This document shows, in pieces, positions 1-64,000 of a stretch of DNA of 64,000 nt. Numbering within the stretch: the stretch's first letter is position 1; each line of letters opens with the position of its first letter. The position numbers were made by a program, and so were the translations under genes. The notes below the pieces were generated by a model that was not told where the DNA came from, did not search any database, and saw only the letters and a list, made by a program, of their open reading frames with translations. Source of the DNA: Bacteroidales bacterium (GTDB lineage: Bacteria > Bacteroidota > Bacteroidia > Bacteroidales > VadinHA17); the NCBI GenBank assembly GCA_003142255.1, contig PLLO01000014.1:371-64370 (forward strand), written 5' to 3'.

Positions 1-59
1 CGATATTCGCCGGGTTTTATTTTATCTGATATCTTTCCGGAAGGGAAAAGTGTGATTTC

Positions 60-530
60 TTACCTCGAAAGCACCGGGATCTGCCTGTTTATTGATTCTT
101 CAAGTGAGATAAGGGTTTCTGTACGCATAATCCCTGTAATATTCTGAATCTTCTCGGTGAGTATATCTTTCAGATGCTCATTATCCCTTGTATATACTTT
201 TATAAACAAAGAATAATTGCCTGTAGTATAATGACATTCAATGATTTCCGGAATATCAGTCAATTTCTTTACAACATCACGAAAATGCCCGGGATGCTCG
301 AGGAAAATGCCGATATATGCGCAAGTTTTGAATCCAACCAGAACCGGATCAACCTTGAATTCCGAGCCCCTTATGACGCCGATACGTATCAGCCGCTGTA
401 CGCGCTGGTGAATTGCAGCACCCGACACACCACAATCCCTAGCAACTTCAAGGTAAGGTATCCTTGCATTCTTTGTTATAATATCAAGTATCTTCCTGTC
501 GAGGTTATCAATCTGTAGATTTTCTGCCAT
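60..530 (-). CDS. Lrp/AsnC family transcriptional regulator
   Basis: A 156-residue protein with the usual length and two-part layout of the Lrp/AsnC family. Residues about 8-58 form the winged helix-turn-helix (start LDRKILDIITKNARIPY, recognition region GVSGAAIHQRVQRL). Residues about 66-145 form the RAM/AsnC effector domain, with a TTGNYSLFIKVY strand where the family carries its ligand-binding glycine loop. Such proteins are octameric DNA-binding regulators that usually sense an amino acid. The ligand cannot be read from sequence. It is followed leftward only by the window edge, and the nearest upstream gene (pyrD) lies 138 nt away on the same strand, so it is probably its own unit. I found no clear TAnnTTTG box in front of it. 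Confidence 0.92.
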   Translation of the reverse strand: MAENLQIDNLDRKILDIITKNARIPYLEVARDCGVSGAAIHQRVQRLIRIGVIRGSEFKVDPVLVGFKTCAYIGIFLEHPGHFRDVVKKLTDIPEIIECHYTTGNYSLFIKVYTRDNEHLKDILTEKIQNITGIMRTETLISLEESINRQIPVLSR

Positions 531-668
531 TTTAATAAAGTATTTTTAATGGATTGAAATAAAATATCGTTTTAACTAAAAAATTTCAAGGAAAAGATAG
601 AGATTATTTTCTGAAATACAAACGATTTATTTCATTTGCTACTCCAATGAGCAATTCTCTCATTAGAA

Positions 669-1586
669 TTACTTCGAACGGTTTATTAGTCCGGTTATTT
701 CCCTGATATCTGAAAACCCTTTTGTAACAAGATAGCTTTCAATGCCTTCCAGTATCTTCACCGAAGCCAGGGGATCAATGAATGAGGCCGTGCCGACCTG
801 TATGGCAGATGCTCCGGCAAGTATGAATTCAATTGCATCGTCGGCATTCATTATACCTCCCATGCCTATTACAGGGATTTTTACAGTGTTAGCCACCTGC
901 CATACCATCCTCAATGCTACAGGCTTTATGGCAGGCCCGGATAGGCCGCCCGTAATCGTTGAGAGTGATGGTTTCATGCTCCTGACATTGACTGACATTC
1001 CCAGAAGTGTGTTGATGAGAGAAATTGAATCGGCTCCCTCTTCTTCTGCAATACGGGCGAAATCAACAATATTGGTAACATTCGGCGACAGCTTCACAAT
1101 CAGTTTTTTAAGGCATACCCTCCTGACAGCTTTTGTAACCTCACGCGCTGAAACTGGGTTTGTGCCGAAAACCATTCCACCCATTTTTACGTTGGGACAG
1201 GAGATGTTTAGCTCAATGGCTGGAATTTTCTCAAGCCTGTTAATCCGCTCTGTAAGGGCAACATAATCATCTATGCAGCTGCCGTTTATGTTGACAATAA
1301 CATTTGTAGTGTATTCTGAAAGGCGAGGATAAATATTCTTTTCGAAATAATCTATCCCCTTATTCTGCAATCCTACGGCATTTAGCATTCCTGAGGCAGT
1401 TTCCGCCATCCGCGGATAGGGATGCCCCTCCCTTGGCTCAAGGGTAGTTCCTTTGACTACAATGCCCCCCAGGCGTGAAATATCAAGGAAATCATCAAAC
1501 TCAGAGCCATAGCCAAATGTACCGGAGGCCGTAATTACCGGGTTTTTAAATTGAAGATCACCGATTGAAAAGCCAAGTTTTACCAT
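669..1586 (-). CDS. pyrD: Dihydroorotate dehydrogenase, class 1B catalytic subunit
   Basis: A 305-residue FMN TIM-barrel protein that oxidises dihydroorotate to orotate in pyrimidine synthesis. The class 1 catalytic cysteine lies in ELNISCPNV (Cys130), where class 2 enzymes have serine. The N-terminal TASGTFGYG loop and the C-terminal [19 protein letters not shown] phosphate-binding region are present. The start codon overlaps the 3' end of pyrK by 7 nt, so the two genes are translationally coupled. That pairing identifies the NAD-linked 1B enzyme, a PyrD2-PyrK2 heterotetramer. Cytoplasmic. Confidence 0.96.
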
Positions 1587-2350
1587 ATTAACTCTTTAGT
1601 ATTAAAAACCGGGCCATCAGTACATGTGCAAACATTTCCTTTTACTGTGTTCACAACGCAGCAAAGGCAGGCTCCTATACCGCATCCCATGAGGTTTTCG
1701 AGAGATACTTCACAATCAGTATTGTTTTTTTTGCACCAGCCGGCTATTGCTTTCATCATCATTTCAGGCCCGCAGCAATAGACCTTATCATACCTGGCTT
1801 TCCCAAGGAGTGAATGATTTGTGACAAAACCCTTTTCACCTGCCGATCCGTCCTCGGTTGTAAGGAAAACATTCCCGACAGCTTCATAATCCTTGCATTC
1901 AAGGACGCGATCGCTGTTTCTGAATCCCAGTAGTATGTCGGGGATAATACTATGTGACTTAAGGTACCTGCCGAGATATAATAGTGGCGCAATGCCGCAT
2001 CCACCACCCACCAGAAGTGTACGGGCCCCCTTTTCAGGGAGGCTGAATGAATTTCCCAGCGGATATATCAAATTCAGTGAATCCTTTGTTTTAAGCCTTG
2101 AAAGCGATTCCGTTCCTTTTCCCACGACCTGAACCAGGATCTTAAACCTGTTATTGGTATAATCGACGTCATGGAGCGATAAGGGTCGACGCAAGAAGGT
2201 CTCCTTGCTTCCATCAACCCTGGCCTGTACAAACTGACCGGGCTTCATTTCAGGAAGCTTTTCGCTGCTTTCAAGTTCGATTATAAAGAAATCTTTTTTA
2301 AGAGGCTTATTATCAATAACTTTCAGAGATTCAATCCGCTTTGTCATCAA
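1580..2350 (-). CDS. pyrK: Dihydroorotate dehydrogenase electron-transfer subunit
   Basis: A 256-residue ferredoxin-reductase-like subunit. It has an FAD-binding barrel with the RRPLSLHD motif (about residues 74-81), an NAD-binding fold starting [16 protein letters not shown], and a C-terminal [2Fe-2S] motif with four cysteines in the CGIGACLCC...CTCTDGPVF stretch (about 222-248). It passes electrons from PyrD to NAD+. It is first in a two-gene operon with pyrD. A TATATTTG box sits 15 nt upstream of its start. It is homologous in plan to the FAD/[2Fe-2S] subunit at 40065-40901, but the pyrD overlap settles the identity. Confidence 0.95.
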
Positions 2351-2364
2351 CAGAATGTTTGAGA

Positions 2365-2372
2365 CAAATATA
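2365..2372 (-). promoter_or_regulatory. -7 promoter box for pyrKD
   Basis: Reads TATATTTG on the minus strand, a full match to the Bacteroidetes TAnnTTTG -7 element, 15 nt before the pyrK start. No clear TTTG -33 box is seen at the expected distance. The octamer has six fixed positions and occurs by chance in AT-rich DNA, so position is the main support. Confidence 0.5.
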
Positions 2373-2433
2373 CTTTATAATAATTATTATTTTGCCTAAT
2401 CTTAACTTTTAAGGCTATAGAGATTCCCTGAAA

Positions 2434-2853
2434 TCACTCATCTGATGGAAAATATTCCCTGAATGTGCCGTTTTTATAAAACCAGGCTATTTTTTCCACA
2501 TCAGCGCTCACTTTTACCGCAGTAGGCGTCTCCAGAGGCTTTCTGAAATCCTTTTTTGTGATGTCAGCAAATAAACCCTGTTCAGTAACCGGTGCTTTCA
2601 CCTCATTTTCCTTGACTTCTGTGAATAGTTCCTGCATAGATTGGTCGCGGTACATTTCTCCTTTTCCGAATAAAAGCCACTCTGTCGATAAAAAGGAATA
2701 TTTTTCAAGCATTTTCAATATAAAATCCAGGCTGGGCTTGTTTCTTCCTGAAATAATATGAGAAATACCGGAGGGCTGTACACCTATCTCTTCAGCAAAT
2801 TGAGAAGAAGATTTGTTTTCAGCTTTCAGAAAATCAAGTATGCGATCTTTCAT
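2434..2853 (-). CDS. XRE-family helix-turn-helix regulator
   Basis: A 139-residue protein. Residues about 5-62 form a Cro/C1-type HTH: FAEEIGVQPSGISHIISGRN holds helices 2-3, followed by KPSLDFILKMLEKY and the STEWLLFGKGEMY tail common in Bacteroidetes XRE proteins. The remainder (65-139) is polar and unrecognised, probably a dimerisation or linker region. No metallopeptidase or LexA-like protease domain is present. The roughly 600 bp upstream carries seven TTACAnnTGTAA dyads, the nearest overlapping its likely -7 box. Autoregulation is therefore a reasonable inference, though a BlaI/CopY-type protein acting from elsewhere is an alternative. It has no same-operon neighbour. Confidence 0.88.
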   Translation of the reverse strand: MKDRILDFLKAENKSSSQFAEEIGVQPSGISHIISGRNKPSLDFILKMLEKYSFLSTEWLLFGKGEMYRDQSMQELFTEVKENEVKAPVTEQGLFADITKKDFRKPLETPTAVKVSADVEKIAWFYKNGTFREYFPSDE

Positions 2854-2869
2854 GATAAAAATATAAGCA

Positions 2870-3277
2870 TTACAAATGTAAATCTTTATTAAATTACATG
2901 TGTAATTATTTTAATTTACAATTGTATTTTAAACTAGCAGAGCAGAACAAATGTATACTTAATAAAATATATTCCATTGTATGTCTGTACTTTACAAATG
3001 TAATATATCTAATGTGAAATAATAGATTAGATTACTATTGAACTGGTATATAATTATTTATAGCATATTTCTAAAGATTATAAGCTGATTCTATGCTATA
3101 ATATCATAAAAACAACACCGGATAGAGCAGATAACGCTTTATATATAACTGATATTTATTCATTTATGCAATATTGCTTTGTTTTATCAATAATATTTAC
3201 AACTGTAATTTAAATTTGATATTTTATCTTATTACATATGTAAATACCACCTAGTTTTACACTGTTTACAAATGTAA
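2870..3277. promoter_or_regulatory. Array of seven TTACAnnTGTAA dyad operators
   Basis: Seven 12-bp dyads of the form TTACA-nn-TGTAA lie at 2870-2881, 2894-2905, 2916-2927 (last base T instead of A), 2992-3003, 3197-3208, 3232-3243 and 3266-3277. Centre spacings are 24, 22, 76, 205, 35 and 34 bp. A weaker half-matching copy is at 2945-2956. The first copy contains TACATTTG on the minus strand (2873-2880), a full TAnnTTTG box 20 nt before the XRE gene start, so occupancy would block transcription. The surrounding gap 2854-3455 is very AT-rich and holds no gene I can support. TACAnnTGTA is also the known CopY/BlaI/MecI operator form. Confidence 0.75.
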
Positions 3278-3455
3278 AGTTGTAATCCCAATTAAAATTG
3301 CTTAAGTGATTGAATATTTCCTGGTATCCCCTGCCCTTGCATTTTTATCAGAATTGAATATTTAATGATCGCAGGGTAAACGAAAGAGAAAAATGAATTC
3401 TCAGAGAGTTAACAGAATTTATTGGGAGAGCCCCGGAATAAAGGTAACTAAGCTC

Positions 3456-4841
3456 CTATTCAGGCTTAAACTGCCTGGCAGCATCATCGTCGAATTCCTT
3501 CTCGGATCTTGCAATTACGGCTGTGGCCAGGCAATTACCTATCACATTGACCGATGTCCTGGCCATATCCATAAGAACATCTATTCCCAGTATTATAAAA
3601 ACAGGTTCTACAGGCAGCCCAAAGCTGACAACAGTTCCCATCAGGATCACCAGCGCAGCCCTGGAGACACCTGCTACCCCCTTGCTGGTCAGCATCAGGG
3701 TAAAACATATTATTAGCTGTCTTCCGAAAGGCAGATCAATTCCTGCTGTCTGAGCAACGAATATTGTAGCCAGGGAAAGGTAAAGCGTTGTTCCGTCCAG
3801 ATTAAAGCTGTACCCGGTTGGAATCACGAAGGCAACAATTTTCCTGGGGATCCCGAATTTCTCCATCGATTTCATTGCCGAGGGCAGGGCAGATTCGGAA
3901 TTCGAGGTGGCAAAGGCAATTGTCGCAGGTTCAGATACTGCCTTTATAAAAGGCCTTACCGGTATCCTGAAAATCAATGCAACCGGCAGCAAAACGAAGC
4001 CCAGAAATGCAATAAGGGCAACGTACAGTGTTCCAAGCAGCTTGAAGAGGTTATATAGTACATCAAGACCCATATGTCCCACAGTATATGCGATTGCGGC
4101 AAATACTGCGACCGGGGCAAAGTACATTACGATATTTGTGAATTTGAACATAACTTCGGCAAGGCTTTCGCTGAAGCGGACCACTGGGCCCCGGTATTTT
4201 TCATTCACCATTGCCACTGCAATGCCGAATATAATGCTGAAAATGACAATTTGAAGGATCTGCCCCTCAACTATTGATTTAGCAATGTTCTCAGGAAAAA
4301 TGTGAAGAAGAAAATCACCCGCCGTCTGGGCTTTCATTGCAGTAACTGCCGGAGCTTCTGGATTCGGAGGCAATATCACACCAACGCCAGCCTTGCTGAT
4401 ATTAATGGCAGCAAGTCCGATGAAAAGTGCAATAGTCGATATTATTTCAAAGTATAACAATGACTTCCATCCCATCCTGCCTATCTGCTTAATATTGGCA
4501 TGGCCTGCAATCCCCACCACCAGTGTTGAGAAGAGAAGAGGCGCAATAATAGTCTTGATGAGTCTGAGGAATATGTCGCTCAGGAACTGAAGCTTACGCG
4601 CAAATGACGGAATATCGTACCCGAATTCAGCTCCTGCAAGCATACATATAAGGATCCAGGTCGTAAGGGATCTTTTCTTATAGGCATAGATCACCAGCAG
4701 GCCAAGGCTCAGGAGACGGAATACCAAAAGAACAATATTGCTGATATCCAGTATTTTATATGCTCTTAGAAAAAACATTACGAGGGTGACAGATATCACT
4801 CCGATCAGAATGATTGGAAAGAGTTTCCTGGTATCCTTCAT
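3456..4841 (-). CDS. Dicarboxylate/amino acid:cation symporter (DctA/GltP family)
   Basis: A 461-residue polytopic inner-membrane protein of the DAACS (SDF) family. The hairpin-1 serine-rich motif is ATSNSESALP (311-320) and the cation-site motif is PTGYSFNLDGTT (341-352). SESALP together with NLDGT resembles C4-dicarboxylate carriers of the DctA type more than glutamate carriers, but substrate cannot be fixed from sequence. Compared with typical members it has about 60 extra N-terminal residues carrying two hydrophobic stretches before the usual first helix. It follows slyD by 21 nt on the same strand, so the two are probably cotranscribed. Confidence 0.9.
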   Translation of the reverse strand: MKDTRKLFPIILIGVISVTLVMFFLRAYKILDISNIVLLVFRLLSLGLLVIYAYKKRSLTTWILICMLAGAEFGYDIPSFARKLQFLSDIFLRLIKTIIAPLLFSTLVVGIAGHANIKQIGRMGWKSLLYFEIISTIALFIGLAAINISKAGVGVILPPNPEAPAVTAMKAQTAGDFLLHIFPENIAKSIVEGQILQIVIFSIIFGIAVAMVNEKYRGPVVRFSESLAEVMFKFTNIVMYFAPVAVFAAIAYTVGHMGLDVLYNLFKLLGTLYVALIAFLGFVLLPVALIFRIPVRPFIKAVSEPATIAFATSNSESALPSAMKSMEKFGIPRKIVAFVIPTGYSFNLDGTTLYLSLATIFVAQTAGIDLPFGRQLIICFTLMLTSKGVAGVSRAALVILMGTVVSFGLPVEPVFIILGIDVLMDMARTSVNVIGNCLATAVIARSEKEFDDDAARQFKPE

Positions 4842-4862
4842 GAAAACATCTTAAAATACCTT

Positions 4863-5399
4863 TTAACTGCAGTTCCCTGAACAGCCATCAGAGCTTTTGC
4901 TGCTGCAGCTGGAACAGGAATTGACTGAAGCATAGAGTTCATCATCAGTTGCCTCATGTACATCTATTATTTTTCCCGAAAAGCAGAGGTCAACTCCAGC
5001 CATTGGATGATTAAAATCCATTCTCACATAAGTATCTGATATTTCAATAATTGTCCCGGTAATACGGTTGCCGTTAGTATCCATCATGGGGACTACATTC
5101 CCAACCTTGCATATGTTTTCATCTACCTTGCCCTCATTTTCAAATATTGAATGTGGCAGATTCATTATCATATCTTCCCTTCTATCGCCATAGGCAGATC
5201 CGGCATCAAGCACAAAATTGAAATTATCGCCTGTTTCGAGAGAGCTTAATTTCGATTCGAATGACGGGAGGAACCCCCCTGTACCAAAGACAAAAGTCAT
5301 TGGCTTGCTCTCTTTAAGTGCCTCAATCACCATCCCTTCCGAATTCCCTTCCCTAAGCTCATAAGTAAGAGAAACCACCTTGTTCTTTTCTATTTTCAT
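4863..5399 (-). CDS. slyD: SlyD-type FKBP peptidyl-prolyl isomerase
   Basis: A 178-residue cytoplasmic prolyl isomerase/chaperone. It has the SlyD arrangement: a short FKBP half (residues about 1-75, with FGTGGFLPSFESKL and AYGDRRED), an inserted flap with the PMMDTNGNRITGTI core, and the FKBP closing segment DFNHPMAGVDLCFSGKI. The last 20 residues are serine/cysteine-rich with five cysteines, like the metal-binding tail of E. coli SlyD though without histidines. A full -7 box with a TTTG -33 box lies upstream (5427-5455). The start codon follows it by about 28 nt. It heads a pair with the downstream symporter. Confidence 0.93.
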   Translation of the reverse strand: MKIEKNKVVSLTYELREGNSEGMVIEALKESKPMTFVFGTGGFLPSFESKLSSLETGDNFNFVLDAGSAYGDRREDMIMNLPHSIFENEGKVDENICKVGNVVPMMDTNGNRITGTIIEISDTYVRMDFNHPMAGVDLCFSGKIIDVHEATDDELYASVNSCSSCSSKSSDGCSGNCS

Positions 5400-5426
5400 T
5401 TTACTTTTTTAAAATTTATTTGACGG

Positions 5427-5455
5427 CAAATATAGCTCAATTTAGGAGCAGCAAA
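5427..5455 (-). promoter_or_regulatory. Promoter for slyD-symporter
   Basis: On the minus strand TTTG (5455-5452) is followed after 17 nt by TATATTTG (5434-5427). Both match the Bacteroidetes -33/-7 consensus. Transcription would begin near 5421, about 20 nt before slyD. Confidence 0.6.
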
Positions 5456-5501
5456 ATCATTTATTCTAAAATAGAAGAATATCGGAATAACGTCAACAGG
5501 A

Positions 5502-6098
5502 TCAGAAAGTAAAACTAATCCTGATCTCAGGATTACTGTAGATATCATATTCAGGAGTCTCTAATGTCCATAATACCGCCAGGTTAAGTGAGGCACGCTT
5601 CCCGATAGGCTGGCTTAATCCTGCTCCCGCAAGAGGGGTATTTATGAAAAACCTTTCTGAACTGACAGGAGGCATTTTCCAATATAATGATTCAAGGCTC
5701 AGCAGTTCATCTTCGGCCTGAAGAAAAATGCCATAGTGCATCCCCATTGGAATTAAGTTATTAAGATCCTGGATAACAACAATTTGAGTATAGGCACTTC
5801 CTCCATAGATTACAGTTCTGCCATAATTGTCTTTATAAAACCTGTAATCAGGTCCGACTGCTATTGAAAGTCTTGGAAGAACCCACAGACCTATGACTGG
5901 TGAAAGCTGGATGTCAGTAATACCTCCAAACTGTAATCCCATGCTCCCGCCATAAAAGAGTCTGTCCCTTAAAGCCGGAATATCTCTTCTTTCCTGTTGC
6001 GCTGATAATGGTAATGTAGCTAACAATGTGAATATCAGCACTATAAATTTGATGATTCCATGTTTGCCGTGACCATATTCCCTGTCAGTGATTTTCAT
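5502..6098 (-). CDS. Small outer-membrane beta-barrel-like protein, unknown function
   Basis: A 198-residue protein that I do not recognise as a named family. It begins with a charged n-region and a hydrophobic segment (about 16-32) ending LPLSAQ, a good signal peptidase I site. The rest alternates hydrophobic and polar residues, with many aromatics and glycines (FYGGSMGLQFGG, RLSIAVGPDYRFY). The chain ends in ISFTF, the terminal aromatic typical of outer-membrane barrels. The size suits an eight-stranded barrel. It is divergent from the SDR gene at 6171 and 102 nt upstream of slyD. Role unknown. Confidence 0.75.
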   Translation of the reverse strand: MKITDREYGHGKHGIIKFIVLIFTLLATLPLSAQQERRDIPALRDRLFYGGSMGLQFGGITDIQLSPVIGLWVLPRLSIAVGPDYRFYKDNYGRTVIYGGSAYTQIVVIQDLNNLIPMGMHYGIFLQAEDELLSLESLYWKMPPVSSERFFINTPLAGAGLSQPIGKRASLNLAVLWTLETPEYDIYSNPEIRISFTF

Positions 6099-6111
6099 AA
6101 CTACATTTTTA

Positions 6112-6119
6112 TAACTTTG
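6112..6119 (+). promoter_or_regulatory. -7 promoter box for SDR gene
   Basis: TAACTTTG matches TAnnTTTG and lies 51 nt before the ATG at 6171. No convincing -33 TTTG is seen. Confidence 0.4.
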
Positions 6120-6170
6120 ATGTGATCATTGCAAATAAACGAAAAAAATCGGTTTATAATATCCGGCACC

Positions 6171-6869
6171 ATGATGAACATTGTAATTAACGGCGGTACT
6201 AGTGGCATCGGAAAAGAGATTGCGCTGTACCTTTCAAGGAATAAGGAGAACAATATCCTTGTCACGGGAAGGAACAAGGCAGCGCTTGAAGAATTAAAAG
6301 AAGGGGCTGGCAACAGGAATATTCTCACGCATCAGATTGATCTGGAGGAATTTGATAAGTACGAGAAGTCTTTTCAGAAATTCGTAGCAGCCCATTTCGG
6401 GCATATTGATGTGCTTATCAATAATGCTGGTTTGCTGATTATGAATGATTTTATGAGATCATCCACAGAAGAAGCCAGAAAAATGATGGAGACGAATTTC
6501 TTCGGACCTGCTGCGCTTACAAGGGCATTGCATAACCTGATGCAAAGAGGGTCGCACATTGTCAATATTTCAAGCATGGGAGGCTATCAGGGCAGTTCAA
6601 AATACAGGGGACTCTCCTATTACAGTGCATCAAAAGCTGCGCTTTCAAGCCTTTCTGAATGCCTTGCTGAAGAATTCCGTGAGTCAGGCATTATTGTAAA
6701 CTGCCTTGCACTTGGGTCAGTCGGGACCGGAATGCTGGAGAAGGCTTTTCCGGGTTACAAAGCGCCGGTAAATGCTGCAGAGATGGCAGAATTTATATCC
6801 TGGTTTGCCATAAATGGAAGTAAATTCTTCAATGGCAAGGTTTTACCGGTCGCTATGAGCAATCCATAA
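6171..6869 (+). CDS. Short-chain dehydrogenase/reductase
   Basis: A classical SDR of 232 residues from the ATG at 6171. The frame stays open back to a TTG at 6129, but those codons add an unconserved leader and NINGG should sit near the N-terminus. The nucleotide motif is GGTSGIG (8-14), NNAG is at 84-87, catalytic serine is in ISSMGG (about 134), and YxxxK is Tyr151/Lys155 within YYSASK. It is NAD(P)-dependent and cytoplasmic; substrate unknown. The C-terminal extension is short. It stands alone, divergent from the outer-membrane protein and convergent with buk. Confidence 0.9.
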   Translation: MMNIVINGGTSGIGKEIALYLSRNKENNILVTGRNKAALEELKEGAGNRNILTHQIDLEEFDKYEKSFQKFVAAHFGHIDVLINNAGLLIMNDFMRSSTEEARKMMETNFFGPAALTRALHNLMQRGSHIVNISSMGGYQGSSKYRGLSYYSASKAALSSLSECLAEEFRESGIIVNCLALGSVGTGMLEKAFPGYKAPVNAAEMAEFISWFAINGSKFFNGKVLPVAMSNP

Positions 6870-6908
6870 AGTAAAATTGTTCTTTAGCAATATTATGATT
6901 TATACATG

Positions 6909-7070
6909 GAGATTCCTCGCTAATGCTCGGAATGACATGGCTTTAGTAGAGATATAAAAGGGGGTGAAAGAGCGGGTACCGCCCGCTCTTTCACCCCCTC
7001 ATCATTAAAAAAGATCGTTGTCATTCCGAATGAATCCGCCGTTAGGCGGAGAAATGAGGGATCTCACTTG
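6909..7070. repeat. Inverted pair of extragenic repeats around a 17-bp perfect hairpin
   Basis: The gap between convergent SDR and buk genes holds two nested structures. In the centre, 6960-6976 and 6982-6998 are a perfect 17-bp inverted repeat (GGGGGTGAAAGAGCGGG and its complement) with a 5-nt loop. Outside it, GAGATTCCTC...CGGAATGACA at 6909-6936 is matched in inverted orientation by TGTCATTCCG...GAGGGATCTC at about 7019-7065. The right copy also carries its own TCCGCC/GGCGGA hairpin (7035-7050). It could terminate transcription from both sides. Confidence 0.75.
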
Positions 7071-7085
7071 ATCTAAACAAAGATC

Positions 7086-8162
7086 TTATGAATAGGTCTT
7101 CACCTCTATTTTGCCATTCAGGGCCAGCAGGCCGTTGTAAGCAAGCGACTTTATCTCATCTTCACCCGGATAAACCGTCACCGGCGCAATAAAATGGATC
7201 ATCGCTTTTATCTGGTTCACAAGGAATTCCTGGTAGGCCATTCCTCCTGTCAGTATTATGGCATCGACCTTGCCAGCAAGTACAGCTGCCATTGCGCCAA
7301 TCTCCTTCCCGACCTGGTACGAAGCTGCATCCCTGACCAGGATTGCCTTCTGGTTTCCTTCGTCGGCCATCCTGCAAACCTCCTTGTAGTTGTTTGTACC
7401 CAGATATGCTACCATGCCGCCTTTGCCGGTTATCATCGATTTGACCTCATCATGGGTATATTTTCCACTATAGCATAGGTCGGCAAGCTGGCCTGCAGGA
7501 AGGGTTCCAGACCTCTCAGGAGAGAAGGGCCCATCGCCATGGAGAGCATTGTTCACGTCAACCACTTTGCCCTTCCTGTGTGCGCCGACGCTTATCCCGC
7601 CCCCAAGGTGAACGACAATCAGGTTAAGATCCTCATATTTCTTATTTACCGATGATGCATATGCCCGTGCCATTGCTTTCTGATTGAGAGCATGAAAAAT
7701 TGAAACCCGCTCAATTTCAGGATGGCCTGATAACCTTGCCACAGGCTGAAGTTCATCGACAACAACAGGATCTACAATATATGCTTTGGCATTCGGAAGA
7801 GAGCCGGCAATATCATGGGCAATCAACCCGCCAAGGTTGCTGGCATGCTGGCCCAGGATTCCTGTGGTGAGGTCTTCGATCATCTTATCATTTACTTCAT
7901 AAATTCCTGATTCGATAGGCTTTACCAGTCCTCCCCTTCCAATGACCGCTGCAATACGATTGAGATCGGTATTCCGGTAACCCAGTTCCCAGATGATCAG
8001 GTCGCGTCTGAAATGGAACTGATCCGTTATTTTCTTAAAATCAGCAATATCCTCGGCGGAATGTGCAAGAGTAAGTTCAAAAAGTGAAGTATCTTCCTCG
8101 TACAGGGCGAATTTCGTTGAGGTCGATCCCGGGTTAATTATAAGCAGAAGCCGTTTTGTCAT
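7086..8162 (-). CDS. buk: Butyrate kinase
   Basis: A 358-residue acetokinase-family enzyme that forms ATP from butyryl-phosphate (or branched-chain acyl-phosphates). Length and motifs match butyrate kinase rather than the roughly 400-residue acetate kinase. Seen are the N-terminal phosphate loop NPGSTSTKFALYEE (8-21), VHLGGGISVGAHRKGKVVDV and ALHGDGPFSPERSG in the actin-like ATPase fold. It is last in a five-gene leftward operon behind two phosphate acyltransferases, 34 nt after the nearer one. That context supports the butyrate-type role. Cytoplasmic. Confidence 0.94.
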   Translation of the reverse strand: MTKRLLLIINPGSTSTKFALYEEDTSLFELTLAHSAEDIADFKKITDQFHFRRDLIIWELGYRNTDLNRIAAVIGRGGLVKPIESGIYEVNDKMIEDLTTGILGQHASNLGGLIAHDIAGSLPNAKAYIVDPVVVDELQPVARLSGHPEIERVSIFHALNQKAMARAYASSVNKKYEDLNLIVVHLGGGISVGAHRKGKVVDVNNALHGDGPFSPERSGTLPAGQLADLCYSGKYTHDEVKSMITGKGGMVAYLGTNNYKEVCRMADEGNQKAILVRDAASYQVGKEIGAMAAVLAGKVDAIILTGGMAYQEFLVNQIKAMIHFIAPVTVYPGEDEIKSLAYNGLLALNGKIEVKTYS

Positions 8163-8196
8163 ATAGAATGAATTTATTGATTATCAGTAATATGTA

Positions 8197-9099
8197 TCAT
8201 GCCATGAGGCATGCAAGCGCAATGCAGTAATATTTTGATTTTTCACTTTCGCTTCGCGACATCAGGACAACGGGTTTCTCAGTCCCTCTTATCAAACCGG
8301 CAAGTTCGCCGCCTCCGAAAAGCATCAGGCTTTTATAGAACGGATTGCATGATTCGAGCGAAGGGAACAGAAGTATATCTGCATCTCCGTTGACAGGCGT
8401 ACTAACTCCCTTTATTTCAGGGCTTTTGGTATCGCAAGCCAGAAAGAGATCGAGAGGTCCATCCATTATGCAGTTTTTTATCCTGCCGTCGAGAGCCATT
8501 TTGCACATTTCAGCATAGTCGTCAGTGTATCTGAAATGGTCGCTCTTTTTCTCAGAAGCTCCGATAAGGGCTATTTTGGGGATATCAATGCCGAACCGCC
8601 CGGCCATTTCGATTGCGTAATTCGCCATCGCAATCTTCTGATTCAGATCAGGATATGGAATAACTGCAGTATCAGTAATAAAAAGAAGCTTCTTATAAGC
8701 AGGCATTTCGACAGCCCCGACATAACTCATTGTTGCACCATGGATCATGATCCCATGCTCTTTATTCATCACTGCCTTCAGGAATTTATCTGTCCCAACA
8801 AGTCCCTTCATTACTATATCTGCTTCGCCTGATTTCACAAGCCTTACAGCTTCCTCCGATGCGGAAGTCTCATTATCGGAATCTACAATACGAAACAGGC
8901 CGGGACCGAAGCCTGAATTGCTGCAAATCTCTTTTATCCTGGATTTGTTTCCGATAAGGATAGCTTCAGCGAAACCGTCATTAAATGCTTTAAAAACAGC
9001 GCCGATGGTGTTAAAGTCCTGGGCCCAGGCAACAGCAATGCGATGCCGCCTTCGAAGTGCGAGCACATTCTCAACCATCTGATCGAGGGTCCTGATCAT
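8197..9099 (-). CDS. ptb: Phosphate butyryltransferase-like protein (copy nearer buk)
   Basis: A 300-residue PTA_PTB family protein that exchanges CoA for phosphate on a short acyl-CoA. It shows the family core: VMKGLVGTDKFLKAVMNKE, the FITDTAVIPYPDL region, IMDGPLDLFLA, and a C-terminal RSESEKSKYYCIALA. It is clearly paralogous to the gene just upstream but well diverged (for example GDADILLFPSLE versus GDTDLLLMPDIE). It may differ in acyl preference or form a mixed oligomer. It starts 7 nt after the upstream paralogue ends and precedes buk. Confidence 0.88.
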   Translation of the reverse strand: MIRTLDQMVENVLALRRRHRIAVAWAQDFNTIGAVFKAFNDGFAEAILIGNKSRIKEICSNSGFGPGLFRIVDSDNETSASEEAVRLVKSGEADIVMKGLVGTDKFLKAVMNKEHGIMIHGATMSYVGAVEMPAYKKLLFITDTAVIPYPDLNQKIAMANYAIEMAGRFGIDIPKIALIGASEKKSDHFRYTDDYAEMCKMALDGRIKNCIMDGPLDLFLACDTKSPEIKGVSTPVNGDADILLFPSLESCNPFYKSLMLFGGGELAGLIRGTEKPVVLMSRSESEKSKYYCIALACLMA

Positions 9100-9106
9100 A
9101 AAGCAA

Positions 9107-10009
9107 TTATTTGCTGGCGGCTGCAGACAACAATATGCTGTCGTATTTAGCCTGTTCGGAATCGGACCTGGAAGTCAGAACGATTGGAACGCGTGCACCA
9201 AGTATCAATGCAGCCACTTTTGCCTTGGCAAAGAAAACCAGGGATTTATAGAGTACGTTACCAACTTCAATATCAGGCATGAGCAGAAGGTCGGTATCGC
9301 CTGCAACTTCACTCCTGATCCCCTTAAGCTGTGCGCTTTCAAGGCTCACGGCATTATCAAATGCCAACGGTCCGTCGATAATGCAATTCCTTATCTGGTC
9401 GCGCTGGTTCATTTTTGAAAGCAGTGCTGCATGAAGAGTTGCTTCCATGTTTTCATTCACCATCTCAACAGCGCCAAGAACTGCAACCTTGGGCATCTTG
9501 TATCCAAGCCTGACAAGACACGAAACTGAATTGTTAATGATGGCTATCTTGTCCTGAAGATTAGGTGCTATGTTCATTGCCACATCAGTAACGGCGATTA
9601 CTTTCGGATAGGTGTCCACTTCAAAAAGTGCGAAGTGGGAAAGCAGATTTCCGGTTCTCAGTCCCCATTCCTTATTCAAAACACATTTCAGTAGTGTCGA
9701 TGTACCAACTTTCCCCTTCATCAGGATATCGGCCTCTTTTTTGTTGACCATTTTAACAGACATTTCAACTGCCTTATCCATATCGGGTTCATGAATTATC
9801 CTCACCCCTGAGATATCATAGTTATTCTCTTCACAGATATTCTGAATTCCCTCCTTATCGCCGATAAGAATTGGTTCAATGATATTGTCTTTCCATGCTT
9901 TTATAACAGCTCCCAGGGAATGCTGATCCTGAGCAGCAGCAAGTACCAGCTTCCTTGCAGGGCCCCCGGCGATAATATTTTTCAGGTCAGAAAGGCTCTT
10001 TAGTACCAT
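9107..10009 (-). CDS. ptb: Phosphate butyryltransferase
   Basis: A 300-residue PTA_PTB family enzyme, the more canonical of the two tandem copies. Motifs are LMKGKVGTSTLLKCVLNKEWG, AVTDVAMNIAPNLQDKIAI, CIIDGPLAFDNAVS, GDTDLLLMPDIEVGN and the terminal SRSDSEQAKYDSILLSA. It converts butyryl-CoA or a branched acyl-CoA plus phosphate to the acyl-phosphate used by butyrate kinase. It lies 21 nt after ackA and 7 nt before the second copy, so it sits in the middle of the operon. Confidence 0.92.
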   Translation of the reverse strand: MVLKSLSDLKNIIAGGPARKLVLAAAQDQHSLGAVIKAWKDNIIEPILIGDKEGIQNICEENNYDISGVRIIHEPDMDKAVEMSVKMVNKKEADILMKGKVGTSTLLKCVLNKEWGLRTGNLLSHFALFEVDTYPKVIAVTDVAMNIAPNLQDKIAIINNSVSCLVRLGYKMPKVAVLGAVEMVNENMEATLHAALLSKMNQRDQIRNCIIDGPLAFDNAVSLESAQLKGIRSEVAGDTDLLLMPDIEVGNVLYKSLVFFAKAKVAALILGARVPIVLTSRSDSEQAKYDSILLSAAASK

Positions 10010-10030
10010 TAGATAAGGTTTTAGTTGAAA

Positions 10031-11242
10031 TTATACGGTTCTCTGTTCTACTATAGTACGCGTGTCTGATGCAATTACTAATTCTTCATCTGTAGTGACA
10101 GCCATAATTGTCACTTTTGATTCGGGTTTCGAAATAACAAGGTCTTTTCCCCTGGCCCCATCGTTAACTTCAGAATCAAAGATAATTCCAAGGTTTTCCA
10201 TGTCAGAGCAGATCATCTTTCTCATATTGAAATCATTTTCGCCTATCCCGCCTGTAAAAACGAGCAGGTCGGCACCGTTCAGAGCAGCCATATAATAACC
10301 GATGAACTTCTTTGCCTTGTAAGCATACATCTTCAGTGCAAGCTGCGCTTTTTTGTTCCCGGCATTAGCAGCAGTCTCAAGATCGCGCATATCGGAAGAT
10401 ATCTGGGATATCCCGAATACGCCGCTTTTCTTATTTATCATATTGTTAACACCGGTGACGTTAAGATGTTCCTTGTCTGCAATATAAACAAGTACTCCGG
10501 GGTCAATCTCCCCGGTCCTGGTTCCCATAATCAGTCCATCCACGGGCGTAAATCCCATTGAGGTATCGATTGACCTTCCATTCAGTATTGCAGTTACTGA
10601 AGCTCCATTTCCGAGGTGACAGGTAATTATTTTCAGGTTTTTCACATCCTTCCCAAGAAGCCCCGCAGCTTTTGAAGCAACAAACTTATGGCTTGTTCCA
10701 TGGTATCCGTATTTTCTGATCTTGTACTTTTCGTAATACTCGTAGGGAATAGCGTACATATAGGCATAATCAGGCATAGTCTGGTGAAATGACGTATCGA
10801 ATACAGCCACCTGCGGAACACCCGGGATCAGTTTTTCGACTGAAAGTATCCCTTTGAGGTTTGCCGGGTTATGCAGAGGCGCAAGTTCTATGCATGTCTC
10901 GATATCTTTCTTGACATCATTATCAATAAGGACACTCTCCTTGTAATTTTCGCCTCCGTTCACTACCCGGTGACCGACTGCCTTGATTTCATTTACATTC
11001 TTTATTACACCATGCTTCGGATCGCACAGGACTTCCATTACCATATTTATACCTGTTGTGTGGTCAGGTATATCGGTTATTACCTTGTATGGTTCACCCC
11101 CGGTAGGTTTATGGGTAAGAATACTCTCATTCAATCCAATCCTTTCAAGCAGTCCCTTTGCAAGCATGTTGCATCCGTCCGACATATCGAACAGCTGGTA
11201 TTTGATAGAAGAGCTGCCACAGTTTAATACTAAAATTATCAT
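10031..11242 (-). CDS. ackA: Acetate kinase
   Basis: A 403-residue enzyme of full acetate kinase length that makes ATP and acetate from acetyl-phosphate. It has the NCGSSSIKYQLFD phosphate loop (7-19), the HLGNGASVTAI motif, the substrate-loop signature TSMGFTPVDGLIMGTRTGEIDPG region, and GGIGEN near the C-terminus. It follows pta by 28 nt and precedes the ptb pair by 21 nt. The pta-ackA pair is the standard fermentative module. Cytoplasmic. Confidence 0.97.
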   Translation of the reverse strand: MIILVLNCGSSSIKYQLFDMSDGCNMLAKGLLERIGLNESILTHKPTGGEPYKVITDIPDHTTGINMVMEVLCDPKHGVIKNVNEIKAVGHRVVNGGENYKESVLIDNDVKKDIETCIELAPLHNPANLKGILSVEKLIPGVPQVAVFDTSFHQTMPDYAYMYAIPYEYYEKYKIRKYGYHGTSHKFVASKAAGLLGKDVKNLKIITCHLGNGASVTAILNGRSIDTSMGFTPVDGLIMGTRTGEIDPGVLVYIADKEHLNVTGVNNMINKKSGVFGISQISSDMRDLETAANAGNKKAQLALKMYAYKAKKFIGYYMAALNGADLLVFTGGIGENDFNMRKMICSDMENLGIIFDSEVNDGARGKDLVISKPESKVTIMAVTTDEELVIASDTRTIVEQRTV

Positions 11243-11270
11243 AGTAAAAATAGGTTATCAGGGAGGTTAA

Positions 11271-12275
11271 TTATTTCACACCAGCGGCCTGGTTTGCAGC
11301 AATGGCAATCATGCTTACAATATCGTTTACCGAGCATCCTCTCGAAAGGTCGTTAATTGGAGCAGCCATGCCCTGCAATATCGGACCGATAGCTTCCGCG
11401 TGGGCCAGTCTCTGAACAAGCTTGTAGGCAATATTCCCGCAATTAAGATCAGGAAAGATCAGAACATTCGCCTTTCCTGCGATCTTGCTTCCAGGGGCTT
11501 TTTTCTGGCCTATCGATTCAACAAGGGCAGCATCACCCTGAAGCTCACCTTCAATCATGATGTCAGGCGCCATCTGCTGTGCTATTTTTGTAGCGCTGAT
11601 AACCTTATCGACCAGTTCATGCTTTGCGCTTCCCTTTGTGGAAAAGCTGAGAAGAGCCACGCGAGGTTCCATCCCTGCAATTACCTTTGCAGTATGGGCG
11701 GTAGCAATTGCGATCTCTGCCAGCTCCTTATCGGTAGGATTCGGAGTAACAGCACTGTCAGCAAAAATCAGAACACCATTGTCTCCAAAGCTTTTGTCCT
11801 GGAGTATCATGATAAATGCACCTGAAACTATAGAGATCCCAGGTGCTGTTTTAATATAATGGAAAGCTGGTCTCAATACATCGCCTGTGGCATGATCGGC
11901 TCCGGAGACCTCGCCATCGGCATCTCCGCTCTTGATCATCAGAACACCCAGATAGAGAGGGTCTTCAATAAGCCTTGCAGCCTCTTCATATGTCATTCCC
12001 TTGCTTTTGCGCAGTTCTACCATGAGATTGATGTACTGCTCCTTTTTTGCATGCGATTTTGGATTCACTATCGTGGCCTTGCTTAAGTTCTTAAGGCCCA
12101 GTTTATCGCCGTGGCTCTTTATCTCATCAGGGTCTCCTATAAGTATAATCCTGGCAAGCCCATCGGCTATTGCAGCATCGGCCGCCCTGATATTTCTTTC
12201 CTCATATCCTTCGGGAAGCACAATCCTTTTATTATGTTTCCGTGCATTTTGCTTAATGGTATCCAATAATTCCAT
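11271..12275 (-). CDS. pta: Phosphate acetyltransferase
   Basis: A 334-residue short-form Pta that contains only the PTA_PTB catalytic domain, without the N-terminal P-loop and DRTGG extensions of the long enterobacterial form. Motifs include VLPEGYEERNIRAAD near the N-terminus, DGEVSGADHATGDVLRPA, ADSAVTPNPTDKELAEIA, EGELQGDAAL and FPDLNCGNIAYKLVQRL. It converts acetyl-CoA to acetyl-phosphate. It is the first gene of the leftward operon. A near-match -7 box (TACATTTA) lies within the AT-rich 165-nt gap shared with the divergent dehydrogenase gene. Confidence 0.96.
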   Translation of the reverse strand: MELLDTIKQNARKHNKRIVLPEGYEERNIRAADAAIADGLARIILIGDPDEIKSHGDKLGLKNLSKATIVNPKSHAKKEQYINLMVELRKSKGMTYEEAARLIEDPLYLGVLMIKSGDADGEVSGADHATGDVLRPAFHYIKTAPGISIVSGAFIMILQDKSFGDNGVLIFADSAVTPNPTDKELAEIAIATAHTAKVIAGMEPRVALLSFSTKGSAKHELVDKVISATKIAQQMAPDIMIEGELQGDAALVESIGQKKAPGSKIAGKANVLIFPDLNCGNIAYKLVQRLAHAEAIGPILQGMAAPINDLSRGCSVNDIVSMIAIAANQAAGVK

Positions 12276-12340
12276 TGTATATCAGTGTTTTAATTAGTTC
12301 GAAATTTTTTTCTAAATGTACGAAAAAAAAGTCCTATTTT

Positions 12341-12366
12341 ACAATTATGCAAAGCATGATTATTGT
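12341..12366. promoter_or_regulatory. Imperfect dyad between pta and the FAD/Fe-S dehydrogenase
   Basis: ACAATTATGC-AAA-GCATGATTATTGT is an imperfect inverted repeat (outer ACAAT/ATTGT, inner ATGC/GCAT) in the middle of a divergent intergenic region. It is placed well for a regulator controlling both acetate formation and lactate-type oxidation. It does not match the Rex operator consensus. Confidence 0.3.
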
Positions 12367-12440
12367 CAGATTTTTTTTTGATACGATGAAACAGATGACG
12401 GTCAAATCATTTTTCTAAATTAGCAGCTCCAAACAGTTTT

Positions 12441-15380
12441 ATGGAAAGCGATACCAGATACTCACTGTTCGATACTCTTAAGAATGGTCTTGAAGGCGAT
12501 CTTAAATATGACCCTATAACACTGACAATTTATTCGACCGATGCATCAGTTTATAAGGAGAAACCGCTGGCAGTGGCCTGGCCCAGGAATCTGTCAGATC
12601 TTAGAAAAATAGTCTCTTTTGCAAACAGGGAAAAAACAAGCATTACACTCCGTGCGGCTGGTACCTCACTAGCAGGGCAGGTGGTCTCCCCCGGAATTAT
12701 AGTTGATATCTCGAAATACATGAGGAGAATAATCGAGGTCAACAGTGAGGAGATGTGGGTCAGGGTTGAGCCGGGAGTTGTCCTCGATGAACTGAATATT
12801 GAACTTAAAAAACAGGGATTATTCTTCGGCCCTGAAACCTCAACCTCAAACAGGTGCAACATGGGTGGAATGGTCGGAAACAATTCGTGCGGCTCACATT
12901 CTCTGATTTACGGATCGACAAGAGATCATCTTTTAGGACTTAAAACCTTGCTGAGCGATGGCAGCGAAGCTGAATTCGGGCCATTGGATAAAGCAACCTT
13001 TGAGGAAAAATGCACCTTGCAAAACCTCGAAGGAGACGTATACCGCAATATCCGGGAATTACTGAATAACGATACCAACAGGGACAATATAATAAACGGC
13101 TTTCCTGATCCTTCAATACCCAGAAGGAATACTGGTTATGCACTCGACCTGCTGCTTAAAAATGAAGTTTTCGACGAAAAATCGGACCAGCAATTTAATT
13201 TCTGCAAGCTCCTCGCAGGGTCGGAAGGTACCCTTGCTGTAATTACGGAAATAAAACTGAACCTTGTCAAATTACCTCCTCCTGAGAAGGCTCTGGTATG
13301 CATACATTTAGAAAAGCGCAATGATGCATTTTCTGCAAACCTTATTGCCCTGAAATACAATCCTGGTGCAGTAGAGATGATGGATAACAAAATCCTTGAG
13401 CTTACCGAAAGTAGTCTGAGCCAGCGTAAAAACAGGTTCTTTCTCGTAGGGAAACCAGCTGCCATTGTTATCGTAGAATTTGCCAGGGAAAAGAGCGTGG
13501 ATATCGACTCACTTACCAGAGAATTAATTGACGAGCTGAAATCTGCAGGTCTTGGCTATTCATTCCCTGTTGTTAAGGGAAAAGATATTCCAAAAGTCTG
13601 GGAACTCCGAAAGGCAGGGCTTGGAGTACTTGCCAATATGAAGGGCGATCCAAAACCCGTCTCTCTTGTTGAAGATACTGCTGTTAGTGTGACGAAGCTT
13701 CATTCATTCGTTGACGATTTTGAAAAGGTATTATCCGTTTACGGCAAAGAGGTAGTATATCATGCGCATATTGGAACCGGGGAACTGCATATCAGGCCTG
13801 TACTTAACCTCAAGGACCCTGCAGATGTGGAGCTGTTCAGAACCCTGGGCCTCGAGATGGCAAAAATAGTGAAGAGGTACCGCGGATCGATGAGCGGCGA
13901 ACACGGAGATGGAAGGCTTAGAGGTGAATTCATACCAATTGTAATCGGGAATTTCAATTATGAACTTTTAAGAAAGGTAAAGAAGTGCTGGGATCCTTTA
14001 AATATACTTAACCCGGGAAAAATCACCGATACTCCTCCCATGAACAGTTCCCTGAGGTATATACCCGGAAAGGCAACCCCAGAGCTAAAAACGGTATTTG
14101 ATTTTTCTGAAACTGATGGAATCGTAAGAGCTGCCGAAAAATGCAATGGATCAGGCGATTGCCGTAAAACATTGATAATCGGCGGTACCATGTGTCCGAC
14201 ATTTATGGCAACGGGTGAAGAAAAGAATTGCACCAGGGCCAGGGCAAACGTCTTAAGGGAATTTCTGAACGACAGCAATAATAACCCATGGGATCACAAG
14301 GAAATATATGACATCCTCGATCTCTGTATTTCCTGTAAGGGATGCAAATCAGAGTGTCCCTCAGGTGTCGATGTGGCAAAGATGAAGGCTGAATTTCTCC
14401 AGCACTGGTACGACAGGCATGGAATCTCTCTCAGAACTTGGTTAATAGCAAATATTACGGCAATTAACAGGTTGGCAGCATCTGTTCCGGGCATCTTTAA
14501 TTTCTTTGTCAGGAACAGGTTCACTTCAGGACTTGTCAAAAGCGTAATCGGTTTCGCACATGAAAGGTCAATACCTTTATTATATAAGGTCACCCTCAGA
14601 AAATGGATAAAGGGAACCCTCGATTCCATAAACCCGGAAAAGCAAACAGGAAAGGTGTGCCTGCTGGTTGACGAGTTCACCAATTATAATGATACTGAAA
14701 CCGGAATTGCAGCAATCAGGCTTCTTACTTCGCTTGGTTATGAAGTAATCACAGTACCTCATTATGAAAGTGCCAGGACCTTCATATCAAAGGGTCTTTT
14801 AAGAAAGGCACGGAAGATAATCAGGAAGAATATAAAAATATTCAGCGGCATCATAAATGACGATTTTCCCCTTATCGGGATCGAGCCTTCAGCGATCCTT
14901 GGCTTCAGGGATGAATACCCTGATCTTGCCGGAGATGATTTAAAGGAAGCTGCCGAAAGGTTATCCCGAAACGCTCTTTTAATAGACGAGTTTATTGCAA
15001 ACGAATACCATGCAGGAAGAATTAAAAGAGAATCCTTCTCAGAAACAGAAACCGACATTATTCTTCACGCACACTGCCAGCAGAAGGCTATTTCATCTTC
15101 GCTCCCGACAATAGAAATGCTTTCTATCCCGGCTAATTTCAAAGTAAGGGAGATACCTACCGGCTGCTGCGGAATGGCAGGGTCGTTCGGTTATGAGAAG
15201 GAGCATTACGATTTGTCGAACATGATAGGCGAAATGGTGCTTTTTCCCGAGGTCAGGAATGCCGGTCCGGATACATTAATCGCTGCTCCGGGTACAAGCT
15301 GCAGGCATCAGATAAAGGATGGTACCGGCAGAAAGGCACTTCACCCGGTGGAGATATTATTCAGGGCTCTGAAAAAGTGA
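12441..15380 (+). CDS. FAD-binding and Fe-S-binding oxidoreductase (D-lactate dehydrogenase-like fusion)
   Basis: A 979-residue fusion of a GlcD/Dld-type flavoprotein and a GlpC-type iron-sulfur protein. The PCMH FAD domain spans about 25-280 (LRAAGTSLAGQ, GMVGNNSCGSHS, KLLAGSEGTLAVITEI). The FAD-oxidase C domain follows, ending in SGEHGDGRLRGEF (about 486-498). Then come ferredoxin-type cysteines (LCISCKGCKSECP, about 628-640) and a CCG domain with HAHCQQKA and GCCGMAGSFGYE (about 907-918). Family members oxidise D-lactate, glycolate or D-2-hydroxyglutarate and pass electrons to quinone. The exact substrate is not decided here. Divergent from pta-ackA, which fits lactate/acetate metabolism. 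Confidence 0.88.
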   Translation: MESDTRYSLFDTLKNGLEGDLKYDPITLTIYSTDASVYKEKPLAVAWPRNLSDLRKIVSFANREKTSITLRAAGTSLAGQVVSPGIIVDISKYMRRIIEVNSEEMWVRVEPGVVLDELNIELKKQGLFFGPETSTSNRCNMGGMVGNNSCGSHSLIYGSTRDHLLGLKTLLSDGSEAEFGPLDKATFEEKCTLQNLEGDVYRNIRELLNNDTNRDNIINGFPDPSIPRRNTGYALDLLLKNEVFDEKSDQQFNFCKLLAGSEGTLAVITEIKLNLVKLPPPEKALVCIHLEKRNDAFSANLIALKYNPGAVEMMDNKILELTESSLSQRKNRFFLVGKPAAIVIVEFAREKSVDIDSLTRELIDELKSAGLGYSFPVVKGKDIPKVWELRKAGLGVLANMKGDPKPVSLVEDTAVSVTKLHSFVDDFEKVLSVYGKEVVYHAHIGTGELHIRPVLNLKDPADVELFRTLGLEMAKIVKRYRGSMSGEHGDGRLRGEFIPIVIGNFNYELLRKVKKCWDPLNILNPGKITDTPPMNSSLRYIPGKATPELKTVFDFSETDGIVRAAEKCNGSGDCRKTLIIGGTMCPTFMATGEEKNCTRARANVLREFLNDSNNNPWDHKEIYDILDLCISCKGCKSECPSGVDVAKMKAEFLQHWYDRHGISLRTWLIANITAINRLAASVPGIFNFFVRNRFTSGLVKSVIGFAHERSIPLLYKVTLRKWIKGTLDSINPEKQTGKVCLLVDEFTNYNDTETGIAAIRLLTSLGYEVITVPHYESARTFISKGLLRKARKIIRKNIKIFSGIINDDFPLIGIEPSAILGFRDEYPDLAGDDLKEAAERLSRNALLIDEFIANEYHAGRIKRESFSETETDIILHAHCQQKAISSSLPTIEMLSIPANFKVREIPTGCCGMAGSFGYEKEHYDLSNMIGEMVLFPEVRNAGPDTLIAAPGTSCRHQIKDGTGRKALHPVEILFRALKK

Positions 15381-15417
15381 AATGGAGGCGATAGGCATCG
15401 GGCGTCAGGCCTATTTC

Positions 15418-16188
15418 CTACGTACGAATTGAAAACAGATCAGCATCTCTTAGGATAGGAAATTTCTTGCGAAAATCAGTTAGTTCATCAAGTGAAATCT
15501 CGCCTGAGGCTGCGCACTCCTTATCGTTGACCGGTGTTGATATTATATTGCCCCGAGGGTCTATAAGCACTGAATCTCCAAAATAATTCAAGCCAGTCCC
15601 ATCTGTTCCAATGCGGTTTGCAGCAGCCACAAAGCACTGATTCTCGATGGCTCTGGCTTTCAGAAGTGTCATCCATACAGCATTGCGGGCAACCGGCCAG
15701 TTGGCTGAATTGATCAGAAGATCATAATCGTTCCTGTTCCTGCTCCATACGGGGAACCGCAGATCGTAACATACAGTGGGGCATATTCTTACGCCTTTAT
15801 AGCTGAAGACTATGCGTTTCTTCCCGGGGGTAAATGCCTTATCTTCACCGCCTATTGAGAAAAGGTGACGTTTGTCGTATAGAAATGTCTCATGGCCAGG
15901 GGCGACAAATACCCATCTGTTGTAGAACTTGTTCCTCTCCTTTACAATATAGCTTCCACATATTGCTGCATTGGTCGAATCGGCCATCGTCTTCATCCAA
16001 TTGAAAGTAACTGAATGTGGAGGCTCGGATATTTTACCGGGTTCAACTGAGAATCCGGTATTGAACATTTCAGGCAATACAATAATATCTGCCCCTGTGG
16101 CTCCCCCTGCTATCAGGTTTTCCAGCTTACTGAAATTGGCAGGTTTATTTTCCCAGGCAATATCGTACTGAATTATTGAGATCTTCAT
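15418..16188 (-). CDS. Nitrilase-superfamily amidohydrolase (omega-amidase-like)
   Basis: A 256-residue carbon-nitrogen hydrolase using the start at 16188. The open frame extends to 16254, but those 22 codons form an unlikely leader and overlap a terminator hairpin. The Glu-Lys-Cys triad is Glu40 (VLPEMFNTGF), Lys106 (YDKRHLFSIGGE) and Cys140 (PTVCYDLRFPVWSRN). The sequence pattern resembles YafV/Nit2 omega-amidases, which deaminate alpha-ketoglutaramate or alpha-ketosuccinamate. Cytoplasmic. It is separated from the upstream same-strand gene by a terminator, so it likely has its own promoter (TACCTTTT near 16210 is a near match). Confidence 0.87.
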   Translation of the reverse strand: MKISIIQYDIAWENKPANFSKLENLIAGGATGADIIVLPEMFNTGFSVEPGKISEPPHSVTFNWMKTMADSTNAAICGSYIVKERNKFYNRWVFVAPGHETFLYDKRHLFSIGGEDKAFTPGKKRIVFSYKGVRICPTVCYDLRFPVWSRNRNDYDLLINSANWPVARNAVWMTLLKARAIENQCFVAAANRIGTDGTGLNYFGDSVLIDPRGNIISTPVNDKECAASGEISLDELTDFRKKFPILRDADLFSIRT

Positions 16189-16223
16189 TTCACAATTGAA
16201 TTGGGTCACTAAAAGGTATGAAT

Positions 16224-16262
16224 AAAAAAAGTACAGACTGAATTCAGTCTGCACTTTTTAAT
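16224..16262 (-). terminator. Intrinsic terminator after the 384-residue membrane protein gene
   Basis: A near-palindrome with core CAGACTGAATTCAGTCTG (16233-16250) is flanked by A-rich sequence on one side and T-rich on the other in both orientations. It lies about 24 nt after the stop of the gene ending at 16284 and would end its transcription on the minus strand. Confidence 0.75.
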
Positions 16263-16283
16263 ATTCAGTAATTATCAAAATCT

Positions 16284-17438
16284 CTATTTTTTCCCAAGTG
16301 AGCTATAATAGCTATTGAAAATCTCACCTATAAGAGGCTTATAATATAGCCAGAAGAATCTCCTGGTATCATCCGGTTTGCTTGAATAGAGCACAAACTT
16401 CAGCTTTTCAACTCCGACGAACCTGGATGTCCATACAGGAATATCTGTACTTGTGAAATCACCTGAGAAGTAGTAAGTTCTCATCTGTTTCGGCTCCTGT
16501 GTAACAGCCGGGAATTGCTTCGTGAGTCCAAATTCTGAAAGTAATGAATCTCCGAGAGCAGTAGTTTCGAGTTTGAATTTAGAGATGACATTGTTTTGCA
16601 TCGGATCAATAATATCAAACCAGTGATCGAAAGCAACCGATGATGGAACTTTATACAAGGCACAATTGGCAGAATCTGTAATGATATGTGGCAAAGCAGA
16701 CTTGAGCAGAGTACCCTCTTCAAGTACCATTATTGCCTTGTCTTTAAGAAGCACAATTCCCGGTTTTTTGAATGTCCATGGTTTTTTAAACTGCCGGCGG
16801 TACATTGCGGTCATCCATATCGGGAAATCCGTTCCGGTAGTATCAAGTGAACTGTAATATTTGCCGGTCCATCCTGACCATTTTATACCGAGTCTCTCCT
16901 GTATCCTGTATGATTCATAATCTGCAGTTGGATAATCAAAGCAATTATATTCACAGATAACCAGCTTGTTCCTGTCTTTCATTTCCTTGATCAGCAGGTT
17001 ATCGTTATTATTAAGTGCGCCGAATAACCTCCTCGATTTCCGGCTTACATTCAATCCCTGATACCAGTCATTAAAAAAGACTCCGTAAGTATCTGCAAAA
17101 TAAACAGCATCGCTTTTACTCCAGAGATCAGGCAGATCGGCAAGACGATATTCATTCTTTTCATAGAGGTGATTTCTCAGAGGACGGGTGGGCATAAACC
17201 CGTAATAATCTTTCCTGTATGAATAGGCAGTTTTTTTCTCTTTCTTTACAACTCTGTCATTAGTTAAAACCCAGTTCAGAGACTTGTGTTTTACACGATC
17301 CAGGGTGGGGACAGTTTTATCAACTATAATTATTCCCATTGGCTTTTTTGCCTGAAAAGTCCAGCGGAGCAGGTTGATTACCGGCAGGACCAGAATTACT
17401 GCCAGAATGATTGCTACAATTAGCAGAGGTTTTTTCAT
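16284..17438 (-). CDS. Membrane-anchored protein of unknown function
   Basis: A 384-residue protein. Residues 4-24 are one strong hydrophobic helix directly after MKKP, giving an N-terminal membrane anchor or uncleaved signal. The rest (about 360 residues) is predicted outside the cytoplasm. It is rich in Trp, Tyr and basic residues, with stretches such as ADTYGVFFNDWYQGLN and RIQERLGIKWSGWTGKYY. An early MGIIIVDKTVP segment followed by a VICEYNCFDYPT segment suggests a Rossmann-like or glycosidase-like alpha/beta fold, but no catalytic motif can be assigned. I do not recognise the family. It is a single gene ended by the terminator at 16224-16262. Confidence 0.8.
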   Translation of the reverse strand: MKKPLLIVAIILAVILVLPVINLLRWTFQAKKPMGIIIVDKTVPTLDRVKHKSLNWVLTNDRVVKKEKKTAYSYRKDYYGFMPTRPLRNHLYEKNEYRLADLPDLWSKSDAVYFADTYGVFFNDWYQGLNVSRKSRRLFGALNNNDNLLIKEMKDRNKLVICEYNCFDYPTADYESYRIQERLGIKWSGWTGKYYSSLDTTGTDFPIWMTAMYRRQFKKPWTFKKPGIVLLKDKAIMVLEEGTLLKSALPHIITDSANCALYKVPSSVAFDHWFDIIDPMQNNVISKFKLETTALGDSLLSEFGLTKQFPAVTQEPKQMRTYYFSGDFTSTDIPVWTSRFVGVEKLKFVLYSSKPDDTRRFFWLYYKPLIGEIFNSYYSSLGKK

Positions 17439-17583
17439 AACTGAATTTATATCAGAAAGTACTCAAATGCAATAAGCTGTCTAACGATCAACGATAAATT
17501 ATCTGTTAAAAGTATTAATTTATTTTTTTTAATGAAAATAAAAGTGAAGCAATTTAGTAAAAATTATTTAACTACAAAAATTG

Positions 17584-19278
17584 TCAGTAACCACAAGCTG
17601 TGTTATAGCCTCTCCTGTCTGCTCCGGCCCTGATTTTTCCATCAGGAAGTATCTCAATTGCGTTTACACTGCCGATCACAGATCTTTCCTTTAAATCATA
17701 ATTCATCCCCTTTAGCCCTTCGAGCACAAGCGAATCAATGCTTCCTTTCTCAAACATAATATAATCGGGCAGCCACTGATCGTGAAATCTTCCTGTATCC
17801 ACAGCCTGACGGATGTCCATTTTATAATCAATCACATTTGTAATTACCTGAAACACAGTCGTTGGGATTGTCGATCCTCCGGGAGAACCGGCTACCAGAA
17901 AAAGTTTTCCATCTTTTTCAACAATCGAAGGTGTCATTGAACTTAGCATCCTTTTGCCAGGACTTATGGAATTCGCTTCCCCTCCAACCAGCCCGTACAT
18001 ATTAGGAGTTCCGGGCTTAACAGAGAAATCATCCATCTGGTTATTGAGAAGGAATCCGGCCCCTTCAACGACTATGCTGCTACCGAACAAATTATTAAGC
18101 GTTGTGGTAGCTGAAACGGCATTCCCATCCTTGTCAACAACGGAATAATGAGTAGTTTCATCGCTCTCGTGACCCGAAAGCAGCCCGGCTTTGATCTTTT
18201 TTATATCGGTAGCCTGATCGGGATCGAAATCATTAAACCTCCTTTTCAGATACTTCTGGTCAAGAAGTATACTGGTATGAACATCGATAAAATCAGGATC
18301 GCCTGCATATTCAGCCCTGTCGGCAAAAGCTCTTTTCTCGGCTTCAGCTATCAGGTGAATTGCCTTAAGCGAGTGAAATCCTGATTCCTGGAGGGGCCAT
18401 GGCTCGAGCATTTTAAGGAGTTGCAGCAAAATTATGCCACCGCTCGATGGCGGCGGAATAGTAATGATCCGATATCCCCTGTATACTCCTGTTAGCGGTT
18501 TTCTGAACTTTGCTTCATATTTTGCAAGATCCATGGCTGAGATGATTCCTTTGCCCCGCTTCATCTCTCTGATTATCATCTCTGCTGTCTTGCCTGAATA
18601 GAAGCCGTCTCTTCCGTTGTCTCTTATCCTTTCAAGCGTTGCTGCAAGGTCAGGTTGCCTGAGAACATCACCTGCTTTCCATTCCCCATCTTTAACAAAA
18701 GCAGGGAGTGAAGCATTCATCTTCAGAAAATATTCCCTGTTCCGGTTAAAAGATCCTGCCTGCTCTTCCGTAACAGCGAACCCTTTTACGGCCAGATCTA
18801 TTGCAGGTTGAATCACTTCCCTGAAGCTAAGCCTTCCGTACTTGCCGTGGACCTTTAACATTCCGTCGACGGTGCCAGGAACACCAGCAGCCAGATGCGT
18901 CTCAGTACTGGATTCCTCTTTAAGATTACCTTTTTCGTCAAGGTACATATCCCTTGAAGCCCCAAGAGGAGCCTTTTCACGGTAATCAATCATATAAGAA
19001 GAGCCATCGCTCATCCTTATCAGCATGAATCCCCCGCCTCCTATATTGCCGGCTTCAGGGTAACAGACCGAGAGGGCAAACTCGGTAGCAACCGCTGCAT
19101 CAATTGCATTTCCCCCTTTCTGCAATACAGATACTCCTGCCTTCGAAGCTTCAGGGTGTGCCGAAACCACCATTCCATGACCGGCTGTAATATTCCTGCC
19201 CGTAATTACGGGTGAAGGTTTTTCGCGGCAACCTGAAATCAGGATTATTGCAAGCAGATATATGGCCGTTCTCTTCAT
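17584..19278 (-). CDS. ggt: Gamma-glutamyltransferase, lipoprotein form
   Basis: A 564-residue Ntn-hydrolase proenzyme that cleaves gamma-glutamyl bonds of glutathione and related peptides. The N-terminus (MKRTAIYLLAIILISGC) ends in a lipobox with Cys17, so this copy should be lipid-anchored rather than soluble periplasmic. The large-subunit signature GGNAIDAAVATEFALSV is at about 55-72. The autoprocessing site is DETTHYSVVDKDGNAVS, with nucleophile Thr at about 373. GSPGGSTIPTTVFQV and the NNQMDDFS oxyanion region are present. Single gene with a good -7 box upstream. Substrate salvage of cysteinyl-glycine is the likely role. Confidence 0.93.
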   Translation of the reverse strand: MKRTAIYLLAIILISGCREKPSPVITGRNITAGHGMVVSAHPEASKAGVSVLQKGGNAIDAAVATEFALSVCYPEAGNIGGGGFMLIRMSDGSSYMIDYREKAPLGASRDMYLDEKGNLKEESSTETHLAAGVPGTVDGMLKVHGKYGRLSFREVIQPAIDLAVKGFAVTEEQAGSFNRNREYFLKMNASLPAFVKDGEWKAGDVLRQPDLAATLERIRDNGRDGFYSGKTAEMIIREMKRGKGIISAMDLAKYEAKFRKPLTGVYRGYRIITIPPPSSGGIILLQLLKMLEPWPLQESGFHSLKAIHLIAEAEKRAFADRAEYAGDPDFIDVHTSILLDQKYLKRRFNDFDPDQATDIKKIKAGLLSGHESDETTHYSVVDKDGNAVSATTTLNNLFGSSIVVEGAGFLLNNQMDDFSVKPGTPNMYGLVGGEANSISPGKRMLSSMTPSIVEKDGKLFLVAGSPGGSTIPTTVFQVITNVIDYKMDIRQAVDTGRFHDQWLPDYIMFEKGSIDSLVLEGLKGMNYDLKERSVIGSVNAIEILPDGKIRAGADRRGYNTACGY

Positions 19279-19303
19279 AATAATTTTTCTTTTTAACTGA
19301 CTT

Positions 19304-19311
19304 CAAATTTA
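19304..19311 (-). promoter_or_regulatory. -7 promoter box for ggt
   Basis: Reads TAAATTTG on the minus strand, 26 nt before the ggt start; full TAnnTTTG match without a clear -33 box. Confidence 0.45.
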
Positions 19312-19386
19312 TCAAATTAGGTGCACGATGGAGAAATAAAATTATCCATGCATGCAGTGCAGAGTTTCAAAAGGAACATTAAAAAT

Positions 19387-19394
19387 TAATTTTG
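19387..19394 (+). promoter_or_regulatory. -7 promoter box for rarA
   Basis: TAATTTTG, a full TAnnTTTG match, 25 nt before the ATG at 19419. It supports the ATG start, because the upstream in-frame TTG at 19392 lies inside the promoter box. Confidence 0.5.
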
Positions 19395-19418
19395 TTAATT
19401 TTACACAAACTTAAATCT

Positions 19419-20717
19419 ATGCAGTCAAACCAGCCGCTTGCAGAGAGGATGAGGCCCAGAAATCTCGATGAATTCTGCGGACAGTCTCATCTTGTCGGCA
19501 AGAAGAGCGTCTTGAGGAAGGTTATCGAGTCGGGAAATATACCTTCGTTTATTCTTTGGGGACCTCCCGGAGTCGGAAAAACTACTCTTGCATCTATCAT
19601 AGCCAACACGATGAAGCGGCCATTTTTTCATCTAAGTGCAGTACATTCAGGGGTAAAAGATGTCAGAGATACAATAGAAAAGGCAAAAAGGCAGCAGTTC
19701 TTCAACCAGCCGAACCCAATACTGTTTATTGACGAAATTCATCGCTTCAACAAGTCGCAGCAGGATTCTCTTCTGAGCGCTGTTGAGCAGGGAATAATAA
19801 CTCTTATCGGTGCGACCACTGAGAACCCCTCTTTTGAAGTAATCTCTCCTCTCCTTTCCAGATGCCAGGTTTATGTACTGAATCCTCTGAGCGAAGAGAA
19901 CCTTACCGGACTACTTGACAAAGCGATAAAAAAAGATGCTTTCCTTGCTGAATATAAAATAGAAATAAAAGAATATGAAGCCTTTATGCGTGTCTCCGGC
20001 GGCGATGCCAGGAAGCTGTACAATGCTCTTGAACTCGTTGTTGCAGGTGAAGCCAAAGATGCTGCCGATGGTATAATAGTGATCACTGATGATAAGGTCC
20101 TGGATCATGTTCAGAAAAACCTTGCGTTATATGACAAGAACGGGGAACAGCATTACGATATAATCTCAGCATTCATTAAATCTATGCGGGGAAGCGATCC
20201 CAATGCAGCTGTTTACTGGCTTGCAAGGATGGTCGAAGGAGGCGAAGATCCCAAGTTCATAGCACGCAGGATGCTGATCCTGGCTGCCGAGGATATAGGA
20301 CTTGCAAACCCGAATGCCCTTCTTCTTGCCCAGGCTTGCTTTGAGGCAGTAAATGTCATCGGATGGCCGGAATCAAGAATAATACTCTCAGAGGCAGCTG
20401 TTTATCTTGCCTCATCACCTAAAAGCAACGCCTCATACATGGCAATTGAGAATGCTCTCGGGGCAGTAAAGGAGAAGGGAGATCTTCCGGTTCCGCTTCA
20501 CCTTAGAAATGCGCCGACAAAACTCATGAAGGATCTTGGATACCATAAGGACTATAAATATGCCCATAGTTTTGAAGGAAATTTTGTAATTGAGAATTAT
20601 CTGCCGGAGGAAATAAAGGGATCTCAGTTTTATGAACCGGGAAATACTCCGAAGGAGGAAGAAATAAGAAAGAGGCTAAAGAACCTCTGGAAAGATATTT
20701 ACGATTATGATAAATGA
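19419..20717 (+). CDS. rarA: Replication-associated recombination protein A (MgsA/RarA) AAA+ ATPase
   Basis: A 432-residue AAA+ protein related to clamp-loader subunits and to eukaryotic WRNIP1. It acts at stalled replication forks. From the ATG at 19419 ([19 protein letters not shown]) the Walker A is GPPGVGKTT (48-56), Walker B LFIDEIHR (101-108), sensor 1 [10 protein letters not shown], and the arginine-finger region [11 protein letters not shown]. The C-terminal MgsA tetramerisation part runs from about residue 190 ([36 protein letters not shown]). An open frame extends to a TTG at 19392, but that codon falls within the -7 box. Confidence 0.95.
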
Positions 20718-20718
20718 T

Positions 20719-20815
20719 CTTCTCTGTATAACTCTGTGGTCCTCTGTGTTTCTCTGTGTAAGTTCTTAATAAGAAAATAGTTACACAGAGTTCCACGGAG
20801 AAGCACAGAGAGCCT
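20719..20815. repeat. CTCTGTG-type extragenic inverted repeat
   Basis: After rarA, a pyrimidine-side arm made of repeated CTCTGTG heptamers (20720-20761) is mirrored about 18 nt later by CACAGAG heptamers (20781-20813). A long imperfect hairpin can form and probably acts as terminator. Related CTTTGTG/CTTCGTG elements are at 32485-32584 and 37979-38085. Confidence 0.7.
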
Positions 20816-20872
20816 TAGAGATGTTTTCAGTATTGGTATGGTTTTTGAAAAAGAAGATTATTTCGTTAACTT

Positions 20873-20880
20873 TACATTTG
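20873..20880 (+). promoter_or_regulatory. -7-like box abutting the kdsA start
   Basis: TACATTTG fits TAnnTTTG exactly but ends one base before the kdsA ATG. A TTTG lies 25 nt upstream (20844-20847), longer than the usual 17-23 spacing. If used, transcription would start at or just inside the start codon. Confidence 0.35.
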
Positions 20881-20881
20881 A

Positions 20882-21715
20882 ATGAACAAAAGCGGAATAG
20901 ATATCCCAGGACTTAAATACGGGAAAAGCGACAATTTTCTACTGATCGCCGGTCCTTGTGTCGTAGAAGGTGAAGATGTGGTCTTTGAGATTGCAGATTA
21001 CCTTGTAAAGTTATCCGACAAATACAAGCTCCCATATGTCTTCAAGGCATCATACAGAAAAGCAAACAGGTCAAAAATTGATTCTTTTGCAGGAATAGGC
21101 GATTTAAAAGCGCTTAGGATCCTTGCAGAAGTGAAAAAAAGATATTCTGTTCCTGTTATTACCGACATTCATAATCCTGAAGAGGCAGCAATGGCAGCAG
21201 AATACGTTGATATCCTTCAGATACCTGCCTTTCTATGCAGGCAGACAGATCTCCTTGCAGCAGCTGCAAAAACAGGCAAATGGATCAATATCAAGAAAGG
21301 CCAGTTCCTTTCCGGTCCTTCCATGAAATTCGCAATTGATAAGGTAAAGGAATCCGGCAATGACAATATAATGGTTACTGACCGCGGCAATATGTTCGGA
21401 TACCAGGATATTATCGTTGATTTCAGGAATATTCCATTAATGCAGAAGACAGGAGTACCGGTCGTGATGGATATAACCCATTCGCTTCAGCAGCCTAACC
21501 AGGAGGCAGGAGTATCCGGAGGAAATCCCGAAATGATTGAAACTATCGGCAAAGCAGCAATAAGCGTCGGGGCCGATGGCATCTTCATTGAAACACATCC
21601 CAATCCAGCCGTAGCAAAGTCGGATGGAGCAAATATGCTTAAACTCTCAGGGATGGATGATCTGTTATATAAATTGGTAGCACTCAGAAAAACAATAAAT
21701 TCATTTAATAACTAA
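20882..21715 (+). CDS. kdsA: 3-deoxy-8-phosphooctulonate synthase (KDO-8-P synthase)
   Basis: A 277-residue TIM-barrel enzyme that condenses arabinose-5-phosphate and phosphoenolpyruvate to KDO-8-phosphate for lipopolysaccharide inner core. Family motifs are IAGPCVVEGED (24-34), FKASYRKANRSKIDSF (PEP/A5P site), VPVITDIHNP, QIPAFLCRQTDLL, NIKKGQFL, VMDITHSLQQP and the C-terminal IFIETHPNPAVAKSDG. It is followed after 12 nt by a LolA-fold protein gene on the same strand. Cytoplasmic. It indicates a Gram-negative cell with KDO-containing LPS. Confidence 0.96.
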   Translation: MNKSGIDIPGLKYGKSDNFLLIAGPCVVEGEDVVFEIADYLVKLSDKYKLPYVFKASYRKANRSKIDSFAGIGDLKALRILAEVKKRYSVPVITDIHNPEEAAMAAEYVDILQIPAFLCRQTDLLAAAAKTGKWINIKKGQFLSGPSMKFAIDKVKESGNDNIMVTDRGNMFGYQDIIVDFRNIPLMQKTGVPVVMDITHSLQQPNQEAGVSGGNPEMIETIGKAAISVGADGIFIETHPNPAVAKSDGANMLKLSGMDDLLYKLVALRKTINSFNN

Positions 21716-21727
21716 ATTAAATTATTC

Positions 21728-22429
21728 ATGAAAAAAGTATTTTTATTCACCACCTGCCTTCTCACTGCAGTAATGATCAATGCACAGACGCTCGATGAAA
21801 TTGTTAAGAAGTATACCGAGGCAAATAAGCTTGACAAGATCTCTAACTTTAAAACAATTAAAATCACTGCAAATATGTCAATGATGGGAATGGAGATGCC
21901 CATGACGATGTGGATGAAAAATCCAAGCAAGATCAAAACCGTCACCAGCGTTAACGGCCAGGATATAGTCCAGGCATATGACGGAGTGAAGGGTTATATG
22001 GTAAATCCGATGGCAGGCTCGACCGATCCAATTGAAATGACTGCTGATCAGGCCAAGGATCTGGAAAAAAGCAACATTTTCCAGAACTATATGGCAAATT
22101 ACCTGAAAGAAGGATTGCTGGCACTTGAAGGAGAAGAGAGTGTTAACGGCAAGCCGGCATTCAAGGTTAAGGCATCCATTAACAGCAGCGCCACAGCCCA
22201 TATGTTTATTGACAAGAGCACCTATCAGCTTATAAAGACAACGGCAGACATCAACCAGGGAGGACAGTCAATGACAGTTGAATCGTATCCTTCGGATTAC
22301 ACTGAAACAAACGGTGTCATTCTGCCAATGAAAACAACAACCTCAATGAACGGTATGGAAATGGTAATAACCTATACAAAGGTTGAAGTCGATGTACCTA
22401 TTGAGGACAGCGTATTCACTGTAAAATAA
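21728..22429 (+). CDS. Exported LolA/LppX-fold protein (outer membrane lipoprotein-sorting-like)
   Basis: A 233-residue exported protein with a clean signal peptide (MKKVFLFTTCLLTAVMINAQ, cleavage after residue 20). The body starts TLDEIVKKYTEANK and continues with repeated beta strands (KTIKITANMSMMGMEM, QAYDGVKGYMVNP, FKVKASINSSATAHMFIDK, YQLIKTTADI). This is the half-barrel pattern of COG2834/LolA-like proteins, which bind lipids or lipoprotein acyl chains. Methionine is unusually common (MSMMGMEMPMTMWM near residues 55-68). It is cotranscribed with kdsA, which fits an envelope role. The exact ligand is unknown. Confidence 0.8.
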   Translation: MKKVFLFTTCLLTAVMINAQTLDEIVKKYTEANKLDKISNFKTIKITANMSMMGMEMPMTMWMKNPSKIKTVTSVNGQDIVQAYDGVKGYMVNPMAGSTDPIEMTADQAKDLEKSNIFQNYMANYLKEGLLALEGEESVNGKPAFKVKASINSSATAHMFIDKSTYQLIKTTADINQGGQSMTVESYPSDYTETNGVILPMKTTTSMNGMEMVITYTKVEVDVPIEDSVFTVK

Positions 22430-22432
22430 ACT

Positions 22433-22559
22433 GTAAAGACGGGTCTGAGACCCGTCTCAACCAAAAAAAGACGGGTCTGAGACCCGCCTCAACCAAAAAA
22501 AGACGGGTCTGAGACCCGTCTCAACCAAAAAGAGGCGGGTCTGAGACCCGCCTCTTTTT
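22433..22559. repeat. Four tandem 32-bp palindromic repeats with terminator
   Basis: Four copies with an exact 32-bp period. Each has the palindromic core GACGGGTCTGAGACCCGTC (third copies vary A/G at one or two symmetric positions) followed by TCAACCAAAAA. Cores start at 22438, 22470, 22502 and 22534. The last copy, GAGGCGGGTCTGAGACCCGCCTC followed by T5, is a perfect terminator-type hairpin in both directions. The array lies between the convergent 3' ends of the LolA-like gene and rnpB. Variation between copies is compensatory (GAC/GTC versus GGC/GCC), which argues that the stem matters. Confidence 0.85.
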
Positions 22560-22938
22560 GCAGCCGGCCTGTAAGCCGGGTTCTGTGCGGTTTAGCCTTC
22601 TTCGAGAGAATATTAAACCGATTCCCATCATTTATCTTGTCACGCCATTGCTGACGTGATCATACGACCTACCCCCCGGCATTGGACGAGCAGCCCTAAA
22701 AGCCGGTATACATGGTCTTTCAACCCATCAGGCGTACGGCTCCCGACGTTGCCGCCGGAACCGGTGAGCTCTTACCTCGCCTTTTCACCCTTCCCCTGAC
22801 GCAAAGGTCAGAGAGGTTATTTTCTGTTACACTGCTATACCCTCACGGATATCTTCCCGTTAGGAAGCATGGCGCTCTTTGTTGCCCGGACTTTCCTTCC
22901 CCCTCCTTGCGGCGGAGAACGATGGGACAGCCTGCTGC
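22560..22938 (-). ncRNA. rnpB: RNase P RNA
   Basis: The minus strand carries the diagnostic RNase P RNA segments. Near the 5' end is GAAGGAAAGTCCGGGCAACA (P4 5' strand and CR I). At the 3' end is ACAGAACCCGGCTTACA (CR V). The ends pair as P1: 5' GCAGC-A-GGC with GCC-G-GCTGC 3'. This sets the borders at about 22938 and 22560, 379 nt, normal for class A. It is the catalytic RNA that trims tRNA 5' leaders. A minus-strand TACCTTTG box begins five bases upstream of the 5' end, and the palindrome array follows the 3' end. A long open frame across this region on the plus strand is incidental. Confidence 0.95.
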
Positions 22939-22942
22939 GATG

Positions 22943-22950
22943 CAAAGGTA
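22943..22950 (-). promoter_or_regulatory. -7 promoter box for rnpB
   Basis: Minus-strand TACCTTTG, full TAnnTTTG match. It ends 5 nt before the 5' end of rnpB deduced independently from P1 pairing, the expected distance to a start site. Confidence 0.75.
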
Positions 22951-22990
22951 CAAAAACGGCACTTAAAATAGAAACAGTATCAATTTTAGT

Positions 22991-22998
22991 TACTTTTG
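22991..22998 (+). promoter_or_regulatory. -7 promoter box for queA
   Basis: TACTTTTG, full TAnnTTTG match, 42 nt before the queA ATG at 23041. It is back-to-back with the rnpB promoter 40 nt away. The 5' leader between contains a short CCGGTGA-type tandem (about 23013-23035). Confidence 0.55.
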
Positions 22999-23040
22999 CA
23001 CGCGTAAATCCGGCGTCCGGTGACCGGTGACCGGTTTCAA

Positions 23041-24252
23041 ATGAAGGAGATTTTCAACATTAATATCGACGATTACGATTATAGTCTTCCAGAGGAGAGG
23101 ATAGCAAAGTATCCTGTCGCTCAGCGTGACGCTTCAAAACTATTGCTATATATTAATGACCAAATCTCGGAAGACAGGTTTGGGAATATTGGAGAACATC
23201 TTCCGGAAGGGTCGCTCCTGGTCTTTAATAATACGAGGGTAATCAGGGCAAGGCTACTCTTTCAAAAACCAACCGGAGCCGCTATTGAAGTTTTCTGTCT
23301 CGAACCAGTTTCCCCTGCAGAGTATCAGCAATCTTTCAGTTCCACCAGAGAAGTTGAATGGAAATGCATCATAGGCAACCTGAAAAAATGGAAAACAGGG
23401 ACGATAACTGCGCATTTTGATTTTAAAGGTAAACAGTATGAGCTTGCAGCTGAGAAAGTAAGCCCTGAGGGTGAAGTCTGGAAAATAAGATTTAAATGGA
23501 ACCCTTCTGACATTACATTCGGAGAGGTTATTGAAGGAGCCGGTCATATTCCTCTTCCTCCTTACCTGAACAGGAAGGATGAGGCCGAAGATTACTACAG
23601 GTACCAGACTATCTATGCAATAGTAAAAGGATCGGTGGCTGCTCCTACTGCAGGACTTCATTTTACAGATGAAGTATTTTCAAGGCTCAAGGAGAAGGGC
23701 ATCGACAGAGCCGAGATCACGCTCCATGTAGGCGCCGGGACTTTCAAACCTGTCAAATCAGTTGATATAGCTGAGCATGAGATGCATTGCGAACATTACT
23801 TTGTCACCGCTGAAACCCTTGAAAAACTGATCAGTCAACGGGAGAAGATAATTGCTGTAGGCACCACAAGCGTCAGAACACTGGAAAGCCTTTACTGGCT
23901 GGGGGTCATGATGATTGAAGGTACATCTGCTTCCAGTGATTTCTTCACAGATCAATGGAAATATGATGAGCATGATAATGATGTCTCATTAGAGGATTCA
24001 TTCAGCTCAATTCTTGGTTTCATGAAAAATCAGAATATCTCAATTCTTCATGCATCGACGAAAATAATGATCCTTCCCTCCTATAAGTTCAGGGTTATCA
24101 AAGGGATGATCACAAACTTTCACCAGCCTAAAAGCACACTTTTACTGCTTATTGCAGCCTGGACAGGGAACAGATGGAGAGACTTATATAAATATGCCCT
24201 GGAGAATGATTTCAGATTCCTCAGCTATGGCGACAGCTGTTTATTGCTTTGA
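23041..24252 (+). CDS. queA: S-adenosylmethionine:tRNA ribosyltransferase-isomerase
   Basis: A 403-residue enzyme from the ATG at 23041 (MKEIFNINIDDYDYSLPEE). The frame is open back to 23020, but the conserved N-terminus begins here. It transfers and rearranges the ribosyl part of SAM onto preQ1 in tRNA to give epoxyqueuosine. Motifs: FNNTRVIRARL, AGHIPLPPYLNR, YQTIYA, GSVAAPTAGLHFT, LHVGAGTFKPVK, HEMHCEHY, TNFHQPKSTLLLL. The closing LSYGDSCLLL replaces the more usual YGDAMLI. Cytoplasmic. Single gene, promoter back-to-back with rnpB. Confidence 0.95.
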   Translation: MKEIFNINIDDYDYSLPEERIAKYPVAQRDASKLLLYINDQISEDRFGNIGEHLPEGSLLVFNNTRVIRARLLFQKPTGAAIEVFCLEPVSPAEYQQSFSSTREVEWKCIIGNLKKWKTGTITAHFDFKGKQYELAAEKVSPEGEVWKIRFKWNPSDITFGEVIEGAGHIPLPPYLNRKDEAEDYYRYQTIYAIVKGSVAAPTAGLHFTDEVFSRLKEKGIDRAEITLHVGAGTFKPVKSVDIAEHEMHCEHYFVTAETLEKLISQREKIIAVGTTSVRTLESLYWLGVMMIEGTSASSDFFTDQWKYDEHDNDVSLEDSFSSILGFMKNQNISILHASTKIMILPSYKFRVIKGMITNFHQPKSTLLLLIAAWTGNRWRDLYKYALENDFRFLSYGDSCLLL

Positions 24253-24352
24253 CTATGAATTCGCCCTGCAATATTATCCGTTGATCAATTAGTGATCGTT
24301 AATATTTGAATTTAGACCGATTTTTGTTTTATTAGCACAAAATTTAAAACTG

Positions 24353-24586
24353 ATGAACAGCAACAGAATGCTTCAGCAATTTCATGCGATGTTCAGCGTC
24401 TTCATGGTGGTGTTTTACCTGGGCTTCGGCATTTTCTTTCTCTTTTTTGCAAAAATGTTCTATATCGATCAGGCTATAAAGGTCATAATGGGGGCAACTT
24501 TCGTTTTTTACGGAATATACAGGATAACTGTTACTTATAAACAAATTATCAAAGCTTTTTTTACAAGTGAGGACGAAGAGGAATAA
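24353..24586 (+). CDS. Small two-helix membrane protein, unknown function
   Basis: A 77-residue protein with two hydrophobic helices (about 10-34 and 41-60) joined by a short turn, then a basic stretch and an acidic tail (TSEDEEE). It has no cleavable signal and no known motif. It precedes the PstS-like/TPR/TonB group by 116 nt on the same strand, but a sigma-54-type promoter lies in that gap, so it need not be cotranscribed. I do not recognise a characterised family. Confidence 0.65.
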   Translation: MNSNRMLQQFHAMFSVFMVVFYLGFGIFFLFFAKMFYIDQAIKVIMGATFVFYGIYRITVTYKQIIKAFFTSEDEEE

Positions 24587-24640
24587 CGCTTCCGGGGAGA
24601 AATCAATATTTAGAATAATCTGACGGAAAATGTTTATTCT

Positions 24641-24656
24641 TGGCACATACTTTGCA
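24641..24656 (+). promoter_or_regulatory. Sigma-54 (RpoN) -24/-12 promoter
   Basis: TGGCAC-ATACT-TTGCA matches the sigma-54 consensus TGGCAC-N5-TTGCW at every fixed position, with the invariant GG and GC exactly 10 nt apart. Predicted start is near 24667, ahead of the PstS-like gene. No other full match was noticed upstream of genes in the window. An enhancer-binding activator would be required; none is encoded here. Confidence 0.75.
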
Positions 24657-24702
24657 GTACTGTCAATGGTAATTAATTTAACTTTGACAAAATTTTAAGG
24701 TT

Positions 24703-25737
24703 ATGAGCATAGCAACGTTTATACAAAATTTTATTATTTTTGCTAACCGCAATTTTAAAACCATTGACGGTTTTTTTGTGACAGGAATCAAAAGCCATAC
24801 TCTTTATTCCGGATTGCGCATCCTTGCGATCTGGATACCCCTTTCAATGGTTTCATGCGGAGGAGGGCCCAAAGCTCCTTTAGAAACTCCGACCCAGGGC
24901 AATATAATGATCATTGCTGATGAGTCTTTCCAGCCTCTGATCGATACCGAAGTATTTACCTTTACCCATCTCTACGAAAATGCCCACGTCAGGGCAGAGT
25001 ACAAACCCGAGTATGATGTTGTAAATGATTTCATGCACGATTCGGTAAAGGTCATTGTTACCAGCAAGAAGCTCACCGACGACCAGATCAGGTACCTGAG
25101 GGATACCCTGATAATTGCCCGCACAATTACCTTTGCATATGATGCACTCGCGCTTGTGACGAACAAGAGCAACATTGATACGCTTCTTACATATAAATCG
25201 GTAAAGGATCTGTTCCTCGGGAATGTCACCAGCTGGAAAGATATCGACAAGAAGTCAAAACTCGGAAATATCCGTGTCGTTTTTGATAATACCAAGTCCG
25301 GCAACATAAGGTACTTCAAAGAGCTGTTTGAGATTCAGGGCAATCTGCCTGAAAATTTTTATGCTGTGAAGGACAATGCTGAGGTAATTGATTTCGTTTC
25401 AAAAAATCCTGATGCTATTGGAATCGTAAGTGTAAACTGGATCAGCGATAAGGACGATCATACAAGTATGAATTTTCTGAAAAAGATAAATATAGTGGCA
25501 GTATCGCAGCAGCTTTCCAGTGACAATTCCTACTACAGGCCCTACCAGGGTTTCATTTACGACAAATCCTATCCGTTCGTTAGGGAGATATACCTTATAT
25601 CGCGAGAAACATTCAAGGGCCTTGGTTCAGGTTTTATACAGTGGGCTACTGCTGAACAGGGACAAAGGATAGTTCTGAAATCAGGACTTGTGCCTGCGAC
25701 AATGCCTATAAGGCTGGTGCAGATCAAGCATCAATGA
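24703..25737 (+). CDS. PstS-like phosphate-binding lipoprotein
   Basis: A type 2 periplasmic binding protein of the PstS/phosphate family, 344 residues from the ATG at 24703. The lipobox is LSMVSC with Cys at 52. From this ATG the leader is unusually long. An in-frame GTG at 24778 would give a normal 26-residue lipoprotein signal and could be the true start, with a TATTTTTG box at 24735-24742. Domain features: GNIMIIADESFQPLI, VTSKKLTDDQIRYLRD, FAYDALALVTNKSNIDTLL, GNVTSWKDI, VFDNTKSGNIRYF, DAIGIVSVNWIS. No PstABC transporter genes are nearby. The link with TPR and TonB genes suggests an envelope-sensing or uptake role other than classic Pst transport. Confidence 0.82.
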   Translation: MSIATFIQNFIIFANRNFKTIDGFFVTGIKSHTLYSGLRILAIWIPLSMVSCGGGPKAPLETPTQGNIMIIADESFQPLIDTEVFTFTHLYENAHVRAEYKPEYDVVNDFMHDSVKVIVTSKKLTDDQIRYLRDTLIIARTITFAYDALALVTNKSNIDTLLTYKSVKDLFLGNVTSWKDIDKKSKLGNIRVVFDNTKSGNIRYFKELFEIQGNLPENFYAVKDNAEVIDFVSKNPDAIGIVSVNWISDKDDHTSMNFLKKINIVAVSQQLSSDNSYYRPYQGFIYDKSYPFVREIYLISRETFKGLGSGFIQWATAEQGQRIVLKSGLVPATMPIRLVQIKHQ

Positions 25738-25849
25738 AGTAGATAGTTTAGAGATTGAAGTTAAAAATTGAATAGAAAATTTAAAGTGATTAAGTGTAAA
25801 AGAACATCAAAAAAAATTAGTATAATTGACGCCAAATAATTTTCAAGCT

Positions 25850-28093
25850 ATGAAACGTTCATCATCCAAAAGAGGTTTTATTCTGGCTGCCCTGATGGCA
25901 GGGATAATCATCAGTAATGTCCAGGGACAGGATCTTAACTCTGCACGGCTACTTACGAAAAGTGAGCAGTACGATAAGGCAGGCGCAATGCTCGATAAAC
26001 TGATCCAGAATGAACCGGGAAACAGCAAGAACTATTACTTCCTCGGTGAGAATATGCTGCTGGAATATTTTGCTGATACAATTTCAAACTCGCTTACTCT
26101 TGCAACAAAGAATGCAAAAGAAGTTTTCAACAAGGGGGTGAGTACAAATCCAAACGACCCGCTCAATTATGTCGGTCTTGCCAAAGTTGCAGTTCTGCTC
26201 AATGACGATAAGACTGCCGATGAGATGAGGGCTAAGGCAAAAAGTTTTCTGCTTCCGTACAAGAATATCAAGAAAATAGTTCCCCCTGCAAATGAATATG
26301 CCCTTGCACTGGCAAAAATAGCCGAGTCATATATTCAGGATGGCGAAGTTGATACATCAAAAGCACTTCCGCTGATAAGGCAAGCTATTTCGATTGATCC
26401 AAAGAACCCCAACATTTTCCTGATCGCAGGCGATATTTATATTCTTGCCCACGACGGTTCAAATTCAATAAAGAATTATAATCTTGCTCAGTTCCTTGAT
26501 CCAAAGTCTCCTACCGCAGCCATGAAGATCGGAAACATATATGTAAGAGGAAAAAGCCTCCAGGCTGCAATACCTAATTTTGAAGATGCCATTAACCTGG
26601 ATGCCAATTATGCTCCTGCCTACCGCGAGCTTGGACAGCTTTACTATCTTGCAGGAAAGCTGGATCAGTCAAAAGCAAACTATAAAAAATATCTCGACCT
26701 GACAGAAGGGAACATTCCCGCTAAGACCAGGTATGTGAACGCTCTCTTCTATGCCGGTGATTATGATGAAGTAATAAAGAATGTCGAAGAGATTCTTGCC
26801 ATTGATCAGTCAAGGGCATATATGAATCGTCTTGCCGGATATTCTTATTATGAGAGAAAGAATCCAGACTATAACAAAGCGGCCTCATATATGGATGAGC
26901 TCTTCAAAAAAGTGCCGGCCGACAGAATACTTCCAAAGGACTACCACTATATGGCAAGAATTCTGATGAAGAAGAATCAGAATTATATAAAAATGGCAGA
27001 CGATCTGTCAAGTTCTGAACAGCAGCTCCAGAAGGATAAGGCAAAGTTTAATTCTGCAACCGCAGCCGATAAAGCTAAGCTGAAACCAGCACTGGATGAT
27101 CTTACTGCAAAAGTCGGGAAGCTTACTGCTGATGTTGCAAATTCGAAAAAAGAGATCGACAGGGGATTCCAGCAATATGAAAAAGTTCTTGAACTTAAAC
27201 CTCAGGATAAAGGCGTAATAAGTGAAATGGCTTTCAATTACAACCTCTTCAAGAGGTACAATGAAGCTGCAAAAGCTATGGCACAACTTATTGATCCGTC
27301 AAAAGACGATTTCGATGCTTATATGAAAATAGGCAGAGCATTCTATAATGGGGAAAATTACAAGGCAGCTGATTCTGTTTTTAACATTATTCTTAATAAA
27401 TCTCCCAATTACCTGCCTGCTCATGTGCAGATTGCACGCACATATTCAAAAATGGATCCCGATTTTAAGATGGGTCTGGCAAAAGCCAAATTCGATAAGG
27501 TCATCGATGTGGCTGAGAAAGACTCGGTGAAGAATGAAAATGAATTGGTTGAAGCGTTCAGCTACCTGGGATATTACTATATGTCAAAAAACGATAATAA
27601 AACTTCACGGGAATATTACGACAGGTTAATTGCATTAAATCCGAACAACAAGGAAAATAAGATAAAAGGTTATAATGGGATCGGTCTTATTGAGCGGAAT
27701 CTGGTAACAAATGAAAAACAAAATGAAGGCAGGCTTCTTGTATTATCAAGATCTACTGATGCTTTTAATAAGATCCTTACAATAGATCCTAATAATGCAT
27801 CAGCAAAAAACAATCTGGCTTACAATCGTGAATGGGAAGCCCAGATCAAGAAAGGGATCAACCCGAACGAGATCCATGGTGTTGTAACTGATGCCGCTAC
27901 AGGTTCAGTAATTGCCTATGCATCAATAAGGGTTAAGGATACGGCTGCCGAGAACCTTTCCAGCTCAAAAGGTGAATTCAGATTTGAGATACCGCAGAGT
28001 TCGGAATTTCTGGTCATCAGCGCCAGAGGATACAAAACAGTGGAGATACCCGTTACAAAATCGAGAGTATACCCCGTTGCTCTATCCAAATAG
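25850..28093 (+). CDS. TPR-repeat exported protein with C-terminal carboxypeptidase-regulatory-like domain
   Basis: A 747-residue exported protein from the ATG at 25850 (MKRSSSKRGFILAALMAG, cleavage near VQGQ). Most of it is tetratricopeptide repeats (units such as NPLNYVGLAKVAVLLNDD-type, AYRELGQLYYLAGKLDQSK and VISEMAFNYNLFKRYNEAAK). A charged coiled coil interrupts the array at about residues 395-445 (SSSEQQLQKDKAKF..., KVGKLTADVANSKKEIDRG). The last 75 residues (IHGVVTDAATGSVIAYASI ... GEFRFEIPQ) form a CarboxypepD_reg-like beta-sandwich of the kind found at the N-terminus of SusC/TonB-dependent receptors. Located between the PstS-like gene and exbB. Confidence 0.88.
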   Translation: MKRSSSKRGFILAALMAGIIISNVQGQDLNSARLLTKSEQYDKAGAMLDKLIQNEPGNSKNYYFLGENMLLEYFADTISNSLTLATKNAKEVFNKGVSTNPNDPLNYVGLAKVAVLLNDDKTADEMRAKAKSFLLPYKNIKKIVPPANEYALALAKIAESYIQDGEVDTSKALPLIRQAISIDPKNPNIFLIAGDIYILAHDGSNSIKNYNLAQFLDPKSPTAAMKIGNIYVRGKSLQAAIPNFEDAINLDANYAPAYRELGQLYYLAGKLDQSKANYKKYLDLTEGNIPAKTRYVNALFYAGDYDEVIKNVEEILAIDQSRAYMNRLAGYSYYERKNPDYNKAASYMDELFKKVPADRILPKDYHYMARILMKKNQNYIKMADDLSSSEQQLQKDKAKFNSATAADKAKLKPALDDLTAKVGKLTADVANSKKEIDRGFQQYEKVLELKPQDKGVISEMAFNYNLFKRYNEAAKAMAQLIDPSKDDFDAYMKIGRAFYNGENYKAADSVFNIILNKSPNYLPAHVQIARTYSKMDPDFKMGLAKAKFDKVIDVAEKDSVKNENELVEAFSYLGYYYMSKNDNKTSREYYDRLIALNPNNKENKIKGYNGIGLIERNLVTNEKQNEGRLLVLSRSTDAFNKILTIDPNNASAKNNLAYNREWEAQIKKGINPNEIHGVVTDAATGSVIAYASIRVKDTAAENLSSSKGEFRFEIPQSSEFLVISARGYKTVEIPVTKSRVYPVALSK

Positions 28094-28255
28094 GAAGTTT
28101 TATATATATTAAAAGTGAATATACAGGAAGCAGTTTAAATGTTTTATCATAGGGTATACAGGCATTAAAAGGTCTTTCTTATTGAAGATTTCAACTAAAT
28201 TGATCGAAAGTTTAACATTCTTTTATTCATTGTTGGAAAAAAACAATTGATAATA

Positions 28256-28263
28256 TATATTTG
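28256..28263 (+). promoter_or_regulatory. -7 promoter box for exbB
   Basis: TATATTTG, full TAnnTTTG match, 38 nt before the exbB ATG in a 208-nt gap after the TPR gene. The gap otherwise shows only AT-rich sequence. It allows exbBDD-tonB expression independent of the upstream sigma-54 promoter. Confidence 0.6.
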
Positions 28264-28301
28264 CGAGTTGTTAAATCTTAAACCTAAACAAATCGATAGA
28301 A

Positions 28302-29123
28302 ATGAGTAAACAAGGAAGTTCGTTCAAAGATGTGCTGCAGAACATTTTCGCAGTAAGTGCTATTTTAATAGCTTTTATTATTGCCTATATTCTTTTCACA
28401 CAAGTTATGGGTAATCCGGTAAACTTCGAGGGAGGTAACCATCATGGAACTCCTCTGGAGCATAACTACCTGGGAATTATATATAAAGGTGGTTTTATTG
28501 TTCCTATTCTTATGACCTGCGTTTTGGTCCTCATCATTTTCATCTTCGAAAGGATCATCACTCTTTCAAGAGCAAAAGGAAAAGGCCAGATCAATGCTTT
28601 TGTACACCAGCTTCAGACACTTCTTGCTGAAGATAAAATTGAAGAAGCTATGGAAGCATGCGACAAACAAAAAGGTTCACTTGCCAACGTTATGAGAGCA
28701 GGACTTTTGCGCTACCGCGACCTTCAGAATGACAAGGATCTTGAAAAAGATCAGAAGATCCTTTCAATCCAGCAATCATTCGAAGAGGCTACAGCTCTCG
28801 AGCTGCCGATGCTTTCAAAAAACATGGTAATGTTCTCAACACTTGCATCAATATCAGTGCTTATCGGTCTTATCGGTACAGTATTAGGTATGATCCGTGC
28901 ATTTGCCGCTCTTGCTCAGTCAGGCGCTCCTGATGCCCTTGCTCTTGCAACCGGTATTTCCGAAGCTCTTGTTAATACAGCATTCGGTATCACAGGATCT
29001 ACATTAGCAATAATAGCATTCAATTATTTCTCAACCCAGATTGACTCCTATACATTTAAAATTGATGAAGCAGGCTTTAGTTTGACTCAGAATTTCGCTG
29101 CCTCATTAAAAAGCAGTAAATAG
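28302..29123 (+). CDS. exbB: ExbB/TolQ/MotA proton-channel protein
   Basis: A 273-residue inner-membrane protein. An N-terminal helix (about 15-38), then a second (about 62-88, ending IFERIITLSRAKGK), a cytoplasmic loop, and two C-terminal helices around STLASISVLIGLIGTVLGMIRAFAAL and ALVNTAFGITGSTLAIIAFNYF. These match ExbB, including the conserved Thr/Gly positions of the proton path. It forms the pentameric channel that, with ExbD, energises TonB. First gene of exbB-exbD-exbD-tonB. Confidence 0.94.
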   Translation: MSKQGSSFKDVLQNIFAVSAILIAFIIAYILFTQVMGNPVNFEGGNHHGTPLEHNYLGIIYKGGFIVPILMTCVLVLIIFIFERIITLSRAKGKGQINAFVHQLQTLLAEDKIEEAMEACDKQKGSLANVMRAGLLRYRDLQNDKDLEKDQKILSIQQSFEEATALELPMLSKNMVMFSTLASISVLIGLIGTVLGMIRAFAALAQSGAPDALALATGISEALVNTAFGITGSTLAIIAFNYFSTQIDSYTFKIDEAGFSLTQNFAASLKSSK

Positions 29124-29164
29124 AAATTTATCTTTTGGTCAAAAACATTTAATTAAAAAGTAAG

Positions 29165-29803
29165 ATGCCAAAGATTAAATTACCGACAAAATCGCCCTCT
29201 ATTGACATGACGCCGATGGTTGACACATTCTGTGTTATTTTAACATTTCTTATGTTAACTACCACAATGAGGCAACCAGAACCGGCTACTGTTGATACGC
29301 CATATTCAATATCAGAAAAACCGACTCCTGATTTTAATACGATGACCTTTCTTCTATCGAACGACGGCAAGGTCTTTATAAATTTCGATAACGGACCCGA
29401 TACACTTCTTAAATTCAGACCGAAGATCCTGGATGAGATGGGGAAAAGATACTCAATCGAATTCACCGACAAGGAAAGAAGGGATTTTGAAAAGTATCCA
29501 TCTTCCATCGGAGTACCGATCCTGAAAATGAAAGATTTCCTTGACATTAGCGATAATAAAGCCAGAAAGGCCTTTCAAACAGGTGTACCGATAGATTCAA
29601 CCGATAACCAGCTTGCTATGTGGATTCTCTGCGCACGCCAGGTAAACCCGAATATACAGGCTTGCATAAAAGGAGACACCAAAACTGAATTCCCGGTTGT
29701 AAAGAAAGTTCTCGATATCCTTCAGGATAAGAATGTGAACAGGTTCAATCTGATTACCAGCCTCGAAGCGACTAAAATTAACTTGGAAGAAATACAGAAG
29801 TGA
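29165..29803 (+). CDS. exbD: ExbD/TolR biopolymer transport protein (first copy)
   Basis: A 212-residue protein with a short cytoplasmic N-terminus, one helix carrying the protonatable aspartate in SIDMTPMVDTFCVILTFLML, and a periplasmic domain. It is longer than the usual 135-150 residue ExbD because of an insertion (about residues 75-135, KRYSIEFTDKERRDFEKY... KARKAFQTGV). The C-terminal CIKGDTKTEFPVVKKVLDILQDKNVNRFNL is the standard ExbD half. One base separates its stop from the second copy. Tandem ExbDs of unequal sequence are common in Bacteroidetes. Confidence 0.92.
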   Translation: MPKIKLPTKSPSIDMTPMVDTFCVILTFLMLTTTMRQPEPATVDTPYSISEKPTPDFNTMTFLLSNDGKVFINFDNGPDTLLKFRPKILDEMGKRYSIEFTDKERRDFEKYPSSIGVPILKMKDFLDISDNKARKAFQTGVPIDSTDNQLAMWILCARQVNPNIQACIKGDTKTEFPVVKKVLDILQDKNVNRFNLITSLEATKINLEEIQK

Positions 29804-29804
29804 T

Positions 29805-30470
29805 ATGGCAGAGATAATTCAAGAGGAAAAAGCAAAAGGCGGGAAGAAGAAAGCCAAAAAGCACGCACCGCATATCGACATGACGCCGATGGTGGACCTT
29901 ATGTGTTTGCTTATCACATTCTTTATGCTCACTACTGCTTTCAGTAAAGCAAAAGTTATGGAGATAATTCTCCCGGAGAAGATTACAGATCCGAACCAAA
30001 AGCAACCTGCTGTTGTAGGTAGCCGTACTGTAAATATCATTCTTGGCCCGGATAACAGAGTTTTCTGGTACCCCGCATCTGTTAAACCAGAAGATTATAA
30101 TAACCTTCCTCCGCTTAATGAAACAGACTTTAGCGCTAAAGGTATCAGACAGTTGCTCCTTGAAAGGAACAGGACACTGGCCAGAAAGATTGCTGATTTC
30201 AATGCCCAGGTAACATCCGGGAAAATTGTTCTTACCCAGGACTCTGTCCGCGGCTCTATCAGCAAGCTTAAATCTGACGATGATACAGGTCCAATTGTGC
30301 TTATCAAAGCTTACAAGAAAGCCAATTACGGGAACTTTGTAGATATGCTCGATGAGATGAATATCTGCGGAGTTGCCCATTATATGTTCGTCGATATTAC
30401 CTGGTATGAAGAGAAAATGGTTGAGACTGCCATAACGGCTGCTCCTACCACACCTACTTCACCTAAATAA
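29805..30470 (+). CDS. exbD: ExbD/TolR biopolymer transport protein (second copy)
   Basis: A 221-residue ExbD paralogue. The membrane helix HIDMTPMVDLMCLLITFFML keeps the functional Asp, and the DNA across this helix is almost identical to the first copy. The periplasmic part diverges (EIILPEKITDPNQKQPAVVG, IVLIKAYKKANYGNFVDMLDEMNICG). Length is again larger than classical ExbD. Likely partners the first ExbD in a heterodimer inside the ExbB pentamer. 19 nt precede tonB. Confidence 0.92.
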   Translation: MAEIIQEEKAKGGKKKAKKHAPHIDMTPMVDLMCLLITFFMLTTAFSKAKVMEIILPEKITDPNQKQPAVVGSRTVNIILGPDNRVFWYPASVKPEDYNNLPPLNETDFSAKGIRQLLLERNRTLARKIADFNAQVTSGKIVLTQDSVRGSISKLKSDDDTGPIVLIKAYKKANYGNFVDMLDEMNICGVAHYMFVDITWYEEKMVETAITAAPTTPTSPK

Positions 30471-30489
30471 ACATAAAACCCAAAAGAAG

Positions 30490-31269
30490 ATGGCAAAAGA
30501 AAGAGAAGTTGTTCCTGCCTGGGATGATATCGTTTTCGAGGTCAGAAACAAGGAATACGGTGCCTACAGCCTGCGTAAGAGGTACAACAGAAATGTGCTT
30601 ATTTCGCTCCTGATAGGTATATTGATTTTGGGTACAGCTGTTATTACTCCATACATAAATGCTAAAGCATTGGAGAAAAGCAAGAAACGCGCTGAAAGGC
30701 AGGTTGAGATAAAGATGGAGAATCTGAACACTCCGGCCGAACAGGTCGCTCCTCCACCACCTCCTCCCCCTCCTCCCGCTGATGTTGTTCAGCAGGCAAG
30801 ATATGTCCCGCCTGTAGTCGTCGACTCGGTCAAGCCCGAAGAGAATATCAAGCTCATGTCAGCAGACCAGGCCAATACCGAAGTTAAGAATGATGTAGTT
30901 GTTGAAGAAGTACAACAGGCAAAGGAAGAAGTTCAGGAAGTTGAAGCTGAACCCGAACCATTCGTTGTTGTTGAAGAGATGCCCATGTTTCCGGGCGGCG
31001 ATGCAGCACTTCTTCTTTATATCGGTGAGCATACCAACTATCCTGAGGTTGCCAAGGAAAATAACATCCAGGGTAGAGTTATAGTCAGGTTCTGCGTTAC
31101 ATCCAAAGGCGGCGTAAACCAGGTCAGTGTCCTTAAGGGTGTCGATCCTGAACTTGATAAAGAAGCAGTCAGAGTTGTAGGAACACTTCCAACATTTAAG
31201 CCGGGTAAACAGGGCGGTAAGCCTGTACCTGTATGGTACATGGTGCCTATTACCTTTACGCTTAAATAG
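30490..31269 (+). CDS. tonB: TonB energy transducer
   Basis: A 259-residue TonB. One transmembrane helix (about 36-56, LISLLIGILILGTAVITPYI), then a charged and proline-rich spacer with ten near-consecutive prolines (about 93-103, APPPPPPPPPADVV), an acidic segment, and the TonB C-terminal domain from about residue 165 (EEMPMFPGGDAALLLYI, EVAKENNIQGRVIVRFCVT, KGVDPELDKEAVRVV, LPTFKPGKQGGKPVPVWYMVPITF). It spans the periplasm to drive outer-membrane receptors. A terminator follows. Confidence 0.95.
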   Translation: MAKEREVVPAWDDIVFEVRNKEYGAYSLRKRYNRNVLISLLIGILILGTAVITPYINAKALEKSKKRAERQVEIKMENLNTPAEQVAPPPPPPPPPADVVQQARYVPPVVVDSVKPEENIKLMSADQANTEVKNDVVVEEVQQAKEEVQEVEAEPEPFVVVEEMPMFPGGDAALLLYIGEHTNYPEVAKENNIQGRVIVRFCVTSKGGVNQVSVLKGVDPELDKEAVRVVGTLPTFKPGKQGGKPVPVWYMVPITFTLK

Positions 31270-31287
31270 AACTCATTTTATTGATTA

Positions 31288-31323
31288 TAAAAAAAGGTGC
31301 CTGGAAACAGGTACCTTTTTCTT
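31288..31323 (+). terminator. Terminator after tonB
   Basis: Stem GGTGCCTG / CAGGTACC (31296-31303 with 31308-31315, one G-T pair), GAAA loop, preceded by A7 and followed by T5CTTTT. Bidirectional form; ends the exb-ton operon. Confidence 0.85.
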
Positions 31324-31324
31324 T

Positions 31325-31437
31325 TGCCCCCCATCCCCCCCTGAAGGGGGGCTATCTCGTTCGACTGATCTGAACTCATCAACAACATTCAGCCCCCTTT
31401 AGGGGGCAGTCCCGCTTCAGCGGGACAGGGGGGCTAT
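31325..31437. repeat. CCCCCC/GGGGGG extragenic repeat, copy 1
   Basis: About 113 bp with GCCCCCCATCCCCCC at the left, AGCCCCCTTTAGGGGGC and the hairpin GTCCCGC-TTCA-GCGGGAC to the right, ending GGGGGGCT. A second copy is at 33872-33980. The right end overlaps the last codons of the threonine aldolase gene by four bases. Confidence 0.75.
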
Positions 31438-32459
31438 AACTCCTTCTTCAATAGCTTCACAAACTCATCAATATCCTCTTCAGTGGTATCCCATGAACAC
31501 ATGAGCCTGTACTCCGATTTGATCTCGTCCCAGGAATAAAAGAAATATTGCTTCATTACCTTCTCTGCTGCATCATGCGGGATAATGACAAATATACCGT
31601 TTGACTGCACTTTCTGGGTAATATGAATGCCTTTGATCTCCTTAAGCTTATCGGCCAGTACAGCCGCCATGGCATTTGAATGCGAAGCACACTCTTTCCA
31701 GAGGTCATTCCTGAAATAAGCAATGAACTGTGCAGATATAAATCTCATCTTTGATGCCAGCTGCATTCCCTGCTTCCTGATATATTTAAAATCTGAATCC
31801 AGTCCGGGTTTAAGGAAGCATATTGCCTCTCCTGCCATCAATCCGTTCTTTGTTCCTCCGAATGACAGTACATCAACGCCGGCATCAGTGGTGAATTCCC
31901 TGAATGGAAGGCCGAGAGAAACTGCAGCATTCGCAAGCCTGGCACCATCCATATGCAGAAGCAGACCTTTGGAATGGGCATAATCAGCTATCTTTTTTAT
32001 TTCTTTAACGGTATATACCGTACCCATTTCAGTAGACTGGGTTATTGAAATGATCTTAGGCTGTGAATGATGCTCAAAGCCGAAGCCCTGAATATGCTTT
32101 TCAATCATTTCTACAGTGATCTTGCCATCAGGAGTATCGACGGTCAGAACCTTGCATCCCATTAATTTTTCTGGTGCCCCGCATTCATCAGTATTAAGGT
32201 GAGCAGTGCTTGCAGTCACAATAGTATTCCATGAGCGGGCTACACTGCTTATCCCAATGACGTTGGCAGCTGTTCCCGTAAATACAAAGTATACTTCGGC
32301 ATCCGGGCCAAGGTGCTGTTTAAAGAGCTCCCTGGCCTCTGCGGTATATCTGTCTCCGCCATAGCCGATCTCATGACCAACATTGATCCTGGCAAGCTCT
32401 TTTAGTATTTCAGGGTGAGCACCTGCATTATTATCACTGGCAAAACCTCGTTTATTCAT
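31434..32459 (-). CDS. ltaE: Low-specificity threonine aldolase
   Basis: A 341-residue PLP enzyme of the beta-eliminating lyase fold that splits L-threonine (and allo-threonine) into glycine and acetaldehyde. Seen: FASDNNAGAHPEIL at the N-terminus, YGGDRYTAEARELF, FVFTGTAANVIGI, HLNTDECGAPE, HMDGARLANAAVSLGL and the PLP-lysine motif SFGGTKNGLMAG. The C-terminus ends in the repeat element downstream. Single gene, with another inverted repeat in front. Cytoplasmic. Confidence 0.93.
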   Translation of the reverse strand: MNKRGFASDNNAGAHPEILKELARINVGHEIGYGGDRYTAEARELFKQHLGPDAEVYFVFTGTAANVIGISSVARSWNTIVTASTAHLNTDECGAPEKLMGCKVLTVDTPDGKITVEMIEKHIQGFGFEHHSQPKIISITQSTEMGTVYTVKEIKKIADYAHSKGLLLHMDGARLANAAVSLGLPFREFTTDAGVDVLSFGGTKNGLMAGEAICFLKPGLDSDFKYIRKQGMQLASKMRFISAQFIAYFRNDLWKECASHSNAMAAVLADKLKEIKGIHITQKVQSNGIFVIIPHDAAEKVMKQYFFYSWDEIKSEYRLMCSWDTTEEDIDEFVKLLKKEL

Positions 32460-32484
32460 ATCATTAAATATTAAAATAATAAAA

Positions 32485-32584
32485 TCCTTTGTGATACTTT
32501 GTGATTTACTTTGTGCCCTTCGTGGTTATTTCTTGATTCACCACAAAGGAACACAAAGGTAGTCACGAAGGGGCACAAAGGATT
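32485..32584. repeat. CTTTGTG-type extragenic inverted repeat
   Basis: Left arm with three CTTTGTG heptamers and CCCTTCGTGG (32486-32525) is mirrored by CCACAAAGG, ACACAAAGG, CACGAAGGGG and CACAAAGG (32541-32582). It belongs to the same family as 20719-20815 and 37979-38085. It lies in the 151-nt gap between two leftward genes. Confidence 0.7.
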
Positions 32585-32610
32585 AAGAAAAATAATTCTT
32601 CAAATATCTT

Positions 32611-33816
32611 TTACCGGACTTTAGATCCTTTTACTGCAAAGAATGTAATATAAGCGTAATATACAAACAGGCAGCTGATTGCAACGATCAGGCCAACGCT
32701 TTTCTGAATGCCTCCCATCATGATCGGCAATATTGCAGCTCCAATTACGGAGGTGGCAATTACACCTGATCCGACTTTGGAATGAGAGCCTAGGTCTTCA
32801 AGGGCCAGGTTGTAAATACATGGCCACATGATCGAATGCATTAGTCCAGTTCCAAGGAATAATACAAGTGCGACCTTATCCATTCCCATGCTGCCCAGCA
32901 CGAGAGAAAGCAACAGCATCACAGCTCCGAAGATCGCATTGAAGCTGAGGATTGTTCTTGCAGAATACTTCCTCAGAATGAAAATACCGGCGACACGGCC
33001 AACCATCAGTCCGGCCCAGTAATAAGCCAGTAATTTTGTCCGCATTTCGCCATCAAACGAGAAGTGAAGCTTGGCTGAATAATCGGCAAAGAAACTTGGG
33101 ATGCCGATTTCAACGCCCATATAAAAGAAAATGGCAAGAGAGCCGAGCCACATGTGTGGATATTTATAAGCACTCGATTTGACTTTGCTTACAACTCCTT
33201 CAGCTGCATCACTCTCTTTTATTTCAGGCAGCTTGAGGAAAAACATTATTACGACAATAACAAGGGTTGCTATTCCTATGCCGGCAAACGGGCCCTGAAC
33301 GGTTTTAGGATCAGAAGCCCCGCCTGTATTTGCTGAAACGATCAGTATGGAAACGAATAATGGTGCAATGACAGTCGCCAGGGAATTCAGAGCATTCGTA
33401 AGAGTCAGACGGCTGGCGGCAGTTTCAGGAGTACCAAGCGCATTGACATAAGGATTGGCAGCTACCTGTAATAAAACCACGCCAATGGCAAACACGGAGA
33501 CGGCACACAAAAACCCGTAATATCCTGCTGCTACACCCGGTATGCAAAGGAAGAACCCTAAGCTCACTAATCCCAGCCCGGTCAGTACACCGTTCTTATA
33601 ACCAATACGGTTTAGAAGGTATCCAACCGGTATTGACAGAATGTAGGCTCCGTAAAAGAATGTATTTGGCAGCTGCTTCTCAACTTCGTTGAGCCTGAAG
33701 GCATCTTTGAGGTAATTGATAAGCGAGTTGTTCATGGTGGTGATAAAGCCTAACAAGAAGAACATCGAGGCCATCACGATCAGAGGGAAAAGGAATTTGT
33801 TTTTTTTGTCTTCCAT
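32611..33816 (-). CDS. FucP/GluP-family sugar:H+ symporter
   Basis: A 401-residue MFS transporter with 12 predicted helices. The family signature VLLQVAANPYVNALG and ASRLTLTNALNSLATVIAPLF in helices 4-5 mark the FHS (fucose/glucose/galactose) group. The loop after helix 1 is short and the C-terminus ends FFAVKGSKVR. It lies downstream of galM and galK on the same strand, separated by a repeat element. A hexose or related sugar is the likely substrate, possibly galactose or a galactoside breakdown product. Confidence 0.88.
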   Translation of the reverse strand: MEDKKNKFLFPLIVMASMFFLLGFITTMNNSLINYLKDAFRLNEVEKQLPNTFFYGAYILSIPVGYLLNRIGYKNGVLTGLGLVSLGFFLCIPGVAAGYYGFLCAVSVFAIGVVLLQVAANPYVNALGTPETAASRLTLTNALNSLATVIAPLFVSILIVSANTGGASDPKTVQGPFAGIGIATLVIVVIMFFLKLPEIKESDAAEGVVSKVKSSAYKYPHMWLGSLAIFFYMGVEIGIPSFFADYSAKLHFSFDGEMRTKLLAYYWAGLMVGRVAGIFILRKYSARTILSFNAIFGAVMLLLSLVLGSMGMDKVALVLFLGTGLMHSIMWPCIYNLALEDLGSHSKVGSGVIATSVIGAAILPIMMGGIQKSVGLIVAISCLFVYYAYITFFAVKGSKVR

Positions 33817-33871
33817 TTTTGTAAGTTTTTATAGTTTGATAATTTAATAAATAGTTGCTGGTTCCTTTTGG

Positions 33872-33980
33872 TCGCCCCCCATCCCCCCTGAAGGAGGGCT
33901 AACTCGGTAACCAGCTTTAAATCTGTCTACTGAATTAGGCCCCCTTTAGGGGCAGTCCCGCTTCAGCGGGACGGGGGCTT
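33872..33980. repeat. CCCCCC/GGGGGG extragenic repeat, copy 2
   Basis: Same organisation as 31325-31437: GCCCCCCATCCCCCCTGAAGG at the left, GGCCCCCTTTAGGGGC, then the hairpin GTCCCGC-TTCA-GCGGGAC and GGGGGC at the right. The middle 45 bp is not conserved. It lies between galM and the porter gene and could uncouple their transcription. Confidence 0.75.
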
Positions 33981-33981
33981 T

Positions 33982-35034
33982 TTATTTTACACTGAACTTA
34001 TATGCACATATATGTTTATATACTTCTCCCGGATTCAGGATCGTCGAAGGGAAGTGCGGTTTGTTGATGGCATCCGGAAAATGCTGGGTCTCAAGTGCGA
34101 ATGCCCAGCGCCGGCCATATTTCTTACCTCCCTTGCCTTTCTCGCCATCGATCCAGTTAGCAGAATATAACTGCACACCAGGCTGTGTTGTGTAAACTTC
34201 CATAACCCTTCCTGACAGCGGATCACAAGCAGATGCAGCAAGTCCCATATCACCCGTACGATGGTTCAGGACGAAGTTATGATCGTATCCGGCTCCATAT
34301 TTAAGCTGTTCATTCTCCTGGTCGATCAGATCGCCAATCTTCCTCGACCTGGTGAAATCAAAAGGTGTTCCTTTCACGGTTAGGATTTCTCCGGTCGGGA
34401 TAGAAGTCTCATCCATTGGTGTATAGAAAGCAGCGTTGATCATTAACTCCTGGTCATATATGCTGCCTGATCCTTCTCCTGCAAGGTTGAAATATGAATG
34501 GCCGGCAAGGTTTACAACAGTAGTTTTATCAGTATTAGCCAGGTAATTGAGCCTGAGCTCGTTTTCATCAGTAAGGGTGTAGGTAACTGATACTGTGACA
34601 TTCCCGGGATAGCCTTCTTCACCATCTGCTGAATGGTACTCCAGCTTCAGGCTTGAAGGGGAAGATTTGACTACATCCCAGACTATCTTGCTGAATCCTG
34701 TTATGCCGCCATGCAGGTGGTTGGGGCCATTATTTACGGCCAGTTTGTATTTTTTGCCTGAGAGGCTGAATTCGCCTTTCGCAATACGGTTGGCACAGCG
34801 TCCGCATACGGCGCCCATATAGGGCCCGTTACCATTTATATATTCACCGATAGTGTCATAGCCCTGAACAATATCCGCCAGCTTTCCGTTGCGGTCAGGA
34901 ACCTGAATGCTCACGATGATGCCTCCGTAATTTGTTATCTGGGCTATAAGCCCGTTTTTGTTCTTCAGAGTATGAAGGCTGGTTTGTTTTCCATTATGCA
35001 CTCCTTTGAACGATGCTTCCGGGATGATATTCAT
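33982..35034 (-). CDS. galM: Aldose 1-epimerase (mutarotase)
   Basis: A 350-residue galactose mutarotase that interconverts alpha and beta anomers. Family motifs: YGGIIVSIQVPDRNGK, GAVCGRCANRIAKGEF, NGPNHLHGGITGFSKIVWD, the catalytic histidine region LAGHSYFNLAGEGSG, GAGYDHNFVL, GVQLYSANW and the catalytic glutamate in FALETQHFPDAINKP. No signal peptide is present, so cytoplasmic. It follows galK by 45 nt. galK-galM gives the entry steps of galactose use; galT/galE are not in the window. Confidence 0.94.
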   Translation of the reverse strand: MNIIPEASFKGVHNGKQTSLHTLKNKNGLIAQITNYGGIIVSIQVPDRNGKLADIVQGYDTIGEYINGNGPYMGAVCGRCANRIAKGEFSLSGKKYKLAVNNGPNHLHGGITGFSKIVWDVVKSSPSSLKLEYHSADGEEGYPGNVTVSVTYTLTDENELRLNYLANTDKTTVVNLAGHSYFNLAGEGSGSIYDQELMINAAFYTPMDETSIPTGEILTVKGTPFDFTRSRKIGDLIDQENEQLKYGAGYDHNFVLNHRTGDMGLAASACDPLSGRVMEVYTTQPGVQLYSANWIDGEKGKGGKKYGRRWAFALETQHFPDAINKPHFPSTILNPGEVYKHICAYKFSVK

Positions 35035-35079
35035 GATTGATTTTATTGTTAAAATTTTCGATCAAATATTTCCATGTAA

Positions 35080-36363
35080 TTATAATTCAACTTTTCCAGC
35101 CCCCTGATGCCTGATAAACAGATTATGGCATGATCCTTTTCCGTAAACATGTTCCAGGGTTTTTATGTATTTGCTGAGGAGCTTCTGCGGCACGAATGCC
35201 TGAATTGTTCCTGCAAATCCGCCTCCATGAACACGCCATGCTCCTTCTCCCTTCAGAACTATTTCGCTCAATGCCAGTGCAAGTGATACTCCCTGTTCCC
35301 TGACATTGTTTACCGGGTAAATATTCTGGTTATACATATAGGAACTGTAACCCGATTCGATTACCATTCCAAGGAATGCTTTAAAGTCATTTCTTTCAAG
35401 AGCAGCCACCTGATCAACAACACGCTGGTTATCGCCCTGGAAATGAATGGCACGGAGTATAGCGCGGTCGCCTACCTTTTCCCTGATCTTTGGGGCAATA
35501 TCGATTATCTGTTCCAGGGTGACCTGGCGCAGTACCTTGGCGCCCAGTTCTGCAGCTACTGCCTTCATATCGCTGGGAAGCGATGCATATTCGTCATTCA
35601 GGTCAGCGTGATTACCGCCTGTATCAGTAATTACAAGAGAGAAACCTGTAGCAACAAAATCAAAGTTTACTTTTTTCACTACAGGCTTTGAGGGATCCTT
35701 GAAATCGATCGTTATAAGTCCTCCCATGGCACATGCAGTCTGATCCATCAATCCGCATGGCTTGCCGAAATAATTGTTCTCGGAATACTGTCCTATGATT
35801 GCGTTCTGAATGGGATCTACCTTTCCATTATTGAAAAGCTGACTTAGAATTGCACCTATAAGGACTTCAAATGAGGCTGATGAACTTAGTCCTGAACCCT
35901 TGGGCACTCCTCCGTCAATGCATGCATCAAAGCCACCGATAGCATATCCTGATTCCGTAAAACGTGAACATATACCCCTTACAAGAGCAGCAGAAGTCAG
36001 ATGCTCCTTCTTATCAGGCTTAAGGGATGACAGGTCCACATCGAATCTGGGATAGCCTTCCGATAAAATATGTATTACGCTGGAATCATTTTTTCCTGCA
36101 ACGCATACGTTATCGAGGTTAACAGCGCCGGCAAGAACACGGCCCCAGTTGTGATCAGTGTGATTGCCTCCTATTTCAGTACGGCCCGGTGAGCTGAAGA
36201 ATTCAATATCCCTGCTGCCGAATGCAGAATTAAACTGCTTCAGCATATCAGTGTATCTTTTTGCATTTCGCTTTAATTCAGCAGGATCACTGCCGTACAA
36301 TTCACGAAAAGCCTTGTTGTCGCCATTGTTAATCTTTTTGATCAGATTTTCACTTGTTGCCAT
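35080..36363 (-). CDS. galK: Galactokinase
   Basis: A 427-residue GHMP kinase that phosphorylates galactose at C1. N-terminal signature reads SPGRTEIGGNHTDHNWGRVL, a variant of the usual GRVNLIGEHTDYNGG: Glu/Tyr are replaced by Asn/His while the catalytic Arg is kept. The ATP loop is PKGSGLSSSASFEVLIG, and the catalytic Asp is in CGLMDQTACAMGG. A C-terminal RVHGGGFAGTIQAFVP closes the fold. It is longer than E. coli GalK by about 45 residues, mostly at the N-terminus. It lies between the first porter and galM. Confidence 0.93.
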   Translation of the reverse strand: MATSENLIKKINNGDNKAFRELYGSDPAELKRNAKRYTDMLKQFNSAFGSRDIEFFSSPGRTEIGGNHTDHNWGRVLAGAVNLDNVCVAGKNDSSVIHILSEGYPRFDVDLSSLKPDKKEHLTSAALVRGICSRFTESGYAIGGFDACIDGGVPKGSGLSSSASFEVLIGAILSQLFNNGKVDPIQNAIIGQYSENNYFGKPCGLMDQTACAMGGLITIDFKDPSKPVVKKVNFDFVATGFSLVITDTGGNHADLNDEYASLPSDMKAVAAELGAKVLRQVTLEQIIDIAPKIREKVGDRAILRAIHFQGDNQRVVDQVAALERNDFKAFLGMVIESGYSSYMYNQNIYPVNNVREQGVSLALALSEIVLKGEGAWRVHGGGFAGTIQAFVPQKLLSKYIKTLEHVYGKGSCHNLFIRHQGAGKVEL

Positions 36364-36419
36364 GGATATTTGATTTAGGAGTTATGATTGACTGTAAAAA
36401 TAATAATTGTCAGGAATTA

Positions 36420-36467
36420 AACACAAAGGCCGTCTCAAAATAAAAACGAGGCGGCCTTCTGTGTTAT
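36420..36467 (-). terminator. Terminator after the first sugar porter
   Basis: AACACAAAGGCCGTCTC and GAGGCGGCCTTCTGTGTT form a long imperfect hairpin around an A-rich loop in the gap between the porter gene (ends 36493) and galK. It could reduce read-through into galK. Confidence 0.65.
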
Positions 36468-36492
36468 TATTAAAATATTTTAATTCTGTGCT

Positions 36493-37830
36493 CTATTTAT
36501 GCTTGCTTCCGACAAGGGCAAAAAATACAATATAGAGGTAACATAATATAGGAAGGATAAATGCAAGCTGTATGTGTGGGGAATGATCGGCAATTAGTCC
36601 CATCAGAACAGGGATAACTGCACCACCTACGATCAGGGTATTGATGAGGCCTGAAGCCATGCTGAGTTCACCTTTATCAAGACCATCTACACCTAGTGCA
36701 AAAATATTCGGGAACATGATAGAGTTGAAGAAGCCTATTGAGAGTCCAGCCCACAGAAGCCAGCTTCCGTTCAATGCCATAACCACGACCAGGAGGAGGG
36801 CCGCAACCATAGCAAACACTGCGAGTGATCTTGCTGCCTTGCCCTTGCCAAGCTGTATTGCAAGGTAGTTTACGACGGCAATTCCTGCGAAAATCAAACC
36901 ATCTGTTATATTATGATTTACAAACCAACCTACGAATAAAGCAAGTGCAACAACCAGAACGGCATATAAGTATTTCTTTGATTTTTCAACATTTGAAAGC
37001 ATGAATGAACCGTAGAACCTTCCCACCATTGCTCCACCCCAGTAAAGGGCTATCATTTTAGCTGCATCGGAGCGTATCATATGCAATACTTCCTGGAAAT
37101 ATCTCTGAAGCATGGCAGCTGTTCCTACCTCTGCGCCTACATAACAGAAAATACCGATAGCACCGAGTATCACATGAGGGTATTTCCAAACGCTTTTTTT
37201 CTCTTCTCCCTGAGTAGAGATTACAGGTAATTTAAGGAAGTAGATGACCACTGCAATAATGAGTACTATTATACCGATGATCAGAAAAGGAGTTGGCACT
37301 GACTTGGCTGCCTCGGCCGGTGTAAGAGCATTGGAGGCTGCCTTGAAAACGAATACACTTGCGACCAGGGGTGCTAAATAGGTAGCGATCGAATTAAGAG
37401 CCTGAGTCAGATTCAGCCTGCCGGATGCAGTCTCTGATGGTCCAAGGGCAGTAACATAAGGATTTGCGGCAACCTGGAGAAAGACAACACCGCTGGCCAT
37501 TACAAAGATGGCAAACAGAAAAAACGGAAATGACAATACCTTTGCAGCGGGATAGAAAAGGAAACTGCCGATTGCTACCAGTATAAGCCCAAAAATAACA
37601 CCCGTTTTATAGCCAATCTTCTTGATAATGCTGCCACATGCAAAAGACAATAAGAAATATGTAAAGAAAAAGGCACCATTCACCAGCTGGGCCTGGAAAT
37701 TCGACAGGTCAAAGACTGCCTTGAACTTGTCAGCCAGGGTAATGTTAAAAGTTGTGACGAAGCCAAACAGGAAGAATATCATTCCCATGAAGGCCATGCC
37801 TGCCGCCTGTGTATTTTTCTGTTCTGTCAT
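36493..37830 (-). CDS. FucP/GluP-family sugar:H+ symporter (glucose/galactose type)
   Basis: A 445-residue MFS protein with 12 helices and the same signature as the porter at 32611 (VVFLQVAANPYVTALG, SGRLNLTQALNSIATYLAPL). It carries an insertion between helices 7 and 8-10 (ALFVGWFVNHNITDGLIFAGIAVV) that adds about 40 residues. The NSIMFPNIFALGVDGL motif is also typical. Placement directly upstream of galK makes galactose or glucose/galactose the likely substrate. It is the first gene of the leftward galactose locus. Confidence 0.9.
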   Translation of the reverse strand: MTEQKNTQAAGMAFMGMIFFLFGFVTTFNITLADKFKAVFDLSNFQAQLVNGAFFFTYFLLSFACGSIIKKIGYKTGVIFGLILVAIGSFLFYPAAKVLSFPFFLFAIFVMASGVVFLQVAANPYVTALGPSETASGRLNLTQALNSIATYLAPLVASVFVFKAASNALTPAEAAKSVPTPFLIIGIIVLIIAVVIYFLKLPVISTQGEEKKSVWKYPHVILGAIGIFCYVGAEVGTAAMLQRYFQEVLHMIRSDAAKMIALYWGGAMVGRFYGSFMLSNVEKSKKYLYAVLVVALALFVGWFVNHNITDGLIFAGIAVVNYLAIQLGKGKAARSLAVFAMVAALLLVVVMALNGSWLLWAGLSIGFFNSIMFPNIFALGVDGLDKGELSMASGLINTLIVGGAVIPVLMGLIADHSPHIQLAFILPILCYLYIVFFALVGSKHK

Positions 37831-38125
37831 AGTGTAAATATTAGGTTTAACAAATAATCAAATGTTTTATTGAATGAAGTAAAATTACATTTTATGATCA
37901 ATTTTCAAACAGATCATTCTTAATAAATATTAAAATTTTGATTATTAAATCAACCACAAAAAATCAAAATTTATCTAATGCCAACAAGACACGAAGGCAC
38001 CTAGGATCACAAAGAGCTTACTTTTAATGACTTATTCTTCGTGTAACTTTGTGCCTTTGAGTCTTTGTGGCAAGAAAAACACATTTTGGAATTAACTCAA
38101 TAACTAAGTCATTTTATTTAATAAG
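37831..38125. other. Divergent intergenic region, no gene seen
   Basis: About 300 bp between the sugar porter (minus) and truA (plus). The left 150 bp is strongly AT-rich with no clear box. The right part (37979-38085) is an inverted repeat of the CTTTGTG family: TGCCAACAAGACACGAAGGCAC is mirrored by the CTTTGTGCCTTTGAGTCTTTGTGGCA side. No open frame or RNA gene is supported. Confidence 0.7.
37979..38085. repeat. CTTTGTG/CTTCGTG-type extragenic inverted repeat
   Basis: Third copy of the family in this window. The arms 37979-38014 and 38037-38073 pair imperfectly over about 35 bp with an AT-rich loop (TTACTTTTAATGACTTATT). Confidence 0.7.
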
Positions 38126-38133
38126 TATATTTG
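38126..38133 (+). promoter_or_regulatory. -7 promoter box for truA, leaderless arrangement
   Basis: TATATTTG, full TAnnTTTG match, with only 4 nt before the truA ATG at 38138. The usual 4-8 nt from box to start site would put transcription initiation on or next to the start codon. Confidence 0.55.
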
Positions 38134-38137
38134 CAAT

Positions 38138-38902
38138 ATGAGCCCCGTGAAAACACGTTACTTCATATTCCTCTCATATAAAGGAACATCGTACCATGGA
38201 TGGCAGCTGCAGCCAAATGCCGTAACAGTCCAGGAAATCCTTAATGAAGCCATGAGCAGGGTGCTTGAAGAAGAAATCAAAGCAACAGGTGCAGGCAGAA
38301 CCGACACAGGAGTCCATGCATCAGTATTCTGTGCGCATTTTGAGAGCGAAGCAAGTGATATCGATACCCGTAAAAACCTAGTATTCAAACTAAACCGCTA
38401 TCTTCCAAAGGATATTTCTATCTCCGGGATCAGAAGGGTCCAACCGGATGCTCATGCGCGGTTCAGCGCCTTGTCAAGAACTTACAAATACTATATTTCA
38501 AAGGTAAAAGATCCTTTCCGTGAGGAATCAGCCTGGTTTGTTCATGGGAATCTGGATATTGATTTAATGAATCAGGCATGTGCAATCCTCATGGAACAGA
38601 ATGACTTCACTAGTTTCAGCAAGCTTCATTCGGATAATAAGACAAACATCTGCAAAATCTATTCTGCTTTATGGGAAGAAGAGTTGAACGGGCTTATTTT
38701 TACTATAAAGGCTGACAGATTCCTTCGGGATATGGTAAGGGCAATTACAGGCACAATGATTGAAATAGGCAACGGGAAGATGGGACTGGGTGAATTCAGG
38801 GAAATAATTATTGCCCGCGACAGGTGCAGGGCAGGCAAATCGGCCCCTGCCAAGGCTCTTTTTCTTGCGGGCATTGAATATCCTGATGAGATTTTTATCT
38901 GA
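38138..38902 (+). CDS. truA: tRNA pseudouridine synthase A
   Basis: A 254-residue TruA that makes pseudouridine at positions 38-40 of the tRNA anticodon stem. The N-terminus RYFIFLSYKGTSYHGWQLQPN is the family start, so the ATG at 38138 must be right or nearly so. The catalytic aspartate is Asp56 in GAGRTDTGVHA. RTYKYYI, SFSKLHSDNKT and FLRDMVRAITGTMIEIG are also present. The -7 box lies four bases before the ATG. It is followed by exbB/exbD-like genes with a separate promoter. Confidence 0.95.
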   Translation: MSPVKTRYFIFLSYKGTSYHGWQLQPNAVTVQEILNEAMSRVLEEEIKATGAGRTDTGVHASVFCAHFESEASDIDTRKNLVFKLNRYLPKDISISGIRRVQPDAHARFSALSRTYKYYISKVKDPFREESAWFVHGNLDIDLMNQACAILMEQNDFTSFSKLHSDNKTNICKIYSALWEEELNGLIFTIKADRFLRDMVRAITGTMIEIGNGKMGLGEFREIIIARDRCRAGKSAPAKALFLAGIEYPDEIFI

Positions 38903-38911
38903 TCCTTTACT

Positions 38912-38919
38912 TATATTTG
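38912..38919 (+). promoter_or_regulatory. -7 promoter box for the second exbB/exbD pair
   Basis: TATATTTG, full TAnnTTTG match, 53 nt before the ATG at 38973. Confidence 0.5.
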
Positions 38920-38972
38920 CGAAACATTTCAGTCATCATTTAAGAAAAAACAGAAATTTAAAATAATTCAAT

Positions 38973-39635
38973 ATGGTTCATTGCTTCATATCAACTCTTC
39001 CCGGAGCTGTTCCAGCGGCCACAAACGGACAGGTTACAAGTATTCTCGATCTTATGATGAAAGGGGGGATCATTATGATACCGATCCTGCTTCTCTCTGT
39101 CATAAGTGTCTATCTCTTTATAGAAAGATATATATACATCAGGAAATTATCAGCAATTGACAGGAACCTTGTGCCGTCGGTTATTGGCGAACTGAAGGCA
39201 AAAAATCCAGAAAAGGCGATGACAATGGCCAGTAATGACCAAAGTGCTCTTGGCAGGGTCATGGAAAGCGGAATAGAGAACTCAGGTAAAACTTCTGCCG
39301 ATGTTGAAAGAAATCTCGAAACCACGACCAACCTTATGGTCACAAAAATGGAAAACCATTTGGGATACCTTGGTATAATAGCCGGTATTGCACCGATGCT
39401 TGGATTCGTCGGAACTATTGCAGGTGTTATCAAAATTTTCTACAATATATCGCTTGCCGATAATATAAGTATAGGGATCATTTCAGGGGGGTTGTACCAG
39501 AAAATGATATGCAGCGGAACCGGACTTATTGTTGGCGTTCTGGCTTATACAGGATACCATCTTTTACAGATGATGATCGACAGGTATATGATTAAGCTCC
39601 AGGAATCGCTTATACAGTTTTTAAAAGCTTTCTGA
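38973..39635 (+). CDS. MotA/TolQ/ExbB proton-channel family protein (second locus)
   Basis: A 220-residue inner-membrane protein with helix 1 at about 30-50 (KGGIIMIPILLLSVISVYLFIERY), a cytoplasmic loop, and helices around HLGYLGIIAGIAPMLGFVGTIAGVIKIFY and ISGGLYQKMICSGTGLIVGVLAYTGYHLL. These are the TolQ/ExbB core. It is shorter than the ExbB at 28302. It pairs with the ExbD-like gene one base downstream. No tolA, tolB or pal follows, so whether it serves Tol-Pal, TonB or another system is open. Confidence 0.9.
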   Translation: MVHCFISTLPGAVPAATNGQVTSILDLMMKGGIIMIPILLLSVISVYLFIERYIYIRKLSAIDRNLVPSVIGELKAKNPEKAMTMASNDQSALGRVMESGIENSGKTSADVERNLETTTNLMVTKMENHLGYLGIIAGIAPMLGFVGTIAGVIKIFYNISLADNISIGIISGGLYQKMICSGTGLIVGVLAYTGYHLLQMMIDRYMIKLQESLIQFLKAF

Positions 39636-39636
39636 G

Positions 39637-40041
39637 ATGAATATTAGAAGAAATAGGCAATTCAAGCCCGAGGTAAGCACCTCGTCCCTGAATGATATTA
39701 TGTTCTTTCTGCTTCTATTCTTTCTCATTGTTTCCACCCTGGCCAATCCAAATGTGATCAAAGTTCTTCTTCCGAATTCAAAATCCGCGCAGGATATAAA
39801 CAAGCAGCAGATCAACCTTACGGTTACTGCGGACAAAAGGTACTATATAAATCAGAAAGAGGTTCAGTTCGGGCAGCTTGAGCAGGAACTTGTCGACCAG
39901 ACCAGTAACATTGAAAGCCCGACAATTATCCTGAGGTTCGCAAAAAGCCTGAATATTCAGGATCTTGTTGATGTCCTCGAAATTGGGGTGAGACGTAACT
40001 TCAAGCTGGTTATGGCAACGGAAAAAACATCCGCACCCTGA
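39637..40041 (+). CDS. ExbD/TolR family protein (second locus)
   Basis: A 134-residue protein of classical ExbD/TolR size. A basic N-terminus, one helix with the functional Asp (SSLNDIMFFLLLFFLIVSTL, about 19-38), then a periplasmic domain (VIKVLLPNSKSAQDINKQQ, QFGQLEQELVDQTS, RFAKSLNIQDLVDVLEIG). It follows its ExbB/TolQ partner by one base. Convergent with the flxA gene 23 nt away. Confidence 0.9.
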   Translation: MNIRRNRQFKPEVSTSSLNDIMFFLLLFFLIVSTLANPNVIKVLLPNSKSAQDINKQQINLTVTADKRYYINQKEVQFGQLEQELVDQTSNIESPTIILRFAKSLNIQDLVDVLEIGVRRNFKLVMATEKTSAP

Positions 40042-40064
40042 TAGTTCCCTTATAATATTATTCG

Positions 40065-40901
40065 CTAATATTCGTCTGGCAGCTTGTTAAGCTGTGCCAG
40101 CGTGAACACAGGGCCATCCTTGCAGACGTAGACCTTCCCTACATTGCAGCGTCCGCATTTCCCGAAACCGCATTTCATGCGGTTCTCCAGCGTTGTAAAT
40201 ATATTTTCGTCACTAAAACCTAGCTTGGCAAGCACCGGAAAGGTGTACTTTATCATAACCGGAGGACCGCATACTATGGCTATTGTATCTTTTGAAGAAG
40301 GCGCAACCTTCTCGACAATTGTCGGTACGAAGCCTATCTCCCCTTTCCAGTCGGGAGATTCTCCTCCCGGGTCTACAGTCGTTATAAGCTTTACATCAGG
40401 ACGGCTGCCCCAGTCCTGCAGTTCATGCTTGTATACGAGATCCTTGGTGCTCCTGGCACCATAAATAATTGTAATATCCTTGAAATTATCGCGCAGGTCG
40501 AGAGCATTCCATATCACGCAGCGCATGGGCGGGAGAGCTATTCCCCCGGCAATGAAGAGAAGGCTTTTGCCTTTCCATTCATCAAGAGGAAAAGTGTTTC
40601 CGTATGGGCCCCGGAATCCTATTATGCTGCCCTCTTCGCAATCCGAAAGAGCATTGGTAACTTTGCCAGTCTGCCTGAATGTACATTCTATATATCCTTT
40701 TCGGGTCGGTGATGATGCAATGCAGAATGTCGATTCGCCAACTCCATAGACTGAATATTCACCGAATTGCCCGGCCCTGAAATCGAACTTATTCTGATCG
40801 TCTTCATTAACAAATCTGAGCATGAATGTCTTTACGCCGGGTGCCTCATAGGTTATCCTTTCAACCTTCATCTGGTACGGCATATACAGGTTGTTTGTCA
40901 T
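40065..40901 (-). CDS. flxA: FlxA-like FAD/NAD(H)-binding [2Fe-2S] oxidoreductase subunit
   Basis: A 278-residue ferredoxin-NADP+-reductase-fold protein. FAD region FRAGQFGEYSVYGVGESTFCIASSP; NAD(P)-binding loop FIAGGIALPPMRCVIW; VCGPPVMIKYTFPVL; C-terminal [2Fe-2S] cysteines 244, 249, 252 and 260 (KCGFGKCGRCNVG). It resembles PyrK and the gamma subunit of sulfhydrogenases/anaerobic sulfite reductase. As last gene of an hdrCBA-flxDCBA operon it is best explained as FlxA, which lets NAD(H) feed the Hdr complex. Start overlaps flxB by 4 nt. Specificity for NADH versus NADPH is not decided. Confidence 0.85.
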   Translation of the reverse strand: MTNNLYMPYQMKVERITYEAPGVKTFMLRFVNEDDQNKFDFRAGQFGEYSVYGVGESTFCIASSPTRKGYIECTFRQTGKVTNALSDCEEGSIIGFRGPYGNTFPLDEWKGKSLLFIAGGIALPPMRCVIWNALDLRDNFKDITIIYGARSTKDLVYKHELQDWGSRPDVKLITTVDPGGESPDWKGEIGFVPTIVEKVAPSSKDTIAIVCGPPVMIKYTFPVLAKLGFSDENIFTTLENRMKCGFGKCGRCNVGKVYVCKDGPVFTLAQLNKLPDEY

Positions 40902-41923
40902 AGAGCTGCCTCTTTTATTGAAGTTAGATGTTCAAGAATATTCATATCTGCCGGACATGCACGGCTGCATCGTCCACAGCCAGTGCATCCGTAAACGGAA
41001 AGCCTTTCAGGCATATAGGAGAATTTATGCATGATCCTTTGTCTCCATCGGGCTGATTGTACATTGCGCGGGTTATGGCCGGAAGTATGCAGGGTAAAGA
41101 GCGAGAACCCACATGAATCCCAGCATCTTACGCGCGATCCAAGTTTCCCGTGCGAATCATCCTGGATATCAAAGCATGCGCATGTAGGACATACATAAGC
41201 GCAAGCTCCGCAACCAATGCATCTAAGCGATTGCCCGACCCACTCCTCGCTATCGAAGAATTTTTCAAGCTTGCCATATATTTCCTTGTGGCTGAACTTA
41301 ACAGGTACATCTGCAAGGAATTTCTCCTTTTCAATATCCCCTGCTGCTTCAAAAAGTTCAGGTGAAAGAGCAATAACTTTCTCACCTTTCTCAGTCAGTA
41401 TCTCTGCCAGATAATCGCCATTCCCGCCAAGCTGCGTGAAAAGGATATCGCTGCCTTCGGTATTGCCGGGATTGCCTCCCACTGACGTGCAGAAACAGTA
41501 TTCATCGGTTTTGCTGCAGCTGAATCCGAGAACGGTGACTTTAGAAAGACGATTATTATAAATCTCATCCTTGTAATCCCAGTTGAATATTGAGCTCAGC
41601 TCTCCTATTCCCATTGCATCGCATGGCCTTATGCCCCAGAGCATTATCTGGGGGATCTGGTCAGGTTCAATTCCCTTAACTGACATTCCATCTGCATTTT
41701 TGGAGTAATCGAGTATCTTTTCGGTCCTGGGAAATGAAACTTCCTTCGAAGACTGGGTTGTCTGTATATAATCAGTTGCTATATCGCTGAATTTTTCAAT
41801 TTTGCGATAAGAGGTCCTGCCATTTCTTGAAAATGGGGCATAAACCTGTCTGTTGTCCCCCTTCAGTACTTCAAAAAGCTTTTCAAGCGAGCCTTTCCTG
41901 ACTAATCGTCTGTCACTCTTCAT
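40898..41923 (-). CDS. flxB: FlxB-like 4Fe-4S dicluster subunit
   Basis: A 341-residue iron-sulfur protein of the HydB/AsrA type. An N-terminal domain of about 230 residues includes ILDYSKNADG, GIRPCDAMGIGELSSIF and a cysteine loop (SCSKTDEYCFCTSVGGNP). The C-terminal ferredoxin part has two CxxCxxCxxxC sets at Cys235/238/241/245 and Cys313/316/319/323. It likely carries electrons between FlxA and FlxC. Start is 2 nt after the flxC stop. Translational coupling throughout supports a single complex. Confidence 0.83.
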   Translation of the reverse strand: MKSDRRLVRKGSLEKLFEVLKGDNRQVYAPFSRNGRTSYRKIEKFSDIATDYIQTTQSSKEVSFPRTEKILDYSKNADGMSVKGIEPDQIPQIMLWGIRPCDAMGIGELSSIFNWDYKDEIYNNRLSKVTVLGFSCSKTDEYCFCTSVGGNPGNTEGSDILFTQLGGNGDYLAEILTEKGEKVIALSPELFEAAGDIEKEKFLADVPVKFSHKEIYGKLEKFFDSEEWVGQSLRCIGCGACAYVCPTCACFDIQDDSHGKLGSRVRCWDSCGFSLFTLHTSGHNPRNVQSARWRQRIMHKFSYMPERLSVYGCTGCGRCSRACPADMNILEHLTSIKEAAL

Positions 41924-41925
41924 TG

Positions 41926-42726
41926 CTACATTATAAAATTATCCTTATCATCAGGTTTATATGTCGACATCAGGTGGTCGGCCTTGATAGAAGGCTGATA
42001 TCCTCCGAAATGTTCTTTTGCGTCAATCAGCATTCTCTTTGTAAGAAGGTTAAGAGGAATGCCAAGCGGGCAGGCATTATAGCATGCATCGCAATCGATG
42101 CACCGGCCTGCAAGATGGATCGCCCTCATCATATGCCATTCAAGATTGCCAAGATCATGTGATGGAACCGGAATCCATTGCGGCTGGTTGAATTCGACAG
42201 TGCACTTGTGGCAATAGCACATGGGGCAGGCAGCACGGCATGCATAGCATTTAAAGCATGGGGAAAGCTCCTCTATCCAGAAACTCCAGCGCTCAGAAGG
42301 AGTCATCTTATCGAGCTTCTCAAGCTTTTCGCTGTACTTTGCTTCAATCTCAATTGTGTATTTGTGGACAAATGCTTCAACCTCTGCAAGATCCTTGAAT
42401 TCAATCATTTTGCTTTCAGGCGTGATTCCCAGAACAAGAAGATTGCTATCATTTACCTGGAATTCCGAAGCCAGTTGAATTATAGCTCTCATCACCGGCA
42501 GTGTGGCTGTAATGGCCATTTTTCCTTTGCCTTTTACTTCTGCTTTTGTAATATATGTAGCAAGGTTCATTACACACCTGCTGTCAAAAATAAGTTTATC
42601 GGCATCCTTAGGTTCTATGGCAAACAGAGCCCGTGTCTTATCGGCGCTACCATTTTCATAACCGATCACCACTTTTACAGTTCCAGCCTCAAGAAGCTCT
42701 TTTGCCCGTTTTATCAGTTCATCCAT
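41926..42726 (-). CDS. flxC: FlxC-like 4Fe-4S protein
   Basis: A 266-residue iron-sulfur protein. Residues 1-130 form an alpha/beta domain (TVKVVIGYENGSADKTRALF, NLATYITKAEVKGKGKM). Two [4Fe-4S] sets follow: Cys157/160/163/167, with an additional MCYCHKC run, and Cys209/212/215/219 (CIDCDACYNACP). This arrangement fits FlxC of the Hdr-Flx system and is related to the iron-sulfur half of F420-dependent hydrogenase beta subunits. It overlaps flxD by 8 nt and leads flxB by 2 nt. Confidence 0.8.
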   Translation of the reverse strand: MDELIKRAKELLEAGTVKVVIGYENGSADKTRALFAIEPKDADKLIFDSRCVMNLATYITKAEVKGKGKMAITATLPVMRAIIQLASEFQVNDSNLLVLGITPESKMIEFKDLAEVEAFVHKYTIEIEAKYSEKLEKLDKMTPSERWSFWIEELSPCFKCYACRAACPMCYCHKCTVEFNQPQWIPVPSHDLGNLEWHMMRAIHLAGRCIDCDACYNACPLGIPLNLLTKRMLIDAKEHFGGYQPSIKADHLMSTYKPDDKDNFIM

Positions 42727-43168
42727 TGATCACCTCCTTTACCGGTTTTTTAGCAACTTTCTGATATTCTTCGTAAGGTCCCAGTTCGCGGATTGCAGCA
42801 ACTGTTGAGTTGACAATGTCGGCCCATTTTGCACCTTCAGCTGCTGACACCCATGAGAATTTGATCCTCCTGATATCAATACCTATGAAGTCGCATAATG
42901 AACGGAACATTATCCATCTCCGCCTTGCATGGAAGTTTCCTGAGGTATAATGACAATCGTTGGGATGACATCCGGAAACAATAATACCGTCAGCACCTTC
43001 ATCAAAAGCCTTGACCAGGAGCATATAATCGATTCGCCCTGTACAGGGAAACCTCACTATACGTACATTTGAGGCATATTTTATGCGGCTGGTACCTGTC
43101 AGGTCTGCACCTGCGTAGGTACACCAGTTGCATACAAATGCCACAATTTTTGGTTCAAACTCAGCCAT
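42719..43168 (-). CDS. flxD: FlxD/MvhD-like [2Fe-2S] delta subunit
   Basis: A 149-residue MvhD-family protein. Five cysteines match the family: CNWC (13, 16), FPCTGRID (42) and GCHPNDCHY (67, 72). MvhD-type subunits hold a [2Fe-2S] cluster and dock a donor module onto HdrA. In methanogens that donor is a [NiFe] hydrogenase; none is present here, and the Flx subunits take its place. Immediately downstream of hdrA (12 nt) and overlapping flxC. Confidence 0.88.
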   Translation of the reverse strand: MAEFEPKIVAFVCNWCTYAGADLTGTSRIKYASNVRIVRFPCTGRIDYMLLVKAFDEGADGIIVSGCHPNDCHYTSGNFHARRRWIMFRSLCDFIGIDIRRIKFSWVSAAEGAKWADIVNSTVAAIRELGPYEEYQKVAKKPVKEVING

Positions 43169-43180
43169 TAATTTGTAATA

Positions 43181-45184
43181 TTAATATTCATTCAATAAAG
43201 CCATCACTTCAGTATACATCTGTTCATGTGTATAACCTTGCAGGTCAATCGATTTTGTGCGACAGAAAGCGACGCATGTGCCGCATCCCTGGCATAGTCC
43301 CGGGTTCACCCTGGCAAGTGTTTTAATTACCTCTCCTGCCCTGTTTTTGATCTCCTCCTTCTCAATAGCCTGGTAGGGGCATGCCGAGACACAGAGGAAA
43401 CAACCAACACATGATGAATAAACCGGAGGAGCCATGCGGTTCACAACAGCGATCAGAGGATCCCGGGTCAGTTCGTCCTGCGAGAAGAGACATGCAACCT
43501 TAACTGCAGCGCCTGATGCCATTGAAACTGATTCAGGAATATCGCGAGGCGACTGGCAAGCTCCCGCAAGGAAAATACCTGCAGTATTCGTCTCAACCGG
43601 TTTCAGTTTCGGATGAGCCTCTGCAAAGAATTTATATGCATCATAAGAGACGTGAAGCTTCTGAGCAAGAGCTTCTGCATCGCTGTTGGCGACTCCTGCA
43701 GTTGCCAGAACCACCATATCAGCTTCTATATCGACAGGCATCGCCCCGAGAAGCGTATCAACACCCTTGACTATCAGCTTACCGTTCTTCTCATATATCC
43801 TTGAGACTCTTCCACGCACATAATTAACACCATCTTCCTCTATTGCGCGTCTTACAAACTCTTCATAGTTCTTTCCACCTGCCCTGATATCCATATAGAA
43901 TACATAGGATTTGCCTCCGTGGACCTTGTGCTGGTAAAGCATTGCATGCTTGGCAATATACATGCAGCATATCTTTGAGCAGTATGGAATTCCTTTAGCT
44001 TCATCGCGCGAGCCGGCACAAGCCACAAACACTATATTCTGCGGTACTTTGCCGTCAGAAGGTCTGCGTATCTCGCCAAGTGTCGGCCCTGATGCTGATG
44101 CCAGCCTTTCAAACTGGAGGCCGGTGATCACATCCGGATATTTGCCATAACCGTATTCCGGGAAGAAATCGGGCTGTTTGACAGAGAAACCTGTAGCAAG
44201 AACAATGGCACCTATCTCAACTTCCTCAATAGTATCTTCCTGGTCGAATCTGATTGCCTGTATAGGACACACTTTCTCGCATATCCGGCATTTACCCTTT
44301 AAATAATAGGTACAATGCTCCCTGTCGATGACGGGCTTGTTTGGAACTGCCTGCGGAAAGGGAACATATATTGCGGTCCTCATGCCGAGACCCTCGTTGA
44401 ATTCACTTGGTATTTTCTTTACCGGGCATTTGGTTGTGCAGAGCCCGCAGCCTGTACATAGTTTCTCATCTATGCTCTTTGATTTCCTTCTGATCTTTAC
44501 CTTGAAATTTCCGATAAACCCTTCAACGCTTTCAAGCTCGGCATATGAGTATAATGTAATATTGGGATGCTGTGCAACTTCAACCATCCTTGGAGTAAGA
44601 ATGCACTGGGAGCAGTCGAGCGTCGGAAATGTCTCAGAAAGCTGCGACATATGGCCGCCTATGGAAGGATCCTTCTCTATCAGAATAACCTTGTGGCCGG
44701 TATTTGCAATGTCGAGGCTTGCCTGGATGCCCGCAATGCCTCCACCAATTACCAGTGCGGTTTTTGTGACAGGCACCTTTATTGCATTCAGAGACTGGTT
44801 ATACTTCACCTTTTCAACCAGTATCCTTACGAGGTCTATGGCCTTTTCGGTGGTAGCCTCTCCTTTTTCATGGACCCATGAAACATGCTCACGGAGGTTG
44901 GCCATTTCGCACATATAAGGATTCAAGCCAGCCTCAGCACATGCTTTTCTGAATGTAGGTTCATGCATCCTCGGCGAGCAGGCTGCAACGACCACACCTG
45001 TAAGTCCCTTTTCTTTAATCGCGCTCTTGATAAGACTCTGCCCGGGGTCGGAACACATGTACTTATAATCGACGCTGTAAGCTACACCGTCTAATTTACC
45101 TGATGTCTCCGCAACCCTTGCACAATCGACCGTTGCACTTATATTCTCACCGCAATGACAAACGAATACTCCGATTTTTGACAT
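43181..45184 (-). CDS. hdrA: Heterodisulfide reductase subunit A-like, FAD and multi-[4Fe-4S]
   Basis: A 667-residue HdrA of full methanogen-type length. N-terminal cysteine domain (VCHCGENI, C9/C11/C21, CS at 69-70), FAD loop VIGGGIAGIQASLDIA (145-160), a DCSQC pair at about 191-194, then four ferredoxin-type sets at Cys243/246/249/253, 291/299/302/306, 592/595/598/602 and 631/634/637/641. HdrA is the flavin site of electron bifurcation in HdrABC complexes, with ferredoxin docking at its iron-sulfur domains. It sits between hdrB and flxD. Whether this copy bifurcates depends on residues near the flavin that need a structural alignment. Confidence 0.92.
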   Translation of the reverse strand: MSKIGVFVCHCGENISATVDCARVAETSGKLDGVAYSVDYKYMCSDPGQSLIKSAIKEKGLTGVVVAACSPRMHEPTFRKACAEAGLNPYMCEMANLREHVSWVHEKGEATTEKAIDLVRILVEKVKYNQSLNAIKVPVTKTALVIGGGIAGIQASLDIANTGHKVILIEKDPSIGGHMSQLSETFPTLDCSQCILTPRMVEVAQHPNITLYSYAELESVEGFIGNFKVKIRRKSKSIDEKLCTGCGLCTTKCPVKKIPSEFNEGLGMRTAIYVPFPQAVPNKPVIDREHCTYYLKGKCRICEKVCPIQAIRFDQEDTIEEVEIGAIVLATGFSVKQPDFFPEYGYGKYPDVITGLQFERLASASGPTLGEIRRPSDGKVPQNIVFVACAGSRDEAKGIPYCSKICCMYIAKHAMLYQHKVHGGKSYVFYMDIRAGGKNYEEFVRRAIEEDGVNYVRGRVSRIYEKNGKLIVKGVDTLLGAMPVDIEADMVVLATAGVANSDAEALAQKLHVSYDAYKFFAEAHPKLKPVETNTAGIFLAGACQSPRDIPESVSMASGAAVKVACLFSQDELTRDPLIAVVNRMAPPVYSSCVGCFLCVSACPYQAIEKEEIKNRAGEVIKTLARVNPGLCQGCGTCVAFCRTKSIDLQGYTHEQMYTEVMALLNEY

Positions 45185-45220
45185 ATGATTGTCTTAATAT
45201 ACTATTTAACTATATAACCA

Positions 45221-46063
45221 TTAGACTGTTACTTTAACAAAATGCCTGTTAAGACCAAGCTCTTTCCTGTCGAGACCTACAGCAAGTCCGAGAGCCTGGG
45301 TTATATACAGAACAGGTATATCGACCTTCTCTCCCAGGTACTTATTAATTTCCTTTCTGCGCATATCGAGGTTTGAGTGACACATCGGGCAGGCAACTAT
45401 TATAGCTTCTGCACCACGATCTTTGGCATCGCCTACAATCATTCCCGAAAGCTTTCCAACTGAAGGGGTCCTGGAAATAGATAGTCCGGCACCGCAGCAT
45501 TCTGTCTTAAACGCCCAATCGATCGGCGTTGCTCCGGCCTTCAGCATTACCTCATCCATTGACTGGGGATCTTCCTCACGGTCGAACTTAAGTATTTCGT
45601 GAGGTCTCACCAGAAGGCATCCGTAATAACATGCCACTTTATGGTCAAACGGTTTCACAACCTTTCCCTCGAGCTTTGGAGTGATATATTTGTCGAGCAT
45701 CTGGATGATGTTCAGGATTGTCACGGAACCTTTATACTCCATCCCGTTCACCTCCGAAATTCTATCCTTAAGCTCCTTGTCCTTTGCAAGTTCATATTGC
45801 GTAACGGTAAGCCTGCTGTAACATGCAGCGCACGGAACGACAACTTCTGTCAGTCCCTGCTTTTCAGCCAGGGAGAGTATCCTTGCAGGCAGGGCAAATG
45901 AGAGTTCCCTGTTCATATTATGTGCTGCTGTTGCCCCGCAGCAGTTCCAGTCCTTTATCTCTTCGATGGTGATATCGAATGCCTTTGCAACAGCAAGAAC
46001 TGATTCAGCATATTCGCGGGAAGATCCTTTAAGCGAGCAGCCTGGATAAAATCCGAGTGTCAT
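45221..46063 (-). CDS. hdrB: Heterodisulfide reductase subunit B-like, CCG-domain protein
   Basis: A 280-residue HdrB. Both CCG motifs are complete: Cys9, Cys41-Cys42, Cys78, Cys81 and Cys145/149, Cys189-Cys190, Cys225, Cys228. In methanogen HdrB these bind two noncubane [4Fe-4S] clusters that reduce CoM-S-S-CoB. A bacterium lacks that heterodisulfide, so the partner must be another disulfide (DsrC is proposed for sulfate reducers; no dsrC is seen here). Four nt follow hdrC. Confidence 0.92.
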   Translation of the reverse strand: MTLGFYPGCSLKGSSREYAESVLAVAKAFDITIEEIKDWNCCGATAAHNMNRELSFALPARILSLAEKQGLTEVVVPCAACYSRLTVTQYELAKDKELKDRISEVNGMEYKGSVTILNIIQMLDKYITPKLEGKVVKPFDHKVACYYGCLLVRPHEILKFDREEDPQSMDEVMLKAGATPIDWAFKTECCGAGLSISRTPSVGKLSGMIVGDAKDRGAEAIIVACPMCHSNLDMRRKEINKYLGEKVDIPVLYITQALGLAVGLDRKELGLNRHFVKVTV

Positions 46064-46067
46064 ATTA

Positions 46068-46640
46068 TTAGTCTTTATGTTTCTTATTTGTTTTCCTGAA
46101 GATTGATGCCATACCTGATCGGTCCTTAATCATTTCAGGGAAGATACCAAGCTTGCCTCTCTTCATCATTGGCAGGGCAAGATCCATGTCGTCAAGAATT
46201 TTCAGGGTCCTTGTTTTATAATCGGCAAGGAGACCTATTTCATATAGTCTTCCGGTATATCTTATCGAATCAAGGAAGGATTTATGGAAAGCAATGATCT
46301 CCTTTGCTTTGCGATTAGTTTTTTTCTCTAAGAGTGATTTCTGGCGAAGCTGGTCCATCATTTTGGGGATATCGATGCTCATGGGGCAGCGCGCAAAGCA
46401 CATTTCGCATGTGAGGCATACCCAGATGGTAAATGAGCGCAGCACTTTCTCTTCAAGCTCCGGCCTCCCGGTCTGAAGCATCCTCATGACAAGGCTTGGC
46501 GGATAGTCCATTTCTCCGGCAAGCGGACATCCGGCTGTGCATTTCCCGCACTGGTAGCATCTGGTGACCTTTACATCAGATTGTTCAAGCAATTCCGCTC
46601 CAAGTTCGGTAAGTGCTGAATGATGATTATCTGAGCTCAT
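46068..46640 (-). CDS. hdrC: Heterodisulfide reductase subunit C-like ferredoxin protein
   Basis: A 190-residue iron-sulfur protein with two [4Fe-4S] sets, Cys28/31/34/38 (CYQCGKCTAGCP) and Cys75/78/81/85 (CLTCEMCFARCP), linked by helices as in HdrC. The C-terminal 90 residues are basic and helical. It passes electrons from HdrA to HdrB. First gene of the leftward seven-gene operon, divergent from nuoA with a 285-nt gap. Confidence 0.92.
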   Translation of the reverse strand: MSSDNHHSALTELGAELLEQSDVKVTRCYQCGKCTAGCPLAGEMDYPPSLVMRMLQTGRPELEEKVLRSFTIWVCLTCEMCFARCPMSIDIPKMMDQLRQKSLLEKKTNRKAKEIIAFHKSFLDSIRYTGRLYEIGLLADYKTRTLKILDDMDLALPMMKRGKLGIFPEMIKDRSGMASIFRKTNKKHKD

Positions 46641-46738
46641 AGTGTATATTTTAATTTCTAAAAGAAGGATCGTAAAAAGTGGCTGAAAATTAGCAATTAA
46701 AAATCAGAAAATAACATGAAAAAAATCATATTGCCGGA

Positions 46739-46773
46739 CCAGGACTTAATTTCTTATGTCTTGGTTTTTTTTT
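46739..46773 (+). terminator. Terminator-like hairpin between divergent hdrC and nuoA
   Basis: CCAGGACTTA-ATTTC-TTATGTCTTGG pairs over 10 of 11 positions (one G-T pair, one T-T mismatch) and is followed by nine T. This is the form of an intrinsic terminator on the plus strand, but no plus-strand gene precedes it. It may end a short unannotated RNA or act as an attenuator or operator. Confidence 0.5.
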
Positions 46774-46886
46774 GAAAATAAAGTTAAATTTGGCAAGGAC
46801 TAAAGACAATATACAGGTCTGCTCTTTTAGTGATAATTATCATTCTTAATAACTGTTAATAATTTCACAAAGAATAAAAGAAATTA

Positions 46887-46894
46887 TATTTTTG
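46887..46894 (+). promoter_or_regulatory. -7 promoter box for the nuo operon
   Basis: TATTTTTG, full TAnnTTTG match, with TTTC 20 nt upstream (46863-46866) as a near -33 box. Transcription would begin near 46900, about 26 nt before nuoA. Confidence 0.65.
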
Positions 46895-46925
46895 TGCGGC
46901 TTTACGAAAAACTAAATTCCGGCTT

Positions 46926-47276
46926 ATGAATAATCAATGGCTTGTTTTATTCTTCCTCGTCGGGGCTCTATTTGTAGGTTTGGTTCTTATCCTTGCCAAT
47001 TTAATCGCCCCCAGATCATTCAATCCCCAGAAATTTGAACCTTATGAATGCGGTATTCCAACGCAGGGAGTTACCTGGCTTCAGTTCAACGTCGGATATT
47101 ATATGTTCGCAATCCTTTTTCTTGTTTTCGACGTGGAAACAGTACTGGTGTTTCCCTGGGCCGTAGTGATGAAAGAGGTTGGAATGGTTGCATTTATTGA
47201 GATATTGATATTCTTTTTCATACTGGGCCTTGGCTTATTATATGCCTGGAAAAAACATGCGCTTATATGGGAATAA
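46926..47276 (+). CDS. nuoA: NADH-quinone oxidoreductase subunit A
   Basis: A 116-residue membrane subunit with three helices (about 5-27, 62-84, 90-108). The conserved loop [12 protein letters not shown] after helix 1 (about 37-48, including the cysteine used in deactivation studies) and the [22 protein letters not shown] helix are clear. First gene of an eleven-gene operon. nuoB begins 10 nt before its stop codon or, using a second ATG, 5 nt after it. Confidence 0.96.
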
Positions 47277-47827
47277 AAGGAATGAAATATGAAGAGTTCG
47301 GTGATAATGAAAGTCTCGAACTTCTCAGGGAATCCGGTACAAACGTTCTTTTAGCAACTATTGATGATGTCATTAACTGGGGAAGAAAGAACTCATTGTG
47401 GCCACTTACGTTTGCTACAAGCTGCTGTGGCATAGAAATGATGCAAACAGGGGCACCAAAGCATGATTTCGCGAGATTCGGAATGGAAGTGTACAGAGCC
47501 AGTCCGCGACAGGCTGATGTTATAGTTGTAGCCGGTACCATTGTTAAAAAAATGGCACCCGTTCTGAAGCGTCTGTATGATGAGATGTCGGAACCAAAGT
47601 ATGTTGTAGCAATGGGCGCATGCACAATAACCGGCGGTCCGTTTTGCCTTCACTCCTACAGCGTTGTAAATGGTGTTGATCAGATCATACCTGTCGATGT
47701 TTACATTCCGGGATGTCCTCCCCGTCCTCAGGCATTATTATATGGTATGCTCCAGCTTCAGCGGCTTATAGAAACCGAAACTATAAAATCGAGGAAGATT
47801 AGGATTGCTTCTCACAATTATGAATGA
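47267..47827 (+). CDS. nuoB: NADH-quinone oxidoreductase subunit B
   Basis: A 186-residue peripheral subunit that holds the N2 [4Fe-4S] cluster. Ligands are all present: Cys53-Cys54 (TSCCGIEMM), Cys119 in [10 protein letters not shown] and Cys150 in PGCPPRP. Two starts are possible: ATG 47267 (overlapping nuoA) or ATG 47282 ([10 protein letters not shown]), which gives 181 residues. The quinone site lies between this subunit and NuoD. Confidence 0.96.
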
Positions 47828-47856
47828 CAACTTTTTTTTCAGAAACCTGATTATCA

Positions 47857-48309
47857 ATGGATAAAATACAATTAGCAGAATTTTTTAAATCGCTCGACAG
47901 CGATCTTGAGGTAAAGGAAGGGAAACAATACACAGAAGTAACCGTCCCTCCATCGAAAATACATTCATTGGCCAGTCAACTCAGAGAGAAAGAAGAGGCT
48001 TTGTTTGATTTCCTGGATTGTATTACCGGTGTGGACTATGGACATGATCTGGGTGTTATCTATCACCTTCGCTCTACAAAATACCAGCATATGGTAGTGA
48101 TTAAAAGCCGTACTGCCGACAGAGAGAATCCTCTATTCGATTCTGTGTCTGATATATGGGAAACTGCTAATCTGCATGAAAGAGAAGCATTTGACCTGCT
48201 GGGAATAAAATTTGCAAATCATCCTGACCTGAGAAGACTTTTTCTTAACAGTTCATGGGGGTTTCCGCTGAGAAAAGACTATGTTGATAATGACATGATT
48301 ACCTGGTAA
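47857..48309 (+). CDS. nuoC: NADH-quinone oxidoreductase subunit C
   Basis: A 150-residue peripheral 30-kDa-type subunit, at the short end of its family. Conserved blocks: FDFLDCITGVDY, VIYHLRSTKYQHMVVIKS, VSDIWETANLHEREAFDLLGIKFANHPDLRRL, and WGFPLRKDY. It is separate from NuoD, unlike the fused NuoCD of E. coli. Four nt precede nuoD. Confidence 0.95.
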   Translation: MDKIQLAEFFKSLDSDLEVKEGKQYTEVTVPPSKIHSLASQLREKEEALFDFLDCITGVDYGHDLGVIYHLRSTKYQHMVVIKSRTADRENPLFDSVSDIWETANLHEREAFDLLGIKFANHPDLRRLFLNSSWGFPLRKDYVDNDMITW

Positions 48310-48312
48310 GTT

Positions 48313-49437
48313 ATGGAAGAAAAGGTAAAAGATATTGACACTGACGAACAGCAGGAATATATTATTAATATAGGTCCTCAGCACCCGTCCACTCATGGAG
48401 TAATGAGACTGGTAGTTTCACTTAAGGGAGAAACTGTTAAAAATGTTGAACCACATCTCGGATATATTCACAGAGGAATTGAAAAGATGTGTGAGAGCCT
48501 TACATATCAGCAGATCATACATCTCACTGACAGAATGGATTATCTTGCTGCCCATATGAATAATGAGGTTGTTTGTCTTGCAGTGGAAAAGGCTCTGGAA
48601 ATTGAAATCCCTGACAGGGTAAAAGTGATCCGTACATTAATGTCTGAGCTTACCCGTATCCAGTCACATGAACTCTTCTGGGCATCATACGGTATGGACC
48701 TTGGCGGACAAACTTGTTACTTTTATGGCTTGCGCGACAGGGAAATGGTGCTCGATATATTTGAAGAGACAACCGGCGGCAGAATGATAGTCAGTTATAA
48801 CTGCCCGGGGGGAGTTATGTACGATTTGCATCCGAACTTTCAGAAAAGAGTAAAAGAATTTTTAAAACATTTCAGGAAAGTCCTTCCCGAATATGACGAT
48901 ATTCTTACAAACAATGTGATTTTCCATGAACGAACCGTGGGAATCGGACCACTCTCGCTTAATGAAGCTATTTCATATGGTATCACAGGCCCTTCAGGCA
49001 GAGCTTCAGGTTTCTCTTGCGATGTCAGGAAACATGAACCATACAGTGCTTATGACAGGGTCAAGTTCAACGAAGTACTGTATGCCGAAGGAGATGCATT
49101 TCACAGATATCTGGCAAGAGTTGAGGAGATGAGGGAATCAATGAATATTATTGACCAGTTGATAGATAATATTCCTGAAGGCCCCTATGCCGTAAAGATG
49201 AAACCTGTCATTAGGCTTCCCGAAGGTGAATATTATCAGAGAGTTGAAACTCCACGTGGAGAACTCGGAGTGTTTATAATCAGCGACGGCAATAAGACCC
49301 CTTATCGCGTTCATTTCAGAACTCCGAATTTTGCAAACCTCTCTGTGCTTAACCATCTGGTAAAAGGTTTTAAAATTGCCGACCTTATTTCAATTTTCGG
49401 ATCACTTGACTTTGTGATTCCGGATATTGACAGGTAG
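48313..49437 (+). CDS. nuoD: NADH-quinone oxidoreductase subunit D
   Basis: A 374-residue 49-kDa-type subunit at the quinone site. N-terminal GPQHPSTHGVMRLVVSL, then HLGYIHRGIEKMCESLTYQQ with the conserved quinone-site His and Tyr equivalents, and GPSGRASGFSCDVRKHEPY. It lacks the CxxC pairs of [NiFe] hydrogenase large subunits, which supports a complex I rather than a hydrogenase role. The C-terminus ends GSLDFVIPDIDR. In a 14-gene nuo operon nuoE would come next; here nuoH does, after a 51-nt gap with a heptamer repeat. Confidence 0.96.
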   Translation: MEEKVKDIDTDEQQEYIINIGPQHPSTHGVMRLVVSLKGETVKNVEPHLGYIHRGIEKMCESLTYQQIIHLTDRMDYLAAHMNNEVVCLAVEKALEIEIPDRVKVIRTLMSELTRIQSHELFWASYGMDLGGQTCYFYGLRDREMVLDIFEETTGGRMIVSYNCPGGVMYDLHPNFQKRVKEFLKHFRKVLPEYDDILTNNVIFHERTVGIGPLSLNEAISYGITGPSGRASGFSCDVRKHEPYSAYDRVKFNEVLYAEGDAFHRYLARVEEMRESMNIIDQLIDNIPEGPYAVKMKPVIRLPEGEYYQRVETPRGELGVFIISDGNKTPYRVHFRTPNFANLSVLNHLVKGFKIADLISIFGSLDFVIPDIDR

Positions 49438-49444
49438 AGGAAAG

Positions 49445-49486
49445 GCAAAAGGTAAAAGGTAAAAGGCAAAAGATAAAAGACAAAAG
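49445..49486 (+). repeat. Heptamer tandem repeat (RYAAAAG)6 before nuoH
   Basis: Six consecutive 7-bp units of the form RYAAAAG (GCAAAAG, GTAAAAG, GTAAAAG, GCAAAAG, ATAAAAG, ACAAAAG) fill the gap between nuoD and nuoH and end two bases before the nuoH ATG. The purine-rich tract also lies where a ribosome binding site would be. This is the position of nuoEFG in full operons. Confidence 0.85.
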
Positions 49487-49488
49487 AT

Positions 49489-50628
49489 ATGTTAACAAGC
49501 TTTGGCATTATTAATTATCTCTCAGCACAATCAGGACCATGGTGGAGAGTTTTTTACGATTTTACATCACTCACCAAAAACATTGATGCCGGCCTGCATA
49601 ACGCCATGTCGCCATTCTGGACAACTGTTACGGAAATGGTTATTGTCGGAATTCTTTTCCTTCTGTTTTATGCTGTTATCGGACTTTTCCTGGTATATGC
49701 AGAAAGAAAAGTATGCGCATTCATTCAAAACAGACTTGGACCGAACCGTCTTGGTCCGTTTGGGATTTTCCAGACAGTTGCCGACCTTATAAAGCTTCTT
49801 TTCAAAGAGTTGATCCCAATCAAAAATGCAGATCATTTTCTGTTTAACCTGGCGCCATACATTGTAATTATTGTGAATTTTATGGTCCTTGCTGCTATCC
49901 CATACGCATTGGGATTGCATGCAGTTGACTTAAATATTGGTATATTCTATGTCATTGCAGTTTCATCGATGAGTGTTATTGGAGTTCTCCTGGCCGGATG
50001 GTCAAGCAACAGTAAATATTCACTTTTAGGTGCAATGAGAAGCGGCGCCCAGATAGTCAGCTACGAACTGTCTGTCGGACTTGCGCTGGCTACGGTCGTA
50101 ATACTTGCAGGATCAATGCAGCTTTCAGTAATTGTTGAAGGACAAAGAACGGGCTGGTTTATTTTCAAAGGACATATTCCTGCTGTTATTGCATTTGTGA
50201 TTTACATTATTGCAGGTACGGCTGAGACTAACCGCGGGCCTTTCGATCTGGCTGAAGCTGAATCTGAACTTACAGCCGGTTACCATACTGAATACTCGGG
50301 TATCAAATTTGCCTTCTTCTACCTTGCCGAATTTATTAATATGTTCATTGTGGCATCAATTGCTGCCACGATATTCCTTGGAGGATGGATGCCACTGCAT
50401 TTTGGTGCCGATAACGGATTCAACAGGATTATGGATTTTATCCCTCCGGTAATATGGTTCTTTGCTAAAACATTTTTTCTTATATGGGTCATAATGTTGT
50501 TCAAATGGACATTCCCCCGGTTGAGAATTGATCAGTTGCTTACACTTGAATGGAAATACTTACTGCCAATTAATATTGTTAATTTATTGATTATGGCATT
50601 TATAGTCCTGATGGGCTGGCATTTTTAG
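49489..50628 (+). CDS. nuoH: NADH-quinone oxidoreductase subunit H
   Basis: A 379-residue membrane subunit with about eight helices that forms the quinone chamber entrance. Conserved loops are intact: [44 protein letters not shown] and [18 protein letters not shown]. The N-terminus has an added 45-residue segment before the first conserved helix. Its presence in intact form argues the complex reduces quinone. Confidence 0.96.
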
Positions 50629-50662
50629 TTTTTAATTATTAATTATCAATATATATCTCTGA

Positions 50663-51145
50663 ATGAGAAGCATAATAAATTATCTGAAGGACATATTTTT
50701 AGGTGTCAGGTCGCTTCTGAAAGGTATGAAAGTCACATCAAGATACTTCTGGAGTCCAAGATCCATTGTAACTGAGAAATATCCTGAGAACCGGAAAACT
50801 CTTGTAATGTTAGAACGTTCAAAAGGCGAGGTGATAATGCCTCATAATGATAAAAACGAGCACCATTGCACCGGTTGCGGGATCTGTCAGATTAATTGTC
50901 CTAACGGGTCGATTGAAGTTATTTCAAAAATAATTGATACTGAAGACGGCAAGAAGAAGAAGATAATTGATAAACATATCTACAAATTAGGTCAGTGTAC
51001 TTTCTGTGGATTATGTGTAAAAACTTGTCCTTCGAATGCTCTTGCCTTTTCTACGAAATTTGAACATGCTGTCTTTAACAAGGCTCTTCTGATAAAAGTG
51101 TTAAATAAACCCGGTTCTCAATTAATGAAAGGAGTTGAACAATGA
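50663..51145 (+). CDS. nuoI: NADH-quinone oxidoreductase subunit I
   Basis: A 160-residue ferredoxin-like subunit with clusters N6a and N6b: Cys69/72/75/79 (CTGCGICQINCP) and Cys112/115/118/122 (CTFCGLCVKTCP). In complexes lacking the NADH module this is the natural entry for electrons from ferredoxin. An amphipathic N-terminus (IINYLKDIFLGVRSLLKGM) lies on the membrane arm. It overlaps nuoJ by four nt. Confidence 0.95.
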   Translation: MRSIINYLKDIFLGVRSLLKGMKVTSRYFWSPRSIVTEKYPENRKTLVMLERSKGEVIMPHNDKNEHHCTGCGICQINCPNGSIEVISKIIDTEDGKKKKIIDKHIYKLGQCTFCGLCVKTCPSNALAFSTKFEHAVFNKALLIKVLNKPGSQLMKGVEQ

Positions 51146-51681
51146 TCGCTAACCAGATAATGTTTTTTCTTTTATCAGCTATGATAATTGTCTTTTCAGT
51201 TCTGACAGTCACAAGCCGGAAGATATTGAGAGCTGCCGTATATCTTCTTTTGGTACTGGTATCTACTTCGGGACTCTATTTCATGCTGAACTATCAATTC
51301 CTTGCAGCGATCCAGCTTACGCTTTATGCAGGGGGCATCGTCGTACTGATAATTTTCTCAATCCTGCTTACAAGCCATATCAGCCAGAAATTTGAACCGA
51401 CAGGCTGGAAAAAATCGTTGCTTTCGGCTCTTGCATCTGCTGCCGGGGCAATACTGGCAATTACAACAATCCTCGACTTCAAATTTGGAGCATCAAGAGA
51501 AGCCGCTATGGAAGTAGACATGCACGCCATCGGTAAAAGCCTTCTTTCTCTCGATTACGATGGTTATATTCTGCCATTCGAAGTAATCTCCATACTGCTG
51601 CTCGCAGCAATGATTGCAGGAATTGTGATTGCAAAAAAAGGCGGTCCGGCTGACCAGGAATCTCAAAACTTAAAACAGTAA
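51142..51681 (+). CDS. nuoJ: NADH-quinone oxidoreductase subunit J
   Basis: A 179-residue membrane subunit with five helices. The pi-bulge helix region is YFMLNYQFLAAIQLTLYAGGIVVLIIFSILLT, the most conserved part of NuoJ. The loop between helices 4 and 5 is long (about 105-140). It couples quinone reduction to the antiporter-like arm. Overlaps nuoI and is 4 nt before nuoK. Confidence 0.93.
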   Translation: MIANQIMFFLLSAMIIVFSVLTVTSRKILRAAVYLLLVLVSTSGLYFMLNYQFLAAIQLTLYAGGIVVLIIFSILLTSHISQKFEPTGWKKSLLSALASAAGAILAITTILDFKFGASREAAMEVDMHAIGKSLLSLDYDGYILPFEVISILLLAAMIAGIVIAKKGGPADQESQNLKQ

Positions 51682-51685
51682 TAAA

Positions 51686-52003
51686 ATGAATGCAGGTATT
51701 CCAATTCAATTTTTCCTGATACTGGCTACTTTAATGTTCTTTGTCGGAGTCTACGGTTTCCTTTCCCGCAGGAACCTTATTACGATCCTCATGTCGCTCG
51801 AACTCGTCCTTAACTCAGTGAACATAAATTTTATGGCCTTCAACAGGTATCTCTTCCCTCACAAAATGGAAGGAATGTTTTTCAGCCTTTTCATAATTGC
51901 GGTTGTCGCTGCTGAAGCTGCTGTCGCTATAGCCATAATACTTAATATATACAGGCGCTTCACGACAATTAATGTTGAAGACGTGGATGAAATGAAGTAC
52001 TGA
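51686..52003 (+). CDS. nuoK: NADH-quinone oxidoreductase subunit K
   Basis: A 105-residue membrane subunit with three helices. The two membrane glutamates needed for proton transfer are present in LMSLELVLNSVNINFMAF and in VAAEAAVAIAIILNIYR. Standard NuoK length and end. Confidence 0.95.
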   Translation: MNAGIPIQFFLILATLMFFVGVYGFLSRRNLITILMSLELVLNSVNINFMAFNRYLFPHKMEGMFFSLFIIAVVAAEAAVAIAIILNIYRRFTTINVEDVDEMKY

Positions 52004-52028
52004 TTAAAATTTACGGGAGATATATTAT

Positions 52029-53951
52029 ATGATAAATTTCACATACACCGTCTGGATCCTGATCATCCCCTTTATCATGTTCATTTTCCTGGGACTTGCA
52101 GGTCATAAGATCGGACCAAAGCTTTCAGGATTACTCGGAACCGGAGCACTTGCTGTAATAACTGCACTATCGTACATTACTGCGTATAAATATTTCTTTG
52201 CGACACCAAAAGCAGGCGATGTCTTTAAAGCTATTCTCGCCGCAAACACTACCTGGCTGCAGTTTACTGACAAGCTTCATATAGACATAGGAGTACTGGT
52301 CGATCCCATTTCCGTAATGATGCTCATCGTCGTCACAACTGTCTCTTTCATGGTCCATATCTACAGTACCGGCTATATGAAAGGTGAAAAAGGCTATGAG
52401 CGTTACTTTGCATTTCTTTCACTTTTTTCCTTTTCAATGCTGGGACTGGTTGTAGCACCAAATATCTTCCAGATGTACATTTTCTGGGAGCTTGTGGGTG
52501 TCTCTTCATACCTGCTTATAGGATTTTACTATGAGAAGCCATCGGCTGTGGCAGCGTCAAAGAAAGCATTTATTGTGACAAGGTTTGCAGACCTCGGTTT
52601 CCTGATCGGCATACTGCTTCTCTCCTTTCATACAAAAACTTTTGATTTCATAACGCTTACCGATCCATCCGGACCGGCAATAGCACAGGCAGGCGGTGCA
52701 TCATTCCTGGGCCTTTCGGTAATTACATGGTCGATGATCTTCGTTTATCTGGGAGGTGCCGGAAAATCGGCAATGTTCCCATTCCATATATGGCTTCCTG
52801 ATGCAATGGAGGGCCCTACACCGGTATCGGCTCTTATACATGCTGCCACTATGGTGGTGGCCGGAGTATACCTCGTTGCCAGGATGTTCCCGGTTTATTC
52901 CCTTGCTGCACCAGTTGCACTGAAGGTGGTGGCTTATGTCGGGGGATTCTCATCATTGTTTGCCGCAATTATTGCATGCACCCAGACAGATATAAAAAGG
53001 GTGCTCGCATACTCTACGATATCGCAAATCGGTTACATGATGCTGGCACTGGGAGTTTCAGGATATGGAGGCCATGAGGGACTCGGATACATGGCATCAA
53101 TGTTCCACCTGTTCACACATGCATTGTTCAAAGCGCTGTTGTTCCTTGGCGCAGGTGCTATCATTCATGCAGTTCATACTAACCTGATGACAGAAATGGG
53201 AGGACTTCGCAAGTACCTTCCGATTACCCATCTGACATTCCTTATTGCTTGCCTTACCATTGCCGGAATTCCGCCTTTTTCAGGGTTCTTCAGCAAAGAT
53301 GAGATACTTGCCGCAGCATTTCAAAGCAACAAGATCCTGTTTGCGGTTGAATATGCCGTAGCAGGGCTTACTGCATTTTACATGTTCAGGCTTTACTTCA
53401 ATATTTTCTGGGGAAAAGAGACTCAATATCAGCATACACCTCATGAGGCACCATTTTCAATGACCATACCACTGATAATACTTGCTCTGGGAGCAGTATT
53501 TGCCGGGTGGATTCCTTTCAATAAGCTTGTTACAAGCGATGGACAGGCTTTTGAATCATCGATTGAATGGGGTGTTGCAATTCCATCGATACTGATCGGG
53601 GTTCTTGGAATTTTCGTTGCCATGGTAATGTACAGGAAGGAAAACAATATACCGGAGAGGCTGGCAGCTACATTTAAAAATACCTATAAGCTGGCTTACC
53701 ATAAGTTTTATATCGATGAATTTTATCTTTTTGTTACCAAAAAAATCATATTCAGATATATATCAGAACCGATAGCATGGTTCGACCGGCATATTATTGA
53801 CGGCACAATGAATTCAATAGCGACGGTTACCCAGGTGGTATCATTCAGGATCCGGAAATTCCAGTCAGGACAACTGCAGCAATATGCATTTGTCTTTATT
53901 TCTGGGGCAGTTTTGCTGGCTGTGCTAATGATCTATATATGGTACTGGTAG
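52029..53951 (+). CDS. nuoL: NADH-quinone oxidoreductase subunit L
   Basis: A 640-residue antiporter-like subunit of Nuo type (about 15 helices plus the lateral helix HL near 530-600). Key segments: FWELVGVSSYLLIGFYYEKPSA with the TM5 glutamate, KSAMFPFHIWLPDAMEGPTPVSALIHAATMVVAG, ACTQTDIKRVLAYSTISQIGYMMLALG with the TM8 lysine, and HLFTHALFKALLFLGAGAIIH. It pumps protons at the end of the membrane arm. Confidence 0.96.
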   Translation: MINFTYTVWILIIPFIMFIFLGLAGHKIGPKLSGLLGTGALAVITALSYITAYKYFFATPKAGDVFKAILAANTTWLQFTDKLHIDIGVLVDPISVMMLIVVTTVSFMVHIYSTGYMKGEKGYERYFAFLSLFSFSMLGLVVAPNIFQMYIFWELVGVSSYLLIGFYYEKPSAVAASKKAFIVTRFADLGFLIGILLLSFHTKTFDFITLTDPSGPAIAQAGGASFLGLSVITWSMIFVYLGGAGKSAMFPFHIWLPDAMEGPTPVSALIHAATMVVAGVYLVARMFPVYSLAAPVALKVVAYVGGFSSLFAAIIACTQTDIKRVLAYSTISQIGYMMLALGVSGYGGHEGLGYMASMFHLFTHALFKALLFLGAGAIIHAVHTNLMTEMGGLRKYLPITHLTFLIACLTIAGIPPFSGFFSKDEILAAAFQSNKILFAVEYAVAGLTAFYMFRLYFNIFWGKETQYQHTPHEAPFSMTIPLIILALGAVFAGWIPFNKLVTSDGQAFESSIEWGVAIPSILIGVLGIFVAMVMYRKENNIPERLAATFKNTYKLAYHKFYIDEFYLFVTKKIIFRYISEPIAWFDRHIIDGTMNSIATVTQVVSFRIRKFQSGQLQQYAFVFISGAVLLAVLMIYIWYW

Positions 53952-53975
53952 TTAAATAGATAATGTAAGAACACT

Positions 53976-55481
53976 ATGAATATTTTAACTTTTTTTGTCG
54001 TAATTCCTGTTCTCACCATTACCGGGATAATATTAGTAAAGGATATTAAGCGGGTAAAGCTGGTGGCATCAATTGGTATGGGGCTGCAACTTCTCCTGGC
54101 TGCTTTACTGGTAGTACTGTATATTATGCAGCGCAGGGCAGGGAATACTGAAGAAATGCTCTTCATCAAGGACTTTGTGTGGTTTAAGAGCCTGAACATT
54201 CATTTTGCCCTCGGAGTGGATGGCATCTCAGTAGCAATGATAGCACTTACATCTGTAGTTGTCTTTGCAGGTGTCTTTGCTTCGTGGGAGATGGCATTTC
54301 TAACCAAAGAGTTTTTCGTATCACTTATATTGCTGGCTACAGGGGTATTCGGATTCTTCATCTCGATCGATCTCTTTACCATGTTCCTCTTCTATGAGCT
54401 GGCAGTGATCCCGATGTACCTGCTTATAGGCGTATGGGGAAGCGGGCCGAAGGAGTACTCGGCGATGAAGCTTACCCTGATGCTGATGGGAGCATCAGCC
54501 ATCCTTTTTGTAGGAATACTTGGGATATATTTCCACTCCGCTCCTGACGGAGAACCCCTTACCTTCAATATACTCAGGATCTCAAATTACGTAATACCGA
54601 TCCAGGCACAGCGGGTATTCTTCCCTATGACATTTGTCGGTTTTGGTGTGCTGGGAGCGTTATTCCCTTTCCATACATGGTCACCTGACGGCCATTCATC
54701 AGCTCCCACGGCAGTTTCAATGCTTCATGCAGGCGTACTTATGAAGCTTGGAGGTTACGGAGCCTTCAGGGTGGCAATCTTCCTGATGCCTGAAGCTGCA
54801 AAAGAAATGTCATGGATATTCATTATCCTTACCTCAATCAGCGTTATTTATGGTGCCTTCGGGGCAATGGTCCAGAAGGATCTCAAATATATCAATGCAT
54901 ACTCATCTGTGAGCCATTGCGGACTGGTGTTATTTGCAATTTTGATGATGAACAAGACGGCAATGACCGGAGCAGTTCTCCAGATGATCTCTCATGGACT
55001 GATGACGGCACTCTTCTTTGCTCTGATAGGAATGATCTACGGAAGGACACATACAAGACTGATCAACGAAATGGGAGGTCTGATGAAGATCATCCCCTTC
55101 CTGTCGGTATGTTACGTGATAGCCGGCCTGGCATCCCTCGGACTTCCGGGGTTAAGCGGATTTGTTGCTGAAATGACAATATTCGTTGGCGCTTTCCAGC
55201 ATCCGGATCTTTTCCACAGGATCACGACAATAATCGCGATCACTTCTATTGTCATAACTGCCGTTTATATCCTGAGGGTTATAGCGATCCTGCTCCTCGG
55301 GCCTTCACGGGATAACCAGTATGAACACATGAATGATGCAAAATGGTATGAAAAGATATCTACAGTTATATTGATTGCATGCGTTGCTGCCATTGGACTT
55401 GCTCCATTCTGGCTTTCATCCATGATCGGAACAAGCATGCAGCCTGTAATAGATAAGATACTTGCAGTCAATCCATTCTGA
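53976..55481 (+). CDS. nuoM: NADH-quinone oxidoreductase subunit M
   Basis: A 501-residue antiporter-like subunit with 14 helices. FLFYELAVIPMYLLIGVWG carries the TM5 glutamate, GALFPFHTWSPDGHSSAPTAVSML and MVQKDLKYINAYSSVSHCGLVLFAIL hold the central and TM8 lysine segments. The last two thirds match NuoM from other phyla. 24 nt after nuoL and 29 nt before nuoN. Confidence 0.96.
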   Translation: MNILTFFVVIPVLTITGIILVKDIKRVKLVASIGMGLQLLLAALLVVLYIMQRRAGNTEEMLFIKDFVWFKSLNIHFALGVDGISVAMIALTSVVVFAGVFASWEMAFLTKEFFVSLILLATGVFGFFISIDLFTMFLFYELAVIPMYLLIGVWGSGPKEYSAMKLTLMLMGASAILFVGILGIYFHSAPDGEPLTFNILRISNYVIPIQAQRVFFPMTFVGFGVLGALFPFHTWSPDGHSSAPTAVSMLHAGVLMKLGGYGAFRVAIFLMPEAAKEMSWIFIILTSISVIYGAFGAMVQKDLKYINAYSSVSHCGLVLFAILMMNKTAMTGAVLQMISHGLMTALFFALIGMIYGRTHTRLINEMGGLMKIIPFLSVCYVIAGLASLGLPGLSGFVAEMTIFVGAFQHPDLFHRITTIIAITSIVITAVYILRVIAILLLGPSRDNQYEHMNDAKWYEKISTVILIACVAAIGLAPFWLSSMIGTSMQPVIDKILAVNPF

Positions 55482-55510
55482 TTTATTTAAGTTAACAGGA
55501 ACAAAAAGAT

Positions 55511-56935
55511 ATGAGTCTACAAAGTTTATTAATAATGCGTCATGAATTGCTGCTTGCAGTTGCGGCGATATTTATCCTGACTGCTGAAATATTCATCGAT
55601 CCTGCCCGAAAGAAGAATATAAGCCTTATTTCAATTGTGCTCTTCGCGATTGTGACAATTGCAGGATTCCTTCCGTTCAAATTAACCGGAACATTGTTTG
55701 GCGGCATGTATGTTTCGAGCAATGTATCAACTCTTATGAAGAACATCCTGAACATCGGGGTGCTGATTATACTGATACAGTCGGTTACATGGCTGAGAAA
55801 GGATGAGAATTCAGACAGGGTGAGTGAATATTTCATTCTTATCATGTCGACTCTTATCGGTATGGATTTCATGATCTCAGCTGGTCATTTCCTTATGTTC
55901 TATATCGGGCTTGAACTTGCAACTATTCCTGTCGCCGCTCTTGCAGCTTTCGAAAGGTACAAGAACAAATCTGCAGAGGCCGGTATAAAGCTCATTCTCA
56001 TATCTTCGTTATCATCCGGCGTGCTTTTATATGGATTATCAATGATCTACGGTACTACAGGATCTCTCTATTTCTTTGAAGTATCCCAGCATTTCCCCGG
56101 CTTTAACCTTCAGATACTGGGGTTCATCTTCTTTTTTGCCGGGATGGCTTTCAAGATATCGATCGTTCCTTTCCATCTGTGGACCGCTGACGTGTATGAA
56201 GGAGCTCCTGTGAACATCACATCATTTCTCTCTGTTATTTCAAAGGGTGCTGCAATATTCATCCTTATCATCATACTATATGCCATATTCCCTTCAATCA
56301 TGGAGACATGGCAGAAGACTATCCTTGTCACCTCTATTCTTACGATGACTATTGGTAACCTCTTTGCAATCAGGCAGCAGAATATTAAACGGTTCCTGGC
56401 TTTCTCTTCCATTTCACAGGCAGGGTATATCCTTGTCGGAATGGTTGGCGGAAATCAGCTTGGGATGGCTTCGGTTATATATTATATCCTTGTGTACATA
56501 TTCTCTAACCTTGGTGCCTTCGGGGTCGTAACAGCAATATCAAATGCAACGGGAAAAGAAAATATTGACGATTATAACGGTCTCTACAAGACGAATCCCA
56601 AACTGAGCCTGATAATGATGCTGGCTCTCTTTTCCCTTGCCGGAATACCGCCTCTGGCCGGATTCTTCGGAAAATTCTTCCTCTTTACTGCAGCTGCAGA
56701 AAAAGGGTTTTACTTCCTTGTTTTAATTGCGGTAATTAATACAATAATATCACTCTATTATTACCTGCTTGTTGTAAAGGCGATGTTTATAAATAAAAAC
56801 GATGATCCGATCGTGAATTTCAGGAGCGATTTTCCGACCCGGTCAGCTCTTTTAATCTGCGTTGCCGGCATTTTTGTCACCGGTTTTGCAAGTATAATTT
56901 TTGAATTAATTAAAGGACTGAGTTTTGGCAACTAA
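55511..56935 (+). CDS. nuoN: NADH-quinone oxidoreductase subunit N
   Basis: A 474-residue antiporter-like subunit. FYIGLELATIPVAALAAFERYKNKSAEAGIK, FKISIVPFHLWTADVYEGAPVNITSFLSVISKG and RQQNIKRFLAFSSISQAGYILVGM are the NuoN-type conserved helices with their charged residues. It closes the operon. No nuoE, nuoF or nuoG is found before, within or after the eleven genes in this window. Confidence 0.96.
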   Translation: MSLQSLLIMRHELLLAVAAIFILTAEIFIDPARKKNISLISIVLFAIVTIAGFLPFKLTGTLFGGMYVSSNVSTLMKNILNIGVLIILIQSVTWLRKDENSDRVSEYFILIMSTLIGMDFMISAGHFLMFYIGLELATIPVAALAAFERYKNKSAEAGIKLILISSLSSGVLLYGLSMIYGTTGSLYFFEVSQHFPGFNLQILGFIFFFAGMAFKISIVPFHLWTADVYEGAPVNITSFLSVISKGAAIFILIIILYAIFPSIMETWQKTILVTSILTMTIGNLFAIRQQNIKRFLAFSSISQAGYILVGMVGGNQLGMASVIYYILVYIFSNLGAFGVVTAISNATGKENIDDYNGLYKTNPKLSLIMMLALFSLAGIPPLAGFFGKFFLFTAAAEKGFYFLVLIAVINTIISLYYYLLVVKAMFINKNDDPIVNFRSDFPTRSALLICVAGIFVTGFASIIFELIKGLSFGN

Positions 56936-56938
56936 TTG

Positions 56939-57070
56939 TTATTGATCGTGTCCCTTGAGCGTGCGGCATTCCTCTGCCTGCTGATCGAATTCAATAAATT
57001 TGAGGTAATAGAGATTAAACTCCACCCGGAAGCGTACTGTATAACCTGACTGATTTGAATAATATCCTGA
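56939..57070 (-). pseudogene. Possible C-terminal gene remnant antisense to the gap
   Basis: The gap between nuoN and the next kinase contains a 43-codon minus-strand open stretch with no start codon, read as SGYYSNQSGYTVRFRVEF followed by NLYYLKFIEFDQQAEE and ending in a TAA at 56939. Its composition is more gene-like than neighbouring spacer. It may be the last part of a lost gene. It could also be chance; I do not recognise the family. Confidence 0.25.
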
Positions 57071-57095
57071 TTATGGGAAACACATTCTTACTAAT

Positions 57096-57126
57096 TTTGA
57101 AATTGTCGGGTTTTAAGATAGATTTG
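57096..57126 (+). promoter_or_regulatory. Promoter for the PAS hybrid kinase
   Basis: TTTG (57096-57099), 19 nt spacer, then TAGATTTG (57119-57126): the best -33/-7 match in the window. Transcription would start near 57132, 14 nt before the ATG. Confidence 0.75.
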
Positions 57127-57145
57127 TAAAAAGCCTAACCAGCTA

Positions 57146-59665
57146 ATGAAGCAATCAAAACTGTTTTTTTTTGTACCAGTATTACTTGCAATATTTGCTT
57201 ACCTTTTTTATTCTTCATATAAAGATGTCAAGGATAAAACGCTGGATGAATTTAACTATCAGCAGTTTGCCATTGCTGACCAGGCGGCGGTAAGTATTGA
57301 AAGCTTTTTCAATTACTACCAGACTGAACTTACGGGTCTGTCAAAAATCAGTTTTATTTCTGAATTAAATGATCTGGGAAGAAATTTGCTGACAGATTTT
57401 TATAAAAACCACTCTGATCAGATAGAAGCTATAACGTTAGTAGATGCAAAGGGAATAATTAAATTTACATTCCCTAATGTAAAAAATACAATCGGTCAGG
57501 ACATCTCAAATCAGAAGCATGTCAGCAAAGTCATTGAAACCAGGAAACCTACAGTCAGTGATTCATTTATTTCAGTTCAGGGATACAGGACAATTGCATT
57601 TCATATTCCGATAATTTCAGGAAATGAATATAAAGGAAGCCTGGCAATATTGATACCTGTTGATAAACTTGGCAAAAAGTTCATCGAACCCATAAAAACC
57701 AGGGAAAGCGGCTATGGACTGATGATCAGTGAAACCGGGATTGAATTATTCGACCCTGTACCCGGGTATGCCGGAAAATCTATAAAGGAAACATATAAAA
57801 GTAACCAGTCTGTTCTGGATCTTTTTGATAAAACACTTATTGAAAAAAAAGGTACAACTATTTGTTATATTAAAGATACTACTGATGTTCATGAAGAAAC
57901 AATAAAATCATTTGCCTCATATTTACGGGTTTCTCTTAGGAATACATTTTGGACAATACTGATCTTTACGCCTGAAAGGGAAGTATTTGCGACGCTTACC
58001 TCTTTTCGTAATCGTCTGGTTATTCTGTTTTCTCTGATCATCATCGTGATGGCAATCTATTTTTACCTAACACTCAAAGCAAGTTCTATCCTGAAAGAAG
58101 AGAAAGAGAGAAAGGCTCTTGAACTTATCTTGCGTGAAAGTGAAAAACGTTTCAGAATTATGTTCGAGTTATCTCCTGCCGGTATAATTTTAATAGATGA
58201 AAAAGGCACTATAATCGAAGTTAATAATTCATTTTGTGAAATTTTGGGTTACTCAAGGAAAGAATTACTCTCGAATAATGTCAAAATATTTTCCCCGCCT
58301 TCGAAGGTGGCTGAGATAGAAACAAACATTACAAAAATTCTTACCGGCAAGACCCTGAAACATGAAGTGACCAATATCAAGAAAGACGGAACAACCTGTG
58401 AAATAGCCTTATATGAGACTATGATCATTTTGCCGGATAGTAAACCGGGAATCCTTTCAGTTTCGAATGATATAACTGAAAGGAAAAGGGTTCATCATGA
58501 ACTTATTTCTGCAAAAGAAAAGGCTGAAGAAAGTGATAAGCTTAAGTCAGCTTTCCTGGCAAATATGTCTCATGAACTTAGAACGCCGCTCAACGCGATA
58601 ATAGGGTTTTCGAGCCTTATAGCTGAATCCGGAGAAGATCAGGATACAGTTACAAACTCAAAGATCATCCTTAACAGCGGTTATCATCTTCTGGGTTTGG
58701 TAGAAGATATTCTTGATATTTCATTGATTGAAACAGGGCAAACAAAAATCAAATATGAAAGTATCAAATTGATTTCAGTCTTAAATGAGGTCAGGGATAT
58801 TATAGAGGGAGAGAAATTAGAAGAAAATAAGACCGGGATTGAAATAATTTTGAAAAATGATCCTGAGGAAGATGAATTATTTATAAAAACCGATAGCAGA
58901 AAACTAAAGCAGGTTTTAATCAATCTGCTGAAAAACGCACTTAAATTCACTGATGAAGGTCATGTCGAGTACGGTTATACCAGGATTTCTAAATACGATA
59001 AAGAGTACTTAAAATTCTTTGTTAAAGATACCGGCATTGGCATCGACAAAAAGTACCATGAGATTATCTTCAATATTTTCAGGCAAATTGATGATACTCA
59101 TACAAGAAAATATGGCGGCACGGGTATCGGACTGTCAATTGCAAAAAGAATTGTTGAAATGCTTGGAGGCGAAATCTGGGTTGAATCAGAACCAGGGAAA
59201 GGTTCAGTATTCTATTTCACCGTTCCGTTAATTTCCCAAAAAAACCAGCTGGAAACTAAACCTTATGATACGGCAAATGCCGTGGAAAATAATTTCACAG
59301 GAAAAACTATTCTGATAGCAGAAGATGAGGTATCTAATTTTGAGTATCTCAGAATATTATTGACAAAAATGAATATCAGGGTGCTGTGGGCAAAAGATGG
59401 TATGGAAGTTATAAGTCAATGTAAAAATGACCTTTCGATCAATCTGGTTCTGATGGATATAAAGATGCCTCTGTTGAATGGTTATGATGCCACAATAAAG
59501 ATAAAGATCATGCGCCCCGGGCTTCCCATTATAGCACAAACTGCCTATGCCACCCTGGCTGACAAGGAAGAAGCGCTTAATTCAGGGTGCGATGAATATT
59601 TATCAAAACCCTTGCAGATTAAGCAATTAGAAAACCTGCTTAATAAATATCTCAGATTAAATTGA
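57146..59665 (+). CDS. Hybrid sensor histidine kinase with Cache and PAS domains
   Basis: An 839-residue membrane kinase. TM1 (about 8-25), an extracytoplasmic double-Cache-type sensor to about 285 (DLTDFYKNHSDQIEAITLVDAKG-type start, PTVSDSFISVQGYRTIAFHIPI), TM2 (about 288-308), PAS (about 330-450, FELSPAGIILIDEKGTIIEVN), HisKA with His476 (NMSHELRTPLNAIIGFSS), HATPase with VKDTGIGIDKKYHE and KYGGTGIGLSIAKRIVE, and a C-terminal receiver with Asp771 (LVLMDIKMPLLNGYDA). No DNA-binding output is attached. It is convergent with the response-regulator cluster. Confidence 0.93.
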   Translation: MKQSKLFFFVPVLLAIFAYLFYSSYKDVKDKTLDEFNYQQFAIADQAAVSIESFFNYYQTELTGLSKISFISELNDLGRNLLTDFYKNHSDQIEAITLVDAKGIIKFTFPNVKNTIGQDISNQKHVSKVIETRKPTVSDSFISVQGYRTIAFHIPIISGNEYKGSLAILIPVDKLGKKFIEPIKTRESGYGLMISETGIELFDPVPGYAGKSIKETYKSNQSVLDLFDKTLIEKKGTTICYIKDTTDVHEETIKSFASYLRVSLRNTFWTILIFTPEREVFATLTSFRNRLVILFSLIIIVMAIYFYLTLKASSILKEEKERKALELILRESEKRFRIMFELSPAGIILIDEKGTIIEVNNSFCEILGYSRKELLSNNVKIFSPPSKVAEIETNITKILTGKTLKHEVTNIKKDGTTCEIALYETMIILPDSKPGILSVSNDITERKRVHHELISAKEKAEESDKLKSAFLANMSHELRTPLNAIIGFSSLIAESGEDQDTVTNSKIILNSGYHLLGLVEDILDISLIETGQTKIKYESIKLISVLNEVRDIIEGEKLEENKTGIEIILKNDPEEDELFIKTDSRKLKQVLINLLKNALKFTDEGHVEYGYTRISKYDKEYLKFFVKDTGIGIDKKYHEIIFNIFRQIDDTHTRKYGGTGIGLSIAKRIVEMLGGEIWVESEPGKGSVFYFTVPLISQKNQLETKPYDTANAVENNFTGKTILIAEDEVSNFEYLRILLTKMNIRVLWAKDGMEVISQCKNDLSINLVLMDIKMPLLNGYDATIKIKIMRPGLPIIAQTAYATLADKEEALNSGCDEYLSKPLQIKQLENLLNKYLRLN

Positions 59666-59730
59666 CGCGAAAGGTTTCAGAATTATTCTTTCCGTAAATA
59701 TGGGCGGGCGGGTATACCGATCTCCCTCAA

Positions 59731-60129
59731 TTATAATTGCTTTGGAAATATCTCTCTTTTCGTTTTACTTAAGAGTAAAGCAACAGCTTCCATAAACTCT
59801 TTCTGAACCAGCGGTTTTTGAAAAACCATATCTGCCCCTAAATGTTTTGCACTTGGAAGATACCCTTCCGGGCCGATCCTGCCGCCACCTGAAATTGCAA
59901 TAATTTTTATTTCAGGATACTTTTTCCTGAGCGTCATTATCGTCTCCAATCCTTCTTTTTCAGGCATTATAATATCAGTGATCACCAGATCAGGTTTGTT
60001 CTTTTCCAATAGTTCCATTCCCTCTCTCCCATTTAAAGCCATATCGACTTCATGCCCTGCCCTTTCGAGCATTTTTTTTATCATGAGAAGTATTGAAGGT
60101 TCGTCGTCGAAGACAAGAATTTTAGCCAT
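59731..60129 (-). CDS. Single-domain response regulator
   Basis: A 132-residue CheY-like receiver from the start at 60129 (MAKILVFDDEPSILLMI). The frame extends to 60159, but 60129 overlaps the upstream kinase stop by 8 nt and begins at the conserved fold. Acidic pocket Asp8/Asp9, phosphoacceptor Asp52 (DLVITDIIMPEKEG), and Lys in FQKPLVQ. There is no output domain, so it acts by protein contact or in a phosphorelay, probably with the coupled hybrid kinase. Confidence 0.93.
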   Translation of the reverse strand: MAKILVFDDEPSILLMIKKMLERAGHEVDMALNGREGMELLEKNKPDLVITDIIMPEKEGLETIMTLRKKYPEIKIIAISGGGRIGPEGYLPSAKHLGADMVFQKPLVQKEFMEAVALLLSKTKREIFPKQL

Positions 60130-62110
60130 TTTTATCTTTTTTTGATCTTTTATTATCAAGCACCCTTCTGATTACCTTACTGAAATCGTCCAATCTCATG
60201 GGTTTTAAAATAACTTCTGAAATTCCGCTCCTGGATAATTCTTCTTCCGATAAATTATCGGCAAACCCGGTGATAATTATTGCCTTCAGTCCCGGACGTA
60301 TCTCTTTCATTAATAATACAAGCTCCGTACCGGTAATATTAGGCATACTCTGATCTGTGACAAGCAGAGAATACTTCATTGGGTTCTTCTTAAATTCTTC
60401 AAGAGCAGATAGGCTGTCGCTTTTTATTGAAACCTTGTAGCCCAGGTTTTCAAGCATTTTCTTACCCATAAAAGTAATCTCCGGTTCATCGTCGACAAAT
60501 AGAATATGTTCATCACCTTTGATCGGTTTTTTGTCTGATTTATTGGAATTTAACGCATCAGCACCATATTTAGGAAGATAAATTGTAAATGAGGTCCCTT
60601 TGCCAGGAGTACTGTCAACAACAATTGCTCCGCCGTAGTTATTTATTATTCCATGAACCACCGAAAGACCCAACCCTGATCCTGATCCAACCTCTTTCCG
60701 GGTAAAGAATGGTTCAAATATTCTTTCTTTTGTTTTGATATCCATTCCATAACCCGTATCCGATATTATCAGGCGGATGTAGTCTCCATTTTTCAGATTG
60801 GGTACCTTTTCTGAAGATTTATGATCAATTTTAACAGCATCAAGCTTTACTTCAAGAGTACCACCCGTTTTCATCATAGCATGATTAGCATTGGTGCATA
60901 GATTCATCACTATCTGATGGATGTGAGTCGGGTCTGCTAAAACGGTACCTATTTTGGGATCAAGATATTGTTTTATTACAACACTGGGAGGCAAAGAAGC
61001 CTTAAGCAGATTCAGCGTTTCTGAAACAATTGGTTGAAGCTGAATTGGTTTTTTATTAAAGTCAACCTCCCTGCTAAAAGTCAGTATTTGCTGAACAAGG
61101 TCTTTCCCACGGAGAGCTGCATTATTAATCTGTTCAATGTCAAATCTCAGGTTACTCTCTTCAGGAAGTTCTTCACGTGCCATGTCCGTATAACCCAGAA
61201 TGGGTGTGAGAATGTTATTAAAATCATGGGCGATGCCTCCTGCCAGTGTTCCTATAGTTTCCATTTTTTGAAGCTGGAATAATTGCTTTTCCAGTTCTGC
61301 TCTTTCTCTTTCAAATTTTTGCCGTATTTCAATCTCTTTTTTCAGATCCGCATTTGCATTTAAAAGTTGAGTGGTTCGTTCCTGAACCCTTATTTCAAGT
61401 GCATTGTTGGCGGTTTTGACATTTTCCTTCTCCTGCTCCAGCAGTATCCTCATATAGAATTCTTTGCGCGCAGAAAGCTCAAGGAAATAGCTAATAAACA
61501 TTCCTATAAAATTGGCACTGATAAAGAAAAAATTATTATTAACGAGGATTGTAACAGGAGTATGTGATAACCAGATTGCTGAAATTTCGTATGTAATAAC
61601 AACTGACCAGCCAGCAATTACAGCATAGATGAATCTTGCCCTGATAAATGTATATCCAAATATGAAGATCAGGATCAGCCCTGCATAATATGAATAGTTT
61701 CCGACTTGTGCAGTATAAATAATCATGATTATGATCCCGAAACTGGTAATGAACATAATACATGATATGACGAATTGCATGTATTTCTTAAAAGGCTTCG
61801 AATAGGAAAGAATATATACTCCGATCAACAAGGGAAAAACAATTCCGAACCGGATAAACCAGAATACTTCTTTAAGCGTAGGAACCGCAATTGCATCAAG
61901 AAAAGCAAACGCTCCATAGAAAATCATGGAGAGGATAAGAGAGAATCTGAAAGGATCCAGAGACCTGATGAAATAGTCTTCCTGAAAATCCTTTTCGTAT
62001 TGACTTAAATCACCGGTAAAAGAGAGAGTCAGATAATTTATCGACAATGACTCATGGCTGCCTGACGTAAGCCCGAGAAAGCCTCTTCCTACACCTTTAA
62101 AAATATTCAT
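60122..62110 (-). CDS. Six-TM hybrid sensor histidine kinase
   Basis: A 662-residue membrane kinase. The N-terminal 240 residues hold a short cytoplasmic head and six predicted helices (about 52-72, 85-105, 112-137, 142-160, 166-185, 195-217) with no periplasmic sensor domain. A coiled coil (about 225-285) leads to HisKA with His295 (GGIAHDFNNILTPILGYTDM), HATPase (LIISDTGYGMDIKTKERIFEP, GSGSGLGLSVVHGII) and a receiver with Asp586 (LLVTDQSMPN). Six-TM sensors without loops often detect small lipophilic ligands. Overlaps the regulator by 8 nt and follows the methyltransferase by 46 nt. Confidence 0.92.
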   Translation of the reverse strand: MNIFKGVGRGFLGLTSGSHESLSINYLTLSFTGDLSQYEKDFQEDYFIRSLDPFRFSLILSMIFYGAFAFLDAIAVPTLKEVFWFIRFGIVFPLLIGVYILSYSKPFKKYMQFVISCIMFITSFGIIIMIIYTAQVGNYSYYAGLILIFIFGYTFIRARFIYAVIAGWSVVITYEISAIWLSHTPVTILVNNNFFFISANFIGMFISYFLELSARKEFYMRILLEQEKENVKTANNALEIRVQERTTQLLNANADLKKEIEIRQKFERERAELEKQLFQLQKMETIGTLAGGIAHDFNNILTPILGYTDMAREELPEESNLRFDIEQINNAALRGKDLVQQILTFSREVDFNKKPIQLQPIVSETLNLLKASLPPSVVIKQYLDPKIGTVLADPTHIHQIVMNLCTNANHAMMKTGGTLEVKLDAVKIDHKSSEKVPNLKNGDYIRLIISDTGYGMDIKTKERIFEPFFTRKEVGSGSGLGLSVVHGIINNYGGAIVVDSTPGKGTSFTIYLPKYGADALNSNKSDKKPIKGDEHILFVDDEPEITFMGKKMLENLGYKVSIKSDSLSALEEFKKNPMKYSLLVTDQSMPNITGTELVLLMKEIRPGLKAIIITGFADNLSEEELSRSGISEVILKPMRLDDFSKVIRRVLDNKRSKKDKNG

Positions 62111-62156
62111 TGAGAAAATATTTATATTGTCTCAAATATTTGAAATCAGAAATTTT

Positions 62157-63050
62157 CTAGTTTTTTAGTATTTTAAGAAACAGATTAATACCAAGAGGCT
62201 CCTTTTCAACACTAACCATCTCCTTATCAATGTTGGCGTCTGAAGCTATCCGGAACAGGTCCGTTTCGGTCCGGTGATTCAGGTACCAGTTTGATATTAC
62301 CTCCATGAGTCTTTTTGTCGGATTTTTCGTACTGAAATTGCTTATCACCATTACACCACCTTCAGTGAGGCAATTAATATATTTTCTGATGAGAAATGTA
62401 AAATGTTTATCCTTGAAATAGTCAGTAATGCCGGCACTCCAGATAAGATCATATAATTCATATGAATTGAAACGCAATACATTGATCCTGTTGTATGAAA
62501 TCTGCCTGTCAAACTTCTTGTTTTTTTTCATTGAAAAGTCAATTGCAGCCTGATCAAAATCGATCAATTCAAAACTCAGGTTATTGCTCTCAGGATAGCT
62601 GGTCAGAAATTCATAAACATCTTCAGCAGGACCTGATCCGAGAATGAGAACTTTAGCATTCTGCTTTTTTAATACCAGGTTTTTGCAATATTCAACAAAA
62701 AAATCCTTCCTGTTTCTGACTGCATTGGCAGCAGGCTGATTCTGAAAAAGGAGATCCCATTTTTTGTATCGGGAATCTTCATTAACATCAAATTTATAAA
62801 TCCTGTCTAAAAGAATAAAATCTCCCGGGTAACCATACGGTTTTATAAATGCATGACCGATAAGGGTATTTTCGTTAAGGATAGTTTTTATTTTTTCTCT
62901 GAAATCGTTGATGTCAGCAGGATCCATGTTATTGACTATTGATGTGAGTTTTTCATAATCCCGAAGCTCTGGTCCTCCATTTTCGATTAAATAATTTAAA
63001 AACTCTGAAACTTTTTCATCGTTTTTAAATTCAACAGGTCTCCTATTCAT
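62157..63050 (-). CDS. Class I SAM-dependent methyltransferase, PhcB-like in character
   Basis: A 297-residue protein. Residues 1-120 are helical with a conserved-looking GHAFIKPYGYPGDF block (65-78). The Rossmann methyltransferase core follows with motif I VLILGSGPAE (134-143), an acidic residue in ELIDFDQAA (about 164-166), and LIWSAGITDYF as motif IV-like. A KPxGYxGDF block before motif I is, as I recall, a feature of proteins annotated as 3-hydroxypalmitate methyl ester synthases (PhcB type). That is from memory and needs a search. It stands first in a cluster with the six-TM kinase and receiver. Other small-molecule substrates are possible. Confidence 0.8.
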   Translation of the reverse strand: MNRRPVEFKNDEKVSEFLNYLIENGGPELRDYEKLTSIVNNMDPADINDFREKIKTILNENTLIGHAFIKPYGYPGDFILLDRIYKFDVNEDSRYKKWDLLFQNQPAANAVRNRKDFFVEYCKNLVLKKQNAKVLILGSGPAEDVYEFLTSYPESNNLSFELIDFDQAAIDFSMKKNKKFDRQISYNRINVLRFNSYELYDLIWSAGITDYFKDKHFTFLIRKYINCLTEGGVMVISNFSTKNPTKRLMEVISNWYLNHRTETDLFRIASDANIDKEMVSVEKEPLGINLFLKILKN

Positions 63051-63185
63051 GCAGATTTAAGATAGCAAAATATATGTTGATTAAATTTCCCCCTTTTCAA
63101 CAAGAGGTTAAATATAATTTAACTTTTCATTAATCCAAAAGGGATTGCTGAAAAATAAGACTCTTCCGTGCCCGTGATAATATAT

Positions 63186-63938
63186 TTAAAGATTTTTATC
63201 GTTCCAGATTTCCCACGACCGATCTGCCTGGGAATATAGCATTTTAAGACCTGTGATTATTTTACAGCCCCTCGCCTTTCCCATCTTCAGGAAGTTGGTA
63301 AATTCGGGGTTATAGACCAGGTCGAAAAGTGTATGCCTCTCATCCAGAAGATTATAGTCGAGGTCTGGCTTGCCTTCTGTATTTGGGAACATGCCAAGAG
63401 GCGTGGTATTGACAATCAGGCTAATGTTTTTGAGCATCTGCGCATTGATATCTTCATATCCAAGAATATCCTCCTTTTTGTTTCTAGAAACAATGAGCAC
63501 CCTGAAGCCCAGGTTCCTCAGAGTCCACGAAACAGCTTTTGAACTGCCTCCGGTTCCAATTATAAGAGCTGTACCATGTGTTTCCGGGAAAAATGAAATA
63601 ACCGAATCTCTGATTCCTACCACATCGCTGTTATAGGCAATTATCCTTGTTTTTCCGGTTTCCCTCCTGATCTTTAATACATTTGCAGCGCTGATCTCAC
63701 TTACAATCTGGTCCGTTTCCGCGACATACCTGAGTATCTCCGTTTTATAGGGAATTGTCACATTGAGCCCGCAAAGATCAGGGTTGCCGGAGATAAGGTC
63801 GTGAAAACTATCAAGTGACGTAAGCGGAAAATTTTCATAGGAACAATCAGGAATATGTTCTTCAGCAAATTTTGCTGTGAAGTATTTCTGAGAGAAAGAA
63901 TGCCCCAGTGGATACCCGATCAGTCCGAATTTTCTCAT
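63186..63938 (-). CDS. aroE: Shikimate dehydrogenase
   Basis: A 250-residue NADP-dependent enzyme of aromatic amino acid synthesis. N-terminal GYPLGHSFSQKYFTAKF binds shikimate, NVTIPYKTEI carries the catalytic Lys, AYNSDVVGIRDS the catalytic Asp, IIGTGGSSKAVSWTL the NADP loop, NTTPLGMFPN and GLKMLYSQADRSWEIW close it. Slightly shorter than E. coli AroE (272). Cytoplasmic. A partly seen gene lies just upstream on the same strand. Confidence 0.94.
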   Translation of the reverse strand: MRKFGLIGYPLGHSFSQKYFTAKFAEEHIPDCSYENFPLTSLDSFHDLISGNPDLCGLNVTIPYKTEILRYVAETDQIVSEISAANVLKIRRETGKTRIIAYNSDVVGIRDSVISFFPETHGTALIIGTGGSSKAVSWTLRNLGFRVLIVSRNKKEDILGYEDINAQMLKNISLIVNTTPLGMFPNTEGKPDLDYNLLDERHTLFDLVYNPEFTNFLKMGKARGCKIITGLKMLYSQADRSWEIWNDKNL

Positions 63939-63967
63939 TGGGGAAGTATGTTATTGATTAAGCTGAA

Positions 63968-64000
63968 TCACTTGCCCTTCAGCTTGTCGGGGAGAAACTG
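63968..64000 (-). CDS. C-terminal end of an unidentified gene (partial)
   Basis: The minus strand enters the window in an open frame ending QFLPDKLKGK with a TGA at 63968, 29 nt before aroE. A second frame ending at 63951 is also open over this short distance, so the choice is not firm. Too short to identify. Confidence 0.35.
   Translation of the reverse strand, partial: QFLPDKLKGK

What the first reader, a model, noticed from the sequence alone, without database searches (positions are those of the whole stretch)
40065..56935. Divergent Hdr-Flx and truncated complex I may form one electron circuit
Seen: the two operons are back to back with a 285-nt shared control region. Inference: Hdr-Flx could reduce ferredoxin from NADH while reducing a disulfide, and the 11-subunit Nuo could oxidise that ferredoxin with proton pumping; run in reverse, quinol-driven ferredoxin formation is possible. 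This would replace the missing NADH module by a soluble bifurcating complex. I do not know of a described case of this exact gene pairing in Bacteroidota.
Basis: inference. Interest (0 to 1): 0.7.

Follow-up and report, generated by a model that had tools for sequence, protein, structure and literature searches.

The report
Bifurcating-reductase operon paired with truncated complex I
An uncultured bacterium keeps the genes of a soluble electron-splitting enzyme right beside those of a respiratory proton pump that lacks its usual NADH-oxidising end, and some relatives show the same pairing in other gene orders, which offers a testable candidate for the unknown electron source of this kind of pump.

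Summary
Observation confirmed: hdrCBA-flxDCBA (46640-40065, -) and nuoABCDHIJKLMN (46926-56935, +), 285 nt apart. Of 393 genomes of the order, 43 carry Flx; 42 of these also carry a NuoD of the window's type. In 7 of 43 (5 families) the two sets are adjacent, in three layouts: divergent (window), hdr-flx then nuo in one direction, and nuo nested between hdrA and flxD. The adjacent cases are not one HdrA clade; one has a foreign-type hdr-flx. Both divergent promoters carry a TGA-N6-TCA repeat at near-constant spacing from the -7 element in four related genomes. The divergent layout was seen only in the window and three close relatives. Most likely Hdr-Flx shares a ferredoxin pool with the 11-subunit Nuo, reversibly; it adds an input rather than replacing a lost NADH module. 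The disulfide is unknown. All electron transfer is inferred.

The parts
40065..40901 (-). FlxA: FAD/NAD(P)H-binding electron-transfer subunit (HydG/PyrK-like) with DHODB-type Fe-S domain
   Evidence: Pfam NAD_binding_1, FAD_binding_6, DHODB_Fe-S_bind; sulfhydrogenase 1 gamma 9nez_C, E 6e-62; below NCBIfam cut-offs
40898..41923 (-). FlxB: HydB/AsrA-like Fe-S subunit
   Evidence: Pfam Fer4_22; sulfhydrogenase beta 9nez_B, E 2e-39; below NCBIfam cut-offs
41926..42726 (-). FlxC: Fe-S protein with FrhB/FdhB-like fold in its N-terminal part
   Evidence: only weak sequence matches; model of low confidence (mean pLDDT 63, C-terminal part mostly under 50) whose best matches are chains E of two solved Hdr supercomplexes, 7bkb_E (E 3e-7) and 8rvu_E (E 1e-6; named formate dehydrogenase beta subunit)
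42719..43168 (-). FlxD: MvhD-like subunit
   Evidence: PF02662 162 bits; 7bkb_F, E 9e-47
43181..45184 (-). HdrA: FAD subunit of the electron-bifurcating type
   Evidence: 5odc_A over residues 3-662, E 4e-205; below NCBIfam cut-offs
45221..46063 (-). HdrB: two CCG motifs
   Evidence: PF02754, two stretches; motif cysteines align with 8rvu_b, E 4e-40
46068..46640 (-). HdrC: [4Fe-4S] dicluster subunit
   Evidence: Pfam Fer4 dicluster domains; HdrC models E 2e-16, below cut-off
46641..46925 (.). 285-nt divergent control region
46717..46728 (.). TGA-N6-TCA inverted repeat on the hdr side; centre 34 nt from centre of the hdr -7-like element in 4 of 4 divergent genomes
46685..46692 (-). hdr -7-like element TAATTTTC (TAnnTTTG type; motif recalled)
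46831..46842 (.). TGATAATTATCA inverted repeat on the nuo side; centre 53-55 nt from centre of the nuo -7 element in 4 of 4 divergent genomes
46887..46894 (+). nuo -7 element TATTTTTG
46926..47276 (+). NuoA
   Evidence: PF00507
47267..47827 (+). NuoB
   Evidence: over NCBIfam cut-offs
47857..48309 (+). NuoC (separate from NuoD)
   Evidence: PF00329
48313..49437 (+). NuoD
   Evidence: PF00346 295 bits; closest solved relatives are complex I 49-kDa subunits and NDH-1 subunit H
49489..50628 (+). NuoH
   Evidence: PF00146
50663..51145 (+). NuoI, two [4Fe-4S] motifs; likely electron entry point (inference)
51142..51681 (+). NuoJ
   Evidence: PF00499
51686..52003 (+). NuoK
   Evidence: PF00420
52029..53951 (+). 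NuoL
   Evidence: PF00361, PF00662
53976..55481 (+). NuoM (PF00361; M or N by position)
55511..56935 (+). NuoN (PF00361; M or N by position)

Best explanation
The locus encodes two enzymes that share one ferredoxin pool. (1) A FlxABCD-HdrABC-type complex takes electrons from NADH through FlxA, passes them by FlxB/FlxC/FlxD to the HdrA flavin, and splits them: one branch reduces a still unknown disulfide at HdrB, the other reduces ferredoxin. (2) The 11-subunit Nuo oxidises that ferredoxin at NuoI and reduces menaquinone with proton pumping. Both halves can run backwards when quinol is plentiful. In the window's own genome the pair does not replace a lost NADH module: a complex I with NuoEFG lies elsewhere. 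It is a second, probably anaerobic, input. Shown: gene content, linkage in three layouts, co-occurrence, paired inverted repeats at the two promoters. Inferred: all electron transfer steps, direction, ferredoxin as carrier, and the regulator.
For: Subunits with cofactor motifs; FlxC model resembles chains of two solved Hdr supercomplexes. Co-occurrence 27/28 versus 70/219, 42/43 in the larger sample. Outside the order, 17 Flx genomes were tested (4 of the 80 hits in family f129, and 13 of 13 hits in other families): 17 of 17 have a NuoD (best E 2e-93 to 2e-114, 45-49% identity). Adjacency in 7 of 43 in three layouts: divergent G000 (also L033, L034, L036); collinear G232, G122, G065, G215 with gaps of 103, 1079 (holding one DHOD-like gene), 207 and 154 nt; nested hdrCBA-nuo-flxDCBA in G088 (one contig) and, as two contigs that fit, G184, hdrA-nuoA gaps 70 and 83 nt. 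Adjacent HdrA rows are not one clade, nominal p-AU 4e-41 (4e-11 without G215); at least 6 changes of state on 36 rows. G215 HdrA groups with genomes outside the order, 98/93, while its NuoA-D falls with in-order genomes (81/84, moderate). Among 52 hdr-flx loci the commonest neighbours in the list (4 or more loci) are nuo genes (nuoJ/K/L in 10). RnfC not found in 6 of 7 genomes with adjacent sets, own included. Paired promoter repeats in 4 of 4 divergent genomes.
Against: No expression, protein or activity data. In 30 of 43 Flx genomes the sets were found neither adjacent nor within 21 kb (about ten of these contigs are too short to tell), and in none of the 17 tested Flx genomes outside the order was a NuoD seen near the hdr-flx. 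70 Flx-free genomes have this NuoD, so other donors must exist. Only 1 of 6 sampled genomes of the window's family has Flx; G200 there has this Nuo without Flx. Rnf is present in G232, one of the adjacent cases, and in 7 more of the 32 genomes tested. The disulfide is unknown: no DsrC match in the own genome, G184 or G232. With potentials given in PMC9304861 (NADH -280, Fd -500, heterodisulfide -140 mV) NADH-driven bifurcation is slightly uphill unless ferredoxin is drained or the disulfide is more positive. In D. vulgaris the operon neighbour of flx-hdr is an alcohol dehydrogenase, not nuo (PMC6491731, passage).
Confidence: 0.58

Rival explanations
1. Shared regulon only: both operons belong to the anaerobic state and sit under a common regulator, but do not exchange electrons through one carrier.
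For: Both promoters carry TGA-N6-TCA repeats; nuoA upstream regions carry the repeat in 12 of 22 rows, hdrC regions in 9 of 59, so the site is commoner at nuo; TonB/ExbD-type genes also recur near hdr-flx in 7 of 52 loci.
Against: Nested hdr-nuo-flx and tight collinear arrangements go beyond co-regulation; apart from a DHOD-like gene (4 loci), no other redox enzyme was recognised in the list of neighbours shared by 4 or more loci (several entries there were not annotated).
Confidence: 0.2
2. Reverse circuit: quinol and proton-motive force drive Nuo-11 to make reduced ferredoxin, and Hdr-Flx confurcates ferredoxin plus a dithiol into NADH, or the ferredoxin feeds biosynthesis.
For: Near-zero driving force of NADH bifurcation with the potentials in PMC9304861; reverse operation of Flx-Hdr was proposed by Ramos et al. 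as told in PMC6491731 (passage); many Flx hits in family f129 (80 of the 95), which I take for green sulfur bacteria (family name and lifestyle recalled).
Against: No direct evidence for direction; the forward, NADH-oxidising direction is the one first discussed for Desulfovibrio and Syntrophomonas (PMC6491731, PMC6687939, passages).
Confidence: 0.14
3. Chance or drift of two common anaerobic operons, or co-transfer on mobile DNA.
For: Divergent layout seen only in close relatives; most Flx genomes unlinked.
Against: 7 of 43 adjacent versus 0.0017 expected per genome; three layouts, not one clade.
Confidence: 0.06

Closest known systems
FlxABCD-HdrABC (Ramos et al. 2015; paper itself not seen; known here from passages in PMC6687939 and PMC6491731)
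   Same: All seven subunits side by side; proposed NADH oxidation with ferredoxin and disulfide (DsrC) reduction, possibly reversible
   Different: In D. vulgaris linked to adh1 in one operon (PMC6491731); here beside, or in relatives around, a truncated nuo operon; gene order hdrC to flxA (reverse order in Desulfovibrio is recalled); no DsrC found in the own genome
11-subunit complex I of Bacteroides fragilis (PMC7002350, passages), Desulfitobacterium (PMC11238625, passages) and Desulfovibrio-clade strains (PMC6491731, passages)
   Same: nuo operon without nuoEFG; donor drawn as unknown Xred, or ferredoxin proposed; in PMC6491731 one strain has both Flx-Hdr and NuoABCDHIJKLMN ('Fd?/MQ'), so co-occurrence in a genome is already on record
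   Different: A candidate donor-making enzyme is encoded next to it; no such linkage in the passages seen
Thermodesulfovibrio nuoABCDHIJKLMN directly downstream of pyruvate:ferredoxin oxidoreductase (PMC5165239, passages)
   Same: A ferredoxin-producing enzyme encoded beside an 11-subunit nuo
   Different: The partner is PFOR, not a bifurcating Hdr-Flx
Nuo-Bfu (PMC9304861, passages)
   Same: A bifurcating/confurcating module proposed to feed complex I inside one operon
   Different: BfuABC replaces NuoEFG inside a 14-subunit set; here the module is HdrA-based
Two complex I sets in Ca. Thermonerobacter (PMC6338057, passages); Ignavibacteriae Ch128a (PMC7509429, passages)
   Same: A set with and a set without nuoEFG in one genome; PMC7509429 suggests ferredoxin for the latter
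   Different: No Hdr-Flx linkage in the passages seen

Membership tests
FlxABCD-HdrABC | HdrA with FAD and Fe-S domains of the bifurcating type | tested here: met
   near full-length alignment to 5odc_A; bifurcation itself not testable
FlxABCD-HdrABC | HdrB with intact CCG motifs | tested here: met
FlxABCD-HdrABC | HdrC dicluster subunit | tested here: met
   Fer4 dicluster domains; HdrC models below equivalog cut-offs
FlxABCD-HdrABC | FlxA FAD/NAD subunit, FlxB and FlxC Fe-S subunits, FlxD MvhD-like, in one gene run | tested here: met
   FlxC identified by position, conserved cysteines and a low-confidence fold
FlxABCD-HdrABC | NADH-dependent disulfide and ferredoxin reduction | not testable with these tools
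   needs enzyme assay
FlxABCD-HdrABC | DsrC as disulfide partner (proposed for Desulfovibrio; not treated as defining, since PMC6687939 reports a Syntrophomonas with the cluster but no DsrC) | tested here: not met
   no PF04358 match in the own genome (98% complete); matches in 12 of 29 Flx genomes of the order tested
11-subunit complex I (Nuo-11) | nuoA,B,C,D,H,I,J,K,L,M,N present | tested here: met
11-subunit complex I (Nuo-11) | no nuoE,F,G in the operon | tested here: met
   gene run 46926-56935 followed by a sensor kinase
11-subunit complex I (Nuo-11) | ferredoxin as electron donor | not testable with these tools
   needs assay
Nuo-Bfu | BfuBC (NuoF/NuoE-related) module inside the nuo operon | tested here: not met
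   each of the 11 nuo ORFs is accounted for by another subunit

The most novel reading that the evidence does not exclude
HdrABC-FlxABCD is an exchangeable electron-input module of the 11-subunit complex I in this order: HdrA/FlxD dock, permanently or transiently, near NuoI/NuoB, so that NADH and ferredoxin jointly feed menaquinone through an HdrA flavin. This would be an HdrA-based bifurcating or confurcating complex I, unlike both NuoEFG and BfuABC. The nested hdrCBA-nuoABCDHIJKLMN-flxDCBA gene runs of family f89 are the best genetic hint.
Probability: 0.12. Interest if true: 0.85.

Novelty: new variant of a known kind. Interest (0 to 1): 0.62.

Why it matters
What feeds the 11-subunit complex I is an open question: PMC11238625 (passages) says that a search for a common donor protein was not successful and that the enzyme may accept several partners, and PMC7002350 (passages) draws the donor in Bacteroides as an unknown Xred. 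Gene-level pairing with a bifurcating NADH/disulfide reductase, found in five families and three layouts, gives one named, testable candidate. It also says how an anaerobe could use NADH electrons to run a pump whose NADH-to-menaquinone span is small: from -280 to -74 mV gives about 40 kJ per electron pair, while ferredoxin at -420 to -500 mV gives about 67-82 kJ (hand calculation; potentials from PMC9304861, except -420, recalled).

Tried and rejected
Rejected: anticorrelation with nuoEFG (the opposite found); DsrC as the general disulfide partner; the adjacent cases as one HdrA clade, although repeated loss from an older linked state cannot be excluded by counts of changes; the idea that f89 has Flx without Hdr (first look at L046/L050; some searches showed hdrCBA on the other side of nuo). 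Led nowhere: searches for the pairing in print (one search found no paper; some searches listed papers in whose opened passages no pairing is told); PMC12361115 (no Hdr, nuoEFG or Bacteroid in the text searched); PMC12054007 (its one Flx mention is in the references); PMC7382037 and PMC7082340 (the passages shown name Flx only in references); PMC4046663, PMC8671834 and PMC6129605 (passages on other Hdr/nuoEFG arrangements).

Caveats: the promoter pattern was defined after looking at the alignment and allows a C or G at the end of the -7 element; in 20,000 random spacers of like composition the two spacings occurred at 0.00055 and 0.0004 and never together; the four genomes are relatives. Fisher tests ignore kinship. 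'NuoD of the window's type' means E<=1e-100, read off the list (97 of 247 genomes); 26 further genomes with weaker matches only (to 1e-60) were counted as lacking it; absence of EFG beside it was seen only in the fetched loci. Six weak FlxC matches (E about 1e-4) of 34 were dropped. One search left out 5 of 41 rows whose contig was too short or that lack this Nuo. The FlxC model has mean pLDDT 63 from 8 sequences.
Full report
WHAT IS THERE. The window lies in a 3.73-Mb, 98% complete genome. Its closest named relative, L033, is titled a Bacteroidales MAG (fen_964). HdrA aligns nearly end to end with solved methanogen HdrA (5odc), HdrB keeps the cysteines of both CCG motifs, FlxD is MvhD-like, and FlxA and FlxB are closest to the gamma and beta subunits of a solved sulfhydrogenase. 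The Hdr and Flx proteins stay below NCBIfam's equivalog cut-offs. FlxC has no family over cut-off; twelve of its cysteines are invariant in the window and seven relatives. A model of it, good only in the N-terminal half (mean pLDDT 63), is closest to chain E of two solved Hdr supercomplexes, formate dehydrogenase-Hdr and Elp-Hdr (7bkb_E, 8rvu_E), subunits that in those complexes feed Hdr (recalled). The nuo cluster has NuoC and NuoD apart and no E, F, G.

THE OWN GENOME HAS A SECOND COMPLEX I. On another contig (C2, about 82.7-97 kb) lie nuoA, nuoB, a fused nuoCD, nuoE, nuoF, nuoG, nuoH, nuoI and nuoJ-N; NuoE, F, G, CD and I pass curated cut-offs, the others are recognised by similarity or Pfam. 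So the cell is not short of an NADH module. In the same genome no RnfC (E<=1e-30) and no DsrC was found.

CO-OCCURRENCE. In 247 genomes of the order, 28 have FlxC at E below 1e-20 (six weaker matches, E about 1e-4, were dropped) and 97 have NuoD at E<=1e-100. Both: 27; Flx only: 1 (G054); Nuo only: 70; neither: 149. NuoF over cut-off: 19 of 28 with Flx, 10 of 219 without; within the 97, 19 of 27 against 6 of 70. A larger draw of 393 genomes gives 43 with Flx, of which 42 have this NuoD. Of 18 of the 95 examined further (one in the order, 4 of the 80, and 13 of 13 others), 18 have a NuoD and 12 have nuoF over cut-off. In the window's own family the sample holds six genomes: own has both sets, G200 the Nuo only, and G105, G663, G722 and G780 neither. 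Flx thus nearly always comes with this Nuo, not the reverse.

LINKAGE IN THREE LAYOUTS. Divergent: the window, and L033, L034, L036 (L035 ends inside hdrB). Collinear hdrCBA-flxDCBA-nuoA..N: G232, G122, G065, G215 with 103, 1079, 207 and 154 nt between flxA and nuoA; the 1079 nt in G122 hold one DHOD-like gene in the same direction. In G065, nuoH, flxA and flxD each match in two pieces, perhaps frameshifts or assembly errors. Nested hdrCBA-nuoABCDHIJKLMN-flxDCBA: G088 on one contig; G184 on two contigs that end between nuoD and nuoH, so its joining is inferred; hdrA-nuoA gaps 70 and 83 nt, nuoN-flxD gaps 388 and 428 nt. In one direction but farther apart: nuo then hdr-flx about 8-10 kb on in G188, G093 and G712 (family f94, with a diverged Hdr-Flx), and hdr-flx then nuo about 15-21 kb on in G718 and G195 (family f101). 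In G770 (f94) NuoD and HdrC are about 50 kb apart. G054 lacks this Nuo. The remaining 30, G770 included, are apart, on other contigs, or on contigs too short to tell (about ten). Outside the order, in none of the 17 tested Flx genomes was a NuoD seen near hdr-flx; in one (G285, L094) a different nuoJKL piece, 35-42% identical, lies about 4.6 kb away.

HOW OFTEN DID IT ARISE. On the HdrA tree adjacent rows are scattered. Holding the 10 adjacent rows as one clade costs 401 log units (nominal p-AU 4e-41), 9 without G215 cost 197 (4e-11); at least six changes of state are needed on 36 rows. Counts cannot tell gain from loss, so an old linked state with many losses is possible, but three layouts require rearrangement in any case. 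G215 is the strongest single case: its HdrA groups with f128/f146 genomes outside the order (98/93), its Hdr-Flx proteins are 35-64% identical to the window's, while six of its Nuo subunits are 71-74% identical, much like those of the other linked genomes; its NuoA-D falls with G122, G065, G088, G184, G195 and G036 (81/84). A foreign-type hdr-flx sits before nuoA. In 52 hdr-flx loci (flanks of unequal length), nuoJ, nuoK and nuoL are the commonest neighbours (10 loci: three of the divergent group, six collinear or nested, and L094), then TonB/ExbD-type genes (7).

CONTROL REGION. The divergent spacers run from about 285 to about 500 nt and align poorly, but both ends keep islands. Near nuoA: TGATAATTATCA (TGACAATTATCA, TGATAAATATCA in relatives) with its centre 53-55 nt before the centre of TATTTTTG/TAATTTTG. 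Near hdrC: TGA-N6-TCA with its centre 34 nt before TAATTTTC/TATTTTTC/TAATTTTG. Four of four genomes have both. With the transcription start a few bases after the -7 element these would be near -61 and -41, the two usual places of CRP/FNR-type activators; that reading, and the Bacteroidota -7 motif TAnnTTTG, are recalled. TGA-N6-TCA alone is common (32 in the window, 27 expected), so the weight lies on the spacing and conservation. Upstream of nuoA the repeat occurs in 12 of 22 rows, upstream of hdrC in 9 of 59 (two genomes appear twice among the latter, one nuoA row holds only 40 nt, and the nuoA rows of nested and collinear runs may lie inside an operon).

MECHANISM. From family knowledge, HdrA splits electron pairs: NADH electrons enter by FlxA and FlxD, one goes to HdrB and a disulfide, one to ferredoxin. 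Ferredoxin at -420 to -500 mV to menaquinone at -74 mV frees about 67-82 kJ per pair; NADH at -280 mV frees about 40 kJ. PMC9304861 argues in the same way that menaquinone reduction by NADH is too weak for four protons (passages). With heterodisulfide at -140 mV the mean of the two acceptors is -320 mV when ferredoxin is at -500, slightly below NADH; draining ferredoxin by Nuo-11 would turn it downhill. This gives a reason for pairing, and for reversibility. None of it is shown by the sequence.

KNOWN OR NOT. Both parts are known. The 11-subunit Nuo without EFG is described in Bacteroides fragilis, where deletion did not change NADH:quinone activity and the donor is unknown (PMC7002350, passages), and in Desulfitobacterium (PMC11238625, passages). 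Flx-Hdr and NuoABCDHIJKLMN in one genome are on record for a Desulfovibrio-clade strain, where flx-hdr is compared with the adh1-linked operon of D. vulgaris (PMC6491731, passages). A ferredoxin-making enzyme beside such a nuo is known for PFOR in Thermodesulfovibrio (PMC5165239, passages), and BfuABC inside nuo is proposed (PMC9304861, passages). I found no report of Hdr-Flx genes paired with nuo in ten searches of open papers, of which 15 papers were opened at passages; subscription papers, among them Ramos et al. 2015 itself, were not seen.

Noticed in passing
L084 (G000:C19:20000-39900), 1161-12687, minus strand: A group 4 [NiFe]-hydrogenase (Mbh-like) cluster with nickel-ligand-type motifs RICGIC and DPCYCC, MbhD/E and antiporter subunits, headed by a HydB/HydG (FlxB/FlxA-like) pair: a possible NAD(P)H-linked membrane hydrogenase.
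   Followed up: partly
L083 (G000:C2:107900-127800), 9472-14072, minus strand: A 433-aa HdrA core, a 641-aa HdrA and a QmoC-like gene in a row, a Qmo-like set in a genome where no DsrC was found.
   Followed up: no
L048:7129-8163, L037:12741-13775, also L053 and L054: A DHOD-like flavoprotein gene (name by eye) recurs beside hdr-flx in 4 loci, directly after flxA in L048 and L037, in L048 between flxA and nuoA; FlxA itself resembles the DHOD electron-transfer subunit.
   Followed up: no
window 38973-40041 and L112:4424-5415; L036, L037, L049, L061, L066, L067: ExbB/ExbD/TonB-type genes recur near hdr-flx in several lineages.
   Followed up: no
window 46926-51145 versus L033: HdrA is 99% identical to that of fen_964 but NuoC only 69%, NuoI 79% and NuoD 82%, which hints at allele replacement within nuo.
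   Followed up: no
L033, spacer between nuoA and hdrC (about 5566-6116): About 200 extra nucleotides with inverted repeats, seen by eye, in the divergent spacer, absent in the window, perhaps a small mobile repeat.
   Followed up: no
L107 (G054:C79), L062 (G182:C101): hdrA and flxD not side by side in two genomes; in G054 two similar short ORFs follow hdrA, in G182 other genes precede flxD.
   Followed up: partly
L127 (G770:C44:52600-72500), 15107-19897: A second, distant hdrCBA-flxD-like gene run (22-43% identical) upstream of the main hdr-flx cluster.
   Followed up: no
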